Assembly: GCF_023347255.1 (NCBI RefSeq)
Contig: NZ_CP094466.1
Location: 2,294,001 to 2,358,000, forward strand
Direction of reading: 5' to 3'
Length of the DNA: 64,000 nt
DNA from: Faecalibacterium sp. I4-3-84
GTDB lineage: Bacteria; Bacillota; Clostridia; Oscillospirales; Ruminococcaceae
Notes under the pieces: model-generated
Told to the model about the DNA's origin: nothing
Seen by the model: the letters and a program-made list of their open reading frames with translations, nothing else
Database searches by the model: none
In this document: positions 1 to 64,000 of the stretch, in pieces
Layout of the letters: every line of letters begins with the position of its first letter
Numbering within the stretch: the stretch's first letter is position 1
Made by a program: the position numbers and the translations under genes

Positions 1-30
1 ACCAAAGACATCAGAATAGGAGATATTACT

Positions 31-894
31 ATGAATTACAGCGCTATGATTCAAAATCGCAGATCCGTTCACGCATTCCGCGAAAAGGAAGTTCCGAGCG
101 AGGCTATCGGCCAGCTCCGATCCTACTATGAAAAGACCTGCCCCCGTCTTGTCCCGGAGATTGCAACGGAGTTGATCGTCTTGGACAAGGATGCACAGCC
201 GGCGCTGGAGAGCTCAGCGGGCTATAATCAATTTCTCATCGGAGCACCGCACTACCTGCTCCTTATGTCTGCCCCGCATTCCTATGCGGCCATCAACGCC
301 GGCTACATGATGGAAGATCTCGTCCTCAAGCTGACTGAGTTGGACATTGACACCTGCTGGATGACCTTCACCGACAGCGACAAAATCAAAAAGGCACTGT
401 CTCTCGCCACCCCGTTAGAGGTGGCGGCAATCGTTGCCTTTGGCTACGGGGAAAAGACCGCAAAAAAGCTGCGGCTGAATATCCTAAGTATGTCTCAAAT
501 CGATGTGCGGGCCGAGCAGCAGTACTACGCGCCCAAAAAGGGCGTGCATGATTTGGTTCACATGGGGAGCTGGAGCAACAAGTCTGGGCTTGACGAGATG
601 ATGGACTTCTACGACGATATGCTCTGGCAGTCCTTCTACGCCGCTTCGCTCTCCCCCAGCTATCTCAACCGTCAGCCCTATGGCTTCCTTGTGCAGGATC
701 ACAGCATCTATTTGGTGCAGCAGGAGGATGCCTACACCGATAATTCGGATGCCGCATTGGATCTCGGTATTGTCATGCTCCACTTCTCCGCCGTCGCCTC
801 CCAGTGGGCGGGGCAGGTACGCTGGGAACTTTCACCTGCTGCGCCCGACGGCCTGCCGGAAGGACTTCGCACCGCTGCGGTGTACCACATGTAA
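31..894 (+). CDS. Nitroreductase family protein
   Basis: Predicted FMN-dependent oxidoreductase of 287 residues, longer than the usual ~200 and resembling the two-lobed 'putative TM nitroreductase' family. The N-terminal NRRSVHAF is the usual start of nitroreductases (RRSxRxF). SYLNRQPYGF near residue 210 matches the flavin-contacting segment of the second lobe. AGGAGA lies 8 bases before the ATG. It precedes thioredoxin and thioredoxin reductase on the same strand, which suits a redox-stress role. The substrate cannot be told from sequence. The gene looks intact, unlike several neighbours. Confidence 0.8.
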   Translation: MNYSAMIQNRRSVHAFREKEVPSEAIGQLRSYYEKTCPRLVPEIATELIVLDKDAQPALESSAGYNQFLIGAPHYLLLMSAPHSYAAINAGYMMEDLVLKLTELDIDTCWMTFTDSDKIKKALSLATPLEVAAIVAFGYGEKTAKKLRLNILSMSQIDVRAEQQYYAPKKGVHDLVHMGSWSNKSGLDEMMDFYDDMLWQSFYAASLSPSYLNRQPYGFLVQDHSIYLVQQEDAYTDNSDAALDLGIVMLHFSAVASQWAGQVRWELSPAAPDGLPEGLRTAAVYHM

Positions 895-1009
895 CGACTC
901 TGGGGGGAAGCAAGGCAACGGTGAAATGCGCGACCGTCGATCCGCGGTTGAGCGTATGTTTCATTAGAAAAGAAGAACCTATCCGTCAGAGTCTGAGTAA
1001 GGAAAATAG

Positions 1010-1047
1010 GAGGTATTTTTTATATGGCTACCGTCATCTCAGGATGA
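1010..1047 (+). other. Short ORF with strong RBS, in frame with trxA across a UGA
   Basis: AGGAGGT at 1010-1016 is followed 7 bases later by ATG 1024, which opens MATVISG and then TGA at 1045. The same frame then stays open, without another stop, straight through the thioredoxin gene (ATG 1117). It may be a leader peptide, the remnant of a deleted gene, or a recoded UGA. GGTC (1048-1051) and GACC (1070-1073) could pair in a hairpin just after the UGA, but this is weak. Confidence 0.4.
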
Positions 1048-1116
1048 GGTCACAATGTGGTGTGGGGCGAGACCGGAGTCTTGAGAACACCCAAACAAGG
1101 AAAGGAGCTGACAGAT

Positions 1117-1440
1117 ATGGCAGCTATGAATATGAATCAGGAGCAGTTTAAGCAGTTGATCCGGGAGGAAAAGCCTGTTTTGGTGGATTTCTGGGCGCCA
1201 TGGTGCAGCTATTGCCGGAAGATCGGCCCTGCGTATGAGAAGATTGGAGAGGAATACGCGGACAGCCTTGCCGTCGGCAAAATCAACATTGACGAGGAGC
1301 CGCGGCTGGCGGGGGCCGAGGGGATCGAGGACATCCCAACTCTGGTGCTGTACCGGAACGGAAAGGCCGTGGATTCCATCACCGCGCCCGGCTCAAAGGC
1401 AGAAATCGACCGTTTCATTCAGGAAGCCTTGGCGAAATAA
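1117..1440 (+). CDS. trxA: Thioredoxin
   Basis: Thioredoxin of 107 residues, a small disulfide reductase normally recycled by thioredoxin reductase. The active site is WCSYC (Cys30 and Cys33) instead of the classic WCGPC. The FWAPWC context and the later IPTLVLY with cis-proline are standard. The ATG at 1117 follows AAAGGAG (1101-1107) and gives the usual length. An in-frame extension runs upstream to an in-frame UGA at 1045. The gene lies 14 bases before the trxB-like gene and is probably co-transcribed with it. Ser-Tyr between the cysteines should shift redox potential; this is inference. Confidence 0.9.
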   Translation: MAAMNMNQEQFKQLIREEKPVLVDFWAPWCSYCRKIGPAYEKIGEEYADSLAVGKINIDEEPRLAGAEGIEDIPTLVLYRNGKAVDSITAPGSKAEIDRFIQEALAK

Positions 1441-1454
1441 CGGAGGGTTCAGAT

Positions 1455-2297
1455 ATGAACAACAATCATGTTTATGATATGCTCGTGGTGGGCGGCGGCC
1501 CGGGCGGCTACACCGCCGCCCTGTACGCGGCACGGGCGGGGCTGGACACCATCGTGCTGGAAAAACTGTCCGCCGGTGGGCAGATGGCCCTGACCGAGCA
1601 GATCGACAACTATCCCGGCTTTGAGGACGGGATCGACGGCTTCTCTCTGGCGGAGAAGATGCAAAAGCAGGCGGAGCGCTTCGGGGCACGCAGCGAATAC
1701 GCAGAAGTCCTCCGCATGGATCTGACGGCGGTTCCCAAGCTCGTGGAGACCAGCGAGGGGATTTTCCTGGGGAAAACCGTGGTGCTGGCCACCGGTGCGA
1801 ACCCCAGAACGCTGGGCGTGGTGGGCGGCGGCAATTCCGCCGCGGCAGATGCCCTCCTTCTCAGCCGCGTGGCGAAAAAAGTGATCCTCGTCCACCGCAG
1901 AGACACCCTGCGGGCCACCAAGATCTATCACGAGCCGCTGGCACAGGCCGAAAACGTGGAATTCCGTTGGAACAGCGTCGTTTCCGCGCTGCTTTCCGGG
2001 GACAGGCTGACCGGCGTCCGCCTGCGGGACACCGTCACCGGTGAGGAAAGCGTGGTGGACTGCGACGGCGTATTTGTCAGCGTGGGCCGACAGCCCGCCA
2101 CGGCGCTGGCGGTGGGTCAACTGGCGCTGGACGGCGGCGGCTATATCGTGGCCGGAGAGACCACGGAAACCAGTATTCCCGGCGTTTACGCCGTGGGCGA
2201 CGTGCGGATGAAGCCCCTCCGTCAGGTGGTCACCGCCGTGGCGGACGGCGCGGTGGCAGTTCACATGGCGGAGAAATATATCGCGGAAAACCGATAA
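1455..2297 (+). CDS. trxB: Thioredoxin reductase-like flavoprotein lacking the CxxC segment
   Basis: 280 residues against about 305-315 in the family. The FAD-binding GGGPGGYTAA near the N-terminus, the NADPH-binding GGGNSAAADA, the HRRD motif and the C-terminal AVGDVR flavin motif are present. TGANPRTLGV (around residue 120) runs directly into VGGGNSAAADA. In homologues about 30 residues lie between them, including the redox-active CATC motif. The loss is in frame, with junction near 1817-1823 inside a repetitive GGGCGTGGTGGGCGGCGGC stretch. As encoded, the protein should bind FAD and NADPH but cannot reduce thioredoxin by the known mechanism. A sequencing or assembly deletion is the main alternative. 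RBS GGAGG precedes ATG 1455. Confidence 0.85.
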   Translation: MNNNHVYDMLVVGGGPGGYTAALYAARAGLDTIVLEKLSAGGQMALTEQIDNYPGFEDGIDGFSLAEKMQKQAERFGARSEYAEVLRMDLTAVPKLVETSEGIFLGKTVVLATGANPRTLGVVGGGNSAAADALLLSRVAKKVILVHRRDTLRATKIYHEPLAQAENVEFRWNSVVSALLSGDRLTGVRLRDTVTGEESVVDCDGVFVSVGRQPATALAVGQLALDGGGYIVAGETTETSIPGVYAVGDVRMKPLRQVVTAVADGAVAVHMAEKYIAENR

Positions 2298-2475
2298 GGG
2301 AGGTAGATTGAAAAAGCCATGTTTAAGGTCAGGCCGGATACGACCGCAGTGGGGATGCCGACATATCTGCAAGGCAAACTGCCAGAGTGATGGCAGATAA
2401 GAAACCCATGTAAGATCGGGAGATATGTTGTCTCTCCATATCCAGTCCACGCAACAGTAAGCAACTGAACACAAA

Positions 2476-2515
2476 ACACAGCCACAGATGTACTCTGCGG
2501 CTGTGTTTTTTTTTT
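2476..2515 (+). terminator. Rho-independent terminator after trxA-trxB
   Basis: A strong hairpin with ACACAGCC and GGCTGTGT arms extended by a CAGA/TCTG pair, followed by a run of nine or more T. It ends the trxA-trxB transcript. The rest of the gap 2298-2608 shows no convincing gene. Confidence 0.9.
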
Positions 2516-2608
2516 GCGTAGTATAGCTGCTTCTTCCATCTGCAAAACCCCGACGCTCCGTGGCTGACGGGGTTATCCGCACTTGCCAATACGCCCAAAG
2601 AGGGCTCC

Positions 2609-3304
2609 TTAACGCGCAGAAGGAAAGGGACGGTCAGTCTCCGGCGTTTTGAGAAGGAAATGGCTTTTGTGAAAGTCGAGCAGGCCCTCATCCCGCATTT
2701 TTCCAAGCTCTACAGACAGCCCGCTGCGCTCCACACCGAGGTAATCCGCAAGCTGCTGCCTTGAAAACGGAATGTCGAACTCATAGACGCTGCGCCGCTG
2801 GGCCTCGGCGGAAAAATAGGACATCAGCTTTGCACGCGTCGTGCGCTGGGCCATGTGGGTGAGCTTTTCGTTGAGCCGCAGGTTCTTCTCTGCCAGTTCG
2901 TCCAGCAGGTTGCGGATGATCCGGCTGTGGTGGGAGCAGGCGGAGGGGCACACGCTCAAAACGCGCCTTATATGCAGAAACATCACCGTCACCGCGCTCT
3001 CCGCCTCTACGCTCACGTTCAGTACCGCTCCCGGCGCGCAGGCGAATACCTCCGCGAAGGTCTGCCCCGGCCCGGTCTTGGAGAGGATGTTGCGGTTTCC
3101 CCAGATATCCTCCTGCACGATGAGGGTGCTGCCCGCCAGCACGAGACCCACCTCCTCCACCTGCTCCCCGGCGCGGAGCAGGCGTGAGCCTTTGGGGAAG
3201 GTGTCGATCCTCGCCCCAAGGTAGGAGAGCATAACGGCAAGCTCATCGTCGGAAATGCCGGAGAAAAGCGCCGCCGTATGAAGTACCGGAAAAAATTCTT
3301 TCAT
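2609..3304 (-). CDS. Crp/Fnr family transcriptional regulator
   Basis: 231 residues with an N-terminal cyclic-nucleotide-binding-like beta barrel (about 15-115), a dimerization helix and a C-terminal winged helix with FSRQQLADYLGVERSGLSVELGKM as recognition region (about 178-202). The N-terminal Fnr-type cysteine cluster is absent, so it is not a classical 4Fe-4S Fnr. Such regulators often sit beside nitrosative and oxidative stress genes in Clostridia. Here it is divergent from a broken ferredoxin gene and the DUF2249/flavodiiron cluster, which it may control. Effector unknown. Confidence 0.85.
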   Translation of the reverse strand: MKEFFPVLHTAALFSGISDDELAVMLSYLGARIDTFPKGSRLLRAGEQVEEVGLVLAGSTLIVQEDIWGNRNILSKTGPGQTFAEVFACAPGAVLNVSVEAESAVTVMFLHIRRVLSVCPSACSHHSRIIRNLLDELAEKNLRLNEKLTHMAQRTTRAKLMSYFSAEAQRRSVYEFDIPFSRQQLADYLGVERSGLSVELGKMRDEGLLDFHKSHFLLKTPETDRPFPSAR

Positions 3305-3319
3305 AAAAAGTTCTCTTTC

Positions 3320-3333
3320 GTTGAAAATTCAAC
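3320..3333. promoter_or_regulatory. Candidate Crp/Fnr operator
   Basis: GTTGAA-AA-TTCAAC inverted repeat in the divergent promoter region between the Crp/Fnr gene and the rightward ferredoxin/DUF2249/flavodiiron genes. It is shaped like, but not identical to, an FNR box. The link to the adjacent regulator is inferred from position. Confidence 0.35.
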
Positions 3334-3391
3334 TGACTTGTTGCTCTTAGTATAGTACAATGAACGCACAAAAGCAACAGGAGGATCGAAC

Positions 3392-3584
3392 ATGAAACGA
3401 CGGATCATTGAAATCGATCAGGATAAACGCCCCGTATTTTGACGGCGCACGGCTCCTGATTGCCGCCGACTGCACCGCCTACGCCTACGCCGCTTTCCAC
3501 GAGCGGTTCATCAAGGGACACATCACCCTGGTGGGCTGTCCTAAGCTGGACGGCGTGGGTAAGGATTCCTTCGAAGAGGCGTGA
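3392..3584 (+). pseudogene. Remnant of a 4Fe-4S ferredoxin-like protein
   Basis: ATG 3392 (RBS AGGAGG) opens MKRRIIEIDQDK, the usual start of a clostridial 4Fe-4S protein family, then stops after four more codons. The C-terminal part continues in another frame from about 3441 (DGARLLIAADCTAYAY, then a segment ending VGCPKLDG). The whole double CxxCxxC ferredoxin domain between them is missing. A frame-shifting internal deletion is the simplest reading. The C-terminal end also looks rearranged. Confidence 0.7.
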
Positions 3585-3609
3585 GCTTTCTGCAAGAGAG
3601 GCAAAGACT

Positions 3610-3867
3610 ATGAGTTATGAAAACTGGAAGGACAAAATCGGCACATTTGAAGTGATGGACGTGCGGGGCAAAAAGATGGACTTCTTCCCCGCATTGAAGG
3701 CAAAGGCTGCCGCGCTGAAAAACGGCGAAGGACTGCATATCATCCAGACCTTCGAGCCTGTCCCCCTGTACCCGGTGCTGGCCCTTATGGGCTTTGAGCA
3801 TCACACGGAGAAGGTGAGCGGCAGCGAATATCACATCTGGTTTTATCGAGTGAAGAAAGGAGAATAA
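3610..3867 (+). CDS. DUF2249 domain protein
   Basis: 85 residues matching a DUF2249/TusA-like small domain: FEVMDVRG near the start, GEGLHIIQTFEPVPLY in the middle and a C-terminal EYHIWFYR. It starts with the same MSYENWK as the next gene, so the two are tandem duplicates. Biochemical role is unknown; DUF2249 genes are often found with nitric-oxide and flavodiiron or hemerythrin genes, which fits the flavodiiron gene downstream. ATG 3610 is preferred over upstream in-frame starts, which belong to the ferredoxin remnant. Confidence 0.75.
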   Translation: MSYENWKDKIGTFEVMDVRGKKMDFFPALKAKAAALKNGEGLHIIQTFEPVPLYPVLALMGFEHHTEKVSGSEYHIWFYRVKKGE

Positions 3868-3871
3868 CCGC

Positions 3872-4564
3872 ATGAGCTACGAAAACTGGAAGAATAAGGC
3901 GCAGGGGTTTCAGACCGTGGATGTGCGCCATATACAGGGCAGCTTCTTTGAAGGGCTGAAGAAAAGAGCCGAGGCGTTGGAGGTGGGCGAAGGATTACAC
4001 ATCATCCAGACCTTTGAGCCGCATCCACTGTACGCTGTCATGGAGGGCTTGGGCTACGAGCACCACACCGAGCGGCGGAGTGAGGCGGAGTTCCATGTCT
4101 GGTTCTGCCGTGTGGAGAAGAAGGAAGGCGACAGCTCCGCTCCCTTCAAGCCGCTGGCTCTTTTGAACTATCCCATGATCGATGGAAAGCTGGGGCAGAT
4201 CGCCGTGGATTTTTGGGAGACCACATGGCAGAGCGAGAAGCGCGTACTGCCCTACGAAACGCGGCTGCTGCTGTCCCTGACCAACGCTGTCGGTGCGGGC
4301 CGGATGAGGCAGGCGGCGCGGGAGCTGGTAAAGGCATATATCCACGGTGTGGAGAGTGCCGCGTTGGACGACGTGTTCGAGCTGCTGGCATGGAATCAGG
4401 GCATCGGCTTTTTCAGCAGCGAGATCGGCCCCTCGGCGCTGTTCCAGGCGTACAAGCTCATTAAAAACGGTGAGAAACAGGGCAAGTCCCGGGAGGATAT
4501 CTGCAGTGCGCTGCGCGAGAAATTCGGGGAGAAGAACCCAGAGATGCAGGTCTTGAACAGATGA
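3872..4564 (+). CDS. DUF2249 - carboxymuconolactone decarboxylase-like fusion
   Basis: 230 residues. Residues 1-85 repeat the DUF2249 domain of the gene before (GEGLHIIQTFEPHPLY). Residues about 95-230 are alpha-helical and resemble an AhpD/carboxymuconolactone decarboxylase-like fold, with LLLSLTNAVGAGRMRQAARE and LAWNQGIGFFSSEIGP. The CxxC/CxxH residues of catalytic AhpD are absent, so peroxidase activity is not supported. Four bases after the previous stop and directly before the flavodiiron gene, so likely one operon. Confidence 0.65.
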   Translation: MSYENWKNKAQGFQTVDVRHIQGSFFEGLKKRAEALEVGEGLHIIQTFEPHPLYAVMEGLGYEHHTERRSEAEFHVWFCRVEKKEGDSSAPFKPLALLNYPMIDGKLGQIAVDFWETTWQSEKRVLPYETRLLLSLTNAVGAGRMRQAARELVKAYIHGVESAALDDVFELLAWNQGIGFFSSEIGPSALFQAYKLIKNGEKQGKSREDICSALREKFGEKNPEMQVLNR

Positions 4565-4583
4565 TAAGGAGTTGTTTTGTATT

Positions 4584-5765
4584 ATGACCATTCAAACGGT
4601 AACAGATGCCATCCGCTATGTAGGGGTGGATGATAACACATTAGCACTCTTTGAAAACCAGTACCCCGTCCAGCCTATGGGAGTGAGCTACAACTCCTAT
4701 GTCATTCTGGACGAGAAAATCGCCGTGATGGACAGCGTGGATGCACGGGCGGCGGAGGAATGGCTTTCCAATGTAGCGCAGGTGTTGGAGGGGCGCAACC
4801 CCGACTATCTTGTGGTCACACACATGGAGCCGGATCATTCCGGCAGCCTCATGCGACTGGCACAAAAGTACCCGGAGATGAAGATCGTGGGAAACGCGAA
4901 AACATTTACCCTGATCAAGCAGTTCTTCGGCACAGGTGCATTGTCGGAAGACCGTATGCTGGAGGTTGGCGAAAGAGATACGCTTTCCTTGGGCTTGCAC
5001 CGGCTGCGCTTTCTGTTGGCGCCGATGGTACACTGGCCGGAGGTGATGGCAGCGTATGAAGAGGAGGAAAAGATCCTGTTCTCGGCGGATGCCTTCGGCC
5101 GCTTCGGTTCACTGGAACGGACTGCCCGTGCCCCCTGGGCGCCGCAGGCCCGGCGGTATTATTACAACATCGTCGGAAAGTATGGCGCACAGGTGCAGGC
5201 GCTGCTGAAAAAAATCTCCGCGCTGGAGATCAAAACGATCTGCCCGCTCCATGGCCCCATGCTCACAGAAGACTTGGGAGAGTATCTGCGGCTCTATGAT
5301 CTCTGGTCACAATGGAAACCGGAAGAACCGGAGGGCATCCTGATCGTCCACGCGTCCATCCATGGAAATACCGCATACGCATCGGAGGCCCTCAAGAGCA
5401 AGCTGGAGGGAAAAGGTGCGCAAGTCACCATGTGCGATCTGATGGCAACAGACCTTTCCTATGCCGTGACCAGCGCATTCTACTGTGGGAAACTGGTGTT
5501 GGCCTGCTCCACCTATGACGGAGGACTGTTTCCGCCCATGAAGGAGTTTTTGGAACATTTACAGACAAAGGGATTCCGGAACCGCCGGGTTGGTCTTATT
5601 GAAAACGGCTCTTGGGCACCTGCTGCCGCGCGGCTGATGCGCACCAAACTGGAGGAGATGAAGGATATCCACCTTTACGAAACGGTAGTGTCTCTGCGTG
5701 GTGCATTGAACCAAACCAGCGAAGCGCAGATGGACGCTCTGGTGGCTGAGCTCTGCGCGGAGTAG
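4584..5765 (+). CDS. A-type flavodiiron protein (FprA-like)
   Basis: Reduces O2 to water or NO to N2O using a diiron site and FMN. 393 residues: a metallo-beta-lactamase-like domain (1-250) with HMEPDHSG giving the first His-x-Glu-x-Asp-His ligands, HWPEVM, SADAFGRFG and CPLHGP for the remaining iron ligands, then a flavodoxin domain (255-393) with ASIHGNTAYASEAL and STYDGG FMN loops. No rubredoxin domain is fused. ATG 4584 (AAGGAG upstream) is preferred to TTG 4572. Last gene of the DUF2249 operon, ended by the terminator at 5881. Confidence 0.92.
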   Translation: MTIQTVTDAIRYVGVDDNTLALFENQYPVQPMGVSYNSYVILDEKIAVMDSVDARAAEEWLSNVAQVLEGRNPDYLVVTHMEPDHSGSLMRLAQKYPEMKIVGNAKTFTLIKQFFGTGALSEDRMLEVGERDTLSLGLHRLRFLLAPMVHWPEVMAAYEEEEKILFSADAFGRFGSLERTARAPWAPQARRYYYNIVGKYGAQVQALLKKISALEIKTICPLHGPMLTEDLGEYLRLYDLWSQWKPEEPEGILIVHASIHGNTAYASEALKSKLEGKGAQVTMCDLMATDLSYAVTSAFYCGKLVLACSTYDGGLFPPMKEFLEHLQTKGFRNRRVGLIENGSWAPAAARLMRTKLEEMKDIHLYETVVSLRGALNQTSEAQMDALVAELCAE

Positions 5766-5880
5766 GCGGCGAGTCTGGCTTCGTCCGGCCGCCCGATGCC
5801 TCAAAAGCAAAACATCGTCGCTGATTTATTTAGACAACAATATGGCGTTGAGTGATGCCGAAGCTTTGAAGATGGATCGA

Positions 5881-5917
5881 AGCGCAGCCGCAGAGAATAT
5901 CTGCGGCTGCGCTTTTT
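5881..5917 (+). terminator. Rho-independent terminator after flavodiiron gene
   Basis: AGCGCAGCCGCAGA hairpin with TCTGCGGCTGCGCT followed by five T. Confidence 0.9.
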
Positions 5918-5967
5918 GCATTTTGACCATGGTGCAAACGGATGGCTTTGACCGTTACCCTCGATTT

Positions 5968-6240
5968 CTAAGGAGACACGAAGTGTGCTACATGGAAGCG
6001 TATCATAGATCTGCTCCATAGCCACGCCCTCACTGCGCCAGCGTTTCCCGGATAGCCGCCGTCCAAGCCCTCCCGGGTCTCCACTATTCCCGCCTTTTTC
6101 AGCACCGCCTGCACCCGGCGGACGCGGGTGGGATTGGTGCAGATGTTCTCCGCCAGCGCTTCGCTGCTGAGGGAGCGTTCACTGTGGCTCAGGCAGACCA
6201 GCGCATGGACGGCCAGATTAAAAGAACTGTCCACAATCAT
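5968..6240 (-). pseudogene. Truncated Rrf2-family regulator
   Basis: The first ~62 residues are a normal Rrf2 winged helix (VDSSFNLAVHALVCLSHSE, then SSEALAENICTNPTRVRR and KAGIVETREGLDGGY). After GGY the frame is lost. A fragment resembling the Rrf2 C-terminus (VAMEQIYDTL) lies in another frame nearby. The middle portion, which in iron-sulfur Rrf2 proteins carries the cysteines, is missing. RBS AAGGAGGG precedes the ATG. It abuts an unrelated gene fragment at 6249. Confidence 0.7.
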
Positions 6241-6248
6241 CCCTCCTT

Positions 6249-6587
6249 CACAAGCTCGTAGGGCCAGTCGATGACACCGCCGAGACGGTATGCGCTTTGT
6301 CCAAACTAGATGTCTACCAGAAGATCACGGTAGACCTGAAGATGGATGAGTTGGACGTGACTGCTGCGGAAAACAAGGCTACCTATGAAGAGATCCGGGA
6401 GTACGTCAAGGAGCACACCGGTCTGAACGTGAGCAACCTCTATATTGCACAGGTCAAGCGCAAGTGCGGCATCAAGGAGCGGCAGAACTACAACAAGCCT
6501 AAGGCTGAGAACCCCAAGCAGCTCAAGTGCCCGCCGGAGAAGGAAAAAGCCATCCGGGAGGCACTGAAGTATTTTAAGATGATTTGA
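6249..6587 (+). pseudogene. C-terminal remnant of 23S rRNA (uracil-5-)-methyltransferase RlmD
   Basis: TAETVCALSKLDVYQK matches the end of the methyltransferase domain, where homologues read HVETVxLLSK. It is followed by the extra C-terminal domain seen in clostridial RlmD (DELDVTAAENKATYEEIREY, later LYIAQVKRKCGI and CPPEKEKAIREAL). The catalytic domain is absent and no good start codon or RBS is seen (TTG 6297 only). It joins the 5' side of the Rrf2 fragment at about 6248. Confidence 0.7.
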
Positions 6588-6599
6588 AATAAAAAAATA

Positions 6600-6637
6600 G
6601 ACGGATGTCTGTCAACTGGCAGACATCCGTCCGTTTT
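6600..6637. terminator. Bidirectional terminator
   Basis: GACGGATGTCTG hairpin with CAGACATCCGTC, T-rich on the right and A-rich on the left. It separates the RlmD remnant from the leftward phosphatase gene. Confidence 0.85.
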
Positions 6638-6649
6638 TATGATAATCTG

Positions 6650-7102
6650 TTATGATCGCAGTTCCTCAAGCAATGCCGTGCATCCTTCCAGTATATCCTG
6701 CCATGTGGCTTCAAAATCTCCTGTGAACCATGGGTCTGCCACTTCACGGGGATGATCCGTATGCGCCATCAGCAGCGAGATTTTATGCTGTGGGTCACCG
6801 CCGACAAGCCGCAGAATGTCACACAGATTGCTTTCATCCATGCCAATCAGATGATCATACCGTGCATAATCCAGCCGAGTCATCTGCCGGGCGGTCTTGC
6901 CGTTGCAGTCGATGCCATGTTCTGCCAGCTTCTGCCGCGCAGGAGGATAGACCGGATTTCCGATTTCCCATGCACTGGTGGCGGCTGATGCGATTTCAAA
7001 TTGCTCGGAAAGACCTGCCTTGGACACAAGATCTTTCATGATGGATTCGGCCATCGGGCTTCGGCAGATATTTCCGAGACAAACAAATAAGATCCTGGTC
7101 AT
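6650..7102 (-). CDS. Low-molecular-weight protein-tyrosine-phosphatase
   Basis: 150 residues, full family length. The P-loop CLGNICRS (Cys8 nucleophile, Arg14) sits at the N-terminus and the general acid Asp lies in ADPWF near residue 122. Overlaps the upstream winged-helix gene by 4 bases (ATGA), suggesting translational coupling. It probably removes phosphate from tyrosine or arginine of target proteins; targets unknown. Confidence 0.9.
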   Translation of the reverse strand: MTRILFVCLGNICRSPMAESIMKDLVSKAGLSEQFEIASAATSAWEIGNPVYPPARQKLAEHGIDCNGKTARQMTRLDYARYDHLIGMDESNLCDILRLVGGDPQHKISLLMAHTDHPREVADPWFTGDFEATWQDILEGCTALLEELRS

Positions 7103-7515
7103 GCCGGGTCGTTCTCCTTTTGGCTTACAAAAATATAGCCGCCGTGGGTGGTGCGGATAAAGCTGCCGCAGCCGGCCAGCTTCTTTCGCAGATTGGAAAC
7201 GGTATTTGCCACGACCTTTAAGGTGTCGTTACAGTTTTGTCCCCACACAGCACGAAAAAGCTCTTCTTTTGAGAAGATTTGTCCTTCGTGGGAAGCAAGC
7301 ATCAGCAGCAAATCGAACTCCAGTCGTGTAAGGGAGACTTTTCTGCCGTTGCACGACACTTCGTGGGTCATTCCATCCAGTGTAAGCCCCGGAAGAACCA
7401 ACTTCTCCCATGAATCAATGGATATTTGCTCTGCCTCGATGTGCTCTCGTTCCAGAAGCATCCGGATCTTCTGCTCCAATTCCGGGTCAGGCTGTCGGGT
7501 TTTTATAACGATCAT
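7099..7515 (-). CDS. Stand-alone OmpR-type winged-helix regulator
   Basis: 138 residues. The C-terminal ~95 form a Trans_reg_C winged helix (VSLTRLEFDLLLMLASHEGQ and KEELFRAVWG, with NTVSNLRKKL as recognition helix). The N-terminal ~45 residues are too short to be a receiver domain and lack the phospho-acceptor aspartate, so regulation is not by a standard kinase. Coupled to the phosphatase gene. Similar orphan regulators occur in Clostridia. Confidence 0.8.
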   Translation of the reverse strand: MIVIKTRQPDPELEQKIRMLLEREHIEAEQISIDSWEKLVLPGLTLDGMTHEVSCNGRKVSLTRLEFDLLLMLASHEGQIFSKEELFRAVWGQNCNDTLKVVANTVSNLRKKLAGCGSFIRTTHGGYIFVSQKENDPA

Positions 7516-7535
7516 GGCAAACTCCTGCGTGTATT

Positions 7536-8012
7536 TTACTCTGCGGCGGTATCCATTTCCCGGAGCAGGTTTACCATCTCGATGGCACTGACCGCGCAGT
7601 CATAGCCTTTATTACCTGCTTTGGTGCCTGCCCGCTCGATGGCCTGCTCGATGTTTTCGGTGGTCAGAACACCAAAGAGGACGGGAACCCCGCTTTCCAG
7701 CGAGACCGTGGCAATGCCTTTGGAAACCTCATTGCACACATAGTCGTAATGGCTGGTAGAACCGCGAATCACTGCACCAAGGCAGATCACAGCATCATAC
7801 TTTCCGCTTTTTGCCATTTTAGAGGCGACCAGTGGGATCTCAAAAGCACCCGGAACCCATGCAACATGAACATCAGCGTCCTGCACATCGTGCCGGAGCA
7901 GGCCGTCCATTGCTCCGCTCAGAAGTTTGGACGTGATAAATTCATTGAATCGGGCAGCTACGATACCGACCTTGATATTCTGAGAAACCAGCTTGCCTTC
8001 AAATGTTTTCAT
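7536..8012 (-). CDS. ribH: 6,7-dimethyl-8-ribityllumazine synthase
   Basis: 158 residues, normal length. Condenses 5-amino-6-ribitylaminouracil with 3,4-dihydroxy-2-butanone 4-phosphate. Visible signatures: [22 protein letters not shown] and [17 protein letters not shown] with the catalytic His. Last gene of the leftward riboflavin operon ribD-ribE-ribBA-ribH controlled by the FMN riboswitch at 11128-11236. Confidence 0.97.
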
Positions 8013-8033
8013 TTTTAAATACCTCTTTCGTTG

Positions 8034-9230
8034 TTAATATTCCAGAAGATGTCCCATCCGTGCCTGCTTCGTTTTCAGGTAAAACAGGTCATACGGGGTC
8101 GCCGTCATCTGAATGGGTACGCGCTCGGAGATCTCCAGCCCAAACTCGGAGAGCTGATATACTTTGTCTGGGTTATTGGTAAGCAGGCGCAGGCTTTTTA
8201 CGCCAAGTTCCCGGAGGATCTGTGCGCCGAGATAATACTCCCGTTCATCTCCATGGAACCCCAGAGCGAGATTGGCTTCCAGCGTATCCATGCCCTGCTC
8301 CTGAAGTTCATAGGCACGAAGTTTGTTGATCAGACCGATGCCCCGGCCTTCCTGCCGCATATAGAGCAGGATACCCCGGCCTTCTTTTTCGATCTGCGTC
8401 ATGGCAGCGGCCAGCTGCTGGCCGCAGTCACAACGCAAAGAGCCAAATGTATCTCCTGTCAGGCATTCCGAGTGGACGCGGCACAGAATATCCTTTCCAT
8501 CGCCAATGTCACCTTTTACCAGTGCAATGTGATGCTCTCCGTTCAGGCGGCTCACAAAACCATAAGCTCTGAAGGTGCCATACTTGGTGGGCAGGTTCAC
8601 TGCCGTCACCTGATCGACCAGTTTATCGTGACACTTGCGGTACTCCTGTAAATCACGGATGGTGATGAATTTGATCTGGAAACGCTCTGCCAGCTTTGCC
8701 AGTTCAGCGGTGCGCATCATCGTGCCATCCTCCCGCATGATCTCGCAGCACAGGCCGCATTCTTTCAGCCCTGCCAGACGGCACAGGTCAACGGTTGCTT
8801 CCGTGTGACCGTTGCGCTCCAACACACCGTTCTTTTTTGCCAGAAGGGGGAACATATGGCCCGGTCTGCGGAAATCTTCTGCTTTTGCGTGGTCGTCCAC
8901 ACAAGCCGTCGCCGTAATGGAACGCTCTGCGGCAGAAATGCCCGTAGAAGTAGAAACGTGGTCGATGGACACCGTAAATGCCGTTTCATGGTTGTCGGTG
9001 TTATGCTGCACCATCTGCGGAAATTGCAGCTTCTGGACGAAAGCCTCGGACATCGGCATACAGATCAGACCTTTGCCGTGGGTCGCCATAAAGTTGATGT
9101 TTTCGGTGGTGGCAAATTCGGCAGCACAGATGAAGTCCCCCTCGTTTTCACGGTCGGGGTCATCCGTTACCAGAACGATTTTTCCTTGTTTCAGGTCTTG
9201 CAAAGCTTCGGGAATGGTATTGAAGTTCAT
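8034..9230 (-). CDS. ribBA: Bifunctional DHBP synthase / GTP cyclohydrolase II
   Basis: 398 residues. Residues 1-200 are the RibB domain ([11 protein letters not shown] metal site, FAT-THGKGL, then HTEATVDL). Residues 205-398 are the RibA domain with zinc-binding [15 protein letters not shown] and RQEGRGIGL. It supplies both starting branches of riboflavin synthesis. It starts 12 bases after ribE. Confidence 0.97.
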
Positions 9231-9242
9231 CCTAAACTCTCC

Positions 9243-9884
9243 TTAAAAGCCGCAGCGCAGCAGTATTTCTTTTGTGAGCGTGTTTTGTTTCGGTGCTTCT
9301 GATGGAAGCAGCTTCTCGATATATTTTCCGATAACATCGGTTTCCAGATTGACAAAATCCCCTTTGTGCCGCTGGTTCAGGTTCGTCTGACAGACGGTGT
9401 GCGGTATCGTGGACACGGAAAAGCCCGTAGGTTCCACCGCAGCCACGGTCAGGCTGATACCGTCTATTGTGATAGAGCCTTTTTCGACGACATAGCGAAG
9501 GATTGAAGAATCTGCATGAATGGTGTACCAGATGGCCGTATCGTCTTTTCGGATATTGGCAATGCGTCCGACGCCATCCACATGGCCTGCTACGATGTGT
9601 CCGCCAAAACGTCCATTGGCAGGCATGGCACGTTCCAGATTGACCGCACTTCCAACGCTGAGCTGTGCAAGCGCAGAGCGGTTCAAGGTTTCGTGCATGA
9701 CATCTGCAGCAAAGCCATCCGGAAAGAGCTGCCTGACGGTCAGACAGATGCCGTTGACGGCGATGCTGTCACCGATCCTGGTTTCTTCCAGAACCGTTTT
9801 TGCACGAACAGTCAGTACGGCGGAATGCTGTCCCCGATTGATGGATTTTATTGTTCCGACTTCTTCCACGATTCCGGTAAACAC
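9243..9884 (-). CDS. ribE: Riboflavin synthase alpha chain
   Basis: 213 residues made of two similar lumazine-binding barrels. MFTGIVEEVG at the start is diagnostic; GDSIAVNGICLTV and GSITIDGISLTV are the paired internal motifs. Dismutates lumazine to riboflavin. Its start lies within ribD (37-base overlap). Confidence 0.97.
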   Translation of the reverse strand: MFTGIVEEVGTIKSINRGQHSAVLTVRAKTVLEETRIGDSIAVNGICLTVRQLFPDGFAADVMHETLNRSALAQLSVGSAVNLERAMPANGRFGGHIVAGHVDGVGRIANIRKDDTAIWYTIHADSSILRYVVEKGSITIDGISLTVAAVEPTGFSVSTIPHTVCQTNLNQRHKGDFVNLETDVIGKYIEKLLPSEAPKQNTLTKEILLRCGF

Positions 9885-10972
9885 GGGTACTCCACCTCAC
9901 TTTCAATCAGGAGATCCTCGCCCAGACGTTCCAACCGGCTATTTTTCAGCTGGAATGCTGCATCCGGGAACGAGACACCTGCGCCCTCAATGGGCGTTTT
10001 GGCATCTCTCCCCCCAAACAGCTTCGGGGCAATGTAAGCCTGTACCTGCTGCACGATGCCGCTTTCCAGTGCAGACCAGTTCAAGGTTCCGCCGCCTTCC
10101 AGCAGAATGCTGTCAATCTGCTCCTGCCCCAGCTGTTCCATCAGTTGCAAAAGATTCACATGACCGCATTGCTCTTCCAGAAAAAGAATCCGGCACCCGG
10201 CCTGTTGATATGCCGCCTGCTTCTCTGGGTCGCCGCAGCAGGTCGCAAGAATGGTGGGGACCTGTTTGGCGGTCATGACCACCTGTGATTGCAGCGGTGT
10301 CCGCAAATGCGTATCACAGATGATCCGGACGGGATCACGGCCACCCTCTATCCGGCAGGTCAGCAGTGGGTCATCTGCCAGAATGGTTCCGACTCCCACC
10401 ATAATGCCGCGGAATCGGTGTCGCTGCCGTTGAACATGATTCCGGGCAATTTCCCCGGTGATCCATTTGGAAGCGCCTGTGTATGTGGCGATTTTTCCGT
10501 CCATCGTCATGGCGTATTTCATGGAAACGAAGGGGCGTTTTGTGGTGATATAGTGGAAGAATACCTTGTTCAGCGCATCGCATTCCTCTTGCAGAACATT
10601 TTCGATCACATCTATGCCATGTGCACGCAGGAACGCAATTCCTTTTCCAGCCACCAGCGGATTCGGGTCAGCAGAACCCACGACCACCCGGTGAATGCCC
10701 GCGTCCAGAATCGCATCCACGCAGGGCGGCTGCTTTCCGTAATGGCAGCACGGCTCCAATGTCACATACAGGGTCGCTCCCTGCGGATCTTCGGTGCAGG
10801 ATGCCAGCGCATTGCGCTCCGCATGAGCCTGACCGTATCTCTGGTGCCAGCCCTGTCCGATGGTCCTGCCCTCTTTTACGACCACGGCACCCACCATCGG
10901 GTTGGGAGATGTCCATCCGCAACCCTTTTTTGCAAGCTGCAAAGCCAGACGCATATAATCTTCGTCGTTCAT
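9848..10972 (-). CDS. ribD: Bifunctional diaminohydroxyphosphoribosylaminopyrimidine deaminase/reductase
   Basis: 374 residues. N-terminal zinc deaminase (HAERNA, then EPCCHYGKQPPC) and C-terminal reductase (about 150-365; EGGGTLNWSAL). The start at 10972 (MNDEDYMRLAL, with GGAGG just upstream) is preferred over the in-frame 11005 start, which lies in the riboswitch terminator. First gene of the operon. Confidence 0.96.
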   Translation of the reverse strand: MNDEDYMRLALQLAKKGCGWTSPNPMVGAVVVKEGRTIGQGWHQRYGQAHAERNALASCTEDPQGATLYVTLEPCCHYGKQPPCVDAILDAGIHRVVVGSADPNPLVAGKGIAFLRAHGIDVIENVLQEECDALNKVFFHYITTKRPFVSMKYAMTMDGKIATYTGASKWITGEIARNHVQRQRHRFRGIMVGVGTILADDPLLTCRIEGGRDPVRIICDTHLRTPLQSQVVMTAKQVPTILATCCGDPEKQAAYQQAGCRILFLEEQCGHVNLLQLMEQLGQEQIDSILLEGGGTLNWSALESGIVQQVQAYIAPKLFGGRDAKTPIEGAGVSFPDAAFQLKNSRLERLGEDLLIESEVEYPCLPESWKKSEQ

Positions 10973-10989
10973 CGTGTCGCCTCCAAAAG

Positions 10990-11018
10990 AAAAAGCCCTG
11001 AACAAAAACGTTCAGGGC
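10990..11018 (-). terminator. Riboswitch-associated intrinsic terminator
   Basis: Read leftward, GCCCTGAACG, loop, GTTCAGGGC and five T, ending 18 bases before the ribD start. It lies downstream of the FMN aptamer and is the likely expression platform: FMN binding favours this hairpin and stops transcription before ribD. Confidence 0.85.
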
Positions 11019-11127
11019 AAGCCGAAAAGACACAAGGGACTCTTGTGCAAAAAAGAAAGCTCCAGAATGCAAACGCATCCCAGAGCAGCCTCCACAAGCA
11101 CAGAACCGTGCGGGCTCTGCGCTTGGT

Positions 11128-11236
11128 ATCTTCTTTCATCCAGACTGTACTGTCGGCTTCGGAGTTTCACCGAATCATGCCTTACGGCTCGTGGGCTGTA
11201 CCACCGGTAGGGAATCACACCCTGCCCTGAAGATTT
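11128..11236 (-). promoter_or_regulatory. FMN riboswitch (RFN element)
   Basis: Read leftward, all conserved RFN blocks are present in order: CTTCAGGGCAGGGTG, TTCCCTACCGG, AGCCCACGAGC, GATTCGGTGAAACTCCG, AGCCGACAGTACAGTC and GGATGAAAGAAGA. It controls ribD-ribE-ribBA-ribH. A further pairing (CACAAGAG with CTTGTG) lies between aptamer and terminator and could form the anti-terminator. Confidence 0.96.
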
Positions 11237-11342
11237 CTGATTCAATTACAGCGGCATTATAGCACGGCTCCTTTCGGATTGCAAGGGCATTCTGCAAACC
11301 GGGACGAAACCGGGATGAAGCGAATCGCTACAACAATAAAAT

Positions 11343-11490
11343 CACATCGTCCGTAGGACAATGTGAACGGAGAATCCAAAGGGGCGCGGGTCGCCAGTGG
11401 CGACCTCAAAATGCGTTGCATTTTGAAGCGCTTGACCGAGCCGACAGGCGAGAGCAGCGCCCTTTGGCACACGACTTTGCTTGCAAAGTC
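11343..11490. repeat. Cluster of perfect short hairpins
   Basis: Stem-loops packed in 148 bases: CACAT..ATGTG (11343-11365), GGTCGCC-agt-GGCGACC (11389-11405), CAAAATGC-gtt-GCATTTTG (11407-11425) and GACTTTGC-tt-GCAAAGTC (11473-11490). A closing stem CCAAAGGGGCGC (11376-11387) pairs with GCGCCCTTTGG (11457-11467) around the middle hairpins. It could be a multibranched RNA or a recombination site. No coding role is supported. Confidence 0.5.
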
Positions 11491-11557
11491 TATTCCGAAC
11501 AAGACGGTACGAATGGGAGGTGCTGGAAATGGCAGCAGAAAAGACCAAGGTCTACAC

Positions 11558-11984
11558 ATGAAGGTAGATACCACTGCCATTGAGCAGGAGATCGCCGCCT
11601 ATGAGAAGCAGCTACGGCAGCACTACTCCACAAAATCCCGGCTTATGGAGGAGATCGACAGCCTTGACCCGGACGACCGCCTTTATAAGATGTACGATAA
11701 AATCGAAGAGGTGGAAAATGGACTGATGGATGCCCGGGCAAAGAAGCAGGCCATTGAAGCCGACAAAATCACAGGCGACAACATCTATAAGATCCTGATT
11801 TGCTTTGACAAGTTTTATGCCACCATGACCGAGGCGGAACGCCGCAGACTGGTGGAAATTTTGATCGACGAGGTGCAGATCTGCCCGGAACGCCAGCCTA
11901 ATGGACAGTGGCTGAAGTCCGTCCGGTTCAAGCTGCCCATCATCGACCATGACCTTGAATTGAGTTTGGACAATCAGGATCGTG
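11558..11984 (+). pseudogene. C-terminal fragment of a serine recombinase
   Basis: The sequence AIEQEIAAYEKQLRQHY, with the later LMDARAKKQAIEADKIT and AERRRLVEILIDEVQI, matches the coiled-coil tail of large serine recombinases. The catalytic and zinc-ribbon domains are missing. Just upstream an unrelated gene start (MAAEKTKVYT behind GGGAGG) is cut off at 11558. The fragment ends abruptly in the rhodanese gene of the opposite strand near 11985. Scar of a deleted mobile element. Confidence 0.75.
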
Positions 11985-12370
11985 TCGAAGTCGCAGACGC
12001 TCTGATACCCCAGCGCCAGCAGCTTTTGTGCAGCATCCTTGCTGCGGCGGCCGCTGCGGCAGTAGATCAGCAGCGTCGCCTCCTTATCGGGCAGCGTCTC
12101 GGGCATTTCGCTCCCGATGCTCTCGTTGGGCACAAGGACGGCGTTTTCAATATGCCCGCCATCGTATTCCTCCCGGGTGTGGACATCCACCACCACGATC
12201 TCCTGCGAGATCATCATCTCATAGGCTTCCTCGGCGCTGATCTTATGATACGCCGCCTTGCCGGGAGCGTCCTCCTCTGTCGGCACCGGCTTGTCCTTGG
12301 TTCCCCCGCAGCTCACCAGAAGCAGTGCAAGCACGGCGGCAAGTGCCGCGAAAAGCAATATCTGACGCAT
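11985..12370 (-). pseudogene. Truncated rhodanese-like lipoprotein
   Basis: Signal peptide with lipobox (LLLVSC) from the start at 12370, then a rhodanese domain (EIVVVDVHTREEYDGGHIEN, then LLIYCRSGRRSKDAAQ with the active-site Cys). After ALGYQSVCDF the frame runs into the recombinase fragment, so the last ~12 residues of the domain (normally a GG..W segment) are lost. Might still fold; export and sulfur-transfer role are inferred. Confidence 0.75.
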
Positions 12371-12491
12371 AATCAACCTCCAATGCAACTGTGTTTACTG
12401 CTGATACAGTTTATATTGAAATATAACAGATACAGTTAAAACTGTTAAGGTACTTCGAGGCAGCTTTTGGCGCACAAGCCCTTTGTGGTTG

Positions 12492-12519
12492 TTGACAGAG
12501 AAAAAAATATAGGTATAAT
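12492..12519 (+). promoter_or_regulatory. Strong sigma-A promoter for fur-remnant/ferritin
   Basis: TTGACA (12492-12497), 16-base spacer, TATAAT (12514-12519). Two GATACAGTT repeats further upstream (around 12398 and 12428) may be regulator sites. Confidence 0.8.
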
Positions 12520-12566
12520 AAAAGCAAAATAATAAGACTCATTCTTGCATTTAGAGGGTTGGCGGT

Positions 12567-12740
12567 ATGCCAAAATACGCAGAGGAGATATTGGCCGCCG
12601 TAACGGAGCTGCAGCAGCATCTCAAGGCGGAGCAGGTGTTCCTGGAGATGAAAAGGGAGCATCCCAGCATCGCTCTGGGTACGGTATATCTGCCCCCCCC
12701 TGCCGGGAGCAGGAAAAAGACAATCTTATGGAGGAGAAGT
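12567..12740 (+). pseudogene. Fur/PerR-family regulator with internal deletion
   Basis: MPKYAEEILAAVTELQQHL followed by LKAEQVFLEMKREHPSIALGTVY is the N-terminal winged helix of a Fur-type protein. After TVY the DNA jumps to a C-terminal remnant (CPPCREQEKD is visible in another frame, across a C8 run), so the metal-binding domain is missing. The junction lies in TATAT. The frame stays open into ferritin (ATG 12744), so a Fur-N/ferritin fusion could be made, though ferritin has its own RBS. Confidence 0.7.
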
Positions 12741-12743
12741 ATT

Positions 12744-13253
12744 ATGAACGCAAACGTATCTAAGCTGCTCAACGAGCAGATCAATAAGGAGTTCTACTCC
12801 GCCTATCTGTATCTGGACTTTGCCAACTACTACGCCGCCGTCGGACTGGACGGCTTTGAGAACTGGTACCGGGTACAGGCGCAGGAGGAACGGGATCACG
12901 CCATGCTGTTTTATCAGTATTTGCAGAATAACGGCGAGGGCGTCACCTTTGAGGCTATCGCAAAGCCGGAGTGGGAGCGAGTCGATCACATGACCCCGCT
13001 GAAAAAGGCACTGGAGCACGAGAAGCTGGTCACCGCCAGCATCGATGCCATCTACGCCGCCGCACACGAGGTCAGGGACTTCCGTACCATGCAGACGCTG
13101 GACTGGTTCATCAAGGAACAGGGCGAGGAGGAGAAGAACGCCGCCGACCTCATTACCAAGATGGAGCTGTTCGGCGGTGACAGCAAGGGGCTGTATATGC
13201 TAAACAGCGAGCTGAAGGCACGGGTCTACACCGCGCCCTCGCTGGTGCTGTAA
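12744..13253 (+). CDS. ftn: Ferritin
   Basis: 169 residues, a bacterial non-heme ferritin storing iron in a 24-mer. Ferroxidase ligands are visible: Glu in NKEFYSAYLYL, QAQEERDHAM (Glu and His) and the later IKEQGEEEKNA. GGAGGAG lies 9 bases before ATG 12744. It follows a strong promoter and the remnant of a Fur-type gene that probably once regulated it; without that regulator expression may be constitutive (inference). Confidence 0.95.
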   Translation: MNANVSKLLNEQINKEFYSAYLYLDFANYYAAVGLDGFENWYRVQAQEERDHAMLFYQYLQNNGEGVTFEAIAKPEWERVDHMTPLKKALEHEKLVTASIDAIYAAAHEVRDFRTMQTLDWFIKEQGEEEKNAADLITKMELFGGDSKGLYMLNSELKARVYTAPSLVL

Positions 13254-13286
13254 GCCCCGCGCGTCTGCGGGCTTTCGCATCAGGCA

Positions 13287-13322
13287 AAAGGCAGACTGCA
13301 TACAGGTGGTCTGCCTTTTCTT
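13287..13322 (+). terminator. Terminator after ferritin
   Basis: AAAAGGCAGAC hairpin with GTCTGCCTTTTC and a T-rich tail. Confidence 0.8.
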
Positions 13323-13377
13323 CCACCAGACGGTTAGATTGTGCTAACTGCGTATAAAACAGAAAGGACTTCAGAAC

Positions 13378-13592
13378 TTGAACAAGGAAAAGGAGACCGA
13401 AACCGTTACCCTCATGGTGCGCCGGTATTGTTGTGGCGTGCATTGGACAAGGGGCGAGGCGCTTTGTCCGGCGTGCAATGCACTGCTGGAATACTCCTGA
13501 GAGCGGCGGGACAGATGCCTGCAAGGGAAAATTTAGTGGCACTTTGAATCCTTTCCGAGAGGCACAATGCGGCAAAAAATAAAGAAGAGATA
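13378..13592 (+). pseudogene. Remnant of nitrous-oxide-stimulated-promoter family protein
   Basis: TTG 13378 opens NKEKETETVTLMVRRYC, CPACNALLEYS and then a stop. Homologues continue with a cysteine-rich RLDxCxxGxxKxxCxxC segment and an MRxKI ending. A trace of the ending (MRQKIKK) is seen at 13569 in another register. Frameshift plus loss of the second cysteine cluster. Confidence 0.55.
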
Positions 13593-13604
13593 AGGGCAAC
13601 GGCT

Positions 13605-14219
13605 ATGAAAGAACGAAAGACCTTCTGGGACAAAAATGCCGGTCGTTACGACCGCTTTATGCGAAAGGATCGGGCGGCATACGAAGAGATGTATAAGCTG
13701 ATCCGACCGGTGGTGAAAGCCAAAACGGTGCTGGAGCTGGCGACCGGCACGGGACTGATTGCAAAGCACATTGTGAACGCGGCAGCGCACATCGAGGCGA
13801 CGGATGCCTCCGCGGAGATGATTGCAGAGGCCAAGCGTGATAACCACTCTGCCAAGCTGCACTTTTCCGTGCAGGATATGTTCCGCCTTCCCTATGCGGA
13901 TAAGTCCTTTGATGTGGTGATCGTGTCCAATGCGCTGCACATCGTGCCGCAGCCGGAAAAAGCCCTACAAGAAATCAAGCGGGTGCTGAAAGAGGACGGC
14001 GTGCTCATCGCGCCGACCTTCACCCACGCGGGAAACTCGTTTTCCGGCAAGGTCAAGGCATTTTTCATGAAGCTGGCAGGCTTCCCTCTCCACAGCAGAT
14101 GGACGAGCGAGAAATACCTGCGTTTCCTGCGGCAAAACGGCTGGACGGTGCGGAAAAGCGCTGTCCTGAAAGCTTCGTTCCCGCTGACCTATGCCGAGTG
14201 TGTAAAAATGGAGGTGTGA
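13605..14219 (+). CDS. Class I SAM-dependent methyltransferase
   Basis: 204 residues with VLELATGTGLIAKHI (motif I), ATDASAEMI (motif II acidic residue) and FDVVIVSNALHIV (motif IV), the pattern of UbiE/Methyltransf_11 enzymes. Substrate unknown. It starts 12 bases after the previous remnant and ends just before a broken GGDEF gene. Confidence 0.85.
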   Translation: MKERKTFWDKNAGRYDRFMRKDRAAYEEMYKLIRPVVKAKTVLELATGTGLIAKHIVNAAAHIEATDASAEMIAEAKRDNHSAKLHFSVQDMFRLPYADKSFDVVIVSNALHIVPQPEKALQEIKRVLKEDGVLIAPTFTHAGNSFSGKVKAFFMKLAGFPLHSRWTSEKYLRFLRQNGWTVRKSAVLKASFPLTYAECVKMEV

Positions 14220-14220
14220 T

Positions 14221-14564
14221 ATGGATCTCAACGGCTTGAAGCGCTGCAACGACTGTTCGGCTATGCGGCGGGCGACGCCCTGATCTGCCGTGTAGCTGAC
14301 GCGCTGAACGATGTGTTCCCCGGTGAAGCCTGCCGCATCGGCGGGGACGAGTTCGTGGTCATCTGCTGCCCGGTCACGCAGGAAAAATTTGAACAGCAGG
14401 TGGAAGCTCTGCGGGCGGCACTGGTCCGCCATCAGGTGGATGCAGCCATCGGCTCGTTCTGGCAGTCGTTGGTCGAAGACCTGCCCGCCTTCCTCCGCGA
14501 AGCCGACGACCGGATGTACAGGGAAAAAGAACGCCAGAAGCGCGCAGCGCGGCCCTCGGTTTAG
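14221..14564 (+). pseudogene. Frameshifted GGDEF (diguanylate cyclase) fragment
   Basis: DLNGLK at 14221 is the usual start of the GGDEF core, but the frame shifts at about 14248 and continues as FGYAAGDALICRVADAL and CRIGGDEFVVI, with the intact GGDEF signature. The sensory N-terminus is absent. Catalysis from this fragment is unlikely because the substrate-binding half is out of frame. Confidence 0.75.
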
Positions 14565-14605
14565 GCGAACCGTTCTGGATCCAATAGCATACAATAAACA
14601 GCGCC

Positions 14606-14633
14606 CGCCGGGAGATCTCCCGGCGGGCGTTGC
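14606..14633. terminator. Long perfect palindromic terminator
   Basis: CGCCCGCCGGGAGA and TCTCCCGGCGGGCG form a 14-bp perfect stem with no loop bases left over. T-tract is weak. It lies between convergent gene remnants. Confidence 0.65.
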
Positions 14634-14663
14634 TGTGTTCAGAGGAACGTTATTTTTCTTGCC

Positions 14664-15160
14664 TTACTTTGCGGCATCCACCAGCACACCAACGTAGCCG
14701 GCAGTATCCACCAGCGTGGCACTGGAAACGGCGTCCACAGCCTTTTCATCTTTGCTCAGAGCCTCGGCGTCGGCAATGCTCATGCCGTTCACGTGGTTCT
14801 GGATGGCGTCGTAGTTGGCATCCAGCGAAACGGTGGAACCAGCCTTTTCGGCCATCATCTTGCTGTAGTAATCGGCGTTGACCCGCTTGGACATCAGCAC
14901 CTTGCCCTCAGCGTAGCCTGCGCCGAAGTCAGAATCGGAGTTGGGCACACCGACGACCCCGGCGTCCGAACCGGCAAACTGGAACTCGTCAATGTAGCTC
15001 AGCACGATGGTGTCCCCGGCGGTGGCGACAGCGCCGGAGGTGAAGCACTTGGTGCCGTGTGCGGCCCCATAGACCACATTCAGCTTCAGGTCCTCGGAGC
15101 TGCCGTTGAACTCCACGGCCTGCGTGGTCTGGGCGTTTTTTGCGGCATTTTGGTTTTTTC
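14664..15160 (-). pseudogene. C-terminal part of a secreted FMN-binding-like protein
   Basis: About 165 residues ending VDAVSSATLVDTAGYV, like the VSGAT motif ending of FMN-binding/extracellular electron-transfer lipoproteins, with repeated Ala/Asp-rich beta segments. The 5' end is missing: the frame continues into a truncated virD4 gene at about 15160. Function is tentative. Confidence 0.5.
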
Positions 15161-16071
15161 TTACCCAGATCCTCAAACAACAGGTCTACCGGATTCTGAT
15201 AGGTTTCATCATCTTCCGAAACCTGCATAGTGTTTAGCATTTCCAGCAATGTTGCAAAGTTTTGCTCTTCAACTGGGGCTTCATAATGCAGATAGGCAAT
15301 CAGTGAAACCAGCAAAAGCCGTTCCGCTTTGTCCCAGAATGGGTCGCCGCCCTGACCTTCACCTTTGGTGTTGGTCATCAGTGCAGTCACGAGTTTCAGC
15401 ACATCCTTTTCACTATGGATGTACGCCATAGGGTTATAGCGCATACTCTTGGAAAAGTTGATCGTGTTGAAGAATTTTAGCTTGTAGCCGTGCTTTAACA
15501 GGGCTTCTCCACATTCCACGCCGATACTACCTTTCGGATCTGTAACCACGAATGATACCGGAAAATTCTTGGAATCACATTGCAGCAGATTCGGCTTGAT
15601 AAAGAACCTTGTCTTACCGCTGCCGGAACCGCCCACCACCAGCACATTTTTGTTCCGGGCGTTTTTGGGGTCCGGTGGGCGGTTGGACATCATCAGCCGT
15701 TCCGTTTTGGTCAGGATAATGTTGTCGGCAAACTTGGGAGCCATGAACGGTTCAATATCCTTGGGTGTGCCCCACCGGGCAGAGCCGTACTCCATGCCAT
15801 GGCGGTACTTCTTGGCGTTTTTTCCACGCAAATAGACCGCCAGCCGTAACCCTGCACCACAGCACAGACCCACCAGCAAATCAAGCGGATGCAGGCTGGG
15901 CAGAGGGTTTGCAAATGCCACCGGGATCGTACCCATCATGGACATAATCTTATCGCCCAGTTCTTTGCCCTCGGCAAGTCGCCACGCTTCGCCAAAGTTG
16001 GTTGCCACCAGCCCCAGCAAAATATAGGGCAGGTACAGTGCCAGCAGCTTTGTCAGTTTTTTCGTGGTCAC
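15161..16071 (-). pseudogene. VirD4-like coupling protein, N-terminal part
   Basis: About 300 of ~600 residues. Two N-terminal membrane segments, EYGSARWG, Walker A GGSGSGKTR and DPKGS are present, ending at DLLFEDLGKK where the sequence switches to the FMN-binding-like gene. The Walker B half is missing, so it cannot pump DNA. Overlaps pcfB by 4 bases. Confidence 0.85.
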
Positions 16072-16532
16072 AGTCCACGCTCCTGTTCCTTGTGCCGGAC
16101 TTTGCCGGGGAGTTCTGCCGCCGCCTGCACCAGTTCATGCAATTGTGCCAGCACCGAGGGGCGTTTGTCCTTGTTGAGCAAAGATGCCGAATACTCCTTG
16201 AACGCCGAGTGAAAGGCTTCTGCGTCCGGGGCTTTGAAAAAGACCAGATACCGGGGCGGCACCTCGGATGTGTCCTTGCGGATGGCATAGTCGATGCCGT
16301 ACTTTTTGGCATAGCGTTCCAAGCCACGGATACCGGTCTTGCTGATCTCCACGCTGGACACGCCCCGGTTTTGCCGCAACAGGGTGCGAACACTCTGCTT
16401 GCCTTGGGATGCTTTGGACTGGTACAGCCGAAACGCCGCCTTGACCGCCCGCAGGACGGTCCGGGCAGACAGCTTTGTGGTCGAGATCATAATGTTGAAT
16501 GACTTCTGTTCGATTTCTTCCTGCACTGCCAT
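16068..16532 (-). CDS. pcfB: PcfB family conjugation protein (DUF3801)
   Basis: 154 residues with the PcfB signature: early EQKSFNIMISTTKLSART, central KTGIRGLERYAKKYGIDYAI and RYLVFFKAPDAEAF. PcfB works with the coupling protein to bring the relaxosome to the transfer channel. A paralogue lies in the second element at 28267. Confidence 0.85.
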   Translation of the reverse strand: MAVQEEIEQKSFNIMISTTKLSARTVLRAVKAAFRLYQSKASQGKQSVRTLLRQNRGVSSVEISKTGIRGLERYAKKYGIDYAIRKDTSEVPPRYLVFFKAPDAEAFHSAFKEYSASLLNKDKRPSVLAQLHELVQAAAELPGKVRHKEQERGL

Positions 16533-16535
16533 CTA

Positions 16536-17169
16536 CGATCTGATAGATGGTATCCTCATCGTCCGGGCAGAGCCGGAGCAGAAGGTCTACCTCCAAGGGC
16601 TGCGAAAAATATTCTTCCAGTTGGGCGCGTTTGCTCATCCAGTCGTTTTCATCGCAATAGATAGGATCAGTATCGCTTACCTCTGTATTATTTCTCTCAG
16701 TCTTATTACATCGTAGTTTGGCCGGGTCTTGAAGCGTATTCTGGACGGTTCCAGAATCGTCATTATCACGATTCAAGTAGGGCGTTTTTGACGATTCTGA
16801 CGAAAAATTCTTTACATAGATGAGATCGGGCTTGCCCAGCCCCCTCCGTTTGCGTTCAATCAGGCCGTACTCTTCCAGTTCTCGCAGCAGCTTGGTGGCC
16901 TTTTTATCGGCACAGCCCAGTGAATCCTGCACCTCCTGCACAGTATAGATGATGAACACCCGCCCAGCATTGTCCAACCAACCATTCCGGGCTGAAAGGC
17001 TCATGCGGTCCAGCAGGATACCATACAGGGTTTTGGCATCTGTGGAAAGCGGTTGGAAGTGGCTATCCTGAAACAACAGCTTGGGAATCCGGTAGAAGGA
17101 GAACAGCTCGCTGGACTGTCCATAGAAGTAATCAAGGTCTGCGGTTCTTGTCGGCTTTTTTTCGGGCAT
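16536..17169 (-). pseudogene. repA: RepA_N-type replication initiator, C-terminally truncated
   Basis: From ATG 17169: YRIPKLLFQD, then LSTDAKTLYGILLDRMSLS and KKATKLLRELEEYGLIERK are the RepA_N winged-helix domain. The frame reads to LCPDDEDTIYQIVDG and then merges, in another frame, with the start of pcfB at 16532, so the C-terminal domain and any genes between repA and pcfB were deleted. Confidence 0.8.
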
Positions 17170-17386
17170 AGAGAATATCCCATTTTTCAGGTGTGGAACG
17201 GAATACATTGACCTGCTTCTTATAAGGGCAGTGGGCATACAGGCAGGTGCGGAATTTGAAATCAGGCCGATAGTACGGACACAGCTTGCAGCTGTCCGGG
17301 GCACGGTCAGAACCTTCGCCAGCAGCGATCACATGGTGCATGGAGTGCTGAACATGGCGCAGAGTTTCGTTTCGCTTGTGGCTCAC
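17132..17386 (-). CDS. Small cysteine-rich protein of conjugative element
   Basis: 84 residues with CKLCPYYRPDFKFRTCLYAHC, a zinc-binding pattern (CxxC..C..C). It overlaps repA by 38 bases and the gene upstream by 4. Common next to repA in such elements; function unknown. Confidence 0.6.
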   Translation of the reverse strand: MSHKRNETLRHVQHSMHHVIAAGEGSDRAPDSCKLCPYYRPDFKFRTCLYAHCPYKKQVNVFRSTPEKWDILYARKKADKNRRP

Positions 17387-17643
17387 TTGGCATCACCTCG
17401 TTTCTCCAGCGGTGCCATCAGGTCCTTGTAGCAGGGAACCAACACACAGGGCTTTGCCCGCTTGTAGGGACACCCTTCACACTTGCTGGGGCCTTTGGGC
17501 GGCTCGATCAGATAGTAGCAGTTCTCCTTGCCGAGAACGCAGCCCTTCTTTCGGTTCTTCCAGAAGAAGCAGTGCCGGCAATCTGCCGGGCGGGAAGCAT
17601 GGTAGCGGATACCGTCCATCGTGACGGTCAGAACTTTTTTCAT
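17383..17643 (-). CDS. Small cysteine-rich protein of conjugative element
   Basis: 86 residues from ATG 17643 (AAGGAGGG upstream). Cys pairs in CRHCFFWKNRKKGC and CEGCPYKRAKPC suggest two zinc sites. Coupled to the following Cys-rich gene. Function unknown. Confidence 0.6.
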   Translation of the reverse strand: MKKVLTVTMDGIRYHASRPADCRHCFFWKNRKKGCVLGKENCYYLIEPPKGPSKCEGCPYKRAKPCVLVPCYKDLMAPLEKRGDAK

Positions 17644-17693
17644 CGGTAAACCCTCCTTTGGTGGATTCGGGAAGTTCAGCCCGAAAACCAAAA

Positions 17694-17739
17694 AGCGCGT
17701 TCCTCTTTCTGTTCCGAAAGAACAGCGAGTGAACGCGCT
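17694..17739. promoter_or_regulatory. Nested inverted repeat upstream of repA operon
   Basis: AGCGCGTTC (17694-17702) pairs with GAACGCGCT (17731-17739), enclosing CTGTTC-cgaaa-GAACAG. Could be a leader hairpin or operator for the leftward genes. Confidence 0.45.
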
Positions 17740-17895
17740 ATGTATGGAGAAAAGTGTTTTGCACGGTTTCTGGTAGGAATGTGAAAAATAGATTTACACA
17801 GTTTATCTTGTATTTACATGGATTTACAGGAAAGCGGCTACCAATTTTAGCAGAGAGCCGGGAAACAGAGTTCAAAAGGTGCTTTATGGGGCTTC

Positions 17896-17957
17896 ATTAG
17901 CTGGAAACCTGATTTTATTAGCTGAAACCGAAAATTCTGCTAATGGCATTAGCTGTC
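17896..17957. repeat. Iteron-like repeats upstream of repA
   Basis: ATTAGCTG occurs three times (17896, 17917, 17948), the first two as ATTAGCTGGAAACC and ATTAGCTGAAACC. The perfect inverted repeat GCTAATG-G-CATTAGC spans 17939-17953. They lie in an AT-rich stretch before a RepA_N operon, as an origin would. The rest of 17740-18040 shows nothing else clear. Confidence 0.35.
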
Positions 17958-18040
17958 TAATTTTGGTGATAGGTTCAAAATGAAAAATGCGAAGATCGTC
18001 TTTCACATGGAAAAATGACCTTCGCATTTTCTTAAAGGGA

Positions 18041-18114
18041 TACCCCAGACAGGATTCGAACCTGCGGTCTCCTCCTTAGGAGGGAGGCGCTTTATCCAGC
18101 TAAGCTACTGAGGC
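18041..18114 (-). tRNA. tRNA-Arg (CCU)
   Basis: Read leftward: acceptor GCCTCAG with CTGGGGT, D arm GCTTAGCTGGATAAAGC, anticodon arm CCTCC-CTCCTAA-GGAGG (anticodon CCT) and T arm GCAGGTTCGAATCCTGT. No CCA is encoded. All arms pair. tRNA-Arg genes are frequent attachment sites of mobile elements. Confidence 0.93.
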
Positions 18115-18321
18115 ATATTATGTATTATCGTTGATTTTTGAAATTCGACGCACTTGGAAACGAATGTGTGGAATGCTTTTCACAACGAAGTGACCGACTG
18201 CGTTGCAACCGAAACGGTGTTAAACTTGTTGCATCAAAATTTGTTGAGAAAACCGTGATTCTCGGTTTTGCTTTTGAATAGAGCAATCACTTCTGCACCC
18301 AAGGTATCAGGTTGACCGAAT

Positions 18322-18362
18322 TCTTAGGAGGCTTGCGCTCTATCCAACTGAGCTACGGAGAC
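18322..18362 (-). pseudogene. 5' half of a second tRNA-Arg (CCU)
   Basis: Read leftward, GTCTCCGTAGCTCAG, TTGGATAGAGCG and CAAGCCTCCTAAG form an acceptor strand, D arm and the anticodon loop with CCT, then break into unrelated AATTCGG. It differs from the intact copy 200 bases away. It looks like half of a tRNA-Arg gene cut at or near the anticodon loop, perhaps a recombination scar. Nothing coding is seen in 18115-18485. Confidence 0.7.
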
Positions 18363-18485
18363 GGATACCCTATTATAATACAGCATTTTGCGGATAAAAT
18401 CAAGTTGAACCGGAGGGCAAAATGGTGTATGCTATAGAGGAAATGAAAATAGCCGCGGCAGGCTTTGCCGCGTGCGGAGGAACTT

Positions 18486-19871
18486 ATGGAAAAGGCAAAA
18501 GGGAAAAAGCTGTTTTACCGCCCGGCGGGCAAGCGCAAGGGGATGTATACGCCTACGCAGATCATCTGTGTGAGCTTTGTCATCGTGATCGCGCTGGGCA
18601 CCTTTCTGCTCAGCCTGCCTGTTGCCAGCAAGCATGGGCGGCTGGATGTACTGGATGCCATGTTCACCGCCACAAGCGCTACCTGCGTTACTGGTCTGAT
18701 CGTGCGGGATACCTGGACCCAGTTCACCTACTTTGGGCAGGCGGTGATCCTGCTGCTCATTCAGGTGGGTGGTCTGGGGTTGGTCACCCTCACCAGCTTC
18801 TTCGCGCTGGCTATGCGGCGGCGCATGGGCTTCCGCGATCTGCGGCTGCTGGGAGAAAGCGTCTCAGCGGACGGATATGCGCAGGCCAAGGACGTGCTGA
18901 AGATCGTGGTGGGACTGGCTGGCCTGTTTGAAGGCATTGGCATTGTGCTGCTGCTGCTCGCCTTTGTGCCGCAGTTCGGGCTGGAAGGCATCTGGGTGAG
19001 CGTGTTCACGGCCATCTCGGCTTTCTGTAACGCGGGCTTTGATCTGTTTGGCCGGTTCGGCCAGTATTCCTCACTGGCACCCTATGTGAACAATTACTAT
19101 GTTCAGGCCGTTGTGATGTTCATGATCATCTCCGGTGGTCTGGGCTTTATGGTCTGGGTGGAGATCGGCGAGTACCACAAAAAACACCGCTTGTCTCTGC
19201 AGGCCAAGGTGGTGCTGAGCTTCTCGGTGATCCTGTGGCTCGGCGGCGCGGCGCTCATCGCGCTGATGGAGTGGAACAATCCTGCCAGCATGGGCGGGCT
19301 CTCTGTGCCCGGCAAGCTGATGGCGGCACTGTTCCAGTCGGTGTCCACTCGTACTGCGGGCATGAATACCATCGACCTTGCCGCCTGCGGGCCCATTACC
19401 AAGCTGCTGATGAGTGTGCTGCAATTCATCGGCGCGGCACCCGGTTCCACCGGCGGCGGTGTGAAAGTGACCACCTTTGCCGTCATCATCCTGACCATCC
19501 GCAGCGTGGCTCAGGGCCGCGATGACTGTGTGATCGCAGAGCACCACATCGAGTCCAAGACGGTTTATCGTGCTTTGACCATTATCGTGCTCGGCGCGCT
19601 GGCGGCGGTTGGCTCGGCTGTGGTGGTGTACTACAACACTTCGGAGGCGGTATCGATCATTGACGCGATCTTTGAATCCTGTTCGGCCTTTGGTACGGTG
19701 GGCCTTTCGGTGGGCGTTACCGCTCAGCTGAACCGGGGTGCAAAGATCCTGTATATGCTGGTCATGTTCATGGGCCGTGTCGGCCCGGTGTCGCTGGCCA
19801 TGAGCCTGACGGCAAAGCCGGACGACAACAAACGGAAGATCATGCCGGTGGGGCATATCAACGTAGGTTAA
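18486..19871 (+). CDS. trkH: TrkH/KtrB-type potassium transporter subunit
   Basis: About 461 residues with eight to ten membrane spans. The four pore loops are recognisable: ATCVTGLI, FCNAGFD, STRTAGMNT and AFGTVGLSVG, each with the conserved filter glycine. It takes up K+ together with a TrkA/KtrA regulatory subunit, not found in the window. ATG 18486 sits 5 bases after CGGAGGA; an earlier in-frame start at 18465 has a poorer site. Single-gene unit ended by the terminator at 19878. Confidence 0.93.
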   Translation: MEKAKGKKLFYRPAGKRKGMYTPTQIICVSFVIVIALGTFLLSLPVASKHGRLDVLDAMFTATSATCVTGLIVRDTWTQFTYFGQAVILLLIQVGGLGLVTLTSFFALAMRRRMGFRDLRLLGESVSADGYAQAKDVLKIVVGLAGLFEGIGIVLLLLAFVPQFGLEGIWVSVFTAISAFCNAGFDLFGRFGQYSSLAPYVNNYYVQAVVMFMIISGGLGFMVWVEIGEYHKKHRLSLQAKVVLSFSVILWLGGAALIALMEWNNPASMGGLSVPGKLMAALFQSVSTRTAGMNTIDLAACGPITKLLMSVLQFIGAAPGSTGGGVKVTTFAVIILTIRSVAQGRDDCVIAEHHIESKTVYRALTIIVLGALAAVGSAVVVYYNTSEAVSIIDAIFESCSAFGTVGLSVGVTAQLNRGAKILYMLVMFMGRVGPVSLAMSLTAKPDDNKRKIMPVGHINVG

Positions 19872-19877
19872 ATGAAA

Positions 19878-19918
19878 ACAGGCGGCTGCACAGTGCTTTG
19901 TGCAGCCGCCTGTTTTTT
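19878..19918 (+). terminator. Terminator after trkH
   Basis: ACAGGCGGCTGCACA hairpin with TGTGCAGCCGCCTGT and six T. Confidence 0.92.
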
Positions 19919-20039
19919 GGTAAGGAAAGGTTATGCTTTGATTTTCGGGACTGACGGTGCGTCTGCGGAGCTTGTCCGAGCCCCGCCATCCGCTGAGGCA
20001 GACCGCGCTCTTTACAAGGGGATAAACGCTGCTGCACAC

Positions 20040-20069
20040 AAAAAGCCCCCGGAGGCGCTCTCCGGGGGC
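20040..20069 (-). terminator. Terminator of surface-protein gene
   Basis: Read leftward, GCCCCCGGAG hairpin with CTCCGGGGGC then TTTTTG, about 40 bases after the stop at 20109. Confidence 0.85.
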
Positions 20070-20108
20070 AGGGGGTCAGGCTTTGGTGGGTGCTAAAGGT
20101 AAAACGCT

Positions 20109-22034
20109 TTAGTGGCCTGCGGCCTTCCAGGTTTTGAAAACCTTCAGGCGGGTAACGCGTTTTGCGGGAGCAAATTTACCGCTGCTTTCGGTTTCCATCA
20201 GACCAGCTTCGATAGCCCACTGTGCTGCCTTGGCAGTTTCAAGGTCAGACACGTCGGTAAAGGCGGGCTGCTTTTCGGGCTCCGGCTTATCGGCTGCATT
20301 CCACAGCAGCAGAGCCAGTTCGCCGCGGTTAGCGGGGATGGCTGCACCTGCGGGCAGGGTCTCTCTGAGGGTCTGGGTGATGCCGAACTCATGGGCGGCA
20401 TAGAGGGTCAGACCAACGAGTGTGCCGCCGACAGCGACCAAAGCAAGACCGAGCAGCGGGCTGCCTTCCGCATCGGGGGTGGGCTCCGGAGGAATATCGC
20501 TTGTTGCACTGATCTCAACATCTTCTGCGGGCATGGTGAAGGTGATGACGTTTCCATCAATCCGCAGATCTCTGGGCGTGGGGGACAGGGTCCAGCTGCT
20601 AAACACATCGCCTGCGGTAAAGGCGTCCTCATTCACAGTCAGGGTCAGGGTCACGGGGCTGCCAGCGGGGATTTCGGCTTCGTTGCCGGTGTACTGCTTG
20701 CCGTTCAGCTCCGAGATCGTGCCATTGGTCACGCGCAGGGTGTGCTTGGCACCGGAGAGCAGCTCCAGATAGGGGAAGGAGCCGGGCTGTTTGCCGGCAC
20801 CGGGTGTGAACGGTTCCATGCTGTACCAATCAAAAGGTTCCGCACTTTCCATGGAGTCGCCGCCAAGCGCGAGGGCAATGTCATAACCTTCTGCAAACTT
20901 GACCGGCATATCAATAGAGCAGGCCTCGCTATCAATGACGATGCGAGCGTCCTCAATCGTGGCTCCCTCGCCGACAGAGATGCCGTTATAACCGTTCACA
21001 TAGAGCTCGACACCGCCGCCGATCTCCATACGACCATTATTGCCATCGTCCATAGGCTCCATGTGGATCGCGTATGTCTCCTCACCAAAGGTGGTCGCTT
21101 CCACCCTGCCTTTGTCGATCTTCATAACATCGGATGCACGCAGGGCATTGTATTTTTGCGCGGTAGCCTTGACCGTAGCGTTGGTAATGGTCATAGCACT
21201 TTTGCTCATAATGGCGTTACGCTCGGCCTCGGCAGTAATGCTGCCGCCGGTCAGGGTCATTTCGCCTCCTGAATACAGTGCAGTATAGCCACCCTTGTTT
21301 TCCACGTTGCAGTTGGTGATACTAAGGGTGCCAGCGGCACCGAGGGCATCGCTACCGATGCAGGTGGACTTCAGCTGACCGCCGTTGATAGTGATATCGC
21401 CGTCACACCAGATGGCAGGATATCCCTTATTGCTTTGGTTGTCGTTGGAGGTGGTGACGTTCGAATTCTCGATCGTCAAATCGCGGGGCGTCCAGATGGC
21501 GTTGCCGTCGGTGCTAGCGGATTCAAAGGTACTGTTGCTGATCTCGATGCCTAAATCGGCGTGGACCGCAAGAACATTACTGGACACCTTAACGGTGGTG
21601 TCCTTAACGAGCAGACTGCCTGTGTTGACGTAAATAGCATGACCATTAGCAGCAGTGATGTTCAGGCTGCCTTCGCCGGTCAGGGTCAGAAGGCCGCACG
21701 ACTGCACACTCAGAATACCGGGCTGATTGTCGGAGTTGATGCTGTTTTCACCTACCAGCTTAATGGTAAGGCCATAGGTCATATTACAGATGGCGGCAGC
21801 GTGGCCAGAGTTGATCGTGGCCTTCGTCAGGGTCAGGGTCTGGGTGTCGGGGTCATACTCGGCAGTGCCATCGCCGCAAGTCACAGAGCGATTGGCACTG
21901 CCCAGCCATGTGTCGCCGACAAGCACCTGCTTGTCGGCAGCCGCAAAAGCGGATGCGGGAAGGAACATCAGCACCATGGCAGCTGAGAGCAGCAGGCTCA
22001 AAAGCCGGGTCTTTAGGGAAAATCGTCTATGCAT
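20109..22034 (-). CDS. Secreted beta-helix surface protein with SLH-like C-terminus
   Basis: 641 residues from ATG 22034 (AAAGGA 8 bases upstream; in-frame starts at 22061 and 22043 are less likely). A signal peptide ends at SAFAA. Residues ~40-400 are repeated 20-25-residue strands (GSLLVKDTTVKVSS, RDLTIENSNVTTS, GEMTLTGGSITAE, SAMTITNATVKAT), a right-handed parallel beta-helix typical of adhesins or carbohydrate-binding surface proteins. A bacterial Ig-like segment follows, then a hydrophobic stretch LLGLALVAVGGTLVGLTLYA near 545, then an SLH-like region (FTDVSDLETAKAAQWAIEAG). Probably cell-surface; ligand unknown. Promoter region carries a G10 tract. Confidence 0.8.
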   Translation of the reverse strand: MHRRFSLKTRLLSLLLSAAMVLMFLPASAFAAADKQVLVGDTWLGSANRSVTCGDGTAEYDPDTQTLTLTKATINSGHAAAICNMTYGLTIKLVGENSINSDNQPGILSVQSCGLLTLTGEGSLNITAANGHAIYVNTGSLLVKDTTVKVSSNVLAVHADLGIEISNSTFESASTDGNAIWTPRDLTIENSNVTTSNDNQSNKGYPAIWCDGDITINGGQLKSTCIGSDALGAAGTLSITNCNVENKGGYTALYSGGEMTLTGGSITAEAERNAIMSKSAMTITNATVKATAQKYNALRASDVMKIDKGRVEATTFGEETYAIHMEPMDDGNNGRMEIGGGVELYVNGYNGISVGEGATIEDARIVIDSEACSIDMPVKFAEGYDIALALGGDSMESAEPFDWYSMEPFTPGAGKQPGSFPYLELLSGAKHTLRVTNGTISELNGKQYTGNEAEIPAGSPVTLTLTVNEDAFTAGDVFSSWTLSPTPRDLRIDGNVITFTMPAEDVEISATSDIPPEPTPDAEGSPLLGLALVAVGGTLVGLTLYAAHEFGITQTLRETLPAGAAIPANRGELALLLWNAADKPEPEKQPAFTDVSDLETAKAAQWAIEAGLMETESSGKFAPAKRVTRLKVFKTWKAAGH

Positions 22035-22127
22035 AAGGAACATTCCTTTCTTTTGGCGCATTGTGCAGCCGCCCGTACAGACTTTGCGGCAACACGCTGC
22101 ATTCTTTGCGGGAATCGTCTATCTGAT

Positions 22128-22159
22128 ATTATACAATACTTATACGGGGGGGGGGTAAG
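22128..22159 (-). promoter_or_regulatory. Promoter with G10/C10 homopolymer between -35 and -10
   Basis: Read leftward: TTACCC or a nearby hexamer, a run of ten C (22146-22155), GTATAAGTATTG, and TATAAT (22128-22133), about 95 bases before the surface-protein ATG. The run covers the -35/spacer region, so its length sets the spacing. The gap 22035-22363 holds otherwise only the pepT terminator. Confidence 0.55.
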
Positions 22160-22289
22160 TGACGGCTTGGCCAAAAAAAGAAAGAAAAATTTGATGTATC
22201 ACACAAATCTTCGAGAGCGTAGTTGCAGTTTGTTGCAGATGGCGCTTTTTGCTGCCGTTTGACCGGGCTGTTTGCCGAAAAATGGTTTT

Positions 22290-22332
22290 AAAAAAGCAAT
22301 GCCGGGCAGCCCGAAGGTTGCCCGGCATTGCT
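22290..22332 (-). terminator. Terminator of pepT
   Basis: Read leftward: GCAATGCCGGGCA hairpin with TGCCCGGCATTGC and six T. Confidence 0.9.
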
Positions 22333-22363
22333 CTATTACGGAAGGTTTTGCAGTATCTGAAAA

Positions 22364-23581
22364 TCACTCTGCGTACAGAGAAATGATGTTCAGCAAGATC
22401 TCGGTGCAGCGGTCCATGCGCTCAGCGGTGATGCACTCGCATACGCCGTGGAAATTGAAGCCGCCGGTGCCCAGATTGGGGCAGGGCAGGCCTTTCCAGC
22501 TCAGCATAGCACCGTCGGTGCCGCCGCGCACCGGAATTTCCTCCGGTTCCAGCCCGGCCATGCGGGTGGCCTTGCGGGCGGTCTCTACTAAGTGGAAATG
22601 CGGCTTGATTTTTTCCAGCATGTTGCGGTAGCTGTCCTTGATCTCCACGGTCACGGTGCCTTCGCCGTACTTTCCGTTCAAAAATTCGGCAATATCCAGC
22701 ATGTTGTCCTTCTTGAACTGCAGCTTTGCGGCATCGTGGTCGCGCAGGATGTAGCCCAGCTTTGCGGTGGTCACATCGCCGTACATCTGGCACAGGTGGT
22801 AGAAGCCCTGGCGGCCCTCGGTAGTCTCCGGCCGGGCCGTGACGGGCAGAGCACCGTGGAACTCCATTGCTACGTTGGAAGCGTTGATCATGGTGTCCTT
22901 GGCGGTGCCCGGGTGCACCGAGAAGCCGCGGATGGTCACGGTGGCGGAAGCGGCGTTGAAGTTCTCGTACTCAATGGAGCCGGCATCGCCGCCGTCCACC
23001 GTATAGGCAAAGTCGGCACCGAAGCCCGGAATATCGAACAGCTCTGCACCCTCGCCGATCTCTTCATCCGGAGTAAAGGCGATACACAGCTTGCCGTGGG
23101 GCAGGCCTTTTTCCTGAATGGTCTCAACAGCGGTCAAAATTTCGGCAATACCGGCCTTATCGTCGGCACCCAGCAGGGTGGTACCGTCTGAGGTGATGAG
23201 GGTCTCGCCCTTCATGGAAGTAAGGAAGGGGAACACAGAGGGCTTCATCACCATGCCGGTGGCGGGCAGAGTTACGTCGCCGCCGTTGTAGTTTTCCCAC
23301 ACAACGGGCTGCACATTCTCACCGCTGGCATCGTCGGCAGTGTCCATGTGGGCGATCAGGCCCAGAGCGTGTTGATCCTCACAGCCGGGCGTGGCAGGCA
23401 GGGTGCCATAGACGTAGCAGTGCTCGTCCACATGGGCATCCTCCATGCCAAGGGCCTTCATCTCCTCCACCAGCTGGCGGGCAAGGTCAAACTCCCGTTC
23501 AGCGGAAGGGTGCGTACCGGAGTTTTCGTCCGAGGTGGTATGCACCCGGACATAATTCAAAAGCCGTTCATAAGCGCGCAT
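22364..23581 (-). CDS. pepT: Peptidase T (tripeptide aminopeptidase)
   Basis: 405 residues, M20B family. Zinc ligands are seen in AHMDTADDASG, LLGADDKAG, TPDEEIGEG and TVDGGDAGS. Releases the N-terminal residue of tripeptides in the cytoplasm. ATG 23581 follows AGGAG by 8 bases; the GTG nine bases earlier is unlikely. Divergent from the dehydrogenase gene. Confidence 0.95.
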   Translation of the reverse strand: MRAYERLLNYVRVHTTSDENSGTHPSAEREFDLARQLVEEMKALGMEDAHVDEHCYVYGTLPATPGCEDQHALGLIAHMDTADDASGENVQPVVWENYNGGDVTLPATGMVMKPSVFPFLTSMKGETLITSDGTTLLGADDKAGIAEILTAVETIQEKGLPHGKLCIAFTPDEEIGEGAELFDIPGFGADFAYTVDGGDAGSIEYENFNAASATVTIRGFSVHPGTAKDTMINASNVAMEFHGALPVTARPETTEGRQGFYHLCQMYGDVTTAKLGYILRDHDAAKLQFKKDNMLDIAEFLNGKYGEGTVTVEIKDSYRNMLEKIKPHFHLVETARKATRMAGLEPEEIPVRGGTDGAMLSWKGLPCPNLGTGGFNFHGVCECITAERMDRCTEILLNIISLYAE

Positions 23582-23630
23582 AAGGCACACTCCTTTTATA
23601 TTTCAGTGATGTATACTTCTCAGTTCCTTT

Positions 23631-23659
23631 ATCATACCCTCTTTTCCGACAATTTACAA
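23631..23659 (-). promoter_or_regulatory. pepT promoter
   Basis: Read leftward: TTGTAA, 17 bases, TATGAT, about 50 bases before the pepT start. Confidence 0.6.
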
Positions 23660-23789
23660 CTGTTTTGCGCGCATTCATATGGAAAGATGAATCCTCATTT
23701 TTAAGGTGAATAAAATTCACGCAGTAAAATGCATCCATCTGTGCAGAACGTGCTACAATAGGTACAAAATAAGCCGGGAGGGAAGTTTT

Positions 23790-24785
23790 ATGGCAACAAA
23801 AGTCTTTTTTTACACCCTGCGCCCCTACGATGAGCTGGGCATCGCGCAGCGGCTGGCACCGCAGCTGGATGTTGAGTTTGGCTCTGTGCAGGAGTATCCC
23901 ACGCTGAAAAACGCTGAACTGGCAAAGGGCTATGATGCCGTGTCGGTAACGCCCTGTGATATGAGCGCGCCCATGGTCAAGCGGTTTCACGAGCTGGGCG
24001 TAAAGTCCATCTGCTGCCGTTCCATCGGCTATGACCACGTAGACCGCGAGACGGCCAGGGAACTGGGCATGAAGGTGGCCAATGTGGACTACCCGCCAAA
24101 CGGCGTTGCAAACTTTGCCATTATGCTCATGCTGATGAGCCTGCGCAAGGCAGGGCACATCCTCAAGCGCGGCGAAGCGCAGGACTACTCCCTGCAGGGA
24201 AAAATCGGCCGCGATATTTCCACCTGCACTGTGGGTGTGATCGGTACGGGCCGCATTGGCCGCACGGTGCTGCAGCATCTGTCCGGCTTTGGCTGCCGCC
24301 TGCTGGCCTACGACCTGTACCCCAACGACGAGGTAAAGAAGATCGCCGAGTATGTGCCGCTGGAGACCCTGCTGGCGGAAAGCGATGTCATCACTCTGCA
24401 CACCAACGCTACGGAGGAGAATCACCATCTCATCGATACCAAAGCAATTGAGAGCATGAAGCCGGGCGTGACCATCATCAACACCGCCCGCGGCAAGCTG
24501 ATCGACAGCGATGCACTGATCGCCGGGCTGGAAAGCGGCAAGATTGGCGCGGCGGGCCTGGACGTGCTGGAAAATGAGAACGGTCTGTACTATTATAATC
24601 GCATGGGCGATGTGATCCCGAACCCGGAGCTGGCGGCTCTGCGCAGCATGCCCAATGTGATCCTGACCGACCACACGGCTTTCTACACCCACGAGGATGT
24701 GGAGAGCATGGTGCGCGGTGTGCTGGAAAGCGCGGTTGCCTTTGAAAAAGGCCAGCCCACCCGGCATGATGTGACGGACCTTTGA
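23790..24785 (+). CDS. D-isomer specific 2-hydroxyacid dehydrogenase (D-lactate dehydrogenase type)
   Basis: 331 residues. NAD-binding GTGRIGRTVLQ near 150, then INTARGKLID (catalytic Arg) and DHTAFYT (catalytic His) in the usual order, with a Glu between. Close to fermentative D-lactate dehydrogenases and VanH-type enzymes. No vanA/vanX neighbours are seen, so a pyruvate/D-lactate role is likelier. ATG 23790 follows GGGAGGGAAG. Confidence 0.88.
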   Translation: MATKVFFYTLRPYDELGIAQRLAPQLDVEFGSVQEYPTLKNAELAKGYDAVSVTPCDMSAPMVKRFHELGVKSICCRSIGYDHVDRETARELGMKVANVDYPPNGVANFAIMLMLMSLRKAGHILKRGEAQDYSLQGKIGRDISTCTVGVIGTGRIGRTVLQHLSGFGCRLLAYDLYPNDEVKKIAEYVPLETLLAESDVITLHTNATEENHHLIDTKAIESMKPGVTIINTARGKLIDSDALIAGLESGKIGAAGLDVLENENGLYYYNRMGDVIPNPELAALRSMPNVILTDHTAFYTHEDVESMVRGVLESAVAFEKGQPTRHDVTDL

Positions 24786-24861
24786 TTTGTCCGGCAGACG
24801 ATTTTGAATGGCCACCGTTGCACTCTGGCCATCTTCAACGGAAACAGTATTTCTGAATAGA

Positions 24862-24897
24862 GCAGATCCCGGCAGACTGCGGTTTGCCGGGATCTGC
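24862..24897. terminator. Terminator-like hairpin after dehydrogenase
   Basis: GCAGATCCCGGCA hairpin with TGCCGGGATCTGC; T-tract is poor. Confidence 0.6.
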
Positions 24898-24965
24898 ATT
24901 CATATAGAAAACCACAAGCTATGCTTGTGGAAGAAAAGAGCCGTAGCGTTGAAACGGTAGAAAAA

Positions 24966-25030
24966 GAACCTCCTTTTGCTATAATTAGAAGCGGGTAACG
25001 CCAACCGCATACTAAAGCAAAAGGAGGTTC
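24966..25030 (+). promoter_or_regulatory. RBS-sequestering inverted repeat of IS200-type leader
   Basis: GAACCTCCTTTTGCT (24966-24980) is the exact complement of AGCAAAAGGAGGTTC (25016-25030), which holds the tnpA ribosome site. A second inner hairpin GCGG..CCGC lies in the loop. In IS200 such pairing represses transposase translation. Confidence 0.8.
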
Positions 25031-25036
25031 ATCCAT

Positions 25037-25240
25037 ATGGACGAGAAAAGTTTATCACATACGAGCTGGAATTGCAAATATCACATAGTGCTAGTACCGA
25101 AATATCGCAGGAAAGTGATATACGGAAAGCTAAGAAAAGATATTGGAAAAATACTAAGGAGACTATGCGATTACAAGCATGTAGAGATAATAGAAGCACA
25201 CGCGATGCCAGACCATATCCATATGATTACTTCCTATTAG
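25037..25240 (+). pseudogene. tnpA: TnpA transposase, N-terminal fragment
   Basis: 67 of about 150 residues of the Y1 HUH transposase: KYHIVLVPKYRRKVIY and HAMPDHIHM with the HUH histidines, then a premature stop. The catalytic tyrosine is missing. Confidence 0.85.
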
Positions 25241-25313
25241 GAACACTGTAAATACAAGGCTTTTCGGAGCCTACAAACCAGAAAAAATAATATTTGATCT
25301 ATCACATTACGCA

Positions 25314-25350
25314 AAAAGCCGTCCGGCATGAGAAACGGACGGCTTTTTTG
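25314..25350 (+). terminator. Terminator before the second conjugative element
   Basis: AAAAGCCGTCCG hairpin with CGGACGGCTTTTTT, which insulates the parB gene from upstream reading. Confidence 0.85.
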
Positions 25351-25437
25351 CGTGGATAGACGGAAAGGAGGCACAAAAATAACTACAAAATTTTAGCGCT
25401 CTAATTTGTGCAACTTTAACGAAAAGGAGGATCGTAA

Positions 25438-26886
25438 ATGGCCGATGAAAAATTGAATACTGGCCCTGCGGAGAATATTTCCCCGGAGGCCGCCGAGCCT
25501 ATCACCACACCCGAACAGGCCGCAGCGCCTGAGCCCCAGCAGGAACAGACCGGGCCTGCCATACCTGAGTCCGGCGATGTGGTTGTGTCCTTTGACAAAA
25601 TCAATGAACTTATGGCGGAAAAGAGGCAGAACGCCCGCGCCGAAGTCGAAAAGGCGGAAACCCCCGAAACGCCAGAGGCGGCAGCCCCCGGAGAAACACC
25701 GCAGCCCGCCAATACGGAGGAACCGAAAAAGCCGCGCCGTGGCCGTCCGCCGAAAGCGGAAAAGGCTGCGACTGAAAATCAGAAAGCGGAGAAATCGGCT
25801 GGGGCCCGCAAGGGCCGCCCACCCAAGGCGGATAAGGCGGCCCCTGACAAGCCCAAGCCGTCCAAACGAGACAACGTGTCCCGAAGCGATGGAAAGGCCC
25901 CGGATGCCAAGGAGCCCATTAAGCCCGCACAGGATACGGCACTGAAGGAAACTGCTGCTGTGGAACAGACGGCTCCCGAGCCGACCACACCGCCCCGCCC
26001 GGTTGAGGAAGGCAAGCTGGTTTATCTGAAACTTTCCGAGGTTCATCCGTTTCACACATTCCGTCCGCACCCCTTTAAGGTACGGGACGATGCGAAGATG
26101 CAGGAAATCGTTGCTTCTATCCGCGTAAACGGTGTAATGGTTCCCGGTCTTGCCCGCCCGGAGAAAGATGGAAACGGCTATGAAATTGTAGCGGGCCATC
26201 GCCGTACCCACGGCAGTGAACTGGCGGGGCTGGAGGAAATGCCCTTTATTGTCCGTGAAATGACCGACCACGAAGCGGTGCAGGCCATGAAGGACAGCAA
26301 CAAGCAGCGTGACGGGATGCTCCCCAGCGAATTGGCCGCGCTGCTGGAACTCGAGGTTGAGGACATCAAGCATCAGGGCGGGCGGCTGAAAGGCGTTGCG
26401 GAAGGCGATGTCGGGAAACGCTCGGTTGAGATTGTGGGCGAGGCGCATGAGATGAACTATAAAAAGGTCATGCGCTACTTGCGGCTCAACTCCCTTGTGC
26501 CGGAGCTTCTGGATAAGGTAGACGATAAAAAGATGGGCTTCATGCCTGCCGTGGAGCTGTCCTACATCAAACCGAAAAATCAGAGACTTATTGCTGTTTC
26601 CATTGACGGGGAGCAGGCTTCACCCTCACTGGCTCAGGCCAAACGGCTCCGGGAGTTGGATAAAGAGGGCAAACTCAACGGCGATGTCATTGACGGTATC
26701 TTATCAGAACAGAAAAAGGAGGATCGAGGCGTGATTATTTCTACTGCGGAACTGGAAAAGTATTTTGGCAAGGAGGTTACTCCCGCCAAAATGAAAGAAC
26801 AGATTATGTCCCTGCTGGATGACTGGAAAGAAAAACAGCCGCCGGAACTGGCAAAAGCCCCGAAAAAGCAGGAACTTGACAAGTAA
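25438..26886 (+). CDS. ParB/KorB-like DNA-binding protein with AT-hook-like motifs
   Basis: 482 residues. N-terminal 180 are disordered and Pro/Ala/Lys-rich, with two AT-hook-like cores (RRGRPPKA and RKGRPPKA). A ParB-type N-domain (LSEVHPFHTFRPHPF to EIVAGHRRTHGSELAGL) follows at about 200-270, then an HTH region with YKKVMRYLRLNSLVPELLD at about 340-360. No parA is adjacent, so a repressor or silencer role like RK2 KorB is as likely as segregation. RBS AAGGAGG is upstream. A 23-bp palindrome starts 4 bases after its stop and a 162-nt nested palindrome follows. Confidence 0.85.
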   Translation: MADEKLNTGPAENISPEAAEPITTPEQAAAPEPQQEQTGPAIPESGDVVVSFDKINELMAEKRQNARAEVEKAETPETPEAAAPGETPQPANTEEPKKPRRGRPPKAEKAATENQKAEKSAGARKGRPPKADKAAPDKPKPSKRDNVSRSDGKAPDAKEPIKPAQDTALKETAAVEQTAPEPTTPPRPVEEGKLVYLKLSEVHPFHTFRPHPFKVRDDAKMQEIVASIRVNGVMVPGLARPEKDGNGYEIVAGHRRTHGSELAGLEEMPFIVREMTDHEAVQAMKDSNKQRDGMLPSELAALLELEVEDIKHQGGRLKGVAEGDVGKRSVEIVGEAHEMNYKKVMRYLRLNSLVPELLDKVDDKKMGFMPAVELSYIKPKNQRLIAVSIDGEQASPSLAQAKRLRELDKEGKLNGDVIDGILSEQKKEDRGVIISTAELEKYFGKEVTPAKMKEQIMSLLDDWKEKQPPELAKAPKKQELDK

Positions 26887-26889
26887 CAA

Positions 26890-26911
26890 CTTCGAGACAC
26901 TTTGTCCCGAG
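26890..26911. repeat. 23-bp palindrome, copy 1
   Basis: Core GAGACActtTGTCCC, 4 bases after the parB-like stop codon. One of the two variants with GAG for GGG in the left arm. Confidence 0.75.
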
Positions 26912-26930
26912 GGCCCCGCCCTCGCGCAGA

Positions 26931-27092
26931 GGCTCTGGTGGTATAGATCCCCCGTCGCCGCCTGTTTTTTAGTACAGCCGGGAGTGGGCCGTCAAGGGTG
27001 CAGCGCACCGCCGTTTTCGGCGGCTCGCCCTTGACGGTCTGCCCCGGCTGTGCTATTTCCCGGCAAGCGGCGGGGGTATATCCTCCAGAGCC
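26931..27092. other. 162-nt nested palindrome
   Basis: Successive arms pair around one centre: GGCTCTGG/CCAGAGCC, GATCCCCCGTCGCCGC with GCGGCGGGGGTATATC (near match), ACAGCCGGG/CCCGGCTGT, CCGTCAAGGG/CCCTTGACGG, and a central CGCCG-tttt-CGGCG. A further hairpin CCCTTTCCC/GGGAAAGGG follows at 27097-27120. No ORF covers it. Possible origin, recombination site or structured RNA. Confidence 0.7.
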
Positions 27093-27168
27093 GCCCCCTT
27101 TCCCAAGACTGGGAAAGGGCGTGGGGTTTGGGTTGAACTTTCTTATTAAAATATCGGAGGTATGAACG

Positions 27169-27510
27169 ATGAAACGACCCCTTGCTTATATCACCGCTGC
27201 ATGGCTCGGCGGCGATAGTGAAAACGCAGAACTGGCGGCGCAGTATTGCCGCACCGTGTATGAGGCAGGCTTTTCTCCTATTTGCCCGCCCCTGTACTTG
27301 CCCCTGTTTCTCAATGATGCTGTTCCCGAGGAGCATAAAAGCGGCATCGACATGAGCCGTGACCTGCTCCGCCGTTCTCATGTGCTGGTTGTCTGCGGAC
27401 ACAGTATGACCGAAGCCATGAAAAATGATATTGCCGTGGCCCAGCGGCTGGGAATTACGGCAACAACCCTTGAGGGCATCCTGACCGTCAAGGGACAGGG
27501 CCGCCGCTGA
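27169..27510 (+). CDS. DUF4406/nucleoside-deoxyribosyltransferase-like protein
   Basis: 113 residues with Rossmann-like AYITAAWLGGDSENAEL, VLVVCGHSMTEAMKNDIAVAQ and GITATTLEGI, the pattern of small DUF4406-type proteins found on phages and conjugative elements. Enzyme activity unproven. Its last A overlaps the ardA start. Confidence 0.65.
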   Translation: MKRPLAYITAAWLGGDSENAELAAQYCRTVYEAGFSPICPPLYLPLFLNDAVPEEHKSGIDMSRDLLRRSHVLVVCGHSMTEAMKNDIAVAQRLGITATTLEGILTVKGQGRR

Positions 27511-28223
27511 TGGCGACCCTGTTTGAAGCCTACGTTACCAATGCGGAGAAGTACAGCGAGGGCCAGCTTGTGGGTGAAACACTGAAATTTCCCACAACCG
27601 CCCAGGAGGTGGAGGCTCTCTTGAAACGGATCGGCGTGGATGGCGTCCGCTATCAGGAAATTTTTATTACCTCTTTCGATGGGGATGTGCTGGGGCTCTA
27701 TGACCATTTGAGCGAGTATGAAAATCTGGATGAGCTTAATCATCTGGCCTGCCTGCTTTCCGAGCTTACCTCATCGGAGCTGGAAACACTGGAGGCCGTC
27801 CTCGACAGCGGCGATCACTGTTCTTCGGTGCGGGACATCATCAATCTGACACAAAATCTGGACTGTTACGGTTTTTACCCCGGCGTATCTGATGAAGAAA
27901 CGCTGGGGCGTATTTATGTGGACGATCTGGAAATGTTGGATGTGCCGGATCAGGTAAAACCGTATTTCGATTATGAGGCGTATGGCCGGGATGCCTGCAT
28001 CCACGAAAACGGCCATTTTGCCCCGGGCGGCTATGTTGTCAAAGAAAGCGAGCATTTCGTGGAAGTGTATCACGGCTTGCAGGATATTCCCAAGGAGCAT
28101 AAGGTATTCTCTTTCCCGAAGCTCTCTATCCGGGAGCAGATGGCGGCTTATCAGGAAATCATAGACGGTTCTTCTTTGGAGGGCTACCGCCAAATGCAGA
28201 AAAAAGACCGTGGGGATCGGTAA
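27510..28223 (+). CDS. ardA: ArdA antirestriction protein
   Basis: 237 residues, acidic, with FEAYVTNAEKYSEG at the N-terminus and the later DELNHLACLLSEL and CIHENGHFAPGGYV, matching ArdA-like DNA mimics that block type I restriction after conjugative entry. Directly follows the DUF4406-like gene and is followed within 5 bases by a 23-bp palindrome. Confidence 0.85.
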   Translation: MATLFEAYVTNAEKYSEGQLVGETLKFPTTAQEVEALLKRIGVDGVRYQEIFITSFDGDVLGLYDHLSEYENLDELNHLACLLSELTSSELETLEAVLDSGDHCSSVRDIINLTQNLDCYGFYPGVSDEETLGRIYVDDLEMLDVPDQVKPYFDYEAYGRDACIHENGHFAPGGYVVKESEHFVEVYHGLQDIPKEHKVFSFPKLSIREQMAAYQEIIDGSSLEGYRQMQKKDRGDR

Positions 28224-28227
28224 TGGC

Positions 28228-28250
28228 ACTTCGAGACAAATTGTCCCAAG
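28228..28250. repeat. 23-bp palindrome, copy 2
   Basis: CTTCGAGACA-aat-TGTCCCAAGG, between ardA and pcfB, just before the pcfB ribosome site. Confidence 0.75.
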
Positions 28251-28266
28251 GAAGGAGGCGGTGTAA

Positions 28267-28746
28267 CTGATTGATGAAGATATTTCCCGGCGCACGATAG
28301 CCATATCTGTAAAAACGACCAAGCTGACGGCGCGGGGACTGGCGTATGTGCTGGGCATGGTGGGTCGGAAGATCCGCAAGGCATACCGTGGGCGGCAAGT
28401 ACCACATGGCAAACAAAGTGTGCGAAAGCTCATGGCCCACGGCACAGCCACAAACAGCATTGAGCTATCCGGGGATGCCAAGTCCTTTGACCGCGTGGCC
28501 CGGAAATGGAATGTGGACTATGCGTTCTATAAAACCGGATCGGACAAATACCTGCTGTTTTTCAAGGCTGGACAGGCAGACGCAATGACCGCCTGCTTTT
28601 CTGAGTATTCCCGGAAGGTGTTAAGCAAAGCAAAATCGAACCGTGTTCCCATCCGAGAACAACTGCAACAGGCGGCGGATCAGCTTTCCAAAGAAAAGCC
28701 GAAACAAAAAGAACGTGCAAAGGAGGTGGCCCATGAGGACAGATAA
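28267..28746 (+). CDS. pcfB: PcfB family conjugation protein with CTG start
   Basis: 159 residues if read from CTG 28267: IDEDISRRTIAISVKTTKL is the conserved N-terminus, and no ATG, GTG or TTG lies between the in-frame stop TAA 28264 and this block. GGAGGCGG lies 6-8 bases upstream. Later KSFDRVARKWNVDYAFYKT and KYLLFFKAGQADAM are diagnostic. The next GTG (28348) would delete 27 conserved residues. Overlaps virD4 by 14 bases. Confidence 0.8.
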   Translation: MIDEDISRRTIAISVKTTKLTARGLAYVLGMVGRKIRKAYRGRQVPHGKQSVRKLMAHGTATNSIELSGDAKSFDRVARKWNVDYAFYKTGSDKYLLFFKAGQADAMTACFSEYSRKVLSKAKSNRVPIREQLQQAADQLSKEKPKQKERAKEVAHEDR

Positions 28747-29597
28747 GATCAGAAAATATCTCATTCCGAACATTCCCTATCTGTTCATCCTGTGGGCGTT
28801 CCTCAAGCTGGGGACAGCCTACCGGCTGGCGGCGGGTAACGATTTTGCACATAAGCTCATCGGACTGGGCCAGACGATTGGCCCGGCCTTTGCTGACTTT
28901 GCACCCGGTCTTGCCCCGCTGGATTGGCTTGTTGGTATTGTAGGCGCAGTTGGTTTCCGGCTGCTGATCTATTTCAAAAGCAAGAACGCTAAGAAGTTTC
29001 GGCGGGATGCAGAATACGGCAGCGCTCGATGGGGAACGGAAAAAGACATCAAACCGTTTGTCGATCCGAAGTTTGAAAACAACGTGATTTTGACCGGGAC
29101 GGAGTTTCTCACGATGAACACCCGCCCGAAAATCCCCGCAAATGCCCGAAACCTGAATTGCTGTATTATCGGCTCATCCGGCTCCGGCAAAACCCGCTTC
29201 TGGCTTACGCCCCAGCTTTTACAGGCCCATTCCTCTTATGTGGTGGTCGATCCCAAAGGTGGTGTGCTGGGACAGGTCGGGGCTTTCCTGCAAAAACGCG
29301 GGTACAAAATCAAGGTATTCAACAGCATAGATTTTTCAAAATCCATGCACTATAACCCGCTGGCGTATATCCGCAACGAGGCCGATATTCTGAAATTCGT
29401 GGATGCCCTGATTTCCAACACCAAGGGCGAAGGCAAGGAAGGCGATCCATTCTGGACGAAATCGGAAACGCTTTTGTACTGTGCTCTGATCGCCTACATC
29501 ATTTTCGAGGGGCCTGCCGAGGATCGGAACATGAATACCCTTGTGGATATGATTTCCGGCATGGAGGTCAAGGAGGATGACGAGGATTTTATGAACG
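28733..29597 (+). pseudogene. VirD4-like coupling protein, 5' part (interrupted)
   Basis: About 288 residues: N-terminal membrane segments, EYGSARWG, Walker A GSSGSGKTR, then YVVVDPKGG, ending at DDEDFMN. Element B1 interrupts it here; the 3' part resumes at 35977 with SGKTAKSILISC. Compared with homologues about 30 codons are missing between the two parts, so even clean removal of B1 would not restore the gene. Confidence 0.88.
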
Positions 29598-29700
29598 GTG
29601 CGACCCTAATTGCAGTGTAAAACTCCCGTAGTAGGGTGACACCACTGCAAACCTGATAAGAGGTGCTAAGGAGGTGAAAAGCGGCACACTCTTGTAGGTA
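29598..29700 (+). ncRNA. Candidate 5' end of a group II intron (remnant)
   Basis: Begins GTGCGAC, fitting the GUGYG intron start, directly after an interrupted codon run of virD4. TTGCAGTG pairs with CACTGCAA around CTCCCGTAGTAGGGTG, like the first helices of domain I. No maturase, domain V or intron 3' end is present, so it would be a fragment. Confidence 0.4.
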
Positions 29701-29705
29701 ATTGA

Positions 29706-30650
29706 TATGACTGGAGGCGGCATTGTGCCGATTGCGGCGGCAAGATGTATGTCCACCGCACCAACAATGGCAAGAGGATTTCTCAATATACCTGTTCCAA
29801 TTATACCAAAGTTCCGTGTGGGACACTATGCCATACACAACACCGTATCAATGAGAGTGCTGTTCTGACATTGGTTTCCGACACGCTCCGGGCTATCGCT
29901 GAATATTCCAAAAATGACCGGACGGAATTTATTCACACCGTTCAGGAAACGCAGGTTGCCCAACAGAGTGCCGATATAGCGAAAAAGCGCAGGCGTCTGG
30001 CCGCTGCTCAAAAGAGAGCCGGAGAACTGGAAAAACTGATTTGCAAAATCTATGAGGACAATGTCCTCGGCAAGCTGCCGGATGCACGATATAGGGCGCT
30101 TGATGCACAGTATGCCAAAGAGCAGGACGCACTTGAGATTGAAATTGCGGAGCTGGAAAAGGCTGTTACCGGCTACGAGCAAAGCCAGAAATCAGCGGAG
30201 AAATTTATAGCCCTGATTGATAAATACGAGAATTTTGACACGCTGACAAACACCATGCTCAATGAGTTTGTAGAGAAAATCCTTGTCCACGAACGCGCCC
30301 GAAAAGGCAGTCAGGACACCACGCAGGAAATTGAAATCTACTTCAATTTTTTAGGACGCTATATCCCACCATCCTTACAGCCGGTTCCTTTAACCCCGGA
30401 GGAACAGGAAGAACTGCGGAAAAAAGAAGAACGCAAGGACAGGCTTCATCAGAATTATTTGAAGCGGAAAGCCAGCGGCGCACAGAAACGGTATGAGGAC
30501 AAAATCAAGGCGAAGAAAAAAGCGGAAATGGACGCTAAGAAAGCCCTGATCCGGGCTGAGGATATGAAAAAAGGCGTTTTTTCTACTGTCGGACAGCTGC
30601 CGAAAGAAGAACCACGCAAAGGCAGCATAGCAGCCAGCGCAGCAGTCTAA
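29706..30650 (+). pseudogene. Large serine recombinase, C-terminal part
   Basis: About 314 residues: zinc beta-ribbon (CADCGGKMYVHR .. CGTLCHTQHRI), coiled coil and FVEKILVHERARKGS, typical of TnpX/TndX-type recombinases. The catalytic serine domain is missing; the fragment abuts the intron-like sequence. An unusually long Lys/Glu-rich tail (after PPSLQPVPLTPEE) follows. Confidence 0.85.
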
Positions 30651-30676
30651 TCATCACGAAGCAAAGGAGAATGAAT

Positions 30677-30886
30677 ATGAGTAAGTTGACTTACATTCGT
30701 TGTGGAGATTATGATATACCCAACCTAAAACTTTCTGAACAGCCGGAAACTTCTATCGGCAAGTACGGCAGAATGCGAAAATCCATGCGGGAGGATTTGA
30801 AAGCAGTGGAACGGCTCCGCAAAACCGCCGATCAGCTGTCCCGACAGGAAAGGGATAAGTCTCACGACCGTGGGCCGGAGCGGTAA
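30677..30886 (+). CDS. TnpV-like protein fragment
   Basis: 69 residues. The first 40 (SKLTYIRCGDYDIPNLKLSE .. IGKYGRMRK) match the TnpV family of transposon proteins. The rest (LKAVERLRKTADQLSRQERD) does not and seems joined by deletion. AAGGAG precedes ATG 30677. Confidence 0.55.
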   Translation: MSKLTYIRCGDYDIPNLKLSEQPETSIGKYGRMRKSMREDLKAVERLRKTADQLSRQERDKSHDRGPER

Positions 30887-30993
30887 AGGCTACCGCGTTT
30901 TGGCGTATCCCTGTCAAGTGCGTCGCGTTTCACGACATACTTTTGCATACAGAAAAACCGCCGTACAGGTTTCCCCATACGGCGGCAGACTGT

Positions 30994-31284
30994 TTATTTG
31001 CCGAACAAATCGCTGTGTGTGCCGGTGCGGGCCAGCGTCAGCACCAGAACATCATCCTCTATGCGATAGACAAGCAGCCAGTCCGGGAGAATATGACATT
31101 CCCGATGGCATGCCCAATCGCCGGACAGGTCATGGTCACGGTTTTTATCCGGCAGCGGCTCGCCCATTGCCAGCAATGCTACGACCTGCTCCAGCAGCTC
31201 AATCTTCAAGCCACGCTTGATGGCTCGTTTGTAGTCCTTTTTGAAACTGGTCGTGTACTTGACGGTATATTTGGTTTCTTTCAT
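30994..31284 (-). CDS. YafQ/RelE-type toxin
   Basis: 96 residues: YTTSFKKDYKRAIKRG, DHDLSGDWACHRECHILPDW and LARTGTHSDLF, the pattern of YafQ mRNA interferases with a conserved C-terminal His. Overlaps the antitoxin by 4 bases (ATGA). Probably stabilises B1. Confidence 0.9.
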   Translation of the reverse strand: MKETKYTVKYTTSFKKDYKRAIKRGLKIELLEQVVALLAMGEPLPDKNRDHDLSGDWACHRECHILPDWLLVYRIEDDVLVLTLARTGTHSDLFGK

Positions 31285-31559
31285 CTTTTCAGGTCAGCAA
31301 ACAACTCGTCAAGGTCATTGTAGCCCTTTACAGACGGGTCTTTTGCAATCCTTTCCGCTTCCAGCATGGCAGCAACCGTTTCTTTGTTCGGCTGTTCCAG
31401 CCTTACTTCAAAGGGAATGCCGCCTTCACGAAGCGACTGGCGCACAAAGATGTTAAACGCCGTAGTCAGGTTCATGCCAAGTTCAGTAAACAGTGCGTCC
31501 GCCTGCGCTTTCAAATCTGCGTCCATGCGGATACTGATGTTTGTGGTATTTCCAGCCAT
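31281..31559 (-). CDS. RelB/DinJ-type antitoxin
   Basis: 92 residues from ATG 31559: ISIRMDADLKAQADALFTEL is the ribbon-helix-helix, and LGMNLTTAFNIFVRQSL the second helix pair; C-terminal YNDLDELFADLKR would bind the toxin. AAAGGGG upstream. First gene of the toxin-antitoxin operon, expected to autorepress it. Confidence 0.9.
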   Translation of the reverse strand: MAGNTTNISIRMDADLKAQADALFTELGMNLTTAFNIFVRQSLREGGIPFEVRLEQPNKETVAAMLEAERIAKDPSVKGYNDLDELFADLKR

Positions 31560-31599
31560 ACGATCAACCCCTTTCTGCTGGCAATTATAGTATATGCCA

Positions 31600-31630
31600 T
31601 TTGCACGAAAAAAACAATACTTTGCACGAA
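31600..31630 (-). promoter_or_regulatory. Direct repeats in toxin-antitoxin promoter
   Basis: TTTGCACGAA at 31600-31609 and 31621-31630, 21 bases apart (two helical turns), just upstream of a leftward TATAAT (31584-31589). Candidate operators for the antitoxin. Confidence 0.45.
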
Positions 31631-31685
31631 TATTTAACAATAAATTCACTGGAGGAGGTTACACGCTTTATGAAAGAAATCATTT

Positions 31686-32084
31686 ATGAAGAACAACAAG
31701 ACTGAACCTATCCTTGTCATGGATTACCGCCAGTACCGCAGAGCGCGGAGGCTGGTGCATGAGTGCTGCAACTACATCGACGGAAACTGTATCGCTCTGG
31801 ACGATGGGGAGGAATGTGTCTGTGTCCAGTCTATTTCCTACTCCCTGTTGTGCAGGTGGTTTCGGACGGCGGTATTGCCGCAGGATAAGGAACTGGAAAC
31901 GGCGCTGTTCCATCGGCTAAATGCTAAGAAGTGCGCCGTATGCGGGGCGCTGTTTACCCCCGGTTCTAACCGGGCCAAATACTGCCCGGAATGTGCCGTA
32001 CGCATGAAGCGGATCAACGCCGCAAAGCGCAAGCGGAAACAACGGGAGAAATGTCACGCTTTAGGGGCTGAAAAACCCTTGTAA
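31686..32084 (+). CDS. Cysteine-rich VLP domain protein
   Basis: 132 residues. N-half with CCNYIDGNCIAL and CVCVQS cysteines and SLLCRWFRTAVLP (the VLP region), C-half with a zinc finger CAVCGALFTPGSNRAKYCPEC. Paralogue at 57324 in the host element. Function unknown; widespread in clostridial conjugative elements. Confidence 0.75.
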   Translation: MKNNKTEPILVMDYRQYRRARRLVHECCNYIDGNCIALDDGEECVCVQSISYSLLCRWFRTAVLPQDKELETALFHRLNAKKCAVCGALFTPGSNRAKYCPECAVRMKRINAAKRKRKQREKCHALGAEKPL

Positions 32085-32197
32085 ATCAAGGCTTTTTTCG
32101 AGGGTGTCAACGGTAAGCTGATAGATTTATCCTCTGACCCCTAAAATAGCCTTAAAATGCGTACAGAATCCCAAGAGAACCCCAAAGGAGGAACCCT

Positions 32198-32932
32198 ATG
32201 TCAGACAATCGAAAATATTATTACCTGAAACTCAAAGAAAACTATTTTGACGATGATTCCATCGTGCTGCTGGAAAGTATGCAGGACGGTGTGCTGTATT
32301 CCAACATTCTGCTCAAGCTGTATCTGAAATCGCTGAAACATGGCGGACGGCTTCAACTTGACGAGGACATCCCTTACACGGCGCAGATGATTGCCACCAT
32401 TACCCGCCAGCAGATCGGCACTGTGGAGAGAGCCTTGCAGATCTTTTTGAAGCTGGGTCTTGTGGAGGTGCTGGACAGCGGCACATTCTACATGAGCAAC
32501 ATCGAACTTTTAATCGGCCAGTCCTCTACCGAGGCTGAGCGAAAGCGGGCTGCGAGGCTTCAAAATAAGGCTCTTTCTGCGCTCCAGACAAGTGGCGGAC
32601 ATTTGTCCGACATTCGTCCACCAGAGATAGAGATAGAGTTAGAGAAAGAGATAGAGATAAAGAGAGAGATAGAGAAGGGACACCCCGCCCACGCCTATGG
32701 CCGTTACCAGAATGTTTTCCTGACGGACGGGGAACTGGCAGACTTACAGGCCAGCTTTCCCACTGTATGGGGCCAGTACATCGAAAAGCTGTCCGAGTAC
32801 ATGGCTTCTACCGGCAAGCGGTATCAGAGCCATGCCGCCACCATCCGGCGCTGGGCCGGTGAGGACGCTAAAAAAACGATCACACCCTCACGCAACCGGG
32901 ATTACAGCGTAAAGGAGGATGAAACTGTATGA
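32198..32932 (+). CDS. Phage replisome organizer-type protein (B1 copy)
   Basis: 244 residues. N-terminal winged helix NRKYYYLKLKENYFDDDSI .. TRQQIGTVERALQIF matches phage replisome organizers; a highly charged EIEIELEKEIEIKREIEK linker; then a DnaD-like C-terminal part (SHAATIRRWAGED). It probably loads the DnaC-like protein encoded next. Paralogue in B2 at 41780, sharing a 66-bp identical stretch. Confidence 0.8.
   Translation: MSDNRKYYYLKLKENYFDDDSIVLLESMQDGVLYSNILLKLYLKSLKHGGRLQLDEDIPYTAQMIATITRQQIGTVERALQIFLKLGLVEVLDSGTFYMSNIELLIGQSSTEAERKRAARLQNKALSALQTSGGHLSDIRPPEIEIELEKEIEIKREIEKGHPAHAYGRYQNVFLTDGELADLQASFPTVWGQYIEKLSEYMASTGKRYQSHAATIRRWAGEDAKKTITPSRNRDYSVKEDETV
32594..32659 (+). repeat. 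66-bp sequence identical in B1 and B2 (copy a)
   Basis: Starts GGCGGACATTTGTCCGAC and ends AGAGATAGAGATA. Identical to 42176-42241 within otherwise diverged paralogues. Confidence 0.85.
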
Positions 32933-33792
32933 TTGAGATTACCGCAGAAATCCGGGCGCTGATCGACAAGGCAGCCGCCAGTGTGGAGCTGGCCGGGGAC
33001 GAGTACATAGACCCGGCAGACGGCCTCATTCACTGTAAGAGGTGCGGCGGCCAGAGGCAGACCGTTGTGCCATGCTTTGGGAAACCCGGCTACTTCATGC
33101 CCCGCTGTATCTGCCAGTGCCAGCGGGAGACCGAGGAACAGCGCAAGGCCGCTGAGGAACGGCAGCGCCGCATGGAGCGTATCAAGCGCCGGAAGGCCCA
33201 GGGCCTGCAAGACCGCTATCTGTACGACTACACCTTTGCCAACGACAACGGCCAAAATCCCCTGATGGACAAGGCCCGCGCCTATGTGGAGAACTGGAAA
33301 GAGGCATATAAGAGCAATATCGGGCTTTTGCTGTTTGGAGATGTGGGAACCGGCAAGTCTTTCTTCGCCGGATGTATTGCCAACGCTTTGCTTGACCAGG
33401 ATGTGCCGGTGCTGATGACGAACTTTCCCACCATTCTGAACCGCCTGACCAGGATGTTCTCTGAGGACAGGTCGGAGTTTATTGCCAGCTTTGACGAGTA
33501 TGACCTGCTTATCATTGACGATCTGGGAGTAGAGCGCAGTACCGAATATGCTATGGAGCAGATGTTTTTCGTCATCGACAGCCGCTACCGCAGCCGCAGG
33601 CCCATGATTATCACAACAAACTTGAAACTGTCCGAGCTGAAAAACCCGCCTGATCTGGCCCACGCCCGTATCTATGACCGTATTCTGGAACGGTGTGCGC
33701 CGATTCTTTTTGACGGGAAGAATTTCCGGGAAGAAAATGCCGGTGCTACCCGACAGACAGCAAAAGACATTGTAAACAGTAAGCAAGACTGA
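32929..33792 (+). CDS. DnaC-like helicase loader ATPase
   Basis: 287 residues: N-terminal zinc-type cysteines (CKRCGG .. CICQCQ), AAA+ domain with Walker A GDVGTGKSFF, Walker B DLLIIDDLG and TTNLKLSEL sensor. Overlaps the replisome organizer by 4 bases. Together they would load a DnaB-type helicase for replication of the excised element. Confidence 0.88.
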   Translation: MIEITAEIRALIDKAAASVELAGDEYIDPADGLIHCKRCGGQRQTVVPCFGKPGYFMPRCICQCQRETEEQRKAAEERQRRMERIKRRKAQGLQDRYLYDYTFANDNGQNPLMDKARAYVENWKEAYKSNIGLLLFGDVGTGKSFFAGCIANALLDQDVPVLMTNFPTILNRLTRMFSEDRSEFIASFDEYDLLIIDDLGVERSTEYAMEQMFFVIDSRYRSRRPMIITTNLKLSELKNPPDLAHARIYDRILERCAPILFDGKNFREENAGATRQTAKDIVNSKQD

Positions 33793-33835
33793 TTTTTTAC
33801 CGGGCGGCACAGACCCGTTCGGAGAAAGGAGCGCC

Positions 33836-34030
33836 ATGAACAGAGAACCCCGTACTATGCAGATGGCAGATGCCGTTACTGCGTCCAGAGCGCTGGAAAA
33901 CACGCCGGCGATGGTAAAGAAAATCGGTAAGACAACCTACAAGGTTCATGTCCATTTCAGCAATACCAGCACAGAAACCATGAGCGATAAAATCAAGCGT
34001 ATGCTCAAAAATGAAATTCAGCAAATGTGA
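33836..34030 (+). CDS. TnpW-like transposon protein
   Basis: 64 residues with KKIGKTTYKVHVHFSNTS and MSDKIKRMLKNE, matching small TnpW-type proteins found beside recombinase genes in Tn4451-like elements. GGAGAAAGGAG precedes ATG. Function unknown. Confidence 0.75.
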   Translation: MNREPRTMQMADAVTASRALENTPAMVKKIGKTTYKVHVHFSNTSTETMSDKIKRMLKNEIQQM

Positions 34031-34107
34031 CAGACTGATAAACGAAGCCGCCTTGTGCTAAACTGATGATGGTACGCGCCAAAATTTTTGTTAAGGAGGA
34101 CAAGAAA

Positions 34108-34473
34108 ATGCTTTACACAGAAAAAGAGAAACATGAAATTGAGCGAGTAAAGGAAGTCTTTGCGGAACATCTGCGGCAAAGCCCTGATTTTGAACTGCTC
34201 TGGTCGGACAAGGTGGGCTATGTCTGGCTGACGATTGGCGTCAATCCAGTCTATGTGGATACCGGTATCAGAATCGAATCAGCCGCCGATCTCTGCGGCA
34301 GGTGTTTGGATGATGTTGCTATGGATGTTTTGTATATGACGGGCAACGATCATGCACTGGAGGAAGCCGATCCGCTGGAATTGGCCGAAATCAAGCGGCG
34401 CTGGGAGCCATATATCAACCAGCTGCCGGAATATGCGTATATCTGCGACGATTTACTAAGTGGACGCAAATAA
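34108..34473 (+). CDS. Conserved hypothetical protein of mobile elements
   Basis: 121 residues from ATG 34108 (AAGGAGG upstream). Soluble, acidic, mixed alpha/beta (EIERVKEVFAEHLR, then VGYVWLTIGV and AADLCGRCLDDVAMDVLYM). No known family recognised with certainty. Confidence 0.55.
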   Translation: MLYTEKEKHEIERVKEVFAEHLRQSPDFELLWSDKVGYVWLTIGVNPVYVDTGIRIESAADLCGRCLDDVAMDVLYMTGNDHALEEADPLELAEIKRRWEPYINQLPEYAYICDDLLSGRK

Positions 34474-34529
34474 TTCACATGCAAACGTGCCAGAAGCAAT
34501 AAAATGCTTCTGGCACGTTGTTACGAATT

Positions 34530-35843
34530 TTAGAGCTTTCTATGGTTTCGATACTCTATTATTCCCCAAAACAGTCCGAGAATAAACAGCGTGACCACAA
34601 TAATAAAGCTGTATTTGAATGGTACACCAAAATGTGCTTCTATGACATCAAGAGTTCCGATAGCACTGAGTAAAGAAATAATGTATAGCAGAACATTCAA
34701 AATCGCAGAGTTTCTGCTTTTCTTTAGTTCATTTTGTGCAGTCAAATAGGATATTTTTAGGTGAAGAGCTTCTGCGTGTTTTTTGTAAGGCTCGCTTTCC
34801 TTAATGTAGTTCAATAAATTATGAGTTTCAATTGGAAGATTAGGAGAGCAAAAAAGATTCTGCAAGTAAATATCATTTCGTACCGACCGCCGAAGATCTG
34901 TTTCATTTTCAAGGTTAGAGTTTTGAAAAATATGAATATAGAGTTTTAGCGATTCCAATATAATGGCCGAATATAAAATTGGTTGAAAGTTATCACAATC
35001 AAAGTCAGAAACTACACTACAACCAGCTTGTGGATAATATTGGTATATTTCCACTGTACTAATGTCCTTAATTGGTTCAGCAGGCGCTTTCGTATCAATG
35101 AGTTTGCAAAAGTAATCTGAAATATTTTCAATATTATTCGAAAAGACCAATGTGTCATGCACAAAGAAATATTCTTGGGAACGATAACACTTATTTGTCA
35201 ATTCCCAGATAAACTCAGAAATATTTTCATATATTATTTCAGAAATTTTCATTCCTGCCTCGACAGGTTTCTCTTCATCAAAGAATTGATATTTCTCCAC
35301 AGACAGTAGGTTGTAGTTTTCTGCTTTTGCCCCGACATCATCTTTGGCAAGTGGTTTTCCTGTTTTGTAGTTTATGACTTCAAAAACAATGAACAAAACA
35401 CTGTTCATCATAAAGGCACCGGCATCAATTTGATACATCTGACCATTTATCCAAACTAAAAATGGCTCTAGCCAGAAAGTAAATTCGATTTTGAAATATC
35501 GTTCATCAACTAAGATAGATTGTGCGTGCCTAAGATTGATATAGAAACCGGAATCTTTCAAAGAGTCACTTGCATCGTTTTCTTTTTCAGCTGAATCTTT
35601 TGATTTGAAGGAAAATGTAGTCGCTTGATGTACATAATCATATTGGGCCGTTACCTCCATTTTCCCATCAACAGAAGTAATAGTCTCGTCTGTTGCCACG
35701 AAAGAAAGATGATGCTTTTCCAGTAAGGATTGCATCTGCTTCTTTTTGTGCGGGATAACATTACGAAGTTTTCGTAAAAACCAGTTTGTCGCTTTATACT
35801 GTGTCGAATTATATGCGCTTAAAAATAAAACAGTATCATCCAC
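34530..35843 (-). CDS. Unknown membrane protein, AT-rich cargo gene
   Basis: 437 residues from GTG 35843 (GGAGG 9 bases upstream; TTG 35849 is also in frame but too close to the RBS). The first ~380 residues are soluble with no motif I recognise. The C-terminus has two hydrophobic segments (ILNVLLYIISLLSAIGTLDV and YSFIIVVTLFILGLFWGII) separated by about 15 residues, giving a hairpin that could anchor the protein with its large N-domain in the cytoplasm. Much more AT-rich than its surroundings, has its own promoter and terminator, opposite in direction to all backbone genes. Such isolated cargo is often defence or abortive infection; unproven here. Confidence 0.6.
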   Translation of the reverse strand: MDDTVLFLSAYNSTQYKATNWFLRKLRNVIPHKKKQMQSLLEKHHLSFVATDETITSVDGKMEVTAQYDYVHQATTFSFKSKDSAEKENDASDSLKDSGFYINLRHAQSILVDERYFKIEFTFWLEPFLVWINGQMYQIDAGAFMMNSVLFIVFEVINYKTGKPLAKDDVGAKAENYNLLSVEKYQFFDEEKPVEAGMKISEIIYENISEFIWELTNKCYRSQEYFFVHDTLVFSNNIENISDYFCKLIDTKAPAEPIKDISTVEIYQYYPQAGCSVVSDFDCDNFQPILYSAIILESLKLYIHIFQNSNLENETDLRRSVRNDIYLQNLFCSPNLPIETHNLLNYIKESEPYKKHAEALHLKISYLTAQNELKKSRNSAILNVLLYIISLLSAIGTLDVIEAHFGVPFKYSFIIVVTLFILGLFWGIIEYRNHRKL

Positions 35844-35884
35844 TTGCAATGACCTCCGATCTCGTCAGTAAAATTTATATTATT

Positions 35885-35913
35885 AATTATACAGCCAAAT
35901 GACATACACAACA
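35885..35913 (-). promoter_or_regulatory. Promoter of the unknown cargo gene
   Basis: Read leftward: TTGTTG (35908-35913), 17 bases, TATAAT (35885-35890). Confidence 0.65.
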
Positions 35914-35920
35914 AGCATAG

Positions 35921-35950
35921 TGCAACAGATAATACTGTTGCTTATTTTTT
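35921..35950 (+). terminator. Terminator-like hairpin at right end of B1
   Basis: GCAACAG-ataata-CTGTTGC then TTATTTTTTT. Confidence 0.7.
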
Positions 35951-35976
35951 TGATAAAAAGTCCTTGACAACTCGTT

Positions 35977-36864
35977 TCGGGCAAGACGGCAAAAAGCATT
36001 TTGATTTCCTGCGGTGCGCGACTGGCTCCCTTTGACATCCCGCAGCTTCGTGAAGTCATGGCTTATGACGAATTGGAGCTTGACCGCATCGGAGATCGGA
36101 AAACGGCGGTATTCTTCATCATTTCCGATACCACGCAGACCTACAACTTTTTAGTGGCACTTGCATTTTCGCAGATGTTCAATCTGCTGTGCGAGAGGGC
36201 CGACAATGTTCACGGAGGCCGCCTGCCCCATCATGTACGGGTGCTGTGGGACGAGGCCGCCAACACAGGGCAGGTTCCCCAGCTTGAAAAGATCGTGGCT
36301 GTCATCCGTTCCCGTGAGATCAGCTTGACGCTGTTCTATCAGCAGTTGGCTCAGTGTAAGGCGATTTACGATAAACACGCCGAAACCATTTTGGGAAATA
36401 TGGACAGCGTGATATTCCTCGGGGGCCGGGAGGCCAGCACCATCAAGGAAATATCCGAGAACTGGCTGGGTAAGGCTACAATCTCCATGCAGACGGACAG
36501 CCGCTCCCGTGGCCAGTCGGAAAGCTACAGTCAAAATAACCAGCGGCTGGGCCGGGAATTGATGACACCCAGCGAGTTGGCAACCATGCCCGGGGATAAG
36601 TGCATTTTACAGCTTCGGGGCCTGCCCCCGTTCTATTCCCCGAAATACGATTTGAAAAAGCACCCGAACTACCGATATACGGCTGAAGCCGACAAAAAGA
36701 AAAACACCTTTGACCTTGACCGGCTTATCAACCGCCGCAGGCGGCCCGGGCCGGACGAGCTGTGTGAGGTGTATGCCGTGGCTGTGCCGGATGATGGGCT
36801 CACAAGCGAGGACGAGGACATCCTCAATTATGATGACATCGACGATCCGGACGCCTTTGCATAA
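35977..36864 (+). pseudogene. VirD4-like coupling protein, 3' part
   Basis: Open frame from SGKTAKSILISCGARL (35977) to the native stop: FFIISDTTQTYN, Walker B VLWDEAANTG, LFYQQLAQCK and the end of the TraG domain (LLRGLPPFYS-like LQLRGLPPFYSPKY). No proper start codon precedes it (TTG 36001 lies inside conserved sequence). It is the downstream half of the gene begun at 28733. Confidence 0.88.
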
Positions 36865-36870
36865 ATAGGG

Positions 36871-36893
36871 CTTTGGGACAAAGTGTCCCGAAG
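36871..36893. repeat. 23-bp palindrome, copy 3
   Basis: CTTTGGGACA-aag-TGTCCCGAAG, 6 bases after the virD4 stop. Confidence 0.9.
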
Positions 36894-36962
36894 TTTGTAA
36901 CCTGCCGCCTGCATGGGCGGCTTTTTTGTTACCGGGAAAATCCCGGAGAAATGGAGGCTTAT

Positions 36963-37103
36963 ATGGCATTTTTCTCATCTGCAATCGACACTTTACAGAC
37001 CCTCGTTATCGCGCTCGGCGCTGGCCTTGGCGTATGGGGTGTGGTCAATCTGCTGGAGGGCTACGGCTCGGATAACCCGGGCTCCAATGCTCATGTGCGG
37101 TAA
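36963..37103 (+). pseudogene. Maff2-like membrane protein, 5' part (interrupted)
   Basis: AFFSSAIDTLQTLVIALGAG and GVWGVVNLLEGYGSDNPGSN are the first two thirds of the ~70-residue Maff2 family. The frame then ends in element B2. The missing end (IKQLMAGGGIIVIGTTLIPLL) is found intact at 48676-48753. Confidence 0.88.
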
Positions 37104-37166
37104 AGAAGCAACAACACAAATTGAGAACAGCGTACCCTACTATTCTGTATCAAAGTGGAGCAGTAA

Positions 37167-37198
37167 CACGAAAATGTTGCTGCTCCATTTTCATGCCC
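37167..37198 (+). terminator. Hairpin at left end of B2
   Basis: TGGAGCAG..CTGCTCCA stem with inner pairing and a TTTTC tail. Confidence 0.5.
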
Positions 37199-37222
37199 CT
37201 TAAATAATTTCCTTGAATCTGC

Positions 37223-37270
37223 TTGACTTATATTACGGTTAGTGATATATTTATTACAGTAATCGTAATA
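37223..37270 (+). promoter_or_regulatory. padR promoter with overlapping palindromic operator
   Basis: TTGACT (37223-37228), 17 bases, TATATT (37246-37251). A palindrome with arms TATTACGgTTAgTG and CAgTAAtCGTAATA (37231-37270) spans the -10 and ends at the ribosome site, the expected layout for PadR autoregulation. Confidence 0.75.
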
Positions 37271-37283
37271 AGGAGGCTGGACT

Positions 37284-37607
37284 ATGAGAGACAATGCAAA
37301 AAGTGGCGCACTTACAGAAGTGACCTTTTATATTTTACTCTCTCTTTATACACCAAAACACGGATACGCCGTTATGCAGTTTGTTGAAGAAAAAACGGGC
37401 GGGCGGCTTTCGTTAGGCGCAGGCACTTTATATGGAGCATTAAACTCTTTGCAGGACAAGAAGTGGATTGAACCTTATGGAGATAGTGAGGGAAGAAAAA
37501 AAGAATACCACATTACAGCACAGGGAAAAGAAATTGCAGAAAAAGAGCTTGCAAGACTAAATGAACTTGTAAGCATTGCAAGTGAAATTATTGGAGGTGC
37601 AGTATGA
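37284..37607 (+). CDS. PadR family transcriptional regulator
   Basis: 107 residues: winged helix LTEVTFYILLSLYTPKHGYA, later SLGAGTLYGALNSLQDKKWI and GRKKEYHITAQGKE, the PadR pattern. AAGGAGG upstream. Coupled (ATGA) to the DUF2812 gene, which it probably co-regulates in response to a membrane or antimicrobial signal (inference). Confidence 0.9.
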   Translation: MRDNAKSGALTEVTFYILLSLYTPKHGYAVMQFVEEKTGGRLSLGAGTLYGALNSLQDKKWIEPYGDSEGRKKEYHITAQGKEIAEKELARLNELVSIASEIIGGAV

Positions 37608-38191
37608 GTAAAAAATGTTATCGCTTTTTTGGCGGATTGCTAAATACGCAGGAAAAATGGCTAAACAAAATGTCTGAAAAGGGTTATCGACTTGTTCGGA
37701 CAGGAAAACTGTTATACGAATTTGAAAAATGCAAGCCCGATGAAGTGACCTATTGTGTAGAGTTTATCGGAGAAAAATCAAAAGAGAGTTCAATAGATTA
37801 TGCTAATTTTTTGGAGGATATGGGATATAAGGTGTTTTTTAAAAATATCAATCTAAACTATTCTGTTGGAAAAGTTCGTTGGCGCCCATGGGCAGAAAGG
37901 GGCGGTCGTATTGCGACAAACACAACAACTTTTAATCGAGAAATCTTGATTGTGGAAAAAGCAAATGATGGAAAGCCTTTTGAACTCCATACCTCTTATG
38001 ACGATAAAGAAAAATATTATCGCAACTTACGCAATCCGTGGCTATTTCTACTGCTCATGTTTGCACTATTCGCAGTTACAAAGCAATCTATAATCTTTGG
38101 TATTTTTGCGTTGGTTTCTGTAATTCCTGGCAGTATATATCAAATACAGATAATGAAAATCCGGAAGGAAGCCAAGACACAGGAATGGTGA
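37604..38191 (+). CDS. DUF2812 membrane protein
   Basis: 195 residues. N-domain (1-125) with EKWLNKMSEKGYRLVRTGKL and a later MGYKVFFKNINLNYSV is the DUF2812 fold; two membrane segments (WLFLLLMFALFAVTK and IIFGIFALVSVIPGSIY) at the C-terminus. DUF2812 genes are usually paired with PadR regulators, as here. Function unknown. Confidence 0.85.
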   Translation: MSKKCYRFFGGLLNTQEKWLNKMSEKGYRLVRTGKLLYEFEKCKPDEVTYCVEFIGEKSKESSIDYANFLEDMGYKVFFKNINLNYSVGKVRWRPWAERGGRIATNTTTFNREILIVEKANDGKPFELHTSYDDKEKYYRNLRNPWLFLLLMFALFAVTKQSIIFGIFALVSVIPGSIYQIQIMKIRKEAKTQEW

Positions 38192-38436
38192 GGAAATAAA
38201 TAGCAAATCCAGCCGAGCCAGTCAACGGTCAAGATGAACGGCGCAAATGTGCCACCGTTGACAGCCGCCGCCCGTCCTGCTTTTGTGGCAATCAAGGGAG
38301 CGACAGACTAAAGTGCTGTCGCTCCCGCCCATTATGGGGGAAAGACAGTAGAAAATTTCACATCTATGTGCTATAATAGTTCCGACAGAATGAAATATAA
38401 ATATATATTTTACACTACGGTATGGGGAGTATAAAA

Positions 38437-38757
38437 ATGACAGGAGAACAATTTGTTAAGTTATGCTACGAAGAAAAGAAAACCATTTTAGCCGAATACT
38501 TCAATCCTAATTCTTCATCAGTTGTCGGCAAAAAAATCAGTGCAATAACTGAACAAGGTATATCAAAAGATGATTTGTATGATCTATTGAATTTGGTGCT
38601 AAAAGAAAATTACTATACTTTGTTGCTTGGATTGGACGGAGAAGCGTCGTTAGGTAATACTCAAATTACCTATAAGCTTTATGATGAAAATGGCAACTTG
38701 CTTAACGAATGTGGAGAGCTTGAAGCCGCCGCATACAGATACTTTGTAGAAGAATGA
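38437..38757 (+). CDS. Hypothetical protein
   Basis: 106 residues from ATG 38437 (GGGGAG 7 bases upstream). Small soluble, acidic, AT-rich. MTGEQFVKLCYEEKKTIL at the N-terminus and a beta-rich end; no family recognised. Own upstream region, possibly recent cargo. Confidence 0.55.
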   Translation: MTGEQFVKLCYEEKKTILAEYFNPNSSSVVGKKISAITEQGISKDDLYDLLNLVLKENYYTLLLGLDGEASLGNTQITYKLYDENGNLLNECGELEAAAYRYFVEE

Positions 38758-38893
38758 TCTTCAAATTTAATCTTGTCAATCATACATAATACAACATAAT
38801 ACACATTTTCACAGGACAGCCAAAATCGGTTGTCCTTTTCTTTTACCCAAAAGAGGGAACGGGAGACTAAAATTGAATACTGCTCCAAACAGC

Positions 38894-38931
38894 AACGCCA
38901 CAGATTTTTGAAAATCCGTGGCGTTTTTTGC
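38894..38931 (+). terminator. Terminator before mobilization region
   Basis: AACGCCACAGATTTT hairpin with AAAATCCGTGGCGTT and six T. Confidence 0.8.
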
Positions 38932-39230
38932 TCCCATTTTTGGCAAAACGCCCCGTTCCCTTGTAGTAGTGAGTGACGGGGAAGTTTGCCCGAAATGGGC
39001 TTGCCTGCCGTAGTAGTGATGAAAAATCCAAATGAGCGTTTGGCATTTTCCGTTTCTGTCCGTAGAGGGGAACAAAGGTGGGCAGGACACGCCTCCGCAA
39101 TCGCTATATTGACGAAAGCAGCCACACCGACCCTTGTAGATTGCCGCAAAGTCAGCCGCAGAGGAAAGTGGCAGTTTTTCAGAGCAAGATTCTACCGCAG
39201 TACCAAAATTCGCTTTTCGCTCATTTTGCC

Positions 39231-39300
39231 CCTGCGGGAATCTTGTTGGGGAGTGCCTTCCCCAAACCCTGCTTATGCGGCTTGCGCCGCTGAAAAATCC
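39231..39300. other. Candidate oriT of B2
   Basis: CTTGTTGGGGAGTGCCTTCC continuing into CCAAACCC gives hairpin TTGGGGA/TCCCCAA (39246-39265), then GCGGC-ttgc-GCCGC. It lies 140 bases before mobC. Almost the same motif occurs near the host relaxase (61506-61529, opposite strand). The rest of 38758-39400 is noncoding and holds two GTAGTAGTGA repeats (around 38963 and 39010). Confidence 0.5.
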
Positions 39301-39400
39301 CTCAAAATATTTTTTCGGATTTTTCAAAAACAGTTCCGCTTCACACCCCGTTTTTCTCCTATTAGTGAGAGGACACCACGCACAGAAAGGAGGTTTTACC

Positions 39401-39799
39401 ATGCGAAAACGATACAACACGCCGCACCGCAGCCGGGTAGTCAAGACACGCATGACCGAGGAAGAATACGCCGAGTTTGCGGAAAGGCTTTCTGCTTACA
39501 ACATGAGCCAAGCCGAGTTTATCCGGCAAGCCATAACCGGGGCAGCCATACGCCCCACCATAACCGTTTCCCCCGTCAACGACGAGCTGCTTGCCGCCGT
39601 CGGGAAGCTAACCGCCGAATACGGCAGGATCGGCGGCAACTTAAACCAGATAGCCCGGACGCTGAACGAGTGGCACAGCCCCTACCCGCAGCTTGCCGGG
39701 GAGGTACGGGCGGCGGTTTCCGACCTTGCTGCCCTAAAGTTTGAAGTCTTGCAGAAAGTGGGTGACGCTGTTGGCAACATTCAAACATATCAGCTCTAA
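39401..39799 (+). CDS. mobC: MobC-like relaxosome protein
   Basis: 132 residues: ribbon-helix-helix region RVVKTRMTEEEYAEFAERLS, AEFIRQAI and the MobC signature RIGGNLNQIARTLNEW. Helps the relaxase bind and melt oriT. AAAGGAGG precedes ATG 39401. Overlaps the relaxase gene. Confidence 0.9.
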   Translation: MRKRYNTPHRSRVVKTRMTEEEYAEFAERLSAYNMSQAEFIRQAITGAAIRPTITVSPVNDELLAAVGKLTAEYGRIGGNLNQIARTLNEWHSPYPQLAGEVRAAVSDLAALKFEVLQKVGDAVGNIQTYQL

Positions 39800-41393
39800 A
39801 AATGCTGACTATGGCGCAGCGGAAGCCTACCTCACATTTGAGCATGACGAGTTTACCATGAAGCCCACCCTTGATGAAAATGGGCGGCTGATACCGAGGG
39901 AGGATTACCGCATTTCTTCCCTCAACTGCGAGGGCGAGGATTTCGCTGTTGCCTGTATGCGAGCCAATCTCCGCTATGAGAAAAACCAAAAACGGGAAGA
40001 TGTGAAAAGCCACCACTATATCATCAGCTTTGACCCACGGGACGGGACAGACAACGGCTTGACCGTAGACTGGGCGCAGGAGCTGGGCGAGCAGTTCTGT
40101 AAAGAGCATTTCCCCGGACACCAAGCCTTAGTCTGCACCCACCCGGACGGGCATAACCACAGCGGCAATATCCATGTGCATATCGTCCTCAACTCCCTGC
40201 GGATTTATGAAGTCCCGCTTCTGCCCTACATGGACAGACCAGCCGACACACGGGAGGGCTGCAAGCACCGCTGCACCAACGCCGCTATGGAATATTTCAA
40301 GAGTGAAGTCATGGAGATGTGCCACCGGGAGGGACTTTACCAAATCGACCTCTTGAACGGCAGCAAGGAACGGATAACCGAACGGGAATACTGGGCGGCA
40401 AAGAAAGGGCAGCTTGCCCTTGATAAAGAGAACGCCGCCAGAGAAGCCGCAGGACAGCCGACCAAGCCCACCAAGTTTGAAACGGACAAGGCGAAGCTGC
40501 GCCGGACGATACGGCAGGCACTTTCCCAAGCTACCAGCTTTGACGAGTTTTCTTCCCTTTTGCTGCGGGAGGGTGTGACCGTCAAGGAGAGCCGGGGGCG
40601 GCTTTCCTACCTCACACCGGACAGGACAAAGCCTATCACAGCCCGGAAGCTGGGGGACGATTTTGACAAGGCTACTGTCCTTGCCCTGCTTACACAGAAC
40701 GCCCGCAGAGCCGCCGAACAGACCAAAGCCATACCCGAATACCCTGCCGCAGTTAAAAAGCCGTCACAAGGGGAAAAAACCACAAAAACCACCCCGGCAG
40801 ACAACACCTTGCAGCGCATGGTTGACCGGGAAGCCAAGCGAGCCGAGGGCAAGGGCGTGGGCTATGACCGCTGGGCGGCAAAGTACAATCTAAAGCAAAT
40901 GGCGGCTACCGTTACCGCCTATCAGCAGTACGGCTTTTCTTCCCCGGAGGAACTGGACGAAGCCTGTTCTGCCGCCTATACCGCCATGCGGGAAAGCCTT
41001 ACAGAGCTGAAGCAGGTGGAAAAGACGCTGGACGGGAAAAAGGAGCTGCAACGGCAGGTGCTTGCCTATTCCAAGACCCGCCCTGTCCGGGACGGGCTGA
41101 AACAGCAGAAAAACGCCAAAGCAAAAGCAGCCTACCGACAGAAGCACGAAAGCGACTTTATCATAGCAGACGCAGCCGCCCGTTATTTTAGGGAGAACGG
41201 CATTTCCAAGCTGCCAAGCTATAAAGCCCTGCAAGCAGAGATTGAAACCCTTATCAAAGAGAAAAACAGCGGCTACAACGATTACCGGGCAAAACGGGAG
41301 GAATACCGCCGCTTACAGACCGTCAAGGGCAATATCGACCAGATTTTACGCCGGGAGCGCAAGCCTGTGAAAAGGCAGGAACAGGAGCGATAA
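39771..41393 (+). CDS. MobP-type relaxase (MobA/VirD2-like)
   Basis: About 540 residues from TTG 39771 (homologues begin ATFKHISSKNADYGAA; GTG 39762 is an alternative). HUH nuclease core: SHHYIISFDPRD near residue 80 and GHNHSGNIHVHIVLNSL near 125 supply the metal-binding histidines. C-terminal half is a long Lys/Glu coiled region (RRLQTVKGNIDQILRRERK). Nicks oriT and pilots the strand. Overlaps mobC by 29 bases. Confidence 0.9.
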   Translation: MATFKHISSKNADYGAAEAYLTFEHDEFTMKPTLDENGRLIPREDYRISSLNCEGEDFAVACMRANLRYEKNQKREDVKSHHYIISFDPRDGTDNGLTVDWAQELGEQFCKEHFPGHQALVCTHPDGHNHSGNIHVHIVLNSLRIYEVPLLPYMDRPADTREGCKHRCTNAAMEYFKSEVMEMCHREGLYQIDLLNGSKERITEREYWAAKKGQLALDKENAAREAAGQPTKPTKFETDKAKLRRTIRQALSQATSFDEFSSLLLREGVTVKESRGRLSYLTPDRTKPITARKLGDDFDKATVLALLTQNARRAAEQTKAIPEYPAAVKKPSQGEKTTKTTPADNTLQRMVDREAKRAEGKGVGYDRWAAKYNLKQMAATVTAYQQYGFSSPEELDEACSAAYTAMRESLTELKQVEKTLDGKKELQRQVLAYSKTRPVRDGLKQQKNAKAKAAYRQKHESDFIIADAAARYFRENGISKLPSYKALQAEIETLIKEKNSGYNDYRAKREEYRRLQTVKGNIDQILRRERKPVKRQEQER

Positions 41394-41577
41394 AAACCAC
41401 CCCAAAATGTACCCGAACCCATACAGAACAAGGGGGCTGCCCCGTACCCTATCCCCAATACCAAAGGATTTTTTAACGGGCTTACAGGGCAGAAAAACCC
41501 CGAAAATGATACCGAGATGATACAGAATTACCGCCGATACCGCCACACCAGTGGAAACGGCAGAAAGGAGCGCACCC

Positions 41578-41790
41578 ATGCCAAGAATGAGCAAGAAACG
41601 GCGGCTGGAATGGTCTTTTTTCCTGCGGCAAGTGAAAGTCGGGAATACCACCTGCGACCGTATCACATACAACGACCTCTGCCGGGGCTGTACCCATAGC
41701 TGCAAGCAGAGCTTCCGGGCGGTTATCATACTCTGCCCCCGCTACTACTCCAAACGCCGGAAAAAGGAGGACAGGGACAATGGCAGATAA
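41578..41790 (+). CDS. Small basic Cys-containing protein
   Basis: 70 residues from ATG 41578 (AAAGGAG upstream). SKKRRLEWSFFLRQVKVGN and CRGCTHSCKQSF; probable zinc-binding protein of mobile elements. Overlaps the next gene by 11 bases. Function unknown. Confidence 0.6.
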   Translation: MPRMSKKRRLEWSFFLRQVKVGNTTCDRITYNDLCRGCTHSCKQSFRAVIILCPRYYSKRRKKEDRDNGR

Positions 41791-42529
41791 CCGCAAGTAT
41801 TACTACCTCAAGCTGAAAGAGAACTTTTTTGACAGCGACTCCATTGTGCTGCTGGAAGATATGAAAGACGGGATTTTATACTCCAATATCCTCTTGAAGC
41901 TGTACTTAAAATCGCTGAAAAACGGCGGGAAATTGCAGCTTGACGAGCATATCCCCTACACAGCGCAGATGATAGCGACACTGACCCGCCACCAGATAGG
42001 GACGGTTGAGAGGGCTTTAGAGATTTTCCGGCAGTTGGGGCTTGTGGAGCAGCTTGACAGCGGGGCTTTTTATATGACCGATATTGAGCTGATGATAGGA
42101 CAGTCCTCTACCGAAGCCGAGAGGAAACGGGCTGCAAGGCTGGAAAACAAGGCACTTTTACCGCCCCGGACAAAAGGCGGACATTTGTCCGACATTCGTC
42201 CACCAGAGATAGAGATAGAGTTAGAGAAAGAGATAGAGATAGAAAAAGAGAGAGAGGGAGAAACGGGACACCCCGCCCCCGCTGCTTATGGCAGATACAA
42301 CAATGTGATACTGACCGATACAGAGCTTTCCGGGCTGAAAACAGAGCTGCCCGACAAGTGGGAGTATTACCTTGACCGGCTTTCCTGCCATATCGCTTCC
42401 ACCGGGAAGCAGTACCACAGCCATGCAGCCACCATTTACAAGTGGGCGCAGGAGGACGCTGCCAAAGGCAAGGCTGCCCCGAAACAGGGCATACCCGATT
42501 ATTCATGCAAGGAGGGCGAGAGCTTATGA
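41780..42529 (+). CDS. Phage replisome organizer-type protein (B2 copy)
   Basis: 249 residues, same layout as the B1 protein at 32198: NRKYYYLKLKENFFDSDSIV winged helix, charged EIEIELEKEIEIEKERE linker, C-terminal SHAATIYKWAQED. Overlaps the following dnaC-relaxase fusion by 4 bases. Confidence 0.8.
   Translation: MADNRKYYYLKLKENFFDSDSIVLLEDMKDGILYSNILLKLYLKSLKNGGKLQLDEHIPYTAQMIATLTRHQIGTVERALEIFRQLGLVEQLDSGAFYMTDIELMIGQSSTEAERKRAARLENKALLPPRTKGGHLSDIRPPEIEIELEKEIEIEKEREGETGHPAPAAYGRYNNVILTDTELSGLKTELPDKWEYYLDRLSCHIASTGKQYHSHAATIYKWAQEDAAKGKAAPKQGIPDYSCKEGESL
42176..42241 (+). repeat. 66-bp sequence identical in B1 and B2 (copy b)
   Basis: Identical to 32594-32659; encodes the HLSDIRPPEIEIELEKEIEI part of both replisome organizers. 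Confidence 0.85.
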
Positions 42530-44454
42530 GAAACGGGATTGAAGCTATGATTACGGACATTACAGCCACTACCGCCGAAGCGGAGGACTACACAGGCGAG
42601 GACGGGCTTTTATACTGCGGCAAGTGCCATACGCCCAAAGAAGCCTATTTTTCAAAAGAAACCGCCCAATGGTTAGGGCATGACCGACACCCGTCAGAGT
42701 GCGACTGCCAGCGGGCAGCCCGTGAAAAACGGGAAGCCGCTGAAAGCCGACAGAAGCACCTTGAAACAGTGGAGGACTTGAAACGCCGGGGCTTTACCGA
42801 CCCTGCTATGCGGAACTGGACATTTGAGCATGACAACGGCAGAAACCCGCAGACCGCAACCGCCCGTTTTTATGTGGAGAGCTGGGAAACCATGCAGGCT
42901 GAAAATATCGGCTACCTGTTCTGGGGCGGCGTGGGGACAGGAAAAAGCTACCTTGCCGCCTGTATCGCCAACGCCCTTATGGAAAAAGAGGTTGCCGTCT
43001 GCATGACAAACTTTGCAACAATCGTCCACAATGAAATCCTGCTCCCGGCAAACGCTCCCCTGGAGTACACAGACCGCAACACCCTCTGGAACGCTGCCGA
43101 AGCTGTTGAGAAGCAATGGAACTCCCAGCTTGCAAGGCGGTGGGTGCTTTCCATTCCCAGAGAGATACCGCCCGACCAGTACGCCGCCCTTGTACGGGAT
43201 TTCTGCCGCCAGCAGTTTGTTTCCAAAGGAATGTGCGTGGATTTTGCCATCCATGACAAAGGGGACGGAAACCCACACGCCCATGTCATGCTGACCATGC
43301 GGGCAATGGATGAGCGTGGGAAATGGCTTCCCAAGAGCCGCAAGGTCTATGAACTTGATAAGAACGGGGAACGAATCAAGCTCCCGTCCGGCAGGTGGAA
43401 AAGCCACAAGGAAGATACGGTTGACTGGAACGACCGCAAATATGGCGAAATCTGGCGGCATGAATGGGAGGTCATCCAAAACCGCTATCTGGAAGCCAAC
43501 AACCGCCCGGAACGAGTAGATCTCCGTTCTTACGAAAGACAGGGGCTTGATATTATCCCTACCGTCCATGAAGGGGCTGCTGTCCGGCAGATGGAAAAGC
43601 GTGGGATTCAGACGAACATCGGCAACCTGAACCGAGAAATCAAAGCCGCCAATAGTTTGATGAAGTCCATCCGGCAGCTTATTAAAAATCTCAAAGGCTG
43701 GATTGCGGAGCTTAGCGAAAAGCGGAATGAACTGCTTGCCCAAAAAGCTGCGGAGGAAGCGGTCTTTCTTCCCAATCTGCTGATGAAGTATATGGAGATA
43801 CGAAAGGCAGAACGGAGCAGCTGGACACGGGCGGGACAAAGCCGGGGGACTTCCAAAGACTTAAAGGCAGTCAGCGAAGCCCTGTCCTATCTCCAGAGAA
43901 AGGGACTTTCCACCGTGGAGGATTTGGAAAACTTTATAGAAACGTCCGGGAAATCTGCCGCCGACTACCGAAAGCAGATGAAGCCAAAGGAAACCCGCAG
44001 CAACGTGATTGACGCTATCCTTGCCGCCCGGACGGACTGTAAGGAATGTAAGCCCGTTTATGAGAAATACCAGAAGATATTTTTCAAGAAAACTAAGGAA
44101 AAATTCAAGCTGGAACACCCGGAGGTTGCCCGGTTTGAGAAAGCCAGTGCCTACCTTGCCAAGCACCCGGACGATAAGGACAGCACGAAAAAGGAGCTTT
44201 TGCAGGAACAGGCGAAGCTTGTGGACGAAATCGCAGACTTGAAAGTACCGTTGACCGAGGTGCAGGAAGATTTGAAGAAGCTGTGGGACATCCGCTACTG
44301 GGTACGGAAAGCCACACCCGGCACAGAGGAAAGCAAAGAGCCGCCCAAGAAGCAGCCCCTCAAAGAAGTCTTGCAGGATAAGGCTGACGAGAAGAGAGCA
44401 CAGAAAAACGCCCCGGCGCAGACGAAACACAAACAACAGGATATGGAGCTTTAA
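42526..44454 (+). CDS. In-frame fusion of DnaC-like loader N-part to MobA/MobL relaxase
   Basis: 642 residues from ATG 42526. Residues 1-~163 are a DnaC-like loader up to just past Walker A (GGVGTGKSYLAACIANAL, then VCMTNFATI). From VHNEILLPANAPLEYTDRN onward it is a MobA/MobL relaxase lacking its first ~60-70 residues: CVDFAIHDKGDGNPHAHVML (HUH motif), later GRWKSHKEDTVDWNDRKYGE and a coiled-coil tail. The loader loses Walker B and the relaxase loses its N-terminus with the likely catalytic tyrosine. Either a deletion scar or a new chimera; the frame is fully open over 1.9 kb. Confidence 0.88.
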   Translation: MRNGIEAMITDITATTAEAEDYTGEDGLLYCGKCHTPKEAYFSKETAQWLGHDRHPSECDCQRAAREKREAAESRQKHLETVEDLKRRGFTDPAMRNWTFEHDNGRNPQTATARFYVESWETMQAENIGYLFWGGVGTGKSYLAACIANALMEKEVAVCMTNFATIVHNEILLPANAPLEYTDRNTLWNAAEAVEKQWNSQLARRWVLSIPREIPPDQYAALVRDFCRQQFVSKGMCVDFAIHDKGDGNPHAHVMLTMRAMDERGKWLPKSRKVYELDKNGERIKLPSGRWKSHKEDTVDWNDRKYGEIWRHEWEVIQNRYLEANNRPERVDLRSYERQGLDIIPTVHEGAAVRQMEKRGIQTNIGNLNREIKAANSLMKSIRQLIKNLKGWIAELSEKRNELLAQKAAEEAVFLPNLLMKYMEIRKAERSSWTRAGQSRGTSKDLKAVSEALSYLQRKGLSTVEDLENFIETSGKSAADYRKQMKPKETRSNVIDAILAARTDCKECKPVYEKYQKIFFKKTKEKFKLEHPEVARFEKASAYLAKHPDDKDSTKKELLQEQAKLVDEIADLKVPLTEVQEDLKKLWDIRYWVRKATPGTEESKEPPKKQPLKEVLQDKADEKRAQKNAPAQTKHKQQDMEL

Positions 44455-44520
44455 CAGGCACTTGCCATTTTCAGATTGAGAATGATAAGTGCCTTTTCTT
44501 TTTTACAAGGAGGAATTGAT

Positions 44521-45165
44521 TTGAATGTATTTGAAGCTGTGAAGCAGTCCGTTACGACAAGACAGGCTGCGGAGCATTACGGAATCCGGGTAAACAGAAA
44601 CGGGATGGTTTGCTGCCCGTTCCACAACGATAAGACCCCCAGCATGAAGCTGGACAAGCGTTTCCACTGCTTCGGATGTGGTGCAGATGGGGATGTGATT
44701 GATTTTGTAGCTGCCCTGTACGGGCTGGGGAAAAAGGAAGCCGCCGCACAGTTGGCGAGTGACTTCGGGCTTGCCTATGAGGACTGGAAGCCACCGGGCA
44801 GGGCAAGGAAGCCCAAGCCCCGGCAGAAATCCCCGGAAGAACAGTTCCGGGAAGCAAAGGCACATTGCTTCCGTGTCCTTGCCGATTATCTACACCTCTT
44901 ACGGGTATGGAAAACCGACTATGCCCCGCACTCCCCGGAGGAAGCGTTTCATCCCCGGTTCGTGGAAGCCTTGCAGAAGCAAGACCATGTGGAATATCTG
45001 CTGGATGTGCTGCTGTTCGGGGAAACAGAGGAAAAAGCGGCTTTGATTACGGAATACGGAAAGGATGTGATACAGCTTGAACAGCGAATGGCAGAGCTTG
45101 CCGCCGCAGACGCAGCAAGAACTAAAAAACACCATGAACGCCATGCAGCCGCCCCAGAGCGTTGA
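44521..45165 (+). CDS. CHC2 zinc-finger primase-like protein
   Basis: 214 residues from TTG 44521 (AGGAGG upstream). CHC2 zinc finger CCPFHNDKTPSM .. FHCFGCGADGDVIDFV near residues 35-70, followed by a helical region. No TOPRIM domain, so probably a DNA-binding primase partner used with the VapE-like ATPase that overlaps its 3' end. Confidence 0.85.
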   Translation: MNVFEAVKQSVTTRQAAEHYGIRVNRNGMVCCPFHNDKTPSMKLDKRFHCFGCGADGDVIDFVAALYGLGKKEAAAQLASDFGLAYEDWKPPGRARKPKPRQKSPEEQFREAKAHCFRVLADYLHLLRVWKTDYAPHSPEEAFHPRFVEALQKQDHVEYLLDVLLFGETEEKAALITEYGKDVIQLEQRMAELAAADAARTKKHHERHAAAPER

Positions 45166-46471
45166 GGAAGTAAAGGCAACTCTGGAAACCACCGAGAAAG
45201 GCGGTGTCCGCCAGAGCATACGGAACTGCCTGACCGTATTCCAGCGTGACCCGGTGCTTGCCGGGGCAATCGCCTATAACATCCTGACCGACCGAAAGGA
45301 CATCATAAAGCCCATCGGTTTTCACAGAGAAAGCACAGCCCTGACCGATACAGACATGAAGTATCTGCTTCTCTATCTGGAGGAAACCTACGGGCTGACC
45401 AGTGAGAAAAAGATTGAAACCGCCATCGGGATTGTGGCGAATGAGAATAAGTACCACCCCATCCGGGATTTTCTGAACAGCCTTGCATGGGACGGGACGG
45501 AGCGCATCCGCTTCTGTCTGCGGCACTTTCTGGGGGCGGATGTGGACGATTACACCTATGAAGCCCTAAAGCTGTTTCTTTTGGGGGCGATTACAAGGGC
45601 ATTTAAGCCCGGAAGCAAGTTTGAAATCATGCTGTGTCTGGTAGGCGGTCAGGGGGCTGGCAAGTCCACCTTCTTCCGTCTGCTGGCAGTCCGGGACGAG
45701 TGGTTTTCCGATGATTTGCGGAAGCTGGACGATGATAACGTGTACCGCAAGCTGCAAGGTCACTGGATAATTGAAATGTCGGAAATGATGGCAACCGCCA
45801 ATGCCAAGAGCATTGAGGAAATCAAGTCTTTTCTAAGCCGACAGAAAGAGGTTTATAAGATACCCTATGAAACCCACCCGGCAGACCGTCCCCGTCAGTG
45901 CGTGTTCGGCGGTACTTCCAACGCCCTTGACTTTCTCCCCCTTGACCGTTCCGGCAACCGCCGATTTATCCCGGTCATGGTGTACCCGGAGCAAGCCGAG
46001 GTTCACATTTTGGAGGACGAAGCCGCTTCCAGAGCCTATATCAGCCAGATGTGGGCGGAAGCAATGGAGATTTACCGAAGCGGCAGGTACAAGCTGTCAT
46101 TCAGCCCAGCCATGCAGCGGTATCTCAAAGAACACCAGCGGGATTTTATGCCGGAGGACACCAAAGCCGGGATGATACAGGCTTACCTTGATAAGTACAC
46201 CGGGGAAACGGTCTGTTCCAAGCAGCTCTACAAGGAAGCCTTAAATCACACCTTTGACGAGCCGAAGCAATGGGAAATCCGGGAAATCAACGAGATAATG
46301 AACCAGTGCATTACCGGGTGGAACTACTTTTCCAATCCAAGAATGTTTGCGGAATATGGCAGACAAAAGGGCTGGGAGCGTGAAATCCCGGCAACGGACA
46401 CCGACAACCCGCCCGAAAAATCTATGGACGGTTTTGTGGAGGTCACGGAGCAGATGGAGCTTCCATTCTGA
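45077..46471 (+). CDS. VapE-family P-loop ATPase
   Basis: 464 residues from TTG 45077, or 445 from ATG 45134. Walker A VGGQGAGKSTFFRLL near residue 205, VYRKLQGHWIIEMSEM (Walker B region), SGNRRFIPVMVYP, all features of VapE/D5-like superfamily 3 helicases that initiate replication of mobile elements. The 89-base overlap with the primase is typical of such pairs. Confidence 0.85.
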   Translation: MNSEWQSLPPQTQQELKNTMNAMQPPQSVEEVKATLETTEKGGVRQSIRNCLTVFQRDPVLAGAIAYNILTDRKDIIKPIGFHRESTALTDTDMKYLLLYLEETYGLTSEKKIETAIGIVANENKYHPIRDFLNSLAWDGTERIRFCLRHFLGADVDDYTYEALKLFLLGAITRAFKPGSKFEIMLCLVGGQGAGKSTFFRLLAVRDEWFSDDLRKLDDDNVYRKLQGHWIIEMSEMMATANAKSIEEIKSFLSRQKEVYKIPYETHPADRPRQCVFGGTSNALDFLPLDRSGNRRFIPVMVYPEQAEVHILEDEAASRAYISQMWAEAMEIYRSGRYKLSFSPAMQRYLKEHQRDFMPEDTKAGMIQAYLDKYTGETVCSKQLYKEALNHTFDEPKQWEIREINEIMNQCITGWNYFSNPRMFAEYGRQKGWEREIPATDTDNPPEKSMDGFVEVTEQMELPF

Positions 46472-46480
46472 AAATGACAG

Positions 46481-46671
46481 CCCGTTGCCGACTTCGTTGC
46501 TATCCCGTTGCCGAGCCGGTTGCCGGGGAAAAACCCATAACTGCGGGCTTTTCTCCCCTATGACAACCAAAACAACAGAAAAATAAAAGAAAAGTATAAA
46601 TAGTAACCACCGCCAGATTGAGATTGTTTGCAAGGTCTTTTGAAGCCCGTTGCCGGACTTCGTTGCCGACA
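46481..46671 (+). repeat. CCCGTTGCCG repeats
   Basis: CCCGTTGCCGACTTCGTTGC at 46481 and CCCGTTGCCGGACTTCGTTGC near 46646, with CCCGTTGCCG and GGTTGCCGGGG copies between, in a noncoding gap before the recombinase genes. Confidence 0.5.
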
Positions 46672-46712
46672 CCCTCTGTCTGGCTATTTTCATGTATGGA
46701 GGATAACTGCCT

Positions 46713-46910
46713 ATGGCAAAAAACAAAACAGAGATTCATGTGACCACTGTATTTGACGGGGAGCTGGACGCCACCGATGTGTTCGTCAGCCTGATTTCCC
46801 AGAAATACGGCAAGTCAAATACAAAAGAATATCTTGCTAAAAAGAAAGAATTGAAGTATAATGAAGATGAGGTTCAAAAGAGCCGGATACCGTCTGGATT
46901 GTGTGGGTAA
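46713..46910 (+). CDS. Small transposon-encoded protein upstream of recombinase
   Basis: 65 residues: KTEIHVTTVFDGELDATDVF and LISQKYGKS; a conserved small ORF found before large serine recombinases in Tn4451-like elements. Ends one base before the recombinase start. Function unknown, perhaps a directionality factor. Confidence 0.7.
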   Translation: MAKNKTEIHVTTVFDGELDATDVFVSLISQKYGKSNTKEYLAKKKELKYNEDEVQKSRIPSGLCG

Positions 46911-48581
46911 ATGGCTATGATGAACGAAATGGAATACAGAACAATCGGTTCGGCACTTGCCGGGGGCTATCGTGCAGCGGTCTATTGCAGACTGTCAAAG
47001 GACGATGACCTGCAAGGCGAAAGTGCCAGTATCGCAAACCAGCGTGATATGCTGGAAAAATACTGCGAAAAGCAGGGATGGGAGGTTGTGGCAGTCTATC
47101 AGGACGATGGCTTCACAGGTCTTAATATGGAGCGTCCTGATTTACAGAGAATGTTGAGATCCATTGAGCGCAGGCAAATCAACCTTGTTATCACGAAAGA
47201 CCTCAGCCGACTGGGGCGTAACTATCTGCAAACCGGGCATTTGATTGAGGACTTTTTCCCAAGAAACGGGGTGCGCTATATCGCCATGAATGACGGTATC
47301 GACACCTTACGGGATAACAACGACATTGCCCCGTTCAAGAATATCCTGAACGAGATGTACAGCAAGGATATTTCCAAGAAAGTCCATTCCTCTTATCTTC
47401 TGAAAGCGCAGAAAGGACAGTTTACCGGGTGTCTTGCCCCGTTTGGGTATCGGAAAGACCCGGAGGACAAAAACCATCTGCTCATTGACGAGGAAACCGC
47501 CCCGATTGTGCGGCTGATTTTCGGATATGCCCTAAACGGTCATGGTCCGAACTATATCCGCAGACGGCTGGAGGAAGAAAAAATCCCCTGCCCCACATGG
47601 TGGAACCGGGAACGGGGGCTTCGCAATACCCGCACCAAATGGGAAAAGAAAGACCCGGAAAACGGGCGGTATATGTGGGACTTCTCCGTTATCAAAGACC
47701 TTTTGATGAATCCCGTCTACACCGGGGCGATTGCTTCCCAGAAAAAAGACTACCGCTTCAAAATCGGCACGATTGGGGAAAAGAAACCGGAGGACTGGGT
47801 TGTGGTTGAGGGACAGCACGAACCGCTGATTGACCGCATGAGCTTTGATATTGTGCAGAACAAGCTGAAATCCCGCCAGCGTCCGGGGCAGACCAATGAA
47901 ATCAGCCTGTTTGCCGGACTGATAAAATGCGGCGAGTGTGGGAAGTCGCTGACGATACGCTACACAAACGCAAAACATCCCCAGCGGATTTACTCCTGCA
48001 AGACCTACAATGCCTTTGGAAAGAACCACTGCACCCAGCACCGGATTGACTATGACACCCTTTACAGCCATGTGCTGCGGAAAATCCGGGAATGTGCCAG
48101 AGCTGCCCTGATGGACGGGGAAGCGGTTGCTGACCGCCTGACCAATACCTGTGAAGCCGAGCAGCGGGAACAGCGGGAAGCAATGGAACGCTCCCTTACA
48201 AGGGACGAGGAACGGATTGAGGTTCTGGACAAAATGGTCATGCGGCTTTATGAGGATATGATTGCAGGGCGTATCAGTGAGCAGAATTTCAACACCATGC
48301 TGGAAAAGACACAGACCGAGCAGACGGAGCTTAAAACAAAAGTGTCCGAGGGCAGAAAGCGGCTGTCCGATGAAGTCCAGCTTGCCAATGACGCAAAACA
48401 ATGGGTGGAAGCCATTCAGGAATACGCCAACATCACAGAGCTGGACGCAGCCACCCTCAACCGCTTAATCAAAGAAATCGTCGTGCATGAGCGCATTGAC
48501 GAAGATAAAACAAGACACATTTCTATCGAAATTCATTTTAATCTCAAACCCATCCCGGAGGTGGAACAGGTCACTGCCTGA
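46911..48581 (+). CDS. Large serine recombinase (TnpX/TndX-like)
   Basis: 556 residues, intact. Resolvase domain AAVYCRLSKDDDLQGES with catalytic Ser near residue 30 and ITKDLSRLGRNYLQTG; recombinase domain APFGYRKDPEDKNHL; zinc ribbon CGECGKSLTIRYTN .. CKTYNAFGKNHCTQHRI; coiled coil and a final IKEIVVHERIDEDKTRHISI. It should excise and insert B2 through a circular form. Lies at the right end of B2. Confidence 0.95.
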   Translation: MAMMNEMEYRTIGSALAGGYRAAVYCRLSKDDDLQGESASIANQRDMLEKYCEKQGWEVVAVYQDDGFTGLNMERPDLQRMLRSIERRQINLVITKDLSRLGRNYLQTGHLIEDFFPRNGVRYIAMNDGIDTLRDNNDIAPFKNILNEMYSKDISKKVHSSYLLKAQKGQFTGCLAPFGYRKDPEDKNHLLIDEETAPIVRLIFGYALNGHGPNYIRRRLEEEKIPCPTWWNRERGLRNTRTKWEKKDPENGRYMWDFSVIKDLLMNPVYTGAIASQKKDYRFKIGTIGEKKPEDWVVVEGQHEPLIDRMSFDIVQNKLKSRQRPGQTNEISLFAGLIKCGECGKSLTIRYTNAKHPQRIYSCKTYNAFGKNHCTQHRIDYDTLYSHVLRKIRECARAALMDGEAVADRLTNTCEAEQREQREAMERSLTRDEERIEVLDKMVMRLYEDMIAGRISEQNFNTMLEKTQTEQTELKTKVSEGRKRLSDEVQLANDAKQWVEAIQEYANITELDAATLNRLIKEIVVHERIDEDKTRHISIEIHFNLKPIPEVEQVTA

Positions 48582-48633
48582 CCTGTCCCGCCGGGACGGT
48601 TCTCTTAAAAAATACCATATAGATTTTTTGTAC

Positions 48634-48702
48634 GCCGCCGCCCGCCATCGAGCAGAGTTTTACACCTAATTGGGGATAAAACAGCTCATGGCGGGCGGCG
48701 GC
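48634..48702. repeat. 15-bp inverted repeat across the B2/maff2 junction
   Basis: GCCGCCGCCCGCCAT (48634-48648, inside B2) is the exact complement of ATGGCGGGCGGCGGC (48688-48702, inside maff2). Confidence 0.7.
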
Positions 48703-48753
48703 ATCATCGTCATTGGCACCACACTGATCCCTCTGCTGTCTGGCCTGTTTTAA
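48676..48753 (+). pseudogene. Maff2-like membrane protein, 3' part
   Basis: IKQLMAGGGIIVIGTTLIPL then LSGLF and stop; continues the gene begun at 36963 after removal of B2. Confidence 0.88.
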
Positions 48754-48764
48754 GGTAGGCGCTT

Positions 48765-49631
48765 ATGGATTTTCTCACCGACTGGCTCACAAACTGGCTC
48801 AAAGAGCTTCTGATTGGCGGGATCATGGGAAACCTCGAAGGGCTTTTTGATACCGTCAATGCCAAAGTCGGAGAGATTGCGGCACAGGTAGGGACTACCC
48901 CGGCGGCGTGGCACGCCGGGGTTTTCTCCCTGATCCGACAGCTTTCCGAAACGGTGATCCTGCCGATTGCCGGAATGGTGCTGACCTTTGTTGCCACTTA
49001 TGAGCTCATACAGATGCTTTTGGAAAAGAACAATATGCACGAGGTTGACGTTGCGAACCTTTATAAATGGATGTTCAAAACGGCCTGTGCAATCCTGATC
49101 CTGTCAAATACATTCAATATCGTCATGGCCGTGTTCGATGTGTCGCAGAGCGTTATCGCGCAGGCAGGCGGGCTGATTCAAGGCTCTACCGATGTTTCGG
49201 CGGATATGCTTGCCGAACTGGAAACCTCGCTGGAGGCGATGGACTTGGGGCCACTTTTGGGGCTGTGGCTGCAGTCTGCGCTCATTGGCTTCACGATGAA
49301 GGCGATGGGAATTATCATTTTCGTTTTGGTGTATGGCAGGATGCTGGAAATCTATCTGCTGACCAGTCTGGCCCCCATCCCCGTTGCCACGCTTTCCAAC
49401 CGGGAGCTTGGCGGCACCGGGCAGAACTACATCAAGTCCTTGTTTGCCGTGGGCTTTCAAGGGCTGCTGATCCTTGTATGTGTTGCAATTTACGCAGTGC
49501 TCATTCAAGGCATCGCAACAAGCGGCGATCCCATCGGGGCAATTTGGGGAACTGTGGGCTACACGGTTTTGCTTTGCTTCATGCTCTTTAAGACCGGGAG
49601 CATTGCCCAGCGTATCTTCGGCGCTCATTAA
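48765..49631 (+). CDS. VirB6/TrbL-like conjugation membrane protein
   Basis: 288 residues with about six membrane segments (VILPIAGMVLTFVATYELI, ACAILILSNTFNIVMAVF, LIGFTMKAMGIIIFVLVYG, GLLILVCVAIYAVLI, YTVLLCFMLFKTG). Position after maff2 and before prgI/virB4 is the usual place of the channel protein in these elements. Starts 11 bases after the maff2 stop. Confidence 0.85.
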   Translation: MDFLTDWLTNWLKELLIGGIMGNLEGLFDTVNAKVGEIAAQVGTTPAAWHAGVFSLIRQLSETVILPIAGMVLTFVATYELIQMLLEKNNMHEVDVANLYKWMFKTACAILILSNTFNIVMAVFDVSQSVIAQAGGLIQGSTDVSADMLAELETSLEAMDLGPLLGLWLQSALIGFTMKAMGIIIFVLVYGRMLEIYLLTSLAPIPVATLSNRELGGTGQNYIKSLFAVGFQGLLILVCVAIYAVLIQGIATSGDPIGAIWGTVGYTVLLCFMLFKTGSIAQRIFGAH

Positions 49632-49646
49632 CAGGAGGTGGTACTT

Positions 49647-50378
49647 ATGCCGAGAAGATACGGGGCAGACGGAACGCGCTTATGGAATGGAAAAACGCCA
49701 GAGGAGTTTACTGAGGCGGACGCTTACCGCTTTATGGTGGAAACAGAGGCCGTCCTGCAAAGGAAAGAGCTGATGGACGATCCCGCCCAGCCTGCTCCGG
49801 CAAGCGGAAAGGAGGAATTTTATCTGAGTAAGAAGGACGATGTATTGCTGACCCCGGAGCAGATTGCTGCGGAGGAGCGGCGCTGGCTGTTTGATGCCCC
49901 CATCGCGGAGCTTGCAGAAGTCAAGGGTGTTAGCATTGACGAGGCGGTAAAAATGCGGACGGATGCCGTCTTGCAAGAGGCGGTTGTTCCGATCTCGGTG
50001 TCTGTCCGCCCGATTGAGCCGCAGGGTAAACTGATCGGCTTCGCCAGCGTCAACTTTGGTGGTGTGGTCATCGACGATTTTAAGGTCGTGGACGGGAAAA
50101 ACGGGATTTTCCTCGGTGCTCCCTCTAAACCCGATCCTGCCAGCCGGACGGGATACCGAGCTACGGTTCGGATTCCTGACCGCGCCACGCAAGAGCGGAT
50201 TAACGCGGCTGGTATGGAAGCGTATCACGCGGCGGTGGAACAGCTTGTTGCACGGGCCCAGGCGGTACGGCCTGCCCCGATCAAGGAGCAGATGGCCGAG
50301 GCCGCAAAACAGGCGGGAAAAGAAAATGCCGCCCGGCCTGCGCCTGCCAAGGCAAAGGAGGCCCGCAATGACCGATAG
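49647..50378 (+). CDS. SpoVG-domain protein of conjugative element
   Basis: 243 residues from ATG 49647 (AGGAGG upstream). Central segment (about 115-185) VPISVSVRPIEPQGKLIGFA with VVIDDFKVVDGKNGIFLGAP is a SpoVG nucleic-acid-binding fold. N- and C-terminal parts are element-specific (C-terminal PIKEQMAEAAKQAG repeats in the gene at 58830). Might regulate transfer genes. A palindrome starts 5 bases after its stop. Confidence 0.8.
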   Translation: MPRRYGADGTRLWNGKTPEEFTEADAYRFMVETEAVLQRKELMDDPAQPAPASGKEEFYLSKKDDVLLTPEQIAAEERRWLFDAPIAELAEVKGVSIDEAVKMRTDAVLQEAVVPISVSVRPIEPQGKLIGFASVNFGGVVIDDFKVVDGKNGIFLGAPSKPDPASRTGYRATVRIPDRATQERINAAGMEAYHAAVEQLVARAQAVRPAPIKEQMAEAAKQAGKENAARPAPAKAKEARNDR

Positions 50379-51147
50379 CCGCACTTTGGGACAAAGTGTC
50401 CCGAAGGAGGGCTTGTTTCTCATGGATGGCATTGAGGGCCTGCGCTCCCTGCCGAAGCATAGCGTGGATATGCTGCTGACCGATCCGCCCTACGGCACAA
50501 CCCGGAATTATTGGGATGTGCCCCTGCCGCTCCCGGAGCTGTGGGAGGCGGTGAAATGGGCGGTCAAGCCGAATGGCGCGGTGCTGTTCTTCGCACAGTG
50601 CCCCTTTGACAAGGTGCTGGGCGCATCCAACCTCGCCATGCTCCGCTATGAGTGGATTTGGTACAAGGAGCGCGGAACAGGCTTTCTCAATGCAAACCGG
50701 GCTCCGCTGAAAAAGTCTGAGAATATCTTGGTGTTTTATCAGAAGGCCCCTGTCTACAATCCACAGTTTACTTACGGCAAGCCATATACCCGTGTTCATT
50801 CCCGAAGCGGTACAAGCTCCAACTATGGGAAATTTGAACGGCAGGGATCGGAGTCCAACGATGGCCGCCGCTATCCCGGAAATGTACTATTTGTGCCTAC
50901 GGTGTCCGGCGGCATCCACCCCACGCAGAAGCCCGTGGAGCTCTGCGAGTATCTGATCCGCACCTATACCCACCCCGGAGAACTGGTCGCGGACATTTGC
51001 GTTGGCTCCGGCACAACCGCGATTGCAGCCATCAACACAGAACGCCGCTTTGTATGCTTTGAAACGGCCCCGTCCTTTTATGCCGCCGCCAGTGAGCGCA
51101 TCCGTGCGGCGCAGGCAGTAAAAAGCTCCGGCGAGAAAGGAGTGTAA
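50368..51147 (+). CDS. DNA methyltransferase (N6-adenine/N4-cytosine type)
   Basis: 259 residues from ATG 50368; ATG 50422 with AAGGAGG is an alternative. LLTDPPYGTTRN (catalytic DPPY) precedes VADICVGSGTTAIAA (SAM site), the order of beta-class enzymes. Codons 6-13 consist of the 23-bp palindrome (TLGQSVPK), so the native start may be 50422 and the extra part dispensable. No restriction enzyme adjacent: probably protects incoming element DNA. Confidence 0.85.
   Translation: MTDSRTLGQSVPKEGLFLMDGIEGLRSLPKHSVDMLLTDPPYGTTRNYWDVPLPLPELWEAVKWAVKPNGAVLFFAQCPFDKVLGASNLAMLRYEWIWYKERGTGFLNANRAPLKKSENILVFYQKAPVYNPQFTYGKPYTRVHSRSGTSSNYGKFERQGSESNDGRRYPGNVLFVPTVSGGIHPTQKPVELCEYLIRTYTHPGELVADICVGSGTTAIAAINTERRFVCFETAPSFYAAASERIRAAQAVKSSGEKGV
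50384..50406. repeat. 23-bp palindrome, copy 4
   Basis: CTTTGGGACA-aag-TGTCCCGAAG, between the SpoVG-like stop and the methyltransferase ribosome site. Confidence 0.9.
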
Positions 51148-51719
51148 TTATCCAGCAGTATTCTATCATTTACGCCGATCCCCCTTGGCGCTACTCGGCT
51201 AAGAAAGTACAGGGCGCGGCGGAAAACCATTATCCCACTATGAGCATTGAGGATTTATGTGCGTTGCCTGTGGCTGATCTTGCAGCCCCGGACAGCGCAC
51301 TCTTTTTATGGGCCACTTTCCCGCAGCTCCCGGAGGCGCTCCGGTTGATCGAGGCTTGGGGCTTCACCTACAAAAGCGTTGCTTTCGTTTGGCTGAAAAA
51401 GAACAAGAAAGCGGATAGCTGGTTTTACGGCCTTGGCTTCTGGACAAGGGGCAACGCGGAAATCTGCCTGCTGGCAACCAAGGGCCACCCGAAGCGGCAG
51501 GCCGCCAACATTCATCAATTCATCATTTCTCCGATTGAGGCCCACAGCAAAAAGCCGGACGAGGCCCGCGACAAAATCATTTCCCTGATGGGAGATCTGC
51601 CCCGCGTGGAGCTCTTTGCCAGGCAGACCCCGCCTGGCTGGGCTGTATGGGGAAATGAAGTAACACCAACCATCCCGGACTTTGGGACACATTGTCCCGA
51701 AGTGCAGAAAGGAGTGTGA
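51147..51719 (+). CDS. MT-A70 family adenine methyltransferase with ATT start
   Basis: 190 residues if read from ATT 51147: IIQQYSIIYADPPWRYS includes the essential DPPW motif. No ATG/GTG/TTG lies upstream in frame before a stop; ATG 51240 would remove DPPW. AAAGGAG ends 4 bases upstream. Homologous small methylases usually start with ATG at this place, so ATT is probably a one-base variant. Later FLWATFPQLPEAL and a segment ending GNAEICLLATKG fit the family. The last codons form a 23-bp palindrome. Confidence 0.82.
   Translation: MIQQYSIIYADPPWRYSAKKVQGAAENHYPTMSIEDLCALPVADLAAPDSALFLWATFPQLPEALRLIEAWGFTYKSVAFVWLKKNKKADSWFYGLGFWTRGNAEICLLATKGHPKRQAANIHQFIISPIEAHSKKPDEARDKIISLMGDLPRVELFARQTPPGWAVWGNEVTPTIPDFGTHCPEVQKGV
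51680..51702. repeat. 23-bp palindrome, copy 5
   Basis: CTTTGGGACA-cat-TGTCCCGAAG, inside the last codons of the MT-A70 gene (DFGTHCPEV). Confidence 0.9.
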
Positions 51720-51722
51720 TCT

Positions 51723-52109
51723 ATGCCCTATGTAAACGTACCAAACGATTTATCCAAAATCAAAACAAAGATGGCTTTCAACCTCACCAAACGCCAGCTT
51801 GTCTGCTTCGGCAGCGCGGGCGCGGTGGGGATTCCGGCCTATCTGCTGACCCGTGGCACCCTCGGCAATACCGGGGCGATGTTTCTCATGCTGGGAATTA
51901 TGCTTCCGGCGTTCCTGCTGGCCATGTATGAAAAAGACGGCTTGCCCTTTGAAAAGGTTGTGCGGAACATCATCCGGGCCAAGTTTCTCAGGCCGGGGAT
52001 CAGAGCCTACCGAACCGAAAACATTTATGCGCCCTTTGCCGGGCCGGGCGCTGGAAAGGAGGATGTGATTGAAAAACGCAAAGAAGAAAAACGGAGCCGT
52101 CAAGGGTAA
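51723..52109 (+). CDS. prgI: PrgI family conjugation protein
   Basis: 128 residues: YVNVPNDLSKIKTKMAFNLT, two membrane segments (VCFGSAGAVGIPAYLL and MFLMLGIMLPAFLLAMY) and DGLPFEKVVRNII. PrgI-like proteins are VirB3 counterparts in Gram-positive type IV secretion. Overlaps virB4 by 41 bases. Confidence 0.9.
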   Translation: MPYVNVPNDLSKIKTKMAFNLTKRQLVCFGSAGAVGIPAYLLTRGTLGNTGAMFLMLGIMLPAFLLAMYEKDGLPFEKVVRNIIRAKFLRPGIRAYRTENIYAPFAGPGAGKEDVIEKRKEEKRSRQG

Positions 52110-54426
52110 AGGCCGGGCGGCTCTGTCTGCCCAGCAGACGATCCCGTATCTGTCCATGCACCCGGACGGTGTGTGCAAACTCCCGGGCGGGCTCTATACA
52201 AAAACCGTGGAATATGAGGACATCAATTACTCTGTGGCATCCACCGAGGATCAGACCGCCATATTCAGCGGATGGAGCTCATTCCTCAACTATTTTGACA
52301 GTTCGCTGCCGTTCCAGCTTTCCTTTATCAACCGCCGTTCCCATTCCCGTAGCCGCTATCAGGTCAATATCCCGAAAGCGGATGACAACTATAACAGTGT
52401 CCGGGACGAGTTTACCGGGATGCTGAAAAATCAGATTGCCAAAAGCAATAACGGCATTGAACGCTCAAAGTACATCACCTTTGGCATACCCGCCGAGGGG
52501 ATTGCGGAGGCTCGGCCCCGTCTGGAGCGTGTGGAGGCCGATGTCATGGGGAACTTTAAGCGGCTGGGCGTTCCCTCGGAGCCTATGGACGGGCGGGCCC
52601 GCCTTGCGCTGCTTCATAGCCAGATGCATCCGGGGAGCCGCGAAGCGTTCCGCTTTTCGTGGAAAGACATCCCGCAGACCGGGCTTGGCACAAAAGACTT
52701 TATTGCCCCGGACAGTCTCGACTTCCGCCAGTCCCGCACATTCCGCATCGGCCAGTATTGGGGTGCGGTGTCCTACTTGCAGATTATGGCATCGGAGCTT
52801 TCGGATAAGCTGCTGGCGGAAATCTTGGAGCTGGATGCGGAAATGACCGTGACCATGCACATTCAGACCGTGGATCAGCTCAAGGCAATCAAGACCATCA
52901 AGGGGAAAATCTCGGACATTGGGAAAATGAAAGTGGAGGAACAGAGAAAGGCTGTGCGCTCCGGCTATGACCCGGACATTCTTCCCCCTGACCTGATCAC
53001 ATTCAGCAAGGACGCGGCGGAGCTTCTTGCCGATCTGCAGTCCCGCAATGAGCGAATGTTTCTGCTGACCTTTACGGTGGTAAACCTTGCGCCTACCCGC
53101 CAGCGGTTGGAAAATGATGTGTTTACCGTGGGCGGTATCGCACAGAAATACAACTGCGCTCTGCGCCGTCTGGACTGGCAACAGGAACAGGGCTTTGTTT
53201 CCTCGTTAGCTCTTGGCTACAACGAGGTAGAAATCCAGCGCGGTATGACAACCAGCTCCACAGCCATTTTTATCCCCTTTATGACAAGGGAGCTCCGCAT
53301 GGCTGGACAGGCCCTCTACTATGGCATGAACGCACTTTCTCACAATGTCATCATGGCTGACCGCAAAAAGCTGAAATCGGCAAACGGGATGTACTTGGGC
53401 TCTACGGGCTCCGGAAAGAGCTTTGCCGCAAAGCGCGAGCTCTTGAATGTGTTTCTCACCATCCCGCAGGATCGGATCATCGTGGTTGACCCGATGGGCG
53501 AATACGCGCCGCTGGTGCGAAGGCTGGGCGGTCAGGTGATCGAGATTGCCCCGGACAGCCCGCACCATCTCAATCCGATGGATGTGGAGCTCAATATGGC
53601 TGCCGGAGAAAGCCCGCTTTCCATGAAGGCGGATTTTCTTTTGTCCCTGTGCGAGCTGGTGGTCGGCGGCAAGGAAGGCTTGCAGCCCATTGAAAAGACG
53701 GTCATTGACCGCTGTGTGCGTTTGGTGTACCGGGAGCAGGCGCTCGGATTGGAAACCGCAAAAACGCCGCTGTTGCAGGATTTGTACGAAGAGCTCTTAC
53801 GCCAGCCGGAGCCCGAAGCCCGGCGCGTGGCAACTGCCTTAGAGCTTTATTGCACAGGCTCCCTCAATCTCTTTAACCATCCTACCAACGTCAAGACGGA
53901 CAGCCGTGTGGTGTGCATCGTTCTGAAAAACATGGGCGAAAACCTTAGAAAGATTGCAATGCACATCACAAATGAGTTTGTTTCGCAGGCGGTGGATCAG
54001 AACTTCCACGAGGGTGCGGCGACTTGGTGCTACTTTGACGAGTTTCATATCCTGCTCCGCGATCCGCTGACAGCCAGCTACTTTGTGGCAGTCTGGAAAA
54101 TGCTGCGTAAAAAAGGATGTGTGCCGTCTGCTTTGACGCAGAACGTCAAAGACCTTTTGGCCAGCCGGGAAATCGAGAACATTCTGGACAACACGGATTT
54201 TATGATTCTGCTTTCGCAGGCGCAGAGTGACCGTACCATTCTAGCAAAACAGCTCGGTATTTCCGAGCATCAGCTTTCCTATATCACACACAGCAATTCC
54301 GGCGAGGGGCTGTTGTTCTATGGAAATGTAACCATTCCGTTTGTGGATCGGTTCCCTCGCGGAGAAATCTATGACCTGCTGACTACACGCCCGGAGGATA
54401 TGAAGAATGAAACGAAAAACGAATAA
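52069..54426 (+). CDS. virB4: VirB4-like conjugation ATPase
   Basis: 785 residues from TTG 52069 (AAAGGAGG 6 bases upstream). N-domain (1-400) then Walker A LGSTGSGKSFAAKREL near 455, IIVVDPMGEY, Walker B ATWCYFDEFHILL near 655, and C-terminal GLLFYGNVTIPF. Energises pilus or channel assembly in type IV secretion. Overlaps the hydrolase gene by 20 bases. Confidence 0.95.
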   Translation: MKNAKKKNGAVKGKGRAALSAQQTIPYLSMHPDGVCKLPGGLYTKTVEYEDINYSVASTEDQTAIFSGWSSFLNYFDSSLPFQLSFINRRSHSRSRYQVNIPKADDNYNSVRDEFTGMLKNQIAKSNNGIERSKYITFGIPAEGIAEARPRLERVEADVMGNFKRLGVPSEPMDGRARLALLHSQMHPGSREAFRFSWKDIPQTGLGTKDFIAPDSLDFRQSRTFRIGQYWGAVSYLQIMASELSDKLLAEILELDAEMTVTMHIQTVDQLKAIKTIKGKISDIGKMKVEEQRKAVRSGYDPDILPPDLITFSKDAAELLADLQSRNERMFLLTFTVVNLAPTRQRLENDVFTVGGIAQKYNCALRRLDWQQEQGFVSSLALGYNEVEIQRGMTTSSTAIFIPFMTRELRMAGQALYYGMNALSHNVIMADRKKLKSANGMYLGSTGSGKSFAAKRELLNVFLTIPQDRIIVVDPMGEYAPLVRRLGGQVIEIAPDSPHHLNPMDVELNMAAGESPLSMKADFLLSLCELVVGGKEGLQPIEKTVIDRCVRLVYREQALGLETAKTPLLQDLYEELLRQPEPEARRVATALELYCTGSLNLFNHPTNVKTDSRVVCIVLKNMGENLRKIAMHITNEFVSQAVDQNFHEGAATWCYFDEFHILLRDPLTASYFVAVWKMLRKKGCVPSALTQNVKDLLASREIENILDNTDFMILLSQAQSDRTILAKQLGISEHQLSYITHSNSGEGLLFYGNVTIPFVDRFPRGEIYDLLTTRPEDMKNETKNE

Positions 54427-56125
54427 GACCAAGGAGGAGGCTTGGTCGCAGACCGCCCACGCCCCTGACGGGGAACAGCCCGGGCCGGAGGCTTCCGACA
54501 CTTCGGGACAAAGTGTCCCAAAGTCCAAGTTCCGCAAAAAGAGCCAGCAGGAACAGGCTGCGGCGGCAAAGCTCCGCATGGAGTCCCAAGGCGAAAAGCT
54601 GGAACAGGCCCGAGAGAAGCTGGCAAAGCAAAAGCCGCCGAAAAAGCCCGGCCCGGTAAAACGCATAGGCCGTGTTGCCAGTAGTTCCGTTCACAGCTTC
54701 GTGCATGGCAAGATTTTTGAAGTGGAACAGGAAAATGTCGGCACAGAAGGCGCACACCGTTCTGAGCTTGTGGGAGAAACCGCGCTGCGGCATGGCTCCC
54801 GCTTTGTACGCCGTAAAGTCCGGGAACATCCGGCAAAAGTGGTACGCAAGGCCGAGGCCCGCTATACCAAGTACACGGCGGACTACCATTTTCACACCGC
54901 CGCACAGGAGCACCCGGAGCTGACGAAAAATGCGCTTACCCGCTACTGGCAGAAGCAACGGCTCCGCAGGCAATACCGCAAGCAGGCAAAGGAGGCTGCA
55001 AAGCAGGGCGCGGCTGCGGCTGGGAAAACTGCCACAGCCACAGAACGCCTGACTGCCCGGGCAGTGGAATTTGTCAAAAGTCATCCCGCAGGTGCCGTGA
55101 TTGCGGTGCTCTGTGTGTTACTTCTGTTTGCTATGCAGTCCTGTTCCTCTACCATGCTTATGCTGGGGAACGCCGGGGCCGGTGCATTAGGAGCCAGCAC
55201 CTATCCTTGCGAGGATCGGGATATGCTGGCCGCCGAAGCTGCCTACTGTGCGCTGGAAGATGATTTGCAGCATTATCTGGACACCTATGAAAGCACCCAT
55301 GACTATGACGAATACCACTTCGATTTGGACGAAATCGAACATGACCCCTATGTGCTGCTTTCTCTTTTGTGTGCGCTCCATGAGGGGCAATGGACAATAG
55401 ACGAAGTACAGGGAACGCTGCAAATGCTGTTTGACCGCCAGTACATTCTCACGGAAGATGTAGTGGTGGAAACCCGGTATCGCACGGAAACCGACACATG
55501 GACGGACGCGGACGGCAACTCCCATACGGACACCTATCAGGTGCCTTACGACTATTACATCTGTACGGTCACGCTGGAGAACTTTGATTTATCCCATGTG
55601 CCCGCATATGTCATGGGCGAGGAGCAGCTTTCACGGTATGCCATCTATATGGCAACGCTGGGAAACCGCCCCGATCTGTTCCCGGATTCTCCATATGTGA
55701 ACAAGTACATTACCGGGAAACCCGGTGATTACGAAGTGCCCGGAGAATATCTGGACGATGAAACCTTTGCCGCGATGCTTGCCGAAGCGCAGAAATACAT
55801 CGGCTATCCCTATGTGTGGGGCGGCAGTTCTCCGGCTACTTCCTTTGATTGCTCGGGCTATGTTTCATGGGTCATCAATCACTCCGGCTGGAATGTGGGC
55901 AGGCTGGGAGCCCAGGGGCTCTATAACATCTGTACGCCGACCAGTTCTCCCAAACCCGGTGATCTGGTGTTCTTCAAAGGCACCTATGACACGCCGGGCG
56001 TGAGCCATTGCGGGATTTATGTCGGTGATGGAAAAATGCTGCATTGCGGAGATCCCATCGGCTACGCAAATTTGAATACAAGCTACTGGCAATCTCATTT
56101 TTACGCCTACGGGCGTTTACCGTGA
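54407..56125 (+). CDS. NlpC/P60 cell-wall hydrolase of the transfer system
   Basis: 572 residues. N-terminal 200 basic and cytoplasmic; one membrane segment GAVIAVLCVLLLFAMQS near 235; extracellular part with C-terminal NlpC/P60 domain (about 465-572): YPYVWGGSSPATSFDCSGYV (catalytic Cys), VSHCGIYVGDG (His). Opens peptidoglycan for the channel. A palindrome lies in codons ~32-39 (SGQSVPKS). Confidence 0.9.
   Translation: MKRKTNKTKEEAWSQTAHAPDGEQPGPEASDTSGQSVPKSKFRKKSQQEQAAAAKLRMESQGEKLEQAREKLAKQKPPKKPGPVKRIGRVASSSVHSFVHGKIFEVEQENVGTEGAHRSELVGETALRHGSRFVRRKVREHPAKVVRKAEARYTKYTADYHFHTAAQEHPELTKNALTRYWQKQRLRRQYRKQAKEAAKQGAAAAGKTATATERLTARAVEFVKSHPAGAVIAVLCVLLLFAMQSCSSTMLMLGNAGAGALGASTYPCEDRDMLAAEAAYCALEDDLQHYLDTYESTHDYDEYHFDLDEIEHDPYVLLSLLCALHEGQWTIDEVQGTLQMLFDRQYILTEDVVVETRYRTETDTWTDADGNSHTDTYQVPYDYYICTVTLENFDLSHVPAYVMGEEQLSRYAIYMATLGNRPDLFPDSPYVNKYITGKPGDYEVPGEYLDDETFAAMLAEAQKYIGYPYVWGGSSPATSFDCSGYVSWVINHSGWNVGRLGAQGLYNICTPTSSPKPGDLVFFKGTYDTPGVSHCGIYVGDGKMLHCGDPIGYANLNTSYWQSHFYAYGRLP
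54501..54523. repeat. 23-bp palindrome, copy 6
   Basis: CTTCGGGACA-aag-TGTCCCAAAG in the early coding part of the NlpC/P60 gene, about 75 bases after the virB4 stop. Confidence 0.9.
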
Positions 56126-56139
56126 CAGGAGGTTTTGAA

Positions 56140-56394
56140 ATGGCAACTACCAAAAGCATGAAAATTCAGGCCGAGATTGATAAGGTCAAGGCCAAAATCA
56201 GTGAACAGCAGGCCCGGCTCAAGGAGCTGGAGCAGAAAAAGCTGGAGGCGGAAAACAGCGAGATCGTGGACATTGTGCGCGGCATGAGCATTTCCCTTAC
56301 GGAGCTCCCGCTGCTGTTTGAGAAACTGAAGGACGGCGGCACTTTGGGACAAAGTGTCCCGAAGTCCGAAGAAGAAAAGAAGGAGGAAAACTGA
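56140..56394 (+). CDS. DUF4315 family protein
   Basis: 84 residues: coiled coil KIQAEIDKVKAKISEQQARL .. KKLEAEN and IVDIVRGMSISLTEL. Typical small gene after the NlpC/P60 gene in such elements. Palindrome in its last codons (TLGQSVPK). RBS AGGAGG upstream of ATG 56140. Confidence 0.85.
   Translation: MATTKSMKIQAEIDKVKAKISEQQARLKELEQKKLEAENSEIVDIVRGMSISLTELPLLFEKLKDGGTLGQSVPKSEEEKKEEN
56342..56364. repeat. 23-bp palindrome, copy 7
   Basis: CTTTGGGACA-aag-TGTCCCGAAG inside the 3' end of the DUF4315 gene. Confidence 0.9.
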
Positions 56395-56396
56395 AT

Positions 56397-57146
56397 ATGA
56401 AACACTTTCGTATGTTGGCGGCGGGGCTTTGCTCCGCCGTTCTTTTATGCGGCTCTGCGATTCCAGCCTACGCCTATTCGGACAGTGGGAATGAGGAACC
56501 GCCTGTTGTGGAAGAAACTCCGGCCCCGGAGCCTGCACCTACCATTACCCCGGGCGAGGGCTTTTCGGAGGATGGAAACCTTGTGACCCGCGATCTGCTC
56601 TATGATGCTGCAACCAACAAACAGTTCATCACGGTGGAAACCAGCGGCGGCAACACCTTTTACATTGTCATTGATTATGACAAGCCTGTGGACGAGGACG
56701 GCGAACAGTATCACACCTACTTTCTGAACATGGTGGATGAAGCCGATCTGCTGGCGGCACTGGAGGCCGCTGGCGGAGAGCTTCCAGCCTGCTCCTGCAC
56801 AGAAAAATGTGCGCCCGGAGCCATCCATACGGATTGCGAGGTCTGCGCGGTCAACATGACCGAGTGTGCTGGCACAGCTCCCGAACCCGCCCCGGTGACG
56901 GAACCTGTGGAGGAGCCGGAACCCGAACCCCAGCAAAAAAGCAATACCGGGACACTTCTGCTGATTTTGGCAGTGGCTGTTCTGGGCAGCGGTGCAGGCT
57001 GGTACTTCAAAATCTACCGCCCGAAGCATGAAAAAGCTGCTGTATCCGAAGAGGATTACAGCGAGGAACTGGCCGATTATGACGATCCCGAGGACGATGG
57101 GCCGCCTTGGGACGAGGACGATACCGAAAGCGAGGATAATGAATGA
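56397..57146 (+). CDS. DUF4366 surface protein
   Basis: 249 residues: signal peptide ending AIPAYA, extracellular domain with FITVETSGGNTFYIVIDYDK and YHTYFLNMVDEADLL (DUF4366), Cys-rich CSCTEKCAPGAIHTDCEVC, Pro-rich spacer, membrane segment TLLLILAVAVLGSGAGWYF near 190-208 and an acidic cytoplasmic tail. Probably a surface component of the transfer machine. Confidence 0.88.
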   Translation: MKHFRMLAAGLCSAVLLCGSAIPAYAYSDSGNEEPPVVEETPAPEPAPTITPGEGFSEDGNLVTRDLLYDAATNKQFITVETSGGNTFYIVIDYDKPVDEDGEQYHTYFLNMVDEADLLAALEAAGGELPACSCTEKCAPGAIHTDCEVCAVNMTECAGTAPEPAPVTEPVEEPEPEPQQKSNTGTLLLILAVAVLGSGAGWYFKIYRPKHEKAAVSEEDYSEELADYDDPEDDGPPWDEDDTESEDNE

Positions 57147-57319
57147 GATTTACAAATAACCCCTATGAGGGATTTATGAAAGAAAAAAGCTACTTCAAGG
57201 GTGTGCCGCCCAGCCTGCCGCCGAAGGGCTCCCGCTGTGATGGCTGCCCTTACTGGCGCGGGATCGGCTGCGTGTTCTGCTACCGGGAGCAGCTCAAACC
57301 ACCGGGCAACGGGAGGTGA
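57143..57319 (+). CDS. Small cysteine-rich protein
   Basis: 58 residues: RFTNNPYEGFMKEKSYFKG and CDGCPYWRGIGCVFC, a compact zinc-type cluster. Overlaps the DUF4366 stop (ATGA) and precedes the VLP gene. Function unknown. Confidence 0.7.
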   Translation: MRFTNNPYEGFMKEKSYFKGVPPSLPPKGSRCDGCPYWRGIGCVFCYREQLKPPGNGR

Positions 57320-57323
57320 TGCT

Positions 57324-57677
57324 GTGGGCCGAGAACTGACCCGGACAGAAAAAGCGGCAATCCGCAGGCTGGTGTCAAAATGGTGTGCCAACTATGACCG
57401 GGACTGCGGCTGCCTGCCGCTGGATTGCGAGTGCTATATGTTTGGGAAATGCTGGACGGGGGCTTATTGCCGCTACTTCCGCGAGGCTGTTCTGCCCCTT
57501 GATCCGGCGCTGGAGGCTGCGCTGCTGGCAGAAGGGCCAAGGCCGGATTTCAAGGCTTGCCCGGTATGCGGCAGAGCCGTGGCTCCTGATGGACGGCAAA
57601 CCTATTGTTCGGCGGCCTGTGCAAAGGCGGCACACCGCAGACAGCAGCGGGAATATATGCGGAAAAAACGGGGCTGA
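57324..57677 (+). CDS. Cysteine-rich VLP domain protein
   Basis: 117 residues from GTG 57324 (GGAGG upstream). ELTRTEKAAIRRLVSKWCAN, CGCLPLDCECYMFG, YCRYFREAVLPLDP and a C-terminal zinc finger (CPVCGRAVAPDGRQTYCSAAC). Paralogue of 31686 in B1. Confidence 0.8.
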   Translation: MGRELTRTEKAAIRRLVSKWCANYDRDCGCLPLDCECYMFGKCWTGAYCRYFREAVLPLDPALEAALLAEGPRPDFKACPVCGRAVAPDGRQTYCSAACAKAAHRRQQREYMRKKRG

Positions 57678-57807
57678 TGTGTTGACAATTAGGACATCCA
57701 AAACCCGCCTGTGACAAGGCTTTTTAAGGCCCTTTTCTGCGGGAGGCGTATATTTCTACGTCCGGCCCTGTTTCCGTGAGATGCTGTCAACATTTTAGCT
57801 GCCGGGG

Positions 57808-57830
57808 CTTTGGGACAATTTGTCCCAAAG
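57808..57830. repeat. 23-bp palindrome, copy 8
   Basis: CTTTGGGACA-att-TGTCCCAAAG, a fully symmetric copy, 27 bases before the next gene. Confidence 0.9.
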
Positions 57831-57856
57831 TTCCGGCTTTTGTGGAAGGAGGTACT

Positions 57857-58816
57857 ATGCCGAAATATTATCCGATCAATGAAGAAGCCGCAAAGCGGGC
57901 AAAGGATATGAACAGCTTTTCCGACTATCAGCCGGGCTCCGCTACGACGAGCTACCGGGCAATGGTCGATGAAGCGTATGTAGCGGCGGAACGCCAGAAA
58001 GCGCGTGTCGATCCCATGTACCACGATAAGATTGACGCTCTGGTGGATCGCTATGCCCGGAAACTTGCGGAAAATCTGAATGAACGCAATGTGATTGATG
58101 CCCGGGTACCCTCTATTCTGATCTCCGGGGGCGGTAATTTTCCTGTAGCAAAAAAGCACAAGCAGAACGCCGCCCGGGATCGCAACTATGGAGAGTGTGC
58201 GGAGATTTCAAAGCTGCTTGATAAAATCCGCTCTGTTGGTATGGGCGGGATCAGCGCAGACGATGATCTGGCCGTGGAAAAGCTGACAAAAAAGCTGGAG
58301 GGGCTGGAGTCCCAGCAGGCCACCATGAAGGCGGTCAATGCGTATTTTCGGAAACACAAAACGCTGGACGGCTGCCCGGAGCTTACGCCGGAGCAGGCAG
58401 AAAAGCTCAAAGCAGATATGGCGCAGTCATGGCACTTGGATAAAAGCAAGCCGTATCCCGCCTATCTGCTTTCCAACAACAACGCCAACATCCGCCGTGT
58501 ACGCCAGCGCATTGAGGAACTGAGCAGCCGCTCCGAGTTTGCAGGCTGGACATTCCCCGGAGGCGAGGCAAAAATCAACGAGGCTGAAAATCGTTTGCAG
58601 CTTATTTTTGAGGAAAAGCCCGATGCCAATCAGCGGCAGGAACTGAAAAGCAACGGCTTTAAGTGGGCTCCCAGCCAAGGGGCATGGCAGCGGCAGCTTA
58701 ACCAGAACGCCATCCGTGCTGCGGCCCGGATAGACTTTCTGCGGCCCGAGGACGGTACAAGCCCCTATCAGCTCCAGCCGTTTGTGAAAAGAGAAAACAA
58801 AGAAATGTCTCGATGA
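57857..58816 (+). CDS. Conserved hypothetical protein of conjugative element
   Basis: 319 residues from ATG 57857 (AAGGAGG upstream). Soluble, helical. YRAMVDEAYVAAERQKARVD, a central DLAVEKLTKKLEGLESQQAT coiled coil, and NGFKWAPSQGAWQRQLNQNA near 290. Similar large proteins accompany mobC/relaxase in these elements. Function unknown. Confidence 0.7.
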   Translation: MPKYYPINEEAAKRAKDMNSFSDYQPGSATTSYRAMVDEAYVAAERQKARVDPMYHDKIDALVDRYARKLAENLNERNVIDARVPSILISGGGNFPVAKKHKQNAARDRNYGECAEISKLLDKIRSVGMGGISADDDLAVEKLTKKLEGLESQQATMKAVNAYFRKHKTLDGCPELTPEQAEKLKADMAQSWHLDKSKPYPAYLLSNNNANIRRVRQRIEELSSRSEFAGWTFPGGEAKINEAENRLQLIFEEKPDANQRQELKSNGFKWAPSQGAWQRQLNQNAIRAAARIDFLRPEDGTSPYQLQPFVKRENKEMSR

Positions 58817-58829
58817 TGGGAGGTGTACT

Positions 58830-59414
58830 ATGGACAAAAATCAAGGCTATGCTATTTTGAAGGCGGTCATGCTGGAAAATGGGCGGGGATTTGCATTGGG
58901 CGAACATCCCACCGCGCCATCCCGCTATGTCACATGGGCCTGCTATGATGACAAGGACGGCCAGCGGCAGTACGAATGGGGTCACTATGGAAATGACCGC
59001 GCCGCGATGGAACAGGATTTTACAGACCGGGTGCAGGACTATCAGCGGATTTATAACGTGGGGATCAGGCAGACCGAGGCTCCCGGCCTTTACAAGTATT
59101 ATTCGACCCAGCGGCCTGTGGACATCGGGACATTCCCGAAGCCGCCCTATAACAAGCCGGATGAAATCTTCAATTACGATCAGCGCATCCCGGTGGAAAA
59201 TGGCTCGTTCTTGGCTTGGGGCTATCTTACCTATACCCGCCCGCTAACGGAAAAACAGGCATCCGACTATGAGCTGCGTCCTGCGCCTGATAATCCCGAC
59301 AGGCCCCGTCCGATTGCCGAGCAGATGAAAAATGCGGCAAAGTTGGCGGAGGCAGATCGCGGCTCGGAGGCTCCGGCTCCCCAACGGAGGCAGCCTGACC
59401 GTGGCGATAGATAA
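58830..59414 (+). CDS. Conserved hypothetical protein of conjugative element
   Basis: 194 residues: KNQGYAILKAVMLENGRGFA, then SRYVTWACYDDKDGQRQYEW and C-terminal RPRPIAEQMKNAAK, which resembles the tail of the SpoVG-like protein (PIKEQMAEAAK). Possibly of the DUF4316/YodL group; not certain. GGGAGG precedes ATG. Confidence 0.65.
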   Translation: MDKNQGYAILKAVMLENGRGFALGEHPTAPSRYVTWACYDDKDGQRQYEWGHYGNDRAAMEQDFTDRVQDYQRIYNVGIRQTEAPGLYKYYSTQRPVDIGTFPKPPYNKPDEIFNYDQRIPVENGSFLAWGYLTYTRPLTEKQASDYELRPAPDNPDRPRPIAEQMKNAAKLAEADRGSEAPAPQRRQPDRGDR

Positions 59415-59426
59415 GGAGGTGCGTAT

Positions 59427-59591
59427 ATGGAAAAGAAACGTGAACAGGAATTGTCTGTACTGGAGGTGCTGCGCCTGCACCGTGAATTTCATTTGCCGCA
59501 CCCTGTTCCGGCAGACGAACAGGAAAAGCCGCTGGATAAAGTAAAGGAGCCGCCCCGCGCCTGCCGCAGCCGGGAGCGTGAGGAACGATGA
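59427..59591 (+). CDS. Small hypothetical protein
   Basis: 54 residues from ATG 59427 (AAGGAGG upstream): KKREQELSVLEVLRLHREFH and a charged tail. Overlaps mobC start by 4 bases (ATGA). Function unknown. Confidence 0.6.
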   Translation: MEKKREQELSVLEVLRLHREFHLPHPVPADEQEKPLDKVKEPPRACRSREREER

Positions 59592-59935
59592 CAAAGAAAC
59601 GCCGCCGTCCGATCCATTTTCATGTGATGGTGTCGGAGGCGGAGCAGGCCCTGATTCAAGAACGTATGGCGGAGGCTGGCATCCGTAACATGGGAGCCTA
59701 TATGCGGAAAATGGCCCTGAGTGGGTATGTGCTTCATGTTGACCTTTCGCCTGTTCGTGAGCTGGTTTCGCTCCAGCGGCGCTGCTCCAACAATCTGAAC
59801 CAAGTGGCAATTCAAGCCAACACCTACGGCGCGATTTATCCCGAAGAACTCGCGGCCTTGCAGCGGGACTATGCCGCTTTGTGGGGGCCGCTGTCTGATC
59901 TCTTGAAACAGCTCTCCGCGCTGGTAGAGCTCTGA
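59588..59935 (+). CDS. mobC: MobC-like relaxosome protein
   Basis: 115 residues: basic N-terminus, ribbon-helix-helix HFHVMVSEAEQALIQERM, AYMRKMALSGYV and the RRCSNNLNQVAIQANTYG signature. Works with the relaxase encoded next. Coupled to the preceding small gene. Confidence 0.9.
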   Translation: MTKKRRRPIHFHVMVSEAEQALIQERMAEAGIRNMGAYMRKMALSGYVLHVDLSPVRELVSLQRRCSNNLNQVAIQANTYGAIYPEELAALQRDYAALWGPLSDLLKQLSALVEL

Positions 59936-59977
59936 CCCATCCGGGGAGTGGTTGATACCGCTCCCCGGCTTTTTCTA

Positions 59978-60000
59978 CTTCGGGACAAAGTGTCCCAAAG
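59978..60000. repeat. 23-bp palindrome, copy 9
   Basis: CTTCGGGACA-aag-TGTCCCAAAG between mobC and the relaxase gene. Confidence 0.9.
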
Positions 60001-60033
60001 TAAAAATACTGTTTGCCGGAAGGAGGGATTTTT

Positions 60034-61440
60034 ACGGCGACCACCTACATCCGCCCTTATAAAACAGCGGCGGGAAAAAGTGCAATTCAAACGATGGAGG
60101 ATCGTTTCACCTATGGCCTGAACCCGGAAAAGCTGGGAGCCGTATCTTCCTATCTCTGCGATCCGAACACGGCTCCCGCCGAGTTTCTTCTGGTAAAAAG
60201 TCAATACCTTGCAGAGACAGGCCGGGCCGTATCTCGCGGGGCACTGTTCTTTCAGATCCGGCAGGCGTTCCTGCCCGGGGAGGTTACGGCGGAAGAAGCA
60301 AATCGTATCGGTTATGAAACGGCGATGCGCTGGACAAAGGGAAAGTATCAGTTCTTCGTCTGTACGCATACCGACAAGGCCCATATTCACAATCACATTT
60401 ATTTCAATGCGACGGCCTTTGACTGCTCCCGGAAATTTCATAATTTCATTGGTTCGTCCTTTGCCCTGCGGCGGCTCTCTGACCGCGTGTGCATCGAACA
60501 TGAACTGTCTGTTATCCAAAATCCGCGCCAGCACAGCAAGGGCTGCTTTCTTCACTATGGCCAGTGGATTGGGGAAAAGCCGCCCTCTGCCAAGCAGAGG
60601 GTACGGCTGGCTATTCTCGCCGCTTTGGAGAAAAAGCCCACAAACTTTGCCGATTTTCTCCGGCTTATGGAGGAGTCCGGCTTTTCGGTGAAACAGGGAC
60701 GAGGCGGTGTCATCTCATTTCTCGCGCCCGGACAGGAAAAACCGACCCGGCTCCGGGCTTCTACACTGGGAGCTGGATTTGACCCGGAGGACATCAAGGC
60801 AGTAATTGCCGGGGAACGTCCGCTCCCCGAGCTGCCAGAGGAGCCCACGGTTCCGCCACGGCGAGTTAATCTCATCATCGACATTCAAAAGCGTATGGCC
60901 CAGGGCAAGGGCCCGGCTTATGAACGATGGGCCAAGGTCTACAACTTAAAGCAGATGGCGGCTGCACTCCAGTATTTGCAGGAGCATCATCTGACAGACT
61001 ATGCGGCGCTGACGGCCAGCACCGAGGCTGCGGTGGATTACTTTCACAAGCTGTCTGACGAACTCCGCACAACGGAGGAGGCTCTTTCCAAAACCTCGGA
61101 GCTGATGGCTGCCACGGTGGACTATGCCAAGACCCGCCCGGTGTTCGACGGGTACAAGGCTGCACGGTACAGCAAAAAGTATCTGGCCCAGCATGAAGCG
61201 GAGCTTGCCACTTACCGGGCGGCAAAGGATACCATGAACACCAGACTGAACGGCGCAAAGCTCCCTAAAATAGAAGTACTAAAAAAATCCCGCCGTGAGC
61301 TGGCGGGACAAAAGAAAGAGCTTTATGCGGAATACCGCAAGGCCCAGGCGGATATGCGGCAGGCTGTGGCAATCAAGGCGAACATTGATCATCTGCTCGG
61401 CGTGACGGACGGGCGGGAAAATAAGGCCCAGGAGCGATAG
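60034..61440 (+). CDS. Conjugative relaxase with ACG in start position
   Basis: 468 residues if read from ACG 60034: ATTYIRPYKTAAGKSA is the usual N-terminus, GGAAGGAGGG ends 6 bases upstream, and ATG is expected where ACG stands. TTG 60013 is in frame but overlaps the ribosome site. HUH core FVCTHTDKAHIHNHIYFNAT near residue 120; central and C-terminal parts share AQGKGPAYERWAKVYNLKQM with the B2 relaxase. Initiates transfer of the host element. Confidence 0.87.
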   Translation, partial: TATTYIRPYKTAAGKSAIQTMEDRFTYGLNPEKLGAVSSYLCDPNTAPAEFLLVKSQYLAETGRAVSRGALFFQIRQAFLPGEVTAEEANRIGYETAMRWTKGKYQFFVCTHTDKAHIHNHIYFNATAFDCSRKFHNFIGSSFALRRLSDRVCIEHELSVIQNPRQHSKGCFLHYGQWIGEKPPSAKQRVRLAILAALEKKPTNFADFLRLMEESGFSVKQGRGGVISFLAPGQEKPTRLRASTLGAGFDPEDIKAVIAGERPLPELPEEPTVPPRRVNLIIDIQKRMAQGKGPAYERWAKVYNLKQMAAALQYLQEHHLTDYAALTASTEAAVDYFHKLSDELRTTEEALSKTSELMAATVDYAKTRPVFDGYKAARYSKKYLAQHEAELATYRAAKDTMNTRLNGAKLPKIEVLKKSRRELAGQKKELYAEYRKAQADMRQAVAIKANIDHLLGVTDGRENKAQER

Positions 61441-61476
61441 CGACAGGCCGCCGACAACAGGCGCATAGCGCCGGGA

Positions 61477-61499
61477 CTTTGGGACAATTTGTCCCGAAG
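61477..61499. repeat. 23-bp palindrome, copy 10
   Basis: CTTTGGGACA-att-TGTCCCGAAG, 36 bases after the relaxase stop; the last copy in the window. Confidence 0.9.
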
Positions 61500-61505
61500 T
61501 TCAGC

Positions 61506-61578
61506 GGGTTTGGGGAGCTCCCCAACAAGCATTTTTGCGGGCCTGCGGCCAGCAAAAATTTCGGAGTGTGGCCACACC
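61506..61578. other. Candidate oriT of the host element
   Basis: GGGTTTGGGGAGCTCCCCAA (61506-61525) then CAAG; ATTTTTGC/GCAAAAAT hairpin; GTGTGGCCACAC palindrome (61567-61578). Read on the minus strand the first motif, CTTGTTGGGGAG-CTCCCCAAACCC, matches the hairpin before mobC in B2. Noncoding gap 61441-61645 directly after the relaxase gene. Confidence 0.5.
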
Positions 61579-61645
61579 CGAATTGCTTGCCATTTAGCGG
61601 CACCCCCGAAAAGCCCCCTAAAAACGAGAAAAACGAAGGCCCTTT

Positions 61646-62008
61646 TTACTTGACCTCCGTTTCTCTGGCTTTTTGTAGTCCCTCTGCTGTGGCCTCCATG
61701 ACCGTCAATTCCTTTTCGTCCATTGTATTGAGCAGCCTGTCAATATGCTGGCGGCAGTCGCTTTCGCCGTTCTGCCTGTCAGGATAAAAGAACTGGTCTA
61801 CGGAAATATCCAACAGGGTGACGATTTGGTAAAAGGTGTTCAGGCTTGGATGCTGGCCCCGGTTCTCAAAATACATGATGGAACGAGGGGTACGGTCTAC
61901 GAGCTGTGCAAGGTATTCCTGTGTCCAGCCTTTCGCCTCTCTCTTGCGCTTGATCTCCCGGCCTAATGCGTGGAAGTCAAGCCGTCTGGTGTCTTGGTAC
62001 ATTCTCAT
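61646..62008 (-). CDS. XRE-family transcriptional regulator
   Basis: 120 residues: HTH_3 domain ALGREIKRKREAKGWTQEYL .. TPRSIMYFENRGQHPSLNTF near 15-55, then a helical C-terminus. Opposite in direction to the backbone and to the following two-component genes; may repress either. Possibly the edge of the host element. Confidence 0.9.
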   Translation of the reverse strand: MRMYQDTRRLDFHALGREIKRKREAKGWTQEYLAQLVDRTPRSIMYFENRGQHPSLNTFYQIVTLLDISVDQFFYPDRQNGESDCRQHIDRLLNTMDEKELTVMEATAEGLQKARETEVK

Positions 62009-62100
62009 ATCACCCCTATATTATTTTACATTTCGGGTTTGACTATGAGAACGAAACACAATTTTATGTTTTAGTAGTATTTTATTGCCCGTCGGCAAGG

Positions 62101-62129
62101 TTGCCGATGTTACACGGACAAGGTATAAT
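62101..62129 (+). promoter_or_regulatory. Promoter of two-component operon
   Basis: TTGCCG (62101-62106), 17 bases, TATAAT (62124-62129), about 75 bases before the response-regulator start. Confidence 0.65.
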
Positions 62130-62201
62130 AACAGAAAGAAAATTTGAAAACTACACTTTAATCACAAAAATCTATGATACGCTATCTTTGGAGGTGTTAT
62201 T

Positions 62202-62873
62202 ATGCAAAGGATTTTAGTCGTTGAGGACGATTTTGATATTCAAGAACTTTTACAGAATTTTTTACAAGAAGCAGGATATGAAGTAGCTGTTGCAAATGAT
62301 GGTGTCGAGGCACTATCTTTATTTGCGGGAGAACGATATGACTTGATTGTGTTGGACATTATGCTCCCCAAAATTGACGGTTACGGTGTCTGTGAATTGA
62401 TACGCAAACAATCTGATGTTCCTATCATCATGCTAACCGCATTAAGCGGAGAAGAAGATCAGATTAAAGGATTGGATTTGCAGGTGGATGACTACATTAC
62501 AAAACCGTTTTCTATGCCTGTCCTGCTCCGCAAAATTGCGGCTGTACTTCGGCGCAGTAACCGGGGAACAGATGAAAAGTATCAAATCATTACTTATGGC
62601 AATTTGCGTTTGAACTGTGACGGCTACACCGCCACAGTGGACGGAGCTAATTTTGAACTGACACAAAAGGAATTTGAAATACTGCGGGAACTGCTGACCC
62701 ATCAGGGCCGGATATTGACCCGGCAGAACTTGTTGGATAAGCTGTGGCGATATGATTTTTATGGGGACGAGCGTGTTGTTGATACCCATATCAAAAATCT
62801 ACGAAAAAAACTGGGAATAGATTTCATTCAAACAATCAGAGGGGTGGGATATAAAGTTGATAAAGAGAATTAA
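62202..62873 (+). CDS. OmpR-family response regulator
   Basis: 223 residues. Receiver domain: ILVVEDDFDIQ, phospho-acceptor in LIVLDIMLPKIDG, and ITKPFSMPVLLRKI (Thr/Lys switch). C-terminal winged helix: FELTQKEFEILRELL, RVVDTHIKNLRKKL. GGAGG 8 bases before ATG. Overlaps the kinase gene by 17 bases. Resembles regulators of bacitracin/lantibiotic or VanR type; target genes are not in view. Confidence 0.93.
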   Translation: MQRILVVEDDFDIQELLQNFLQEAGYEVAVANDGVEALSLFAGERYDLIVLDIMLPKIDGYGVCELIRKQSDVPIIMLTALSGEEDQIKGLDLQVDDYITKPFSMPVLLRKIAAVLRRSNRGTDEKYQIITYGNLRLNCDGYTATVDGANFELTQKEFEILRELLTHQGRILTRQNLLDKLWRYDFYGDERVVDTHIKNLRKKLGIDFIQTIRGVGYKVDKEN

Positions 62874-64000
62874 AGGCAGTCTGTTTGCTAAAGTCTTTAT
62901 TCTGACTGTGGCAGTTTTGCTCTGCGTGAGCTTTCTTGTCTATGGCGTTTTGGCTTGGTATATGCCTCAAACCTATTCTAACAATCTCAATGCGGCATTA
63001 GATGAACAGACCAGCGACTTTATTTATGAATTAGAACATATCCGTATGCAGGATAGCGGCGGACTTTTTGATCAGTTTCTTCAAAACACAACAATTAGCA
63101 TGGTGGAGCTTTATACTGCTGATGGTGTTCTGGTGGAAACACCGTCTAACCAAAATAGCTTTAACGATGGGATCACCGGGGAGGCTCTTGGCGGAGCATC
63201 TTATGAAAGTGCGCCGATTATATCCAACAGCTATTACTTCTCATTTGCAGATGATAATAGCCAATATATTTTAACAGTTTACGGAGAAGCCTCTCAAATC
63301 GCAGAACTGCGGCAATCATTTGTAAGCGTATTACCGATTTTGTTTTGCGTTATTCTCCTTGTATCGTTGGCAACTGCTTGGGTGTATTCTCGTATCATTA
63401 CAAACCCGGTATTAAAAATCAGTCGGATTTCTAAAGAAATGTCTGATATGAAGCTGGAATGGCAACTTGAGGAACGCCGTTCTGACGAGCTGGGTGTACT
63501 GGAGAATAGCTTGAATACGCTGTCCCGGAAACTGTCTGCTACCTTGGAGGAGTTGCAAAGTGCAAATCTCCAGCTCCAAAAGGATATTGAACATCAAAAG
63601 GTGCTGGAACGGGCACAACAGGATTTCTTTTCTTCTGCTTCCCATGAACTGAAAACCCCTATCACCATTATCAAGGGTCAATTAGAGGGGATGCTATTGG
63701 GTATAGGGGCATATAAAGACCACGAAAAGTATCTTGCCCGATCCTTGGAAGTTGCGGCTACGCTTGAAACGATGGTGCAGGAAATATTAACGATTTCAAG
63801 GCTGGAAACCAATGTTGATTTCAAAATGGAGCATTTTGATTGTGCTCCCATGATACATGTCTATTTGAGGGAGATTGATGATTTAGTGGCAACAAAAGAA
63901 CTGCAAATACATCTTGCTATACAGTCTCCCGCTTTTATAAACGGGAACAAATTGCTGATTGAAAAGGTGTTCTCCAATTTGATTTCAAATGCTGTAAAGT
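62857..64000 (+). CDS. Sensor histidine kinase (runs off the window)
   Basis: At least 381 residues from TTG 62857. Membrane segment VFILTVAVLLCVSFLVYGVL, extracellular domain of ~125 residues, second segment VLPILFCVILLVSLATAWVY near 155-175, HAMP, coiled coil, HisKA with SASHELKTPITIIKGQL (phospho-His) near 265 and the start of the ATPase domain with the N-box FSNLISNAVK at the window edge. Partner of the regulator before it. Confidence 0.92.
   Translation, partial: MIKRIKGSLFAKVFILTVAVLLCVSFLVYGVLAWYMPQTYSNNLNAALDEQTSDFIYELEHIRMQDSGGLFDQFLQNTTISMVELYTADGVLVETPSNQNSFNDGITGEALGGASYESAPIISNSYYFSFADDNSQYILTVYGEASQIAELRQSFVSVLPILFCVILLVSLATAWVYSRIITNPVLKISRISKEMSDMKLEWQLEERRSDELGVLENSLNTLSRKLSATLEELQSANLQLQKDIEHQKVLERAQQDFFSSASHELKTPITIIKGQLEGMLLGIGAYKDHEKYLARSLEVAATLETMVQEILTISRLETNVDFKMEHFDCAPMIHVYLREIDDLVATKELQIHLAIQSPAFINGNKLLIEKVFSNLISNAVK

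Follow-up and report, generated by a model that had tools for sequence, protein, structure and literature searches.

Palindromes dispersed along a conjugative element of Faecalibacterium as candidate operators of an orphan ParB-like protein

A 23-bp palindrome that recurs along a conjugative element (ICE) in a 64,000-nucleotide stretch of the Faecalibacterium sp. I4-3-84 genome (the window) appears to be a docking site for the element's own ParB-like protein. It is read in this way because the DNA-reading residues of the protein and the sites change together, and comparison of sequences makes binding almost certain. On our analysis, silencing of genes in the manner of RK2 KorB is the likeliest function of the sites, with about an even chance of being their main role. 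Taken as a whole, the best explanation is that an orphan ParB uses the palindromes as its operators and that these go back to a parS-like site; we give this explanation a one-in-two chance.

Each site consists of two 10-bp arms and a 3-bp spacer; the window form, GGGACANNNTGTCCC, is here contrasted with variants containing TGGACA or GGGCCA. All ten copies listed in the original prediction are present in the window sequence, and their starts are as given, except that the copy placed at 28228 begins at 28229. The core GRGACANNNTGTCYC has 13 matches in the 3.12-Mb genome, all inside one ICE: these ten, one within the ParB-like gene that had been overlooked and was found by pattern search (25864-25886), and two past the window end (locus L005, window-equivalent 65596 and 66837). 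The reversed pattern gives no match in the genome, and shuffled sequence gives none either. With 13 of 13 genome matches in the ICE, the claim that the motif is confined to the element and absent from its inserts and from the chromosome is confirmed; both the 28.3-36.8 kb and the 36.9-50.3 kb interval, in which we place the two inserts, are free of copies.

Several copies follow genes closely (palindromes are given without strand). One lies 4 bases 3′ of the stop codon of the ParB-like gene (26890-26912), one directly 3′ of the ardA stop codon (28229-28251) and one directly 3′ of the C-terminal part of the VirD4/TraG gene (36871-36893); the first two are weaker variants, with GAGACA on the left. 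The copy at 57808-57830 is inside a mechanical ORF (57776-58816), upstream of the likely ATG near 57857, that at 59978-60000 has a terminator-like hairpin on one side and the relaxase gene on the other, and that at 61477-61499 is 3′ of the relaxase gene. It had been claimed that three genes carry the site as coding sequence, each time as GQSVPK. This reading is indeed in frame in the early codons of a DNA methylase gene (LGQSVPK; 50384-50406), the early codons of an NlpC/P60 gene (SGQSVPK; 54501-54523) and the late codons of a DUF4315 gene (LGQSVPK; 56342-56364), but the copy in the last codons of the MT-A70 gene (51680-51702) is also coding, as FGTHCPE. Between elements, some sites have changed class inside coding sequence, as GQSVPK, GQSVQK and GQVGPK.

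Almost every copy sits at a gene junction, as had been stated; the exception is the copy at 25864, at about residue 142 of the 482-residue protein. Across eight elements, 73 of 106 sites are near a gene boundary by our definition (random positions, 18-28%) and 31 of 106 lie at most 30 nt after the stop codon of a mechanical + strand ORF (random positions, 2-3%), counts that leave out three of the 12 sites of G639_C118 and include many sites that are homologous between elements and hence not independent. A promoter consensus scan of 48.6-61.5 kb showed most sites to be without a strong promoter alongside, which counts against the operator reading; on this basis, operators of the promoter-proximal kind were rejected.

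The ParB-like protein itself (482 aa; 25438-26886, + strand) was recognised from Pfam, profile matches and AlphaFold2/Foldseek. An N-terminal extension with two motifs found by sequence inspection, RRGRPPKA (25735-25758, + strand) and RKGRPPKA (25807-25830, + strand), which we take to be AT-hook-like, is followed by ParB_N (residues 209-282; Pfam E 2.8e-14), a ParB-type HTH, GKRSVEIVGEAHEMNYKKVMRYLRL (26413-26487, + strand; from an alignment of 90 long forms), and a C-terminal domain. On these data the protein is a member of the ParB superfamily, the HTH and C-terminal domain being assigned from alignment and model, with no Pfam match. Profile matches of the N-terminal part include ParB, Spo0J, Noc and KorB structures, and KorB structures are also among the Foldseek matches of the AlphaFold2 core model; the Foldseek E-values are strong, but the models superpose poorly over their whole length (TM 0.3-0.4), and scores of 65-72 were obtained for the other four AlphaFold2 models. 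The CTP motifs are altered: GERR has become GHRR, and in class A (see below) S replaces the glutamate of ENxQR. The GxRR arginines and the N and R of box III are retained and the glutamates replaced; because of these changes, sliding of the protein as a clamp is uncertain.

Long, ParA-less relatives of the protein accompany identically shaped sites that fall into three classes: GGGACA (A), TGGACA (T) and GGGCCA (C). Site class matches the protein's HTH in 84 of 84 classified long-form loci; of the six unclassified among the 90, five end at most 135 bases after parB and one (L110) has 10 kb downstream and a single site. GKRS is found in the 60 class A and four class C loci and GKLS in 20/20 of class T, while MNYK occurs in classes A and T and M[SA]VK in class C. 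In a tree built without the HTH and linker columns, class T is nested in class A (local supports 0.93 and 0.96); the class C node has a local support of only 0.49. Elements of classes T and C have a site at the place equivalent to 26890-26912. Long forms with a G[RK]P motif number 58/60 in class A, 20/20 in class T and 2/4 in class C; among short forms, 23/89 have it. In class A sites, an A at pair 6 is confined to the left (23 to 0 of 49), which is unexplained for a symmetric site. Two of eight viral loci (L163 and L164) were unused.

Copy number follows the presence of the ParB-like gene, a relation that the original prediction had raised: of the long-form loci in which parB is followed by 9 kb or more of sequence (56 in all), 46 have at least four sites, nine have two or three and L110 has one. 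The window element has 13 dispersed sites and seven other extended elements have 11-19; two more, AP018533_A (41 kb) and this genome's second element (40 kb), have only four, which counts against the reading. A phmmer search with one ParA query found no ParA in the fetched stretch of any of the 90 long-form loci, 20 of which have less than 1 kb upstream. The ParA-activating box [LFI]G[KR]G[LFI] was found in none of the 90 long forms and none of 89 short forms.

These shorter relatives usually have one such palindrome, within parB, and its inner sequence is element-specific. A palindrome with 8-10 of 10 pairs lies 185-220 nt 3′ of the GHRR codons in 79 of the 89 short-form genes or fragments; among 79,380 windows from other parts of those genes, 46 reach 8 pairs. 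The ten without a site are L049, L051, L170, L185, L213, L214, L217, L220, L225 and L227, among which L213 and L217 scored 8, with a palindrome judged not to be the site. L051 resembles a fragment of a long form. In 11 short-form loci of 11-20 kb, the element's own site occurs once each, inside parB; the exception is L170, a short-form locus with ParA that has six dispersed sites, none of them in parB. ParA is nearby in 10 of 15 short-form loci (L170 supplied the ParA query).

Covariation between residues and bases strongly supports the original suggestion that the palindromes are read by the ParB-like protein in a KorB-like fashion. Residues are numbered as in Caulobacter ParB via an ungapped alignment (R328 = 160, Y341 = 173, K342 = 174). 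The table comprises 65 non-redundant protein–site pairs (<80% identical), 58 of them short forms and seven long forms assigned their class consensus, with counts from the left arm and the right arm checked separately. With residue classes (R versus not R, K/R) picked after the table had been seen, K/R174 goes with G7 in 65/65 pairs (26 with both and 39 with neither, no exception), D174 with G8 in 65/65 (7 and 58), R201 with C10 in 65/65 (10 and 55), and R160 with G5 in 59/65 (20/1/5/39 for both, residue only, base only and neither). The short forms alone give 19/0/0/39, 7/0/0/51, 10/0/0/48 and 14/1/5/38 in the same order. On the right arms the first three pairings are again exception-free, and R160–G5 gives 20/1/7/37. 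The exceptions are L053 (Y173 with C8), L235 (R160 with T5) and five rows that have G5 and a residue other than R160. In a hold-out set of 26 pairs, exceptions were confined to four rows, which have a gap, a misalignment or a probably wrong palindrome. This set was drawn from 30 genome loci and 43 of 80 viral loci, the weaker L287-L323 being excluded; 25 of these 73 were without a site, and 22 of the remaining 48 were dropped at ≥80% identity to other rows. A raw sister-pair test, with palindrome-encoded columns omitted, gave p = 0.087 for residue 160 and p = 0.67 for residue 162. These computational results indicate that the HTH of a ParB superfamily protein reads a sequence-specific palindromic site.

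The motif did not prove to be common in genomes that lack the element or the ParB-like gene, but YGRGACANNNTGTCYCR does occur 1-5 times in 22 of 118 other genomes of the family (reversed control, 11/118); in an order sample, 17 of the 146 other genomes have it (control, 11). At least one of these outside sites is inside a related parB gene (L229), and four of the stretches fetched around such sites (L180-L183) showed no ParB-like gene. The idea of incompatibility, in which co-resident ParB-like elements would avoid a shared site, was not supported: the inner four bases are common to 4/33 co-resident and 93/3,207 between-genome pairs.

In outline, the ancestral state would have been a ParA–ParB module with a single parS-like site in parB. 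The long-form lineage would then have lost ParA and gained the N-terminal extension, usually with AT-hook-like motifs, and with multiplication of the site most extended elements would have come to hold about 11-19 copies (four in two), mostly at gene boundaries. The protein may load at each site and coat or slide over adjacent DNA, like RK2 KorB; transfer genes would be held silent, and sites inside and 3′ of the parB-like gene may provide self-regulation. The joint reading is that of a mobile-element ParB family with a private parS-like site in parB, its sequence specific to the element, so that genomes offer many natural protein–site pairs from which a predictive recognition code follows; one lineage of the family would have lost ParA and made a dozen ICE-silencing operators, mostly at gene boundaries, that change with the protein's specificity and alter peptides of unrelated proteins. 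Its chances we place slightly below even.

The sites might instead form a spread-out centromere or condensation array, gathered by the ParB-like protein, which would stabilise the excised ICE, perhaps via a host ParA, and silence nothing. In favour of this, the protein is a ParB relative, ParA-bearing short relatives have the same kind of site, and L170 combines ParA with dispersed sites. Silencing is nevertheless favoured because ParA is absent from the fetched stretch in 90/90 long-form loci; nor is boundary placement required of an array, yet boundary enrichment is strong. The lack of a consensus ParA box in the 90 long forms is a weak point, since the short forms lack it too (0/89). On balance we regard an array as rather unlikely. 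Less probable again is a transcription roadblock or insulator, in which protein bound at gene ends would limit read-through in a long operon and so tune relative expression: the 31 of 106 sites close behind stop codons and the scarcity of promoter-like sequences nearby would suit it, and the sites that fall within early codons or midway along the parB-like gene speak against it.

RNA hairpins acting in the mRNA as processing, stability or termination signals, an alternative offered in the original prediction, are disfavoured and now seem very improbable. The backbone genes beside the sites are all on one strand, the palindrome is foldable, one site is within a terminator-like match (57801-57837), and wobbles at pair 2 favour the sense strand (35 to 10). 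Over all pairs, however, there is no sense-strand preference (51 sense and 57 antisense G–U wobbles in 103 flank-non-redundant sites), pair 6 wobbles are antisense only (0 to 23), and the spacers AAG and CTT are equally frequent (11:10 in class A, 10:11 in class T). This strand test is weak and not clean, because the opposite biases at pairs 2 and 6 cancel; covariation with the DNA-binding helix is the stronger counter-argument. To chance, or to a selfish repeat spreading in the element, we assign a negligible probability: the same peptide covers the site in three unrelated proteins, but site differences are in step with the HTH, the two inserts are without copies, and chance is refuted by an expectation of 0 matches.

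Operators of an orphan ParB, the preferred reading, have partial parallels in known systems. RK2 KorB too belongs to the ParB family, is encoded on a conjugative element and controls genes from operators, and the available text of PMC11790492 gives its OB site as 16 bp, as against 23 bp with a spacer here. Multiple dispersed sites, here putative operators, are a trait in common; the present protein differs from KorB in its N-terminal extension and diverged CTP motifs, and its setting is an integrated element of Clostridia, in which silencing is only putative. ParABS systems share ParB_N and the HTH, and the short relatives come closest, with ParA (10/15) and a parS-like palindrome in parB (79/89), whereas the long form has no ParA found and its sites lie at gene boundaries and differ between elements; chromosomal parS is, to our knowledge, nearly universal. 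Noc is a ParB relative without ParA that has several NBS sites; these are chromosomal, whereas the sites here are on a mobile element. According to the available text of PMC7383237, specificity positions include 173 and 201, and R201 of Noc pairs with C6, so that R201 goes with a C near the site centre in both systems; Noc needs a lysine at 179 or 184 for this, which is absent from all ten R201 rows here. A survey found many orphan ParB proteins on mobile elements without a ParA box, and its available text gives no binding sites or such an array for them (PMC12704722). The literal motif strings had no match in the open-licence PubMed Central papers searched, which does not prove their absence in print.

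We take the window element to be Tn1549-like, and elements of its kind are present in many gut Clostridia (a single genome scan gave 448 relatives, from which 80 loci were kept). Tn1549, a transposon for vancomycin resistance, is named as a prototype of such conjugative elements in the available text of PMC5512222. A protein with an operator set that spans the element is a candidate master switch for the element's genes, and the private sites in parB genes provide a natural data set on how ParB proteins choose their DNA. A concerted change of about a dozen operators, some of them in coding sequence, would be an unusual and directly testable case of coevolution between a regulator and its sites.

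All ten dispersed palindromes first reported are present, with one start position off by one base, and the original claim that they are confined to one element held up; all 13 matches of the core GRGACANNNTGTCYC in the 3.12-Mb genome lie inside it, and the reversed core pattern has no match in the whole genome. The three additional copies lie at 25864, inside the ParB-like gene, and, to the right of the window, at window-equivalent positions 65596 and 66837; the two inserts within the element carry none. At one end of the element is the ParB-like gene at 25438, at the other a serine recombinase (66931-68613). The element is presumably of the Tn1549-like type, and its gene families include ArdA, VirD4/TraG, TrbL-like, PrgI, TraG P-loop/HerA-like ATPase, NlpC/P60, CD1107-like and relaxase. 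An inserted mobile element of ~6.4 kb splits the gene for the VirD4/TraG coupling protein into two parts (28643-29620 and 36001-36864). In window 62202-64269 and 1287-3111 of the right-flank stretch L005, a response regulator gene is followed by what we read as a sensor-kinase-like gene. Next come a gene for a lipoprotein-like product and one with a sigma-70 region 4 domain, and the site at 65596 lies directly upstream of the likely start of the latter.

A protein search found ParB-like relatives in 103 of 393 genomes of the class. Among the matches listed, most have ~300 residues (short forms), and a few resemble the window protein in length (long forms). A de novo palindrome search, supplied with no motif, recovered GGGACA-N3-TGTCCC in the window element (class A; 8 exact copies) and a separate family, GGGCCA-N3-TGGCCC (class C), which three further long-form loci carry (7, 3 and 2 exact copies), one of them in the source genome; a third class, TGGACA-N3-TGTCCA (class T), was seen among relatives. 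Scanning the 84,980 species of genome_contigs retained 80 loci out of 448 relatives; 8 more came from viral contigs, and 6 of those were kept. Together with the window and the three other loci, these make a set of 90 long-form loci: 60 class A, 20 class T, 4 class C and 6 unclassified.

Copy number does track the ParB-like gene, as had been suggested for checking: at least four sites occur in 46 of the 56 long-form loci with at least 9 kb 3' of parB, two or three in 9, and one in 1. Each of 16 genomes or records reached via long-form loci has 12-37 matches to the general pattern and 0-1 to its reverse, some matches belonging to other palindrome groups (e.g. in genome G646). Extended elements hold 13 (window), 12, 12, 15, 13, 14, 11 and 19 sites at no more than one core mismatch; low counts are found in AP018533_A (4 in 41 kb) and the second element of the source genome (4 in 40 kb). 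Locus L177 (G646:C234) and other G646 contigs carry several copies of TCTGGACATCATGTCCAGA, of which three fall in a frame of 3,376 codons; no ParB-like gene was found in the fetched stretch of L177, nor in the 15 kb fetched around four small GGGACA-type groups (L180, L181, L182, L183; genomes G008, G254, G020). The source genome has three more ParB-like genes, at G000:C1:420138 (L066), 2666932 (L071) and 2748933 (L059), with the inner site bases TGGA, GTGC and GGGC, respectively, and a ParB-like fragment with a stop at 2522682.

Short-form genes share the shape of the site. A palindrome of this form occurs in 79 of 89 short-form genes or fragments and sits in the linker that precedes the helix-turn-helix (HTH), 185-220 nt 3' of the GHRR codons; equally good pairing elsewhere in the same genes was seen in 46 of 79,380 windows. 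Outer and central bases are similar, and the inner four vary by element, mostly matched across the arms. In each of 11 short-form loci of 11-20 kb the site occurs once only. Bacillus subtilis has a parS within spo0J. A ParA relative accompanies 10 of 15 short-form loci (one being the source of the query) and none of the 90 long-form loci within the fetched stretch, which in 20 covers less than 1 kb upstream. Locus L170 (G639:C95:28000-41210) encodes a short-form ParB with ParA upstream and has six dispersed TGGACATWATGTCCA-type sites, none inside parB; it is possibly an intermediate between single-site and dispersed-site organisations.

Among long forms, site class follows the protein. The HTH starts with GKLS in 20 of 20 class T proteins and with GKRS in the 60 class A and 4 class C proteins; the recognition helix starts with MNYK in classes A and T and M[SA]VK in class C. 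A tree that leaves out the columns of the HTH and the linker places class T inside class A (with local supports of 0.93 and 0.96; class C node 0.49), which suggests that class T sites switched together. The joint switch is visible in coding-sequence sites as class-specific peptides. Class A sites in the genes for the methylase, NlpC/P60 and DUF4315 encode GQSVPK in two elements and, in a third, GQNVPK or GQNVPN; class T sites in these genes encode GQSVQK, GQSVHK or GQGVQK. Class C sites encode GQVGPK or GQVGPN in the NlpC/P60 and DUF4315 genes and in one of the DUF3801 family (families were Pfam-checked in the window, class T locus L168 and class C locus L063, and assigned by position elsewhere). 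In the class T elements G639_C124 and AP018533_T, the parB-internal site combines one A arm with one T arm; in the C. cadaveris element it is not of this mixed kind.

Covariation was examined in 65 protein-site pairs less than 80% identical (58 short forms with their own site, 7 long forms with the class consensus), with Caulobacter ParB numbering transferred by our ungapped HTH alignment. Half-site base G7 is present with K or R at 174 in 26/26 and without them in 0/39; G8 accompanies D174 (7/7, otherwise 0/58), C10 R201 (10/10, otherwise 0/55) and G5 R160 (20/21, and 5/44 others). For residue groups picked after inspection of the table, sister-pair tests gave p = 4e-9 (K/R174), 2e-4 (D174) and 7e-4 (R160). 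Ungrouped, residue 174 against bases 7 and 8 gave 0.0008, residue 201 against base 10 0.004, residue 160 against base 5 0.087, and residue 162 0.67. Some of the strongest other covarying pairs join base 1 to residues 144-151, adjoining the site-encoded linker, which we read as kinship or coding effects. Of 73 new loci taken as a hold-out, 48 contained a site, and 26 of these were sufficiently new; counts (both/residue only/base only/neither) were 7/1/1/17 for K/R174-G7, 3/0/2/21 for D174-G8, 7/0/2/17 for R201-C10 and 8/0/1/17 for R160-G5. The exceptions are four rows: in L286 and L268 the HTH is gapped or misaligned, L262 has a gap at 160, and L340 is a 553-aa form whose palindrome is probably not its true site. 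Long-form classes fit the short-form rules (R160 with G5, L160 with T5, K174 with G7). Y173 with A8 holds in both forms with one exception (L053), and V173 with C8 or T8 has one short-form precedent (L200). PMC7383237 places ParB/Noc specificity at R173, T179, A184 and G201, and has Noc R201 recognising cytosine 6 given lysine at 179 or 184. Here too R201 is paired with a C near the site centre (C10), but lysine occurs at 179 or 184 in 0/10 R201 rows.

It is mainly because of this covariation with the HTH that the palindromes are read as DNA sites, rather than the RNA hairpin punctuation also proposed originally. The 103 flank-non-redundant sites have 51 G-U wobbles on the sense strand and 57 on the antisense strand, near-equal totals that hide opposite biases at pair 2 (35:10) and pair 6 (0:23); these may reflect shared descent. 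In class A, A at pair 6 (GAGACA) occurs in the upstream arm only (23 to 0 of 49 flank-non-redundant sites, all loci). In both class A and class T, AAG spacers are about as common as CTT.

Myxococcus ParB (5.7e-22), Spo0J and Noc are the best PDB profile matches of the window protein; KorB matches at 2.2e-8. ParB-CTP structures are matched at E 7e-12 by the best of the AlphaFold2 core models (mean pLDDT 79, against 65-72 for the other four), but whole-model TM scores are low. The N-terminus has two AT-hook-like motifs. Because the CTP motifs are changed, it should not be taken for granted that the protein forms a clamp. PMC12704722 already reports orphan ParB proteins from mobile elements; the dispersed sites, the intragenic parB site of this family and the recognition code appear undescribed, no description of any of them being found in the literature searched.

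As to function, the lack of ParA in the fetched stretches, the sites in and after the protein's own gene, and those at gene junctions along the transfer genes favour KorB-like repression with autoregulation, to which we give about an even chance (KorB facts are from PMC11790492). It ranks above a condensation or centromere array, a doubtful though possible reading, and above a roadblock, which is unlikely. Under KorB-like repression, the ParB-like protein would silence the transfer genes from the dispersed sites and would autoregulate through those in and after its own gene.
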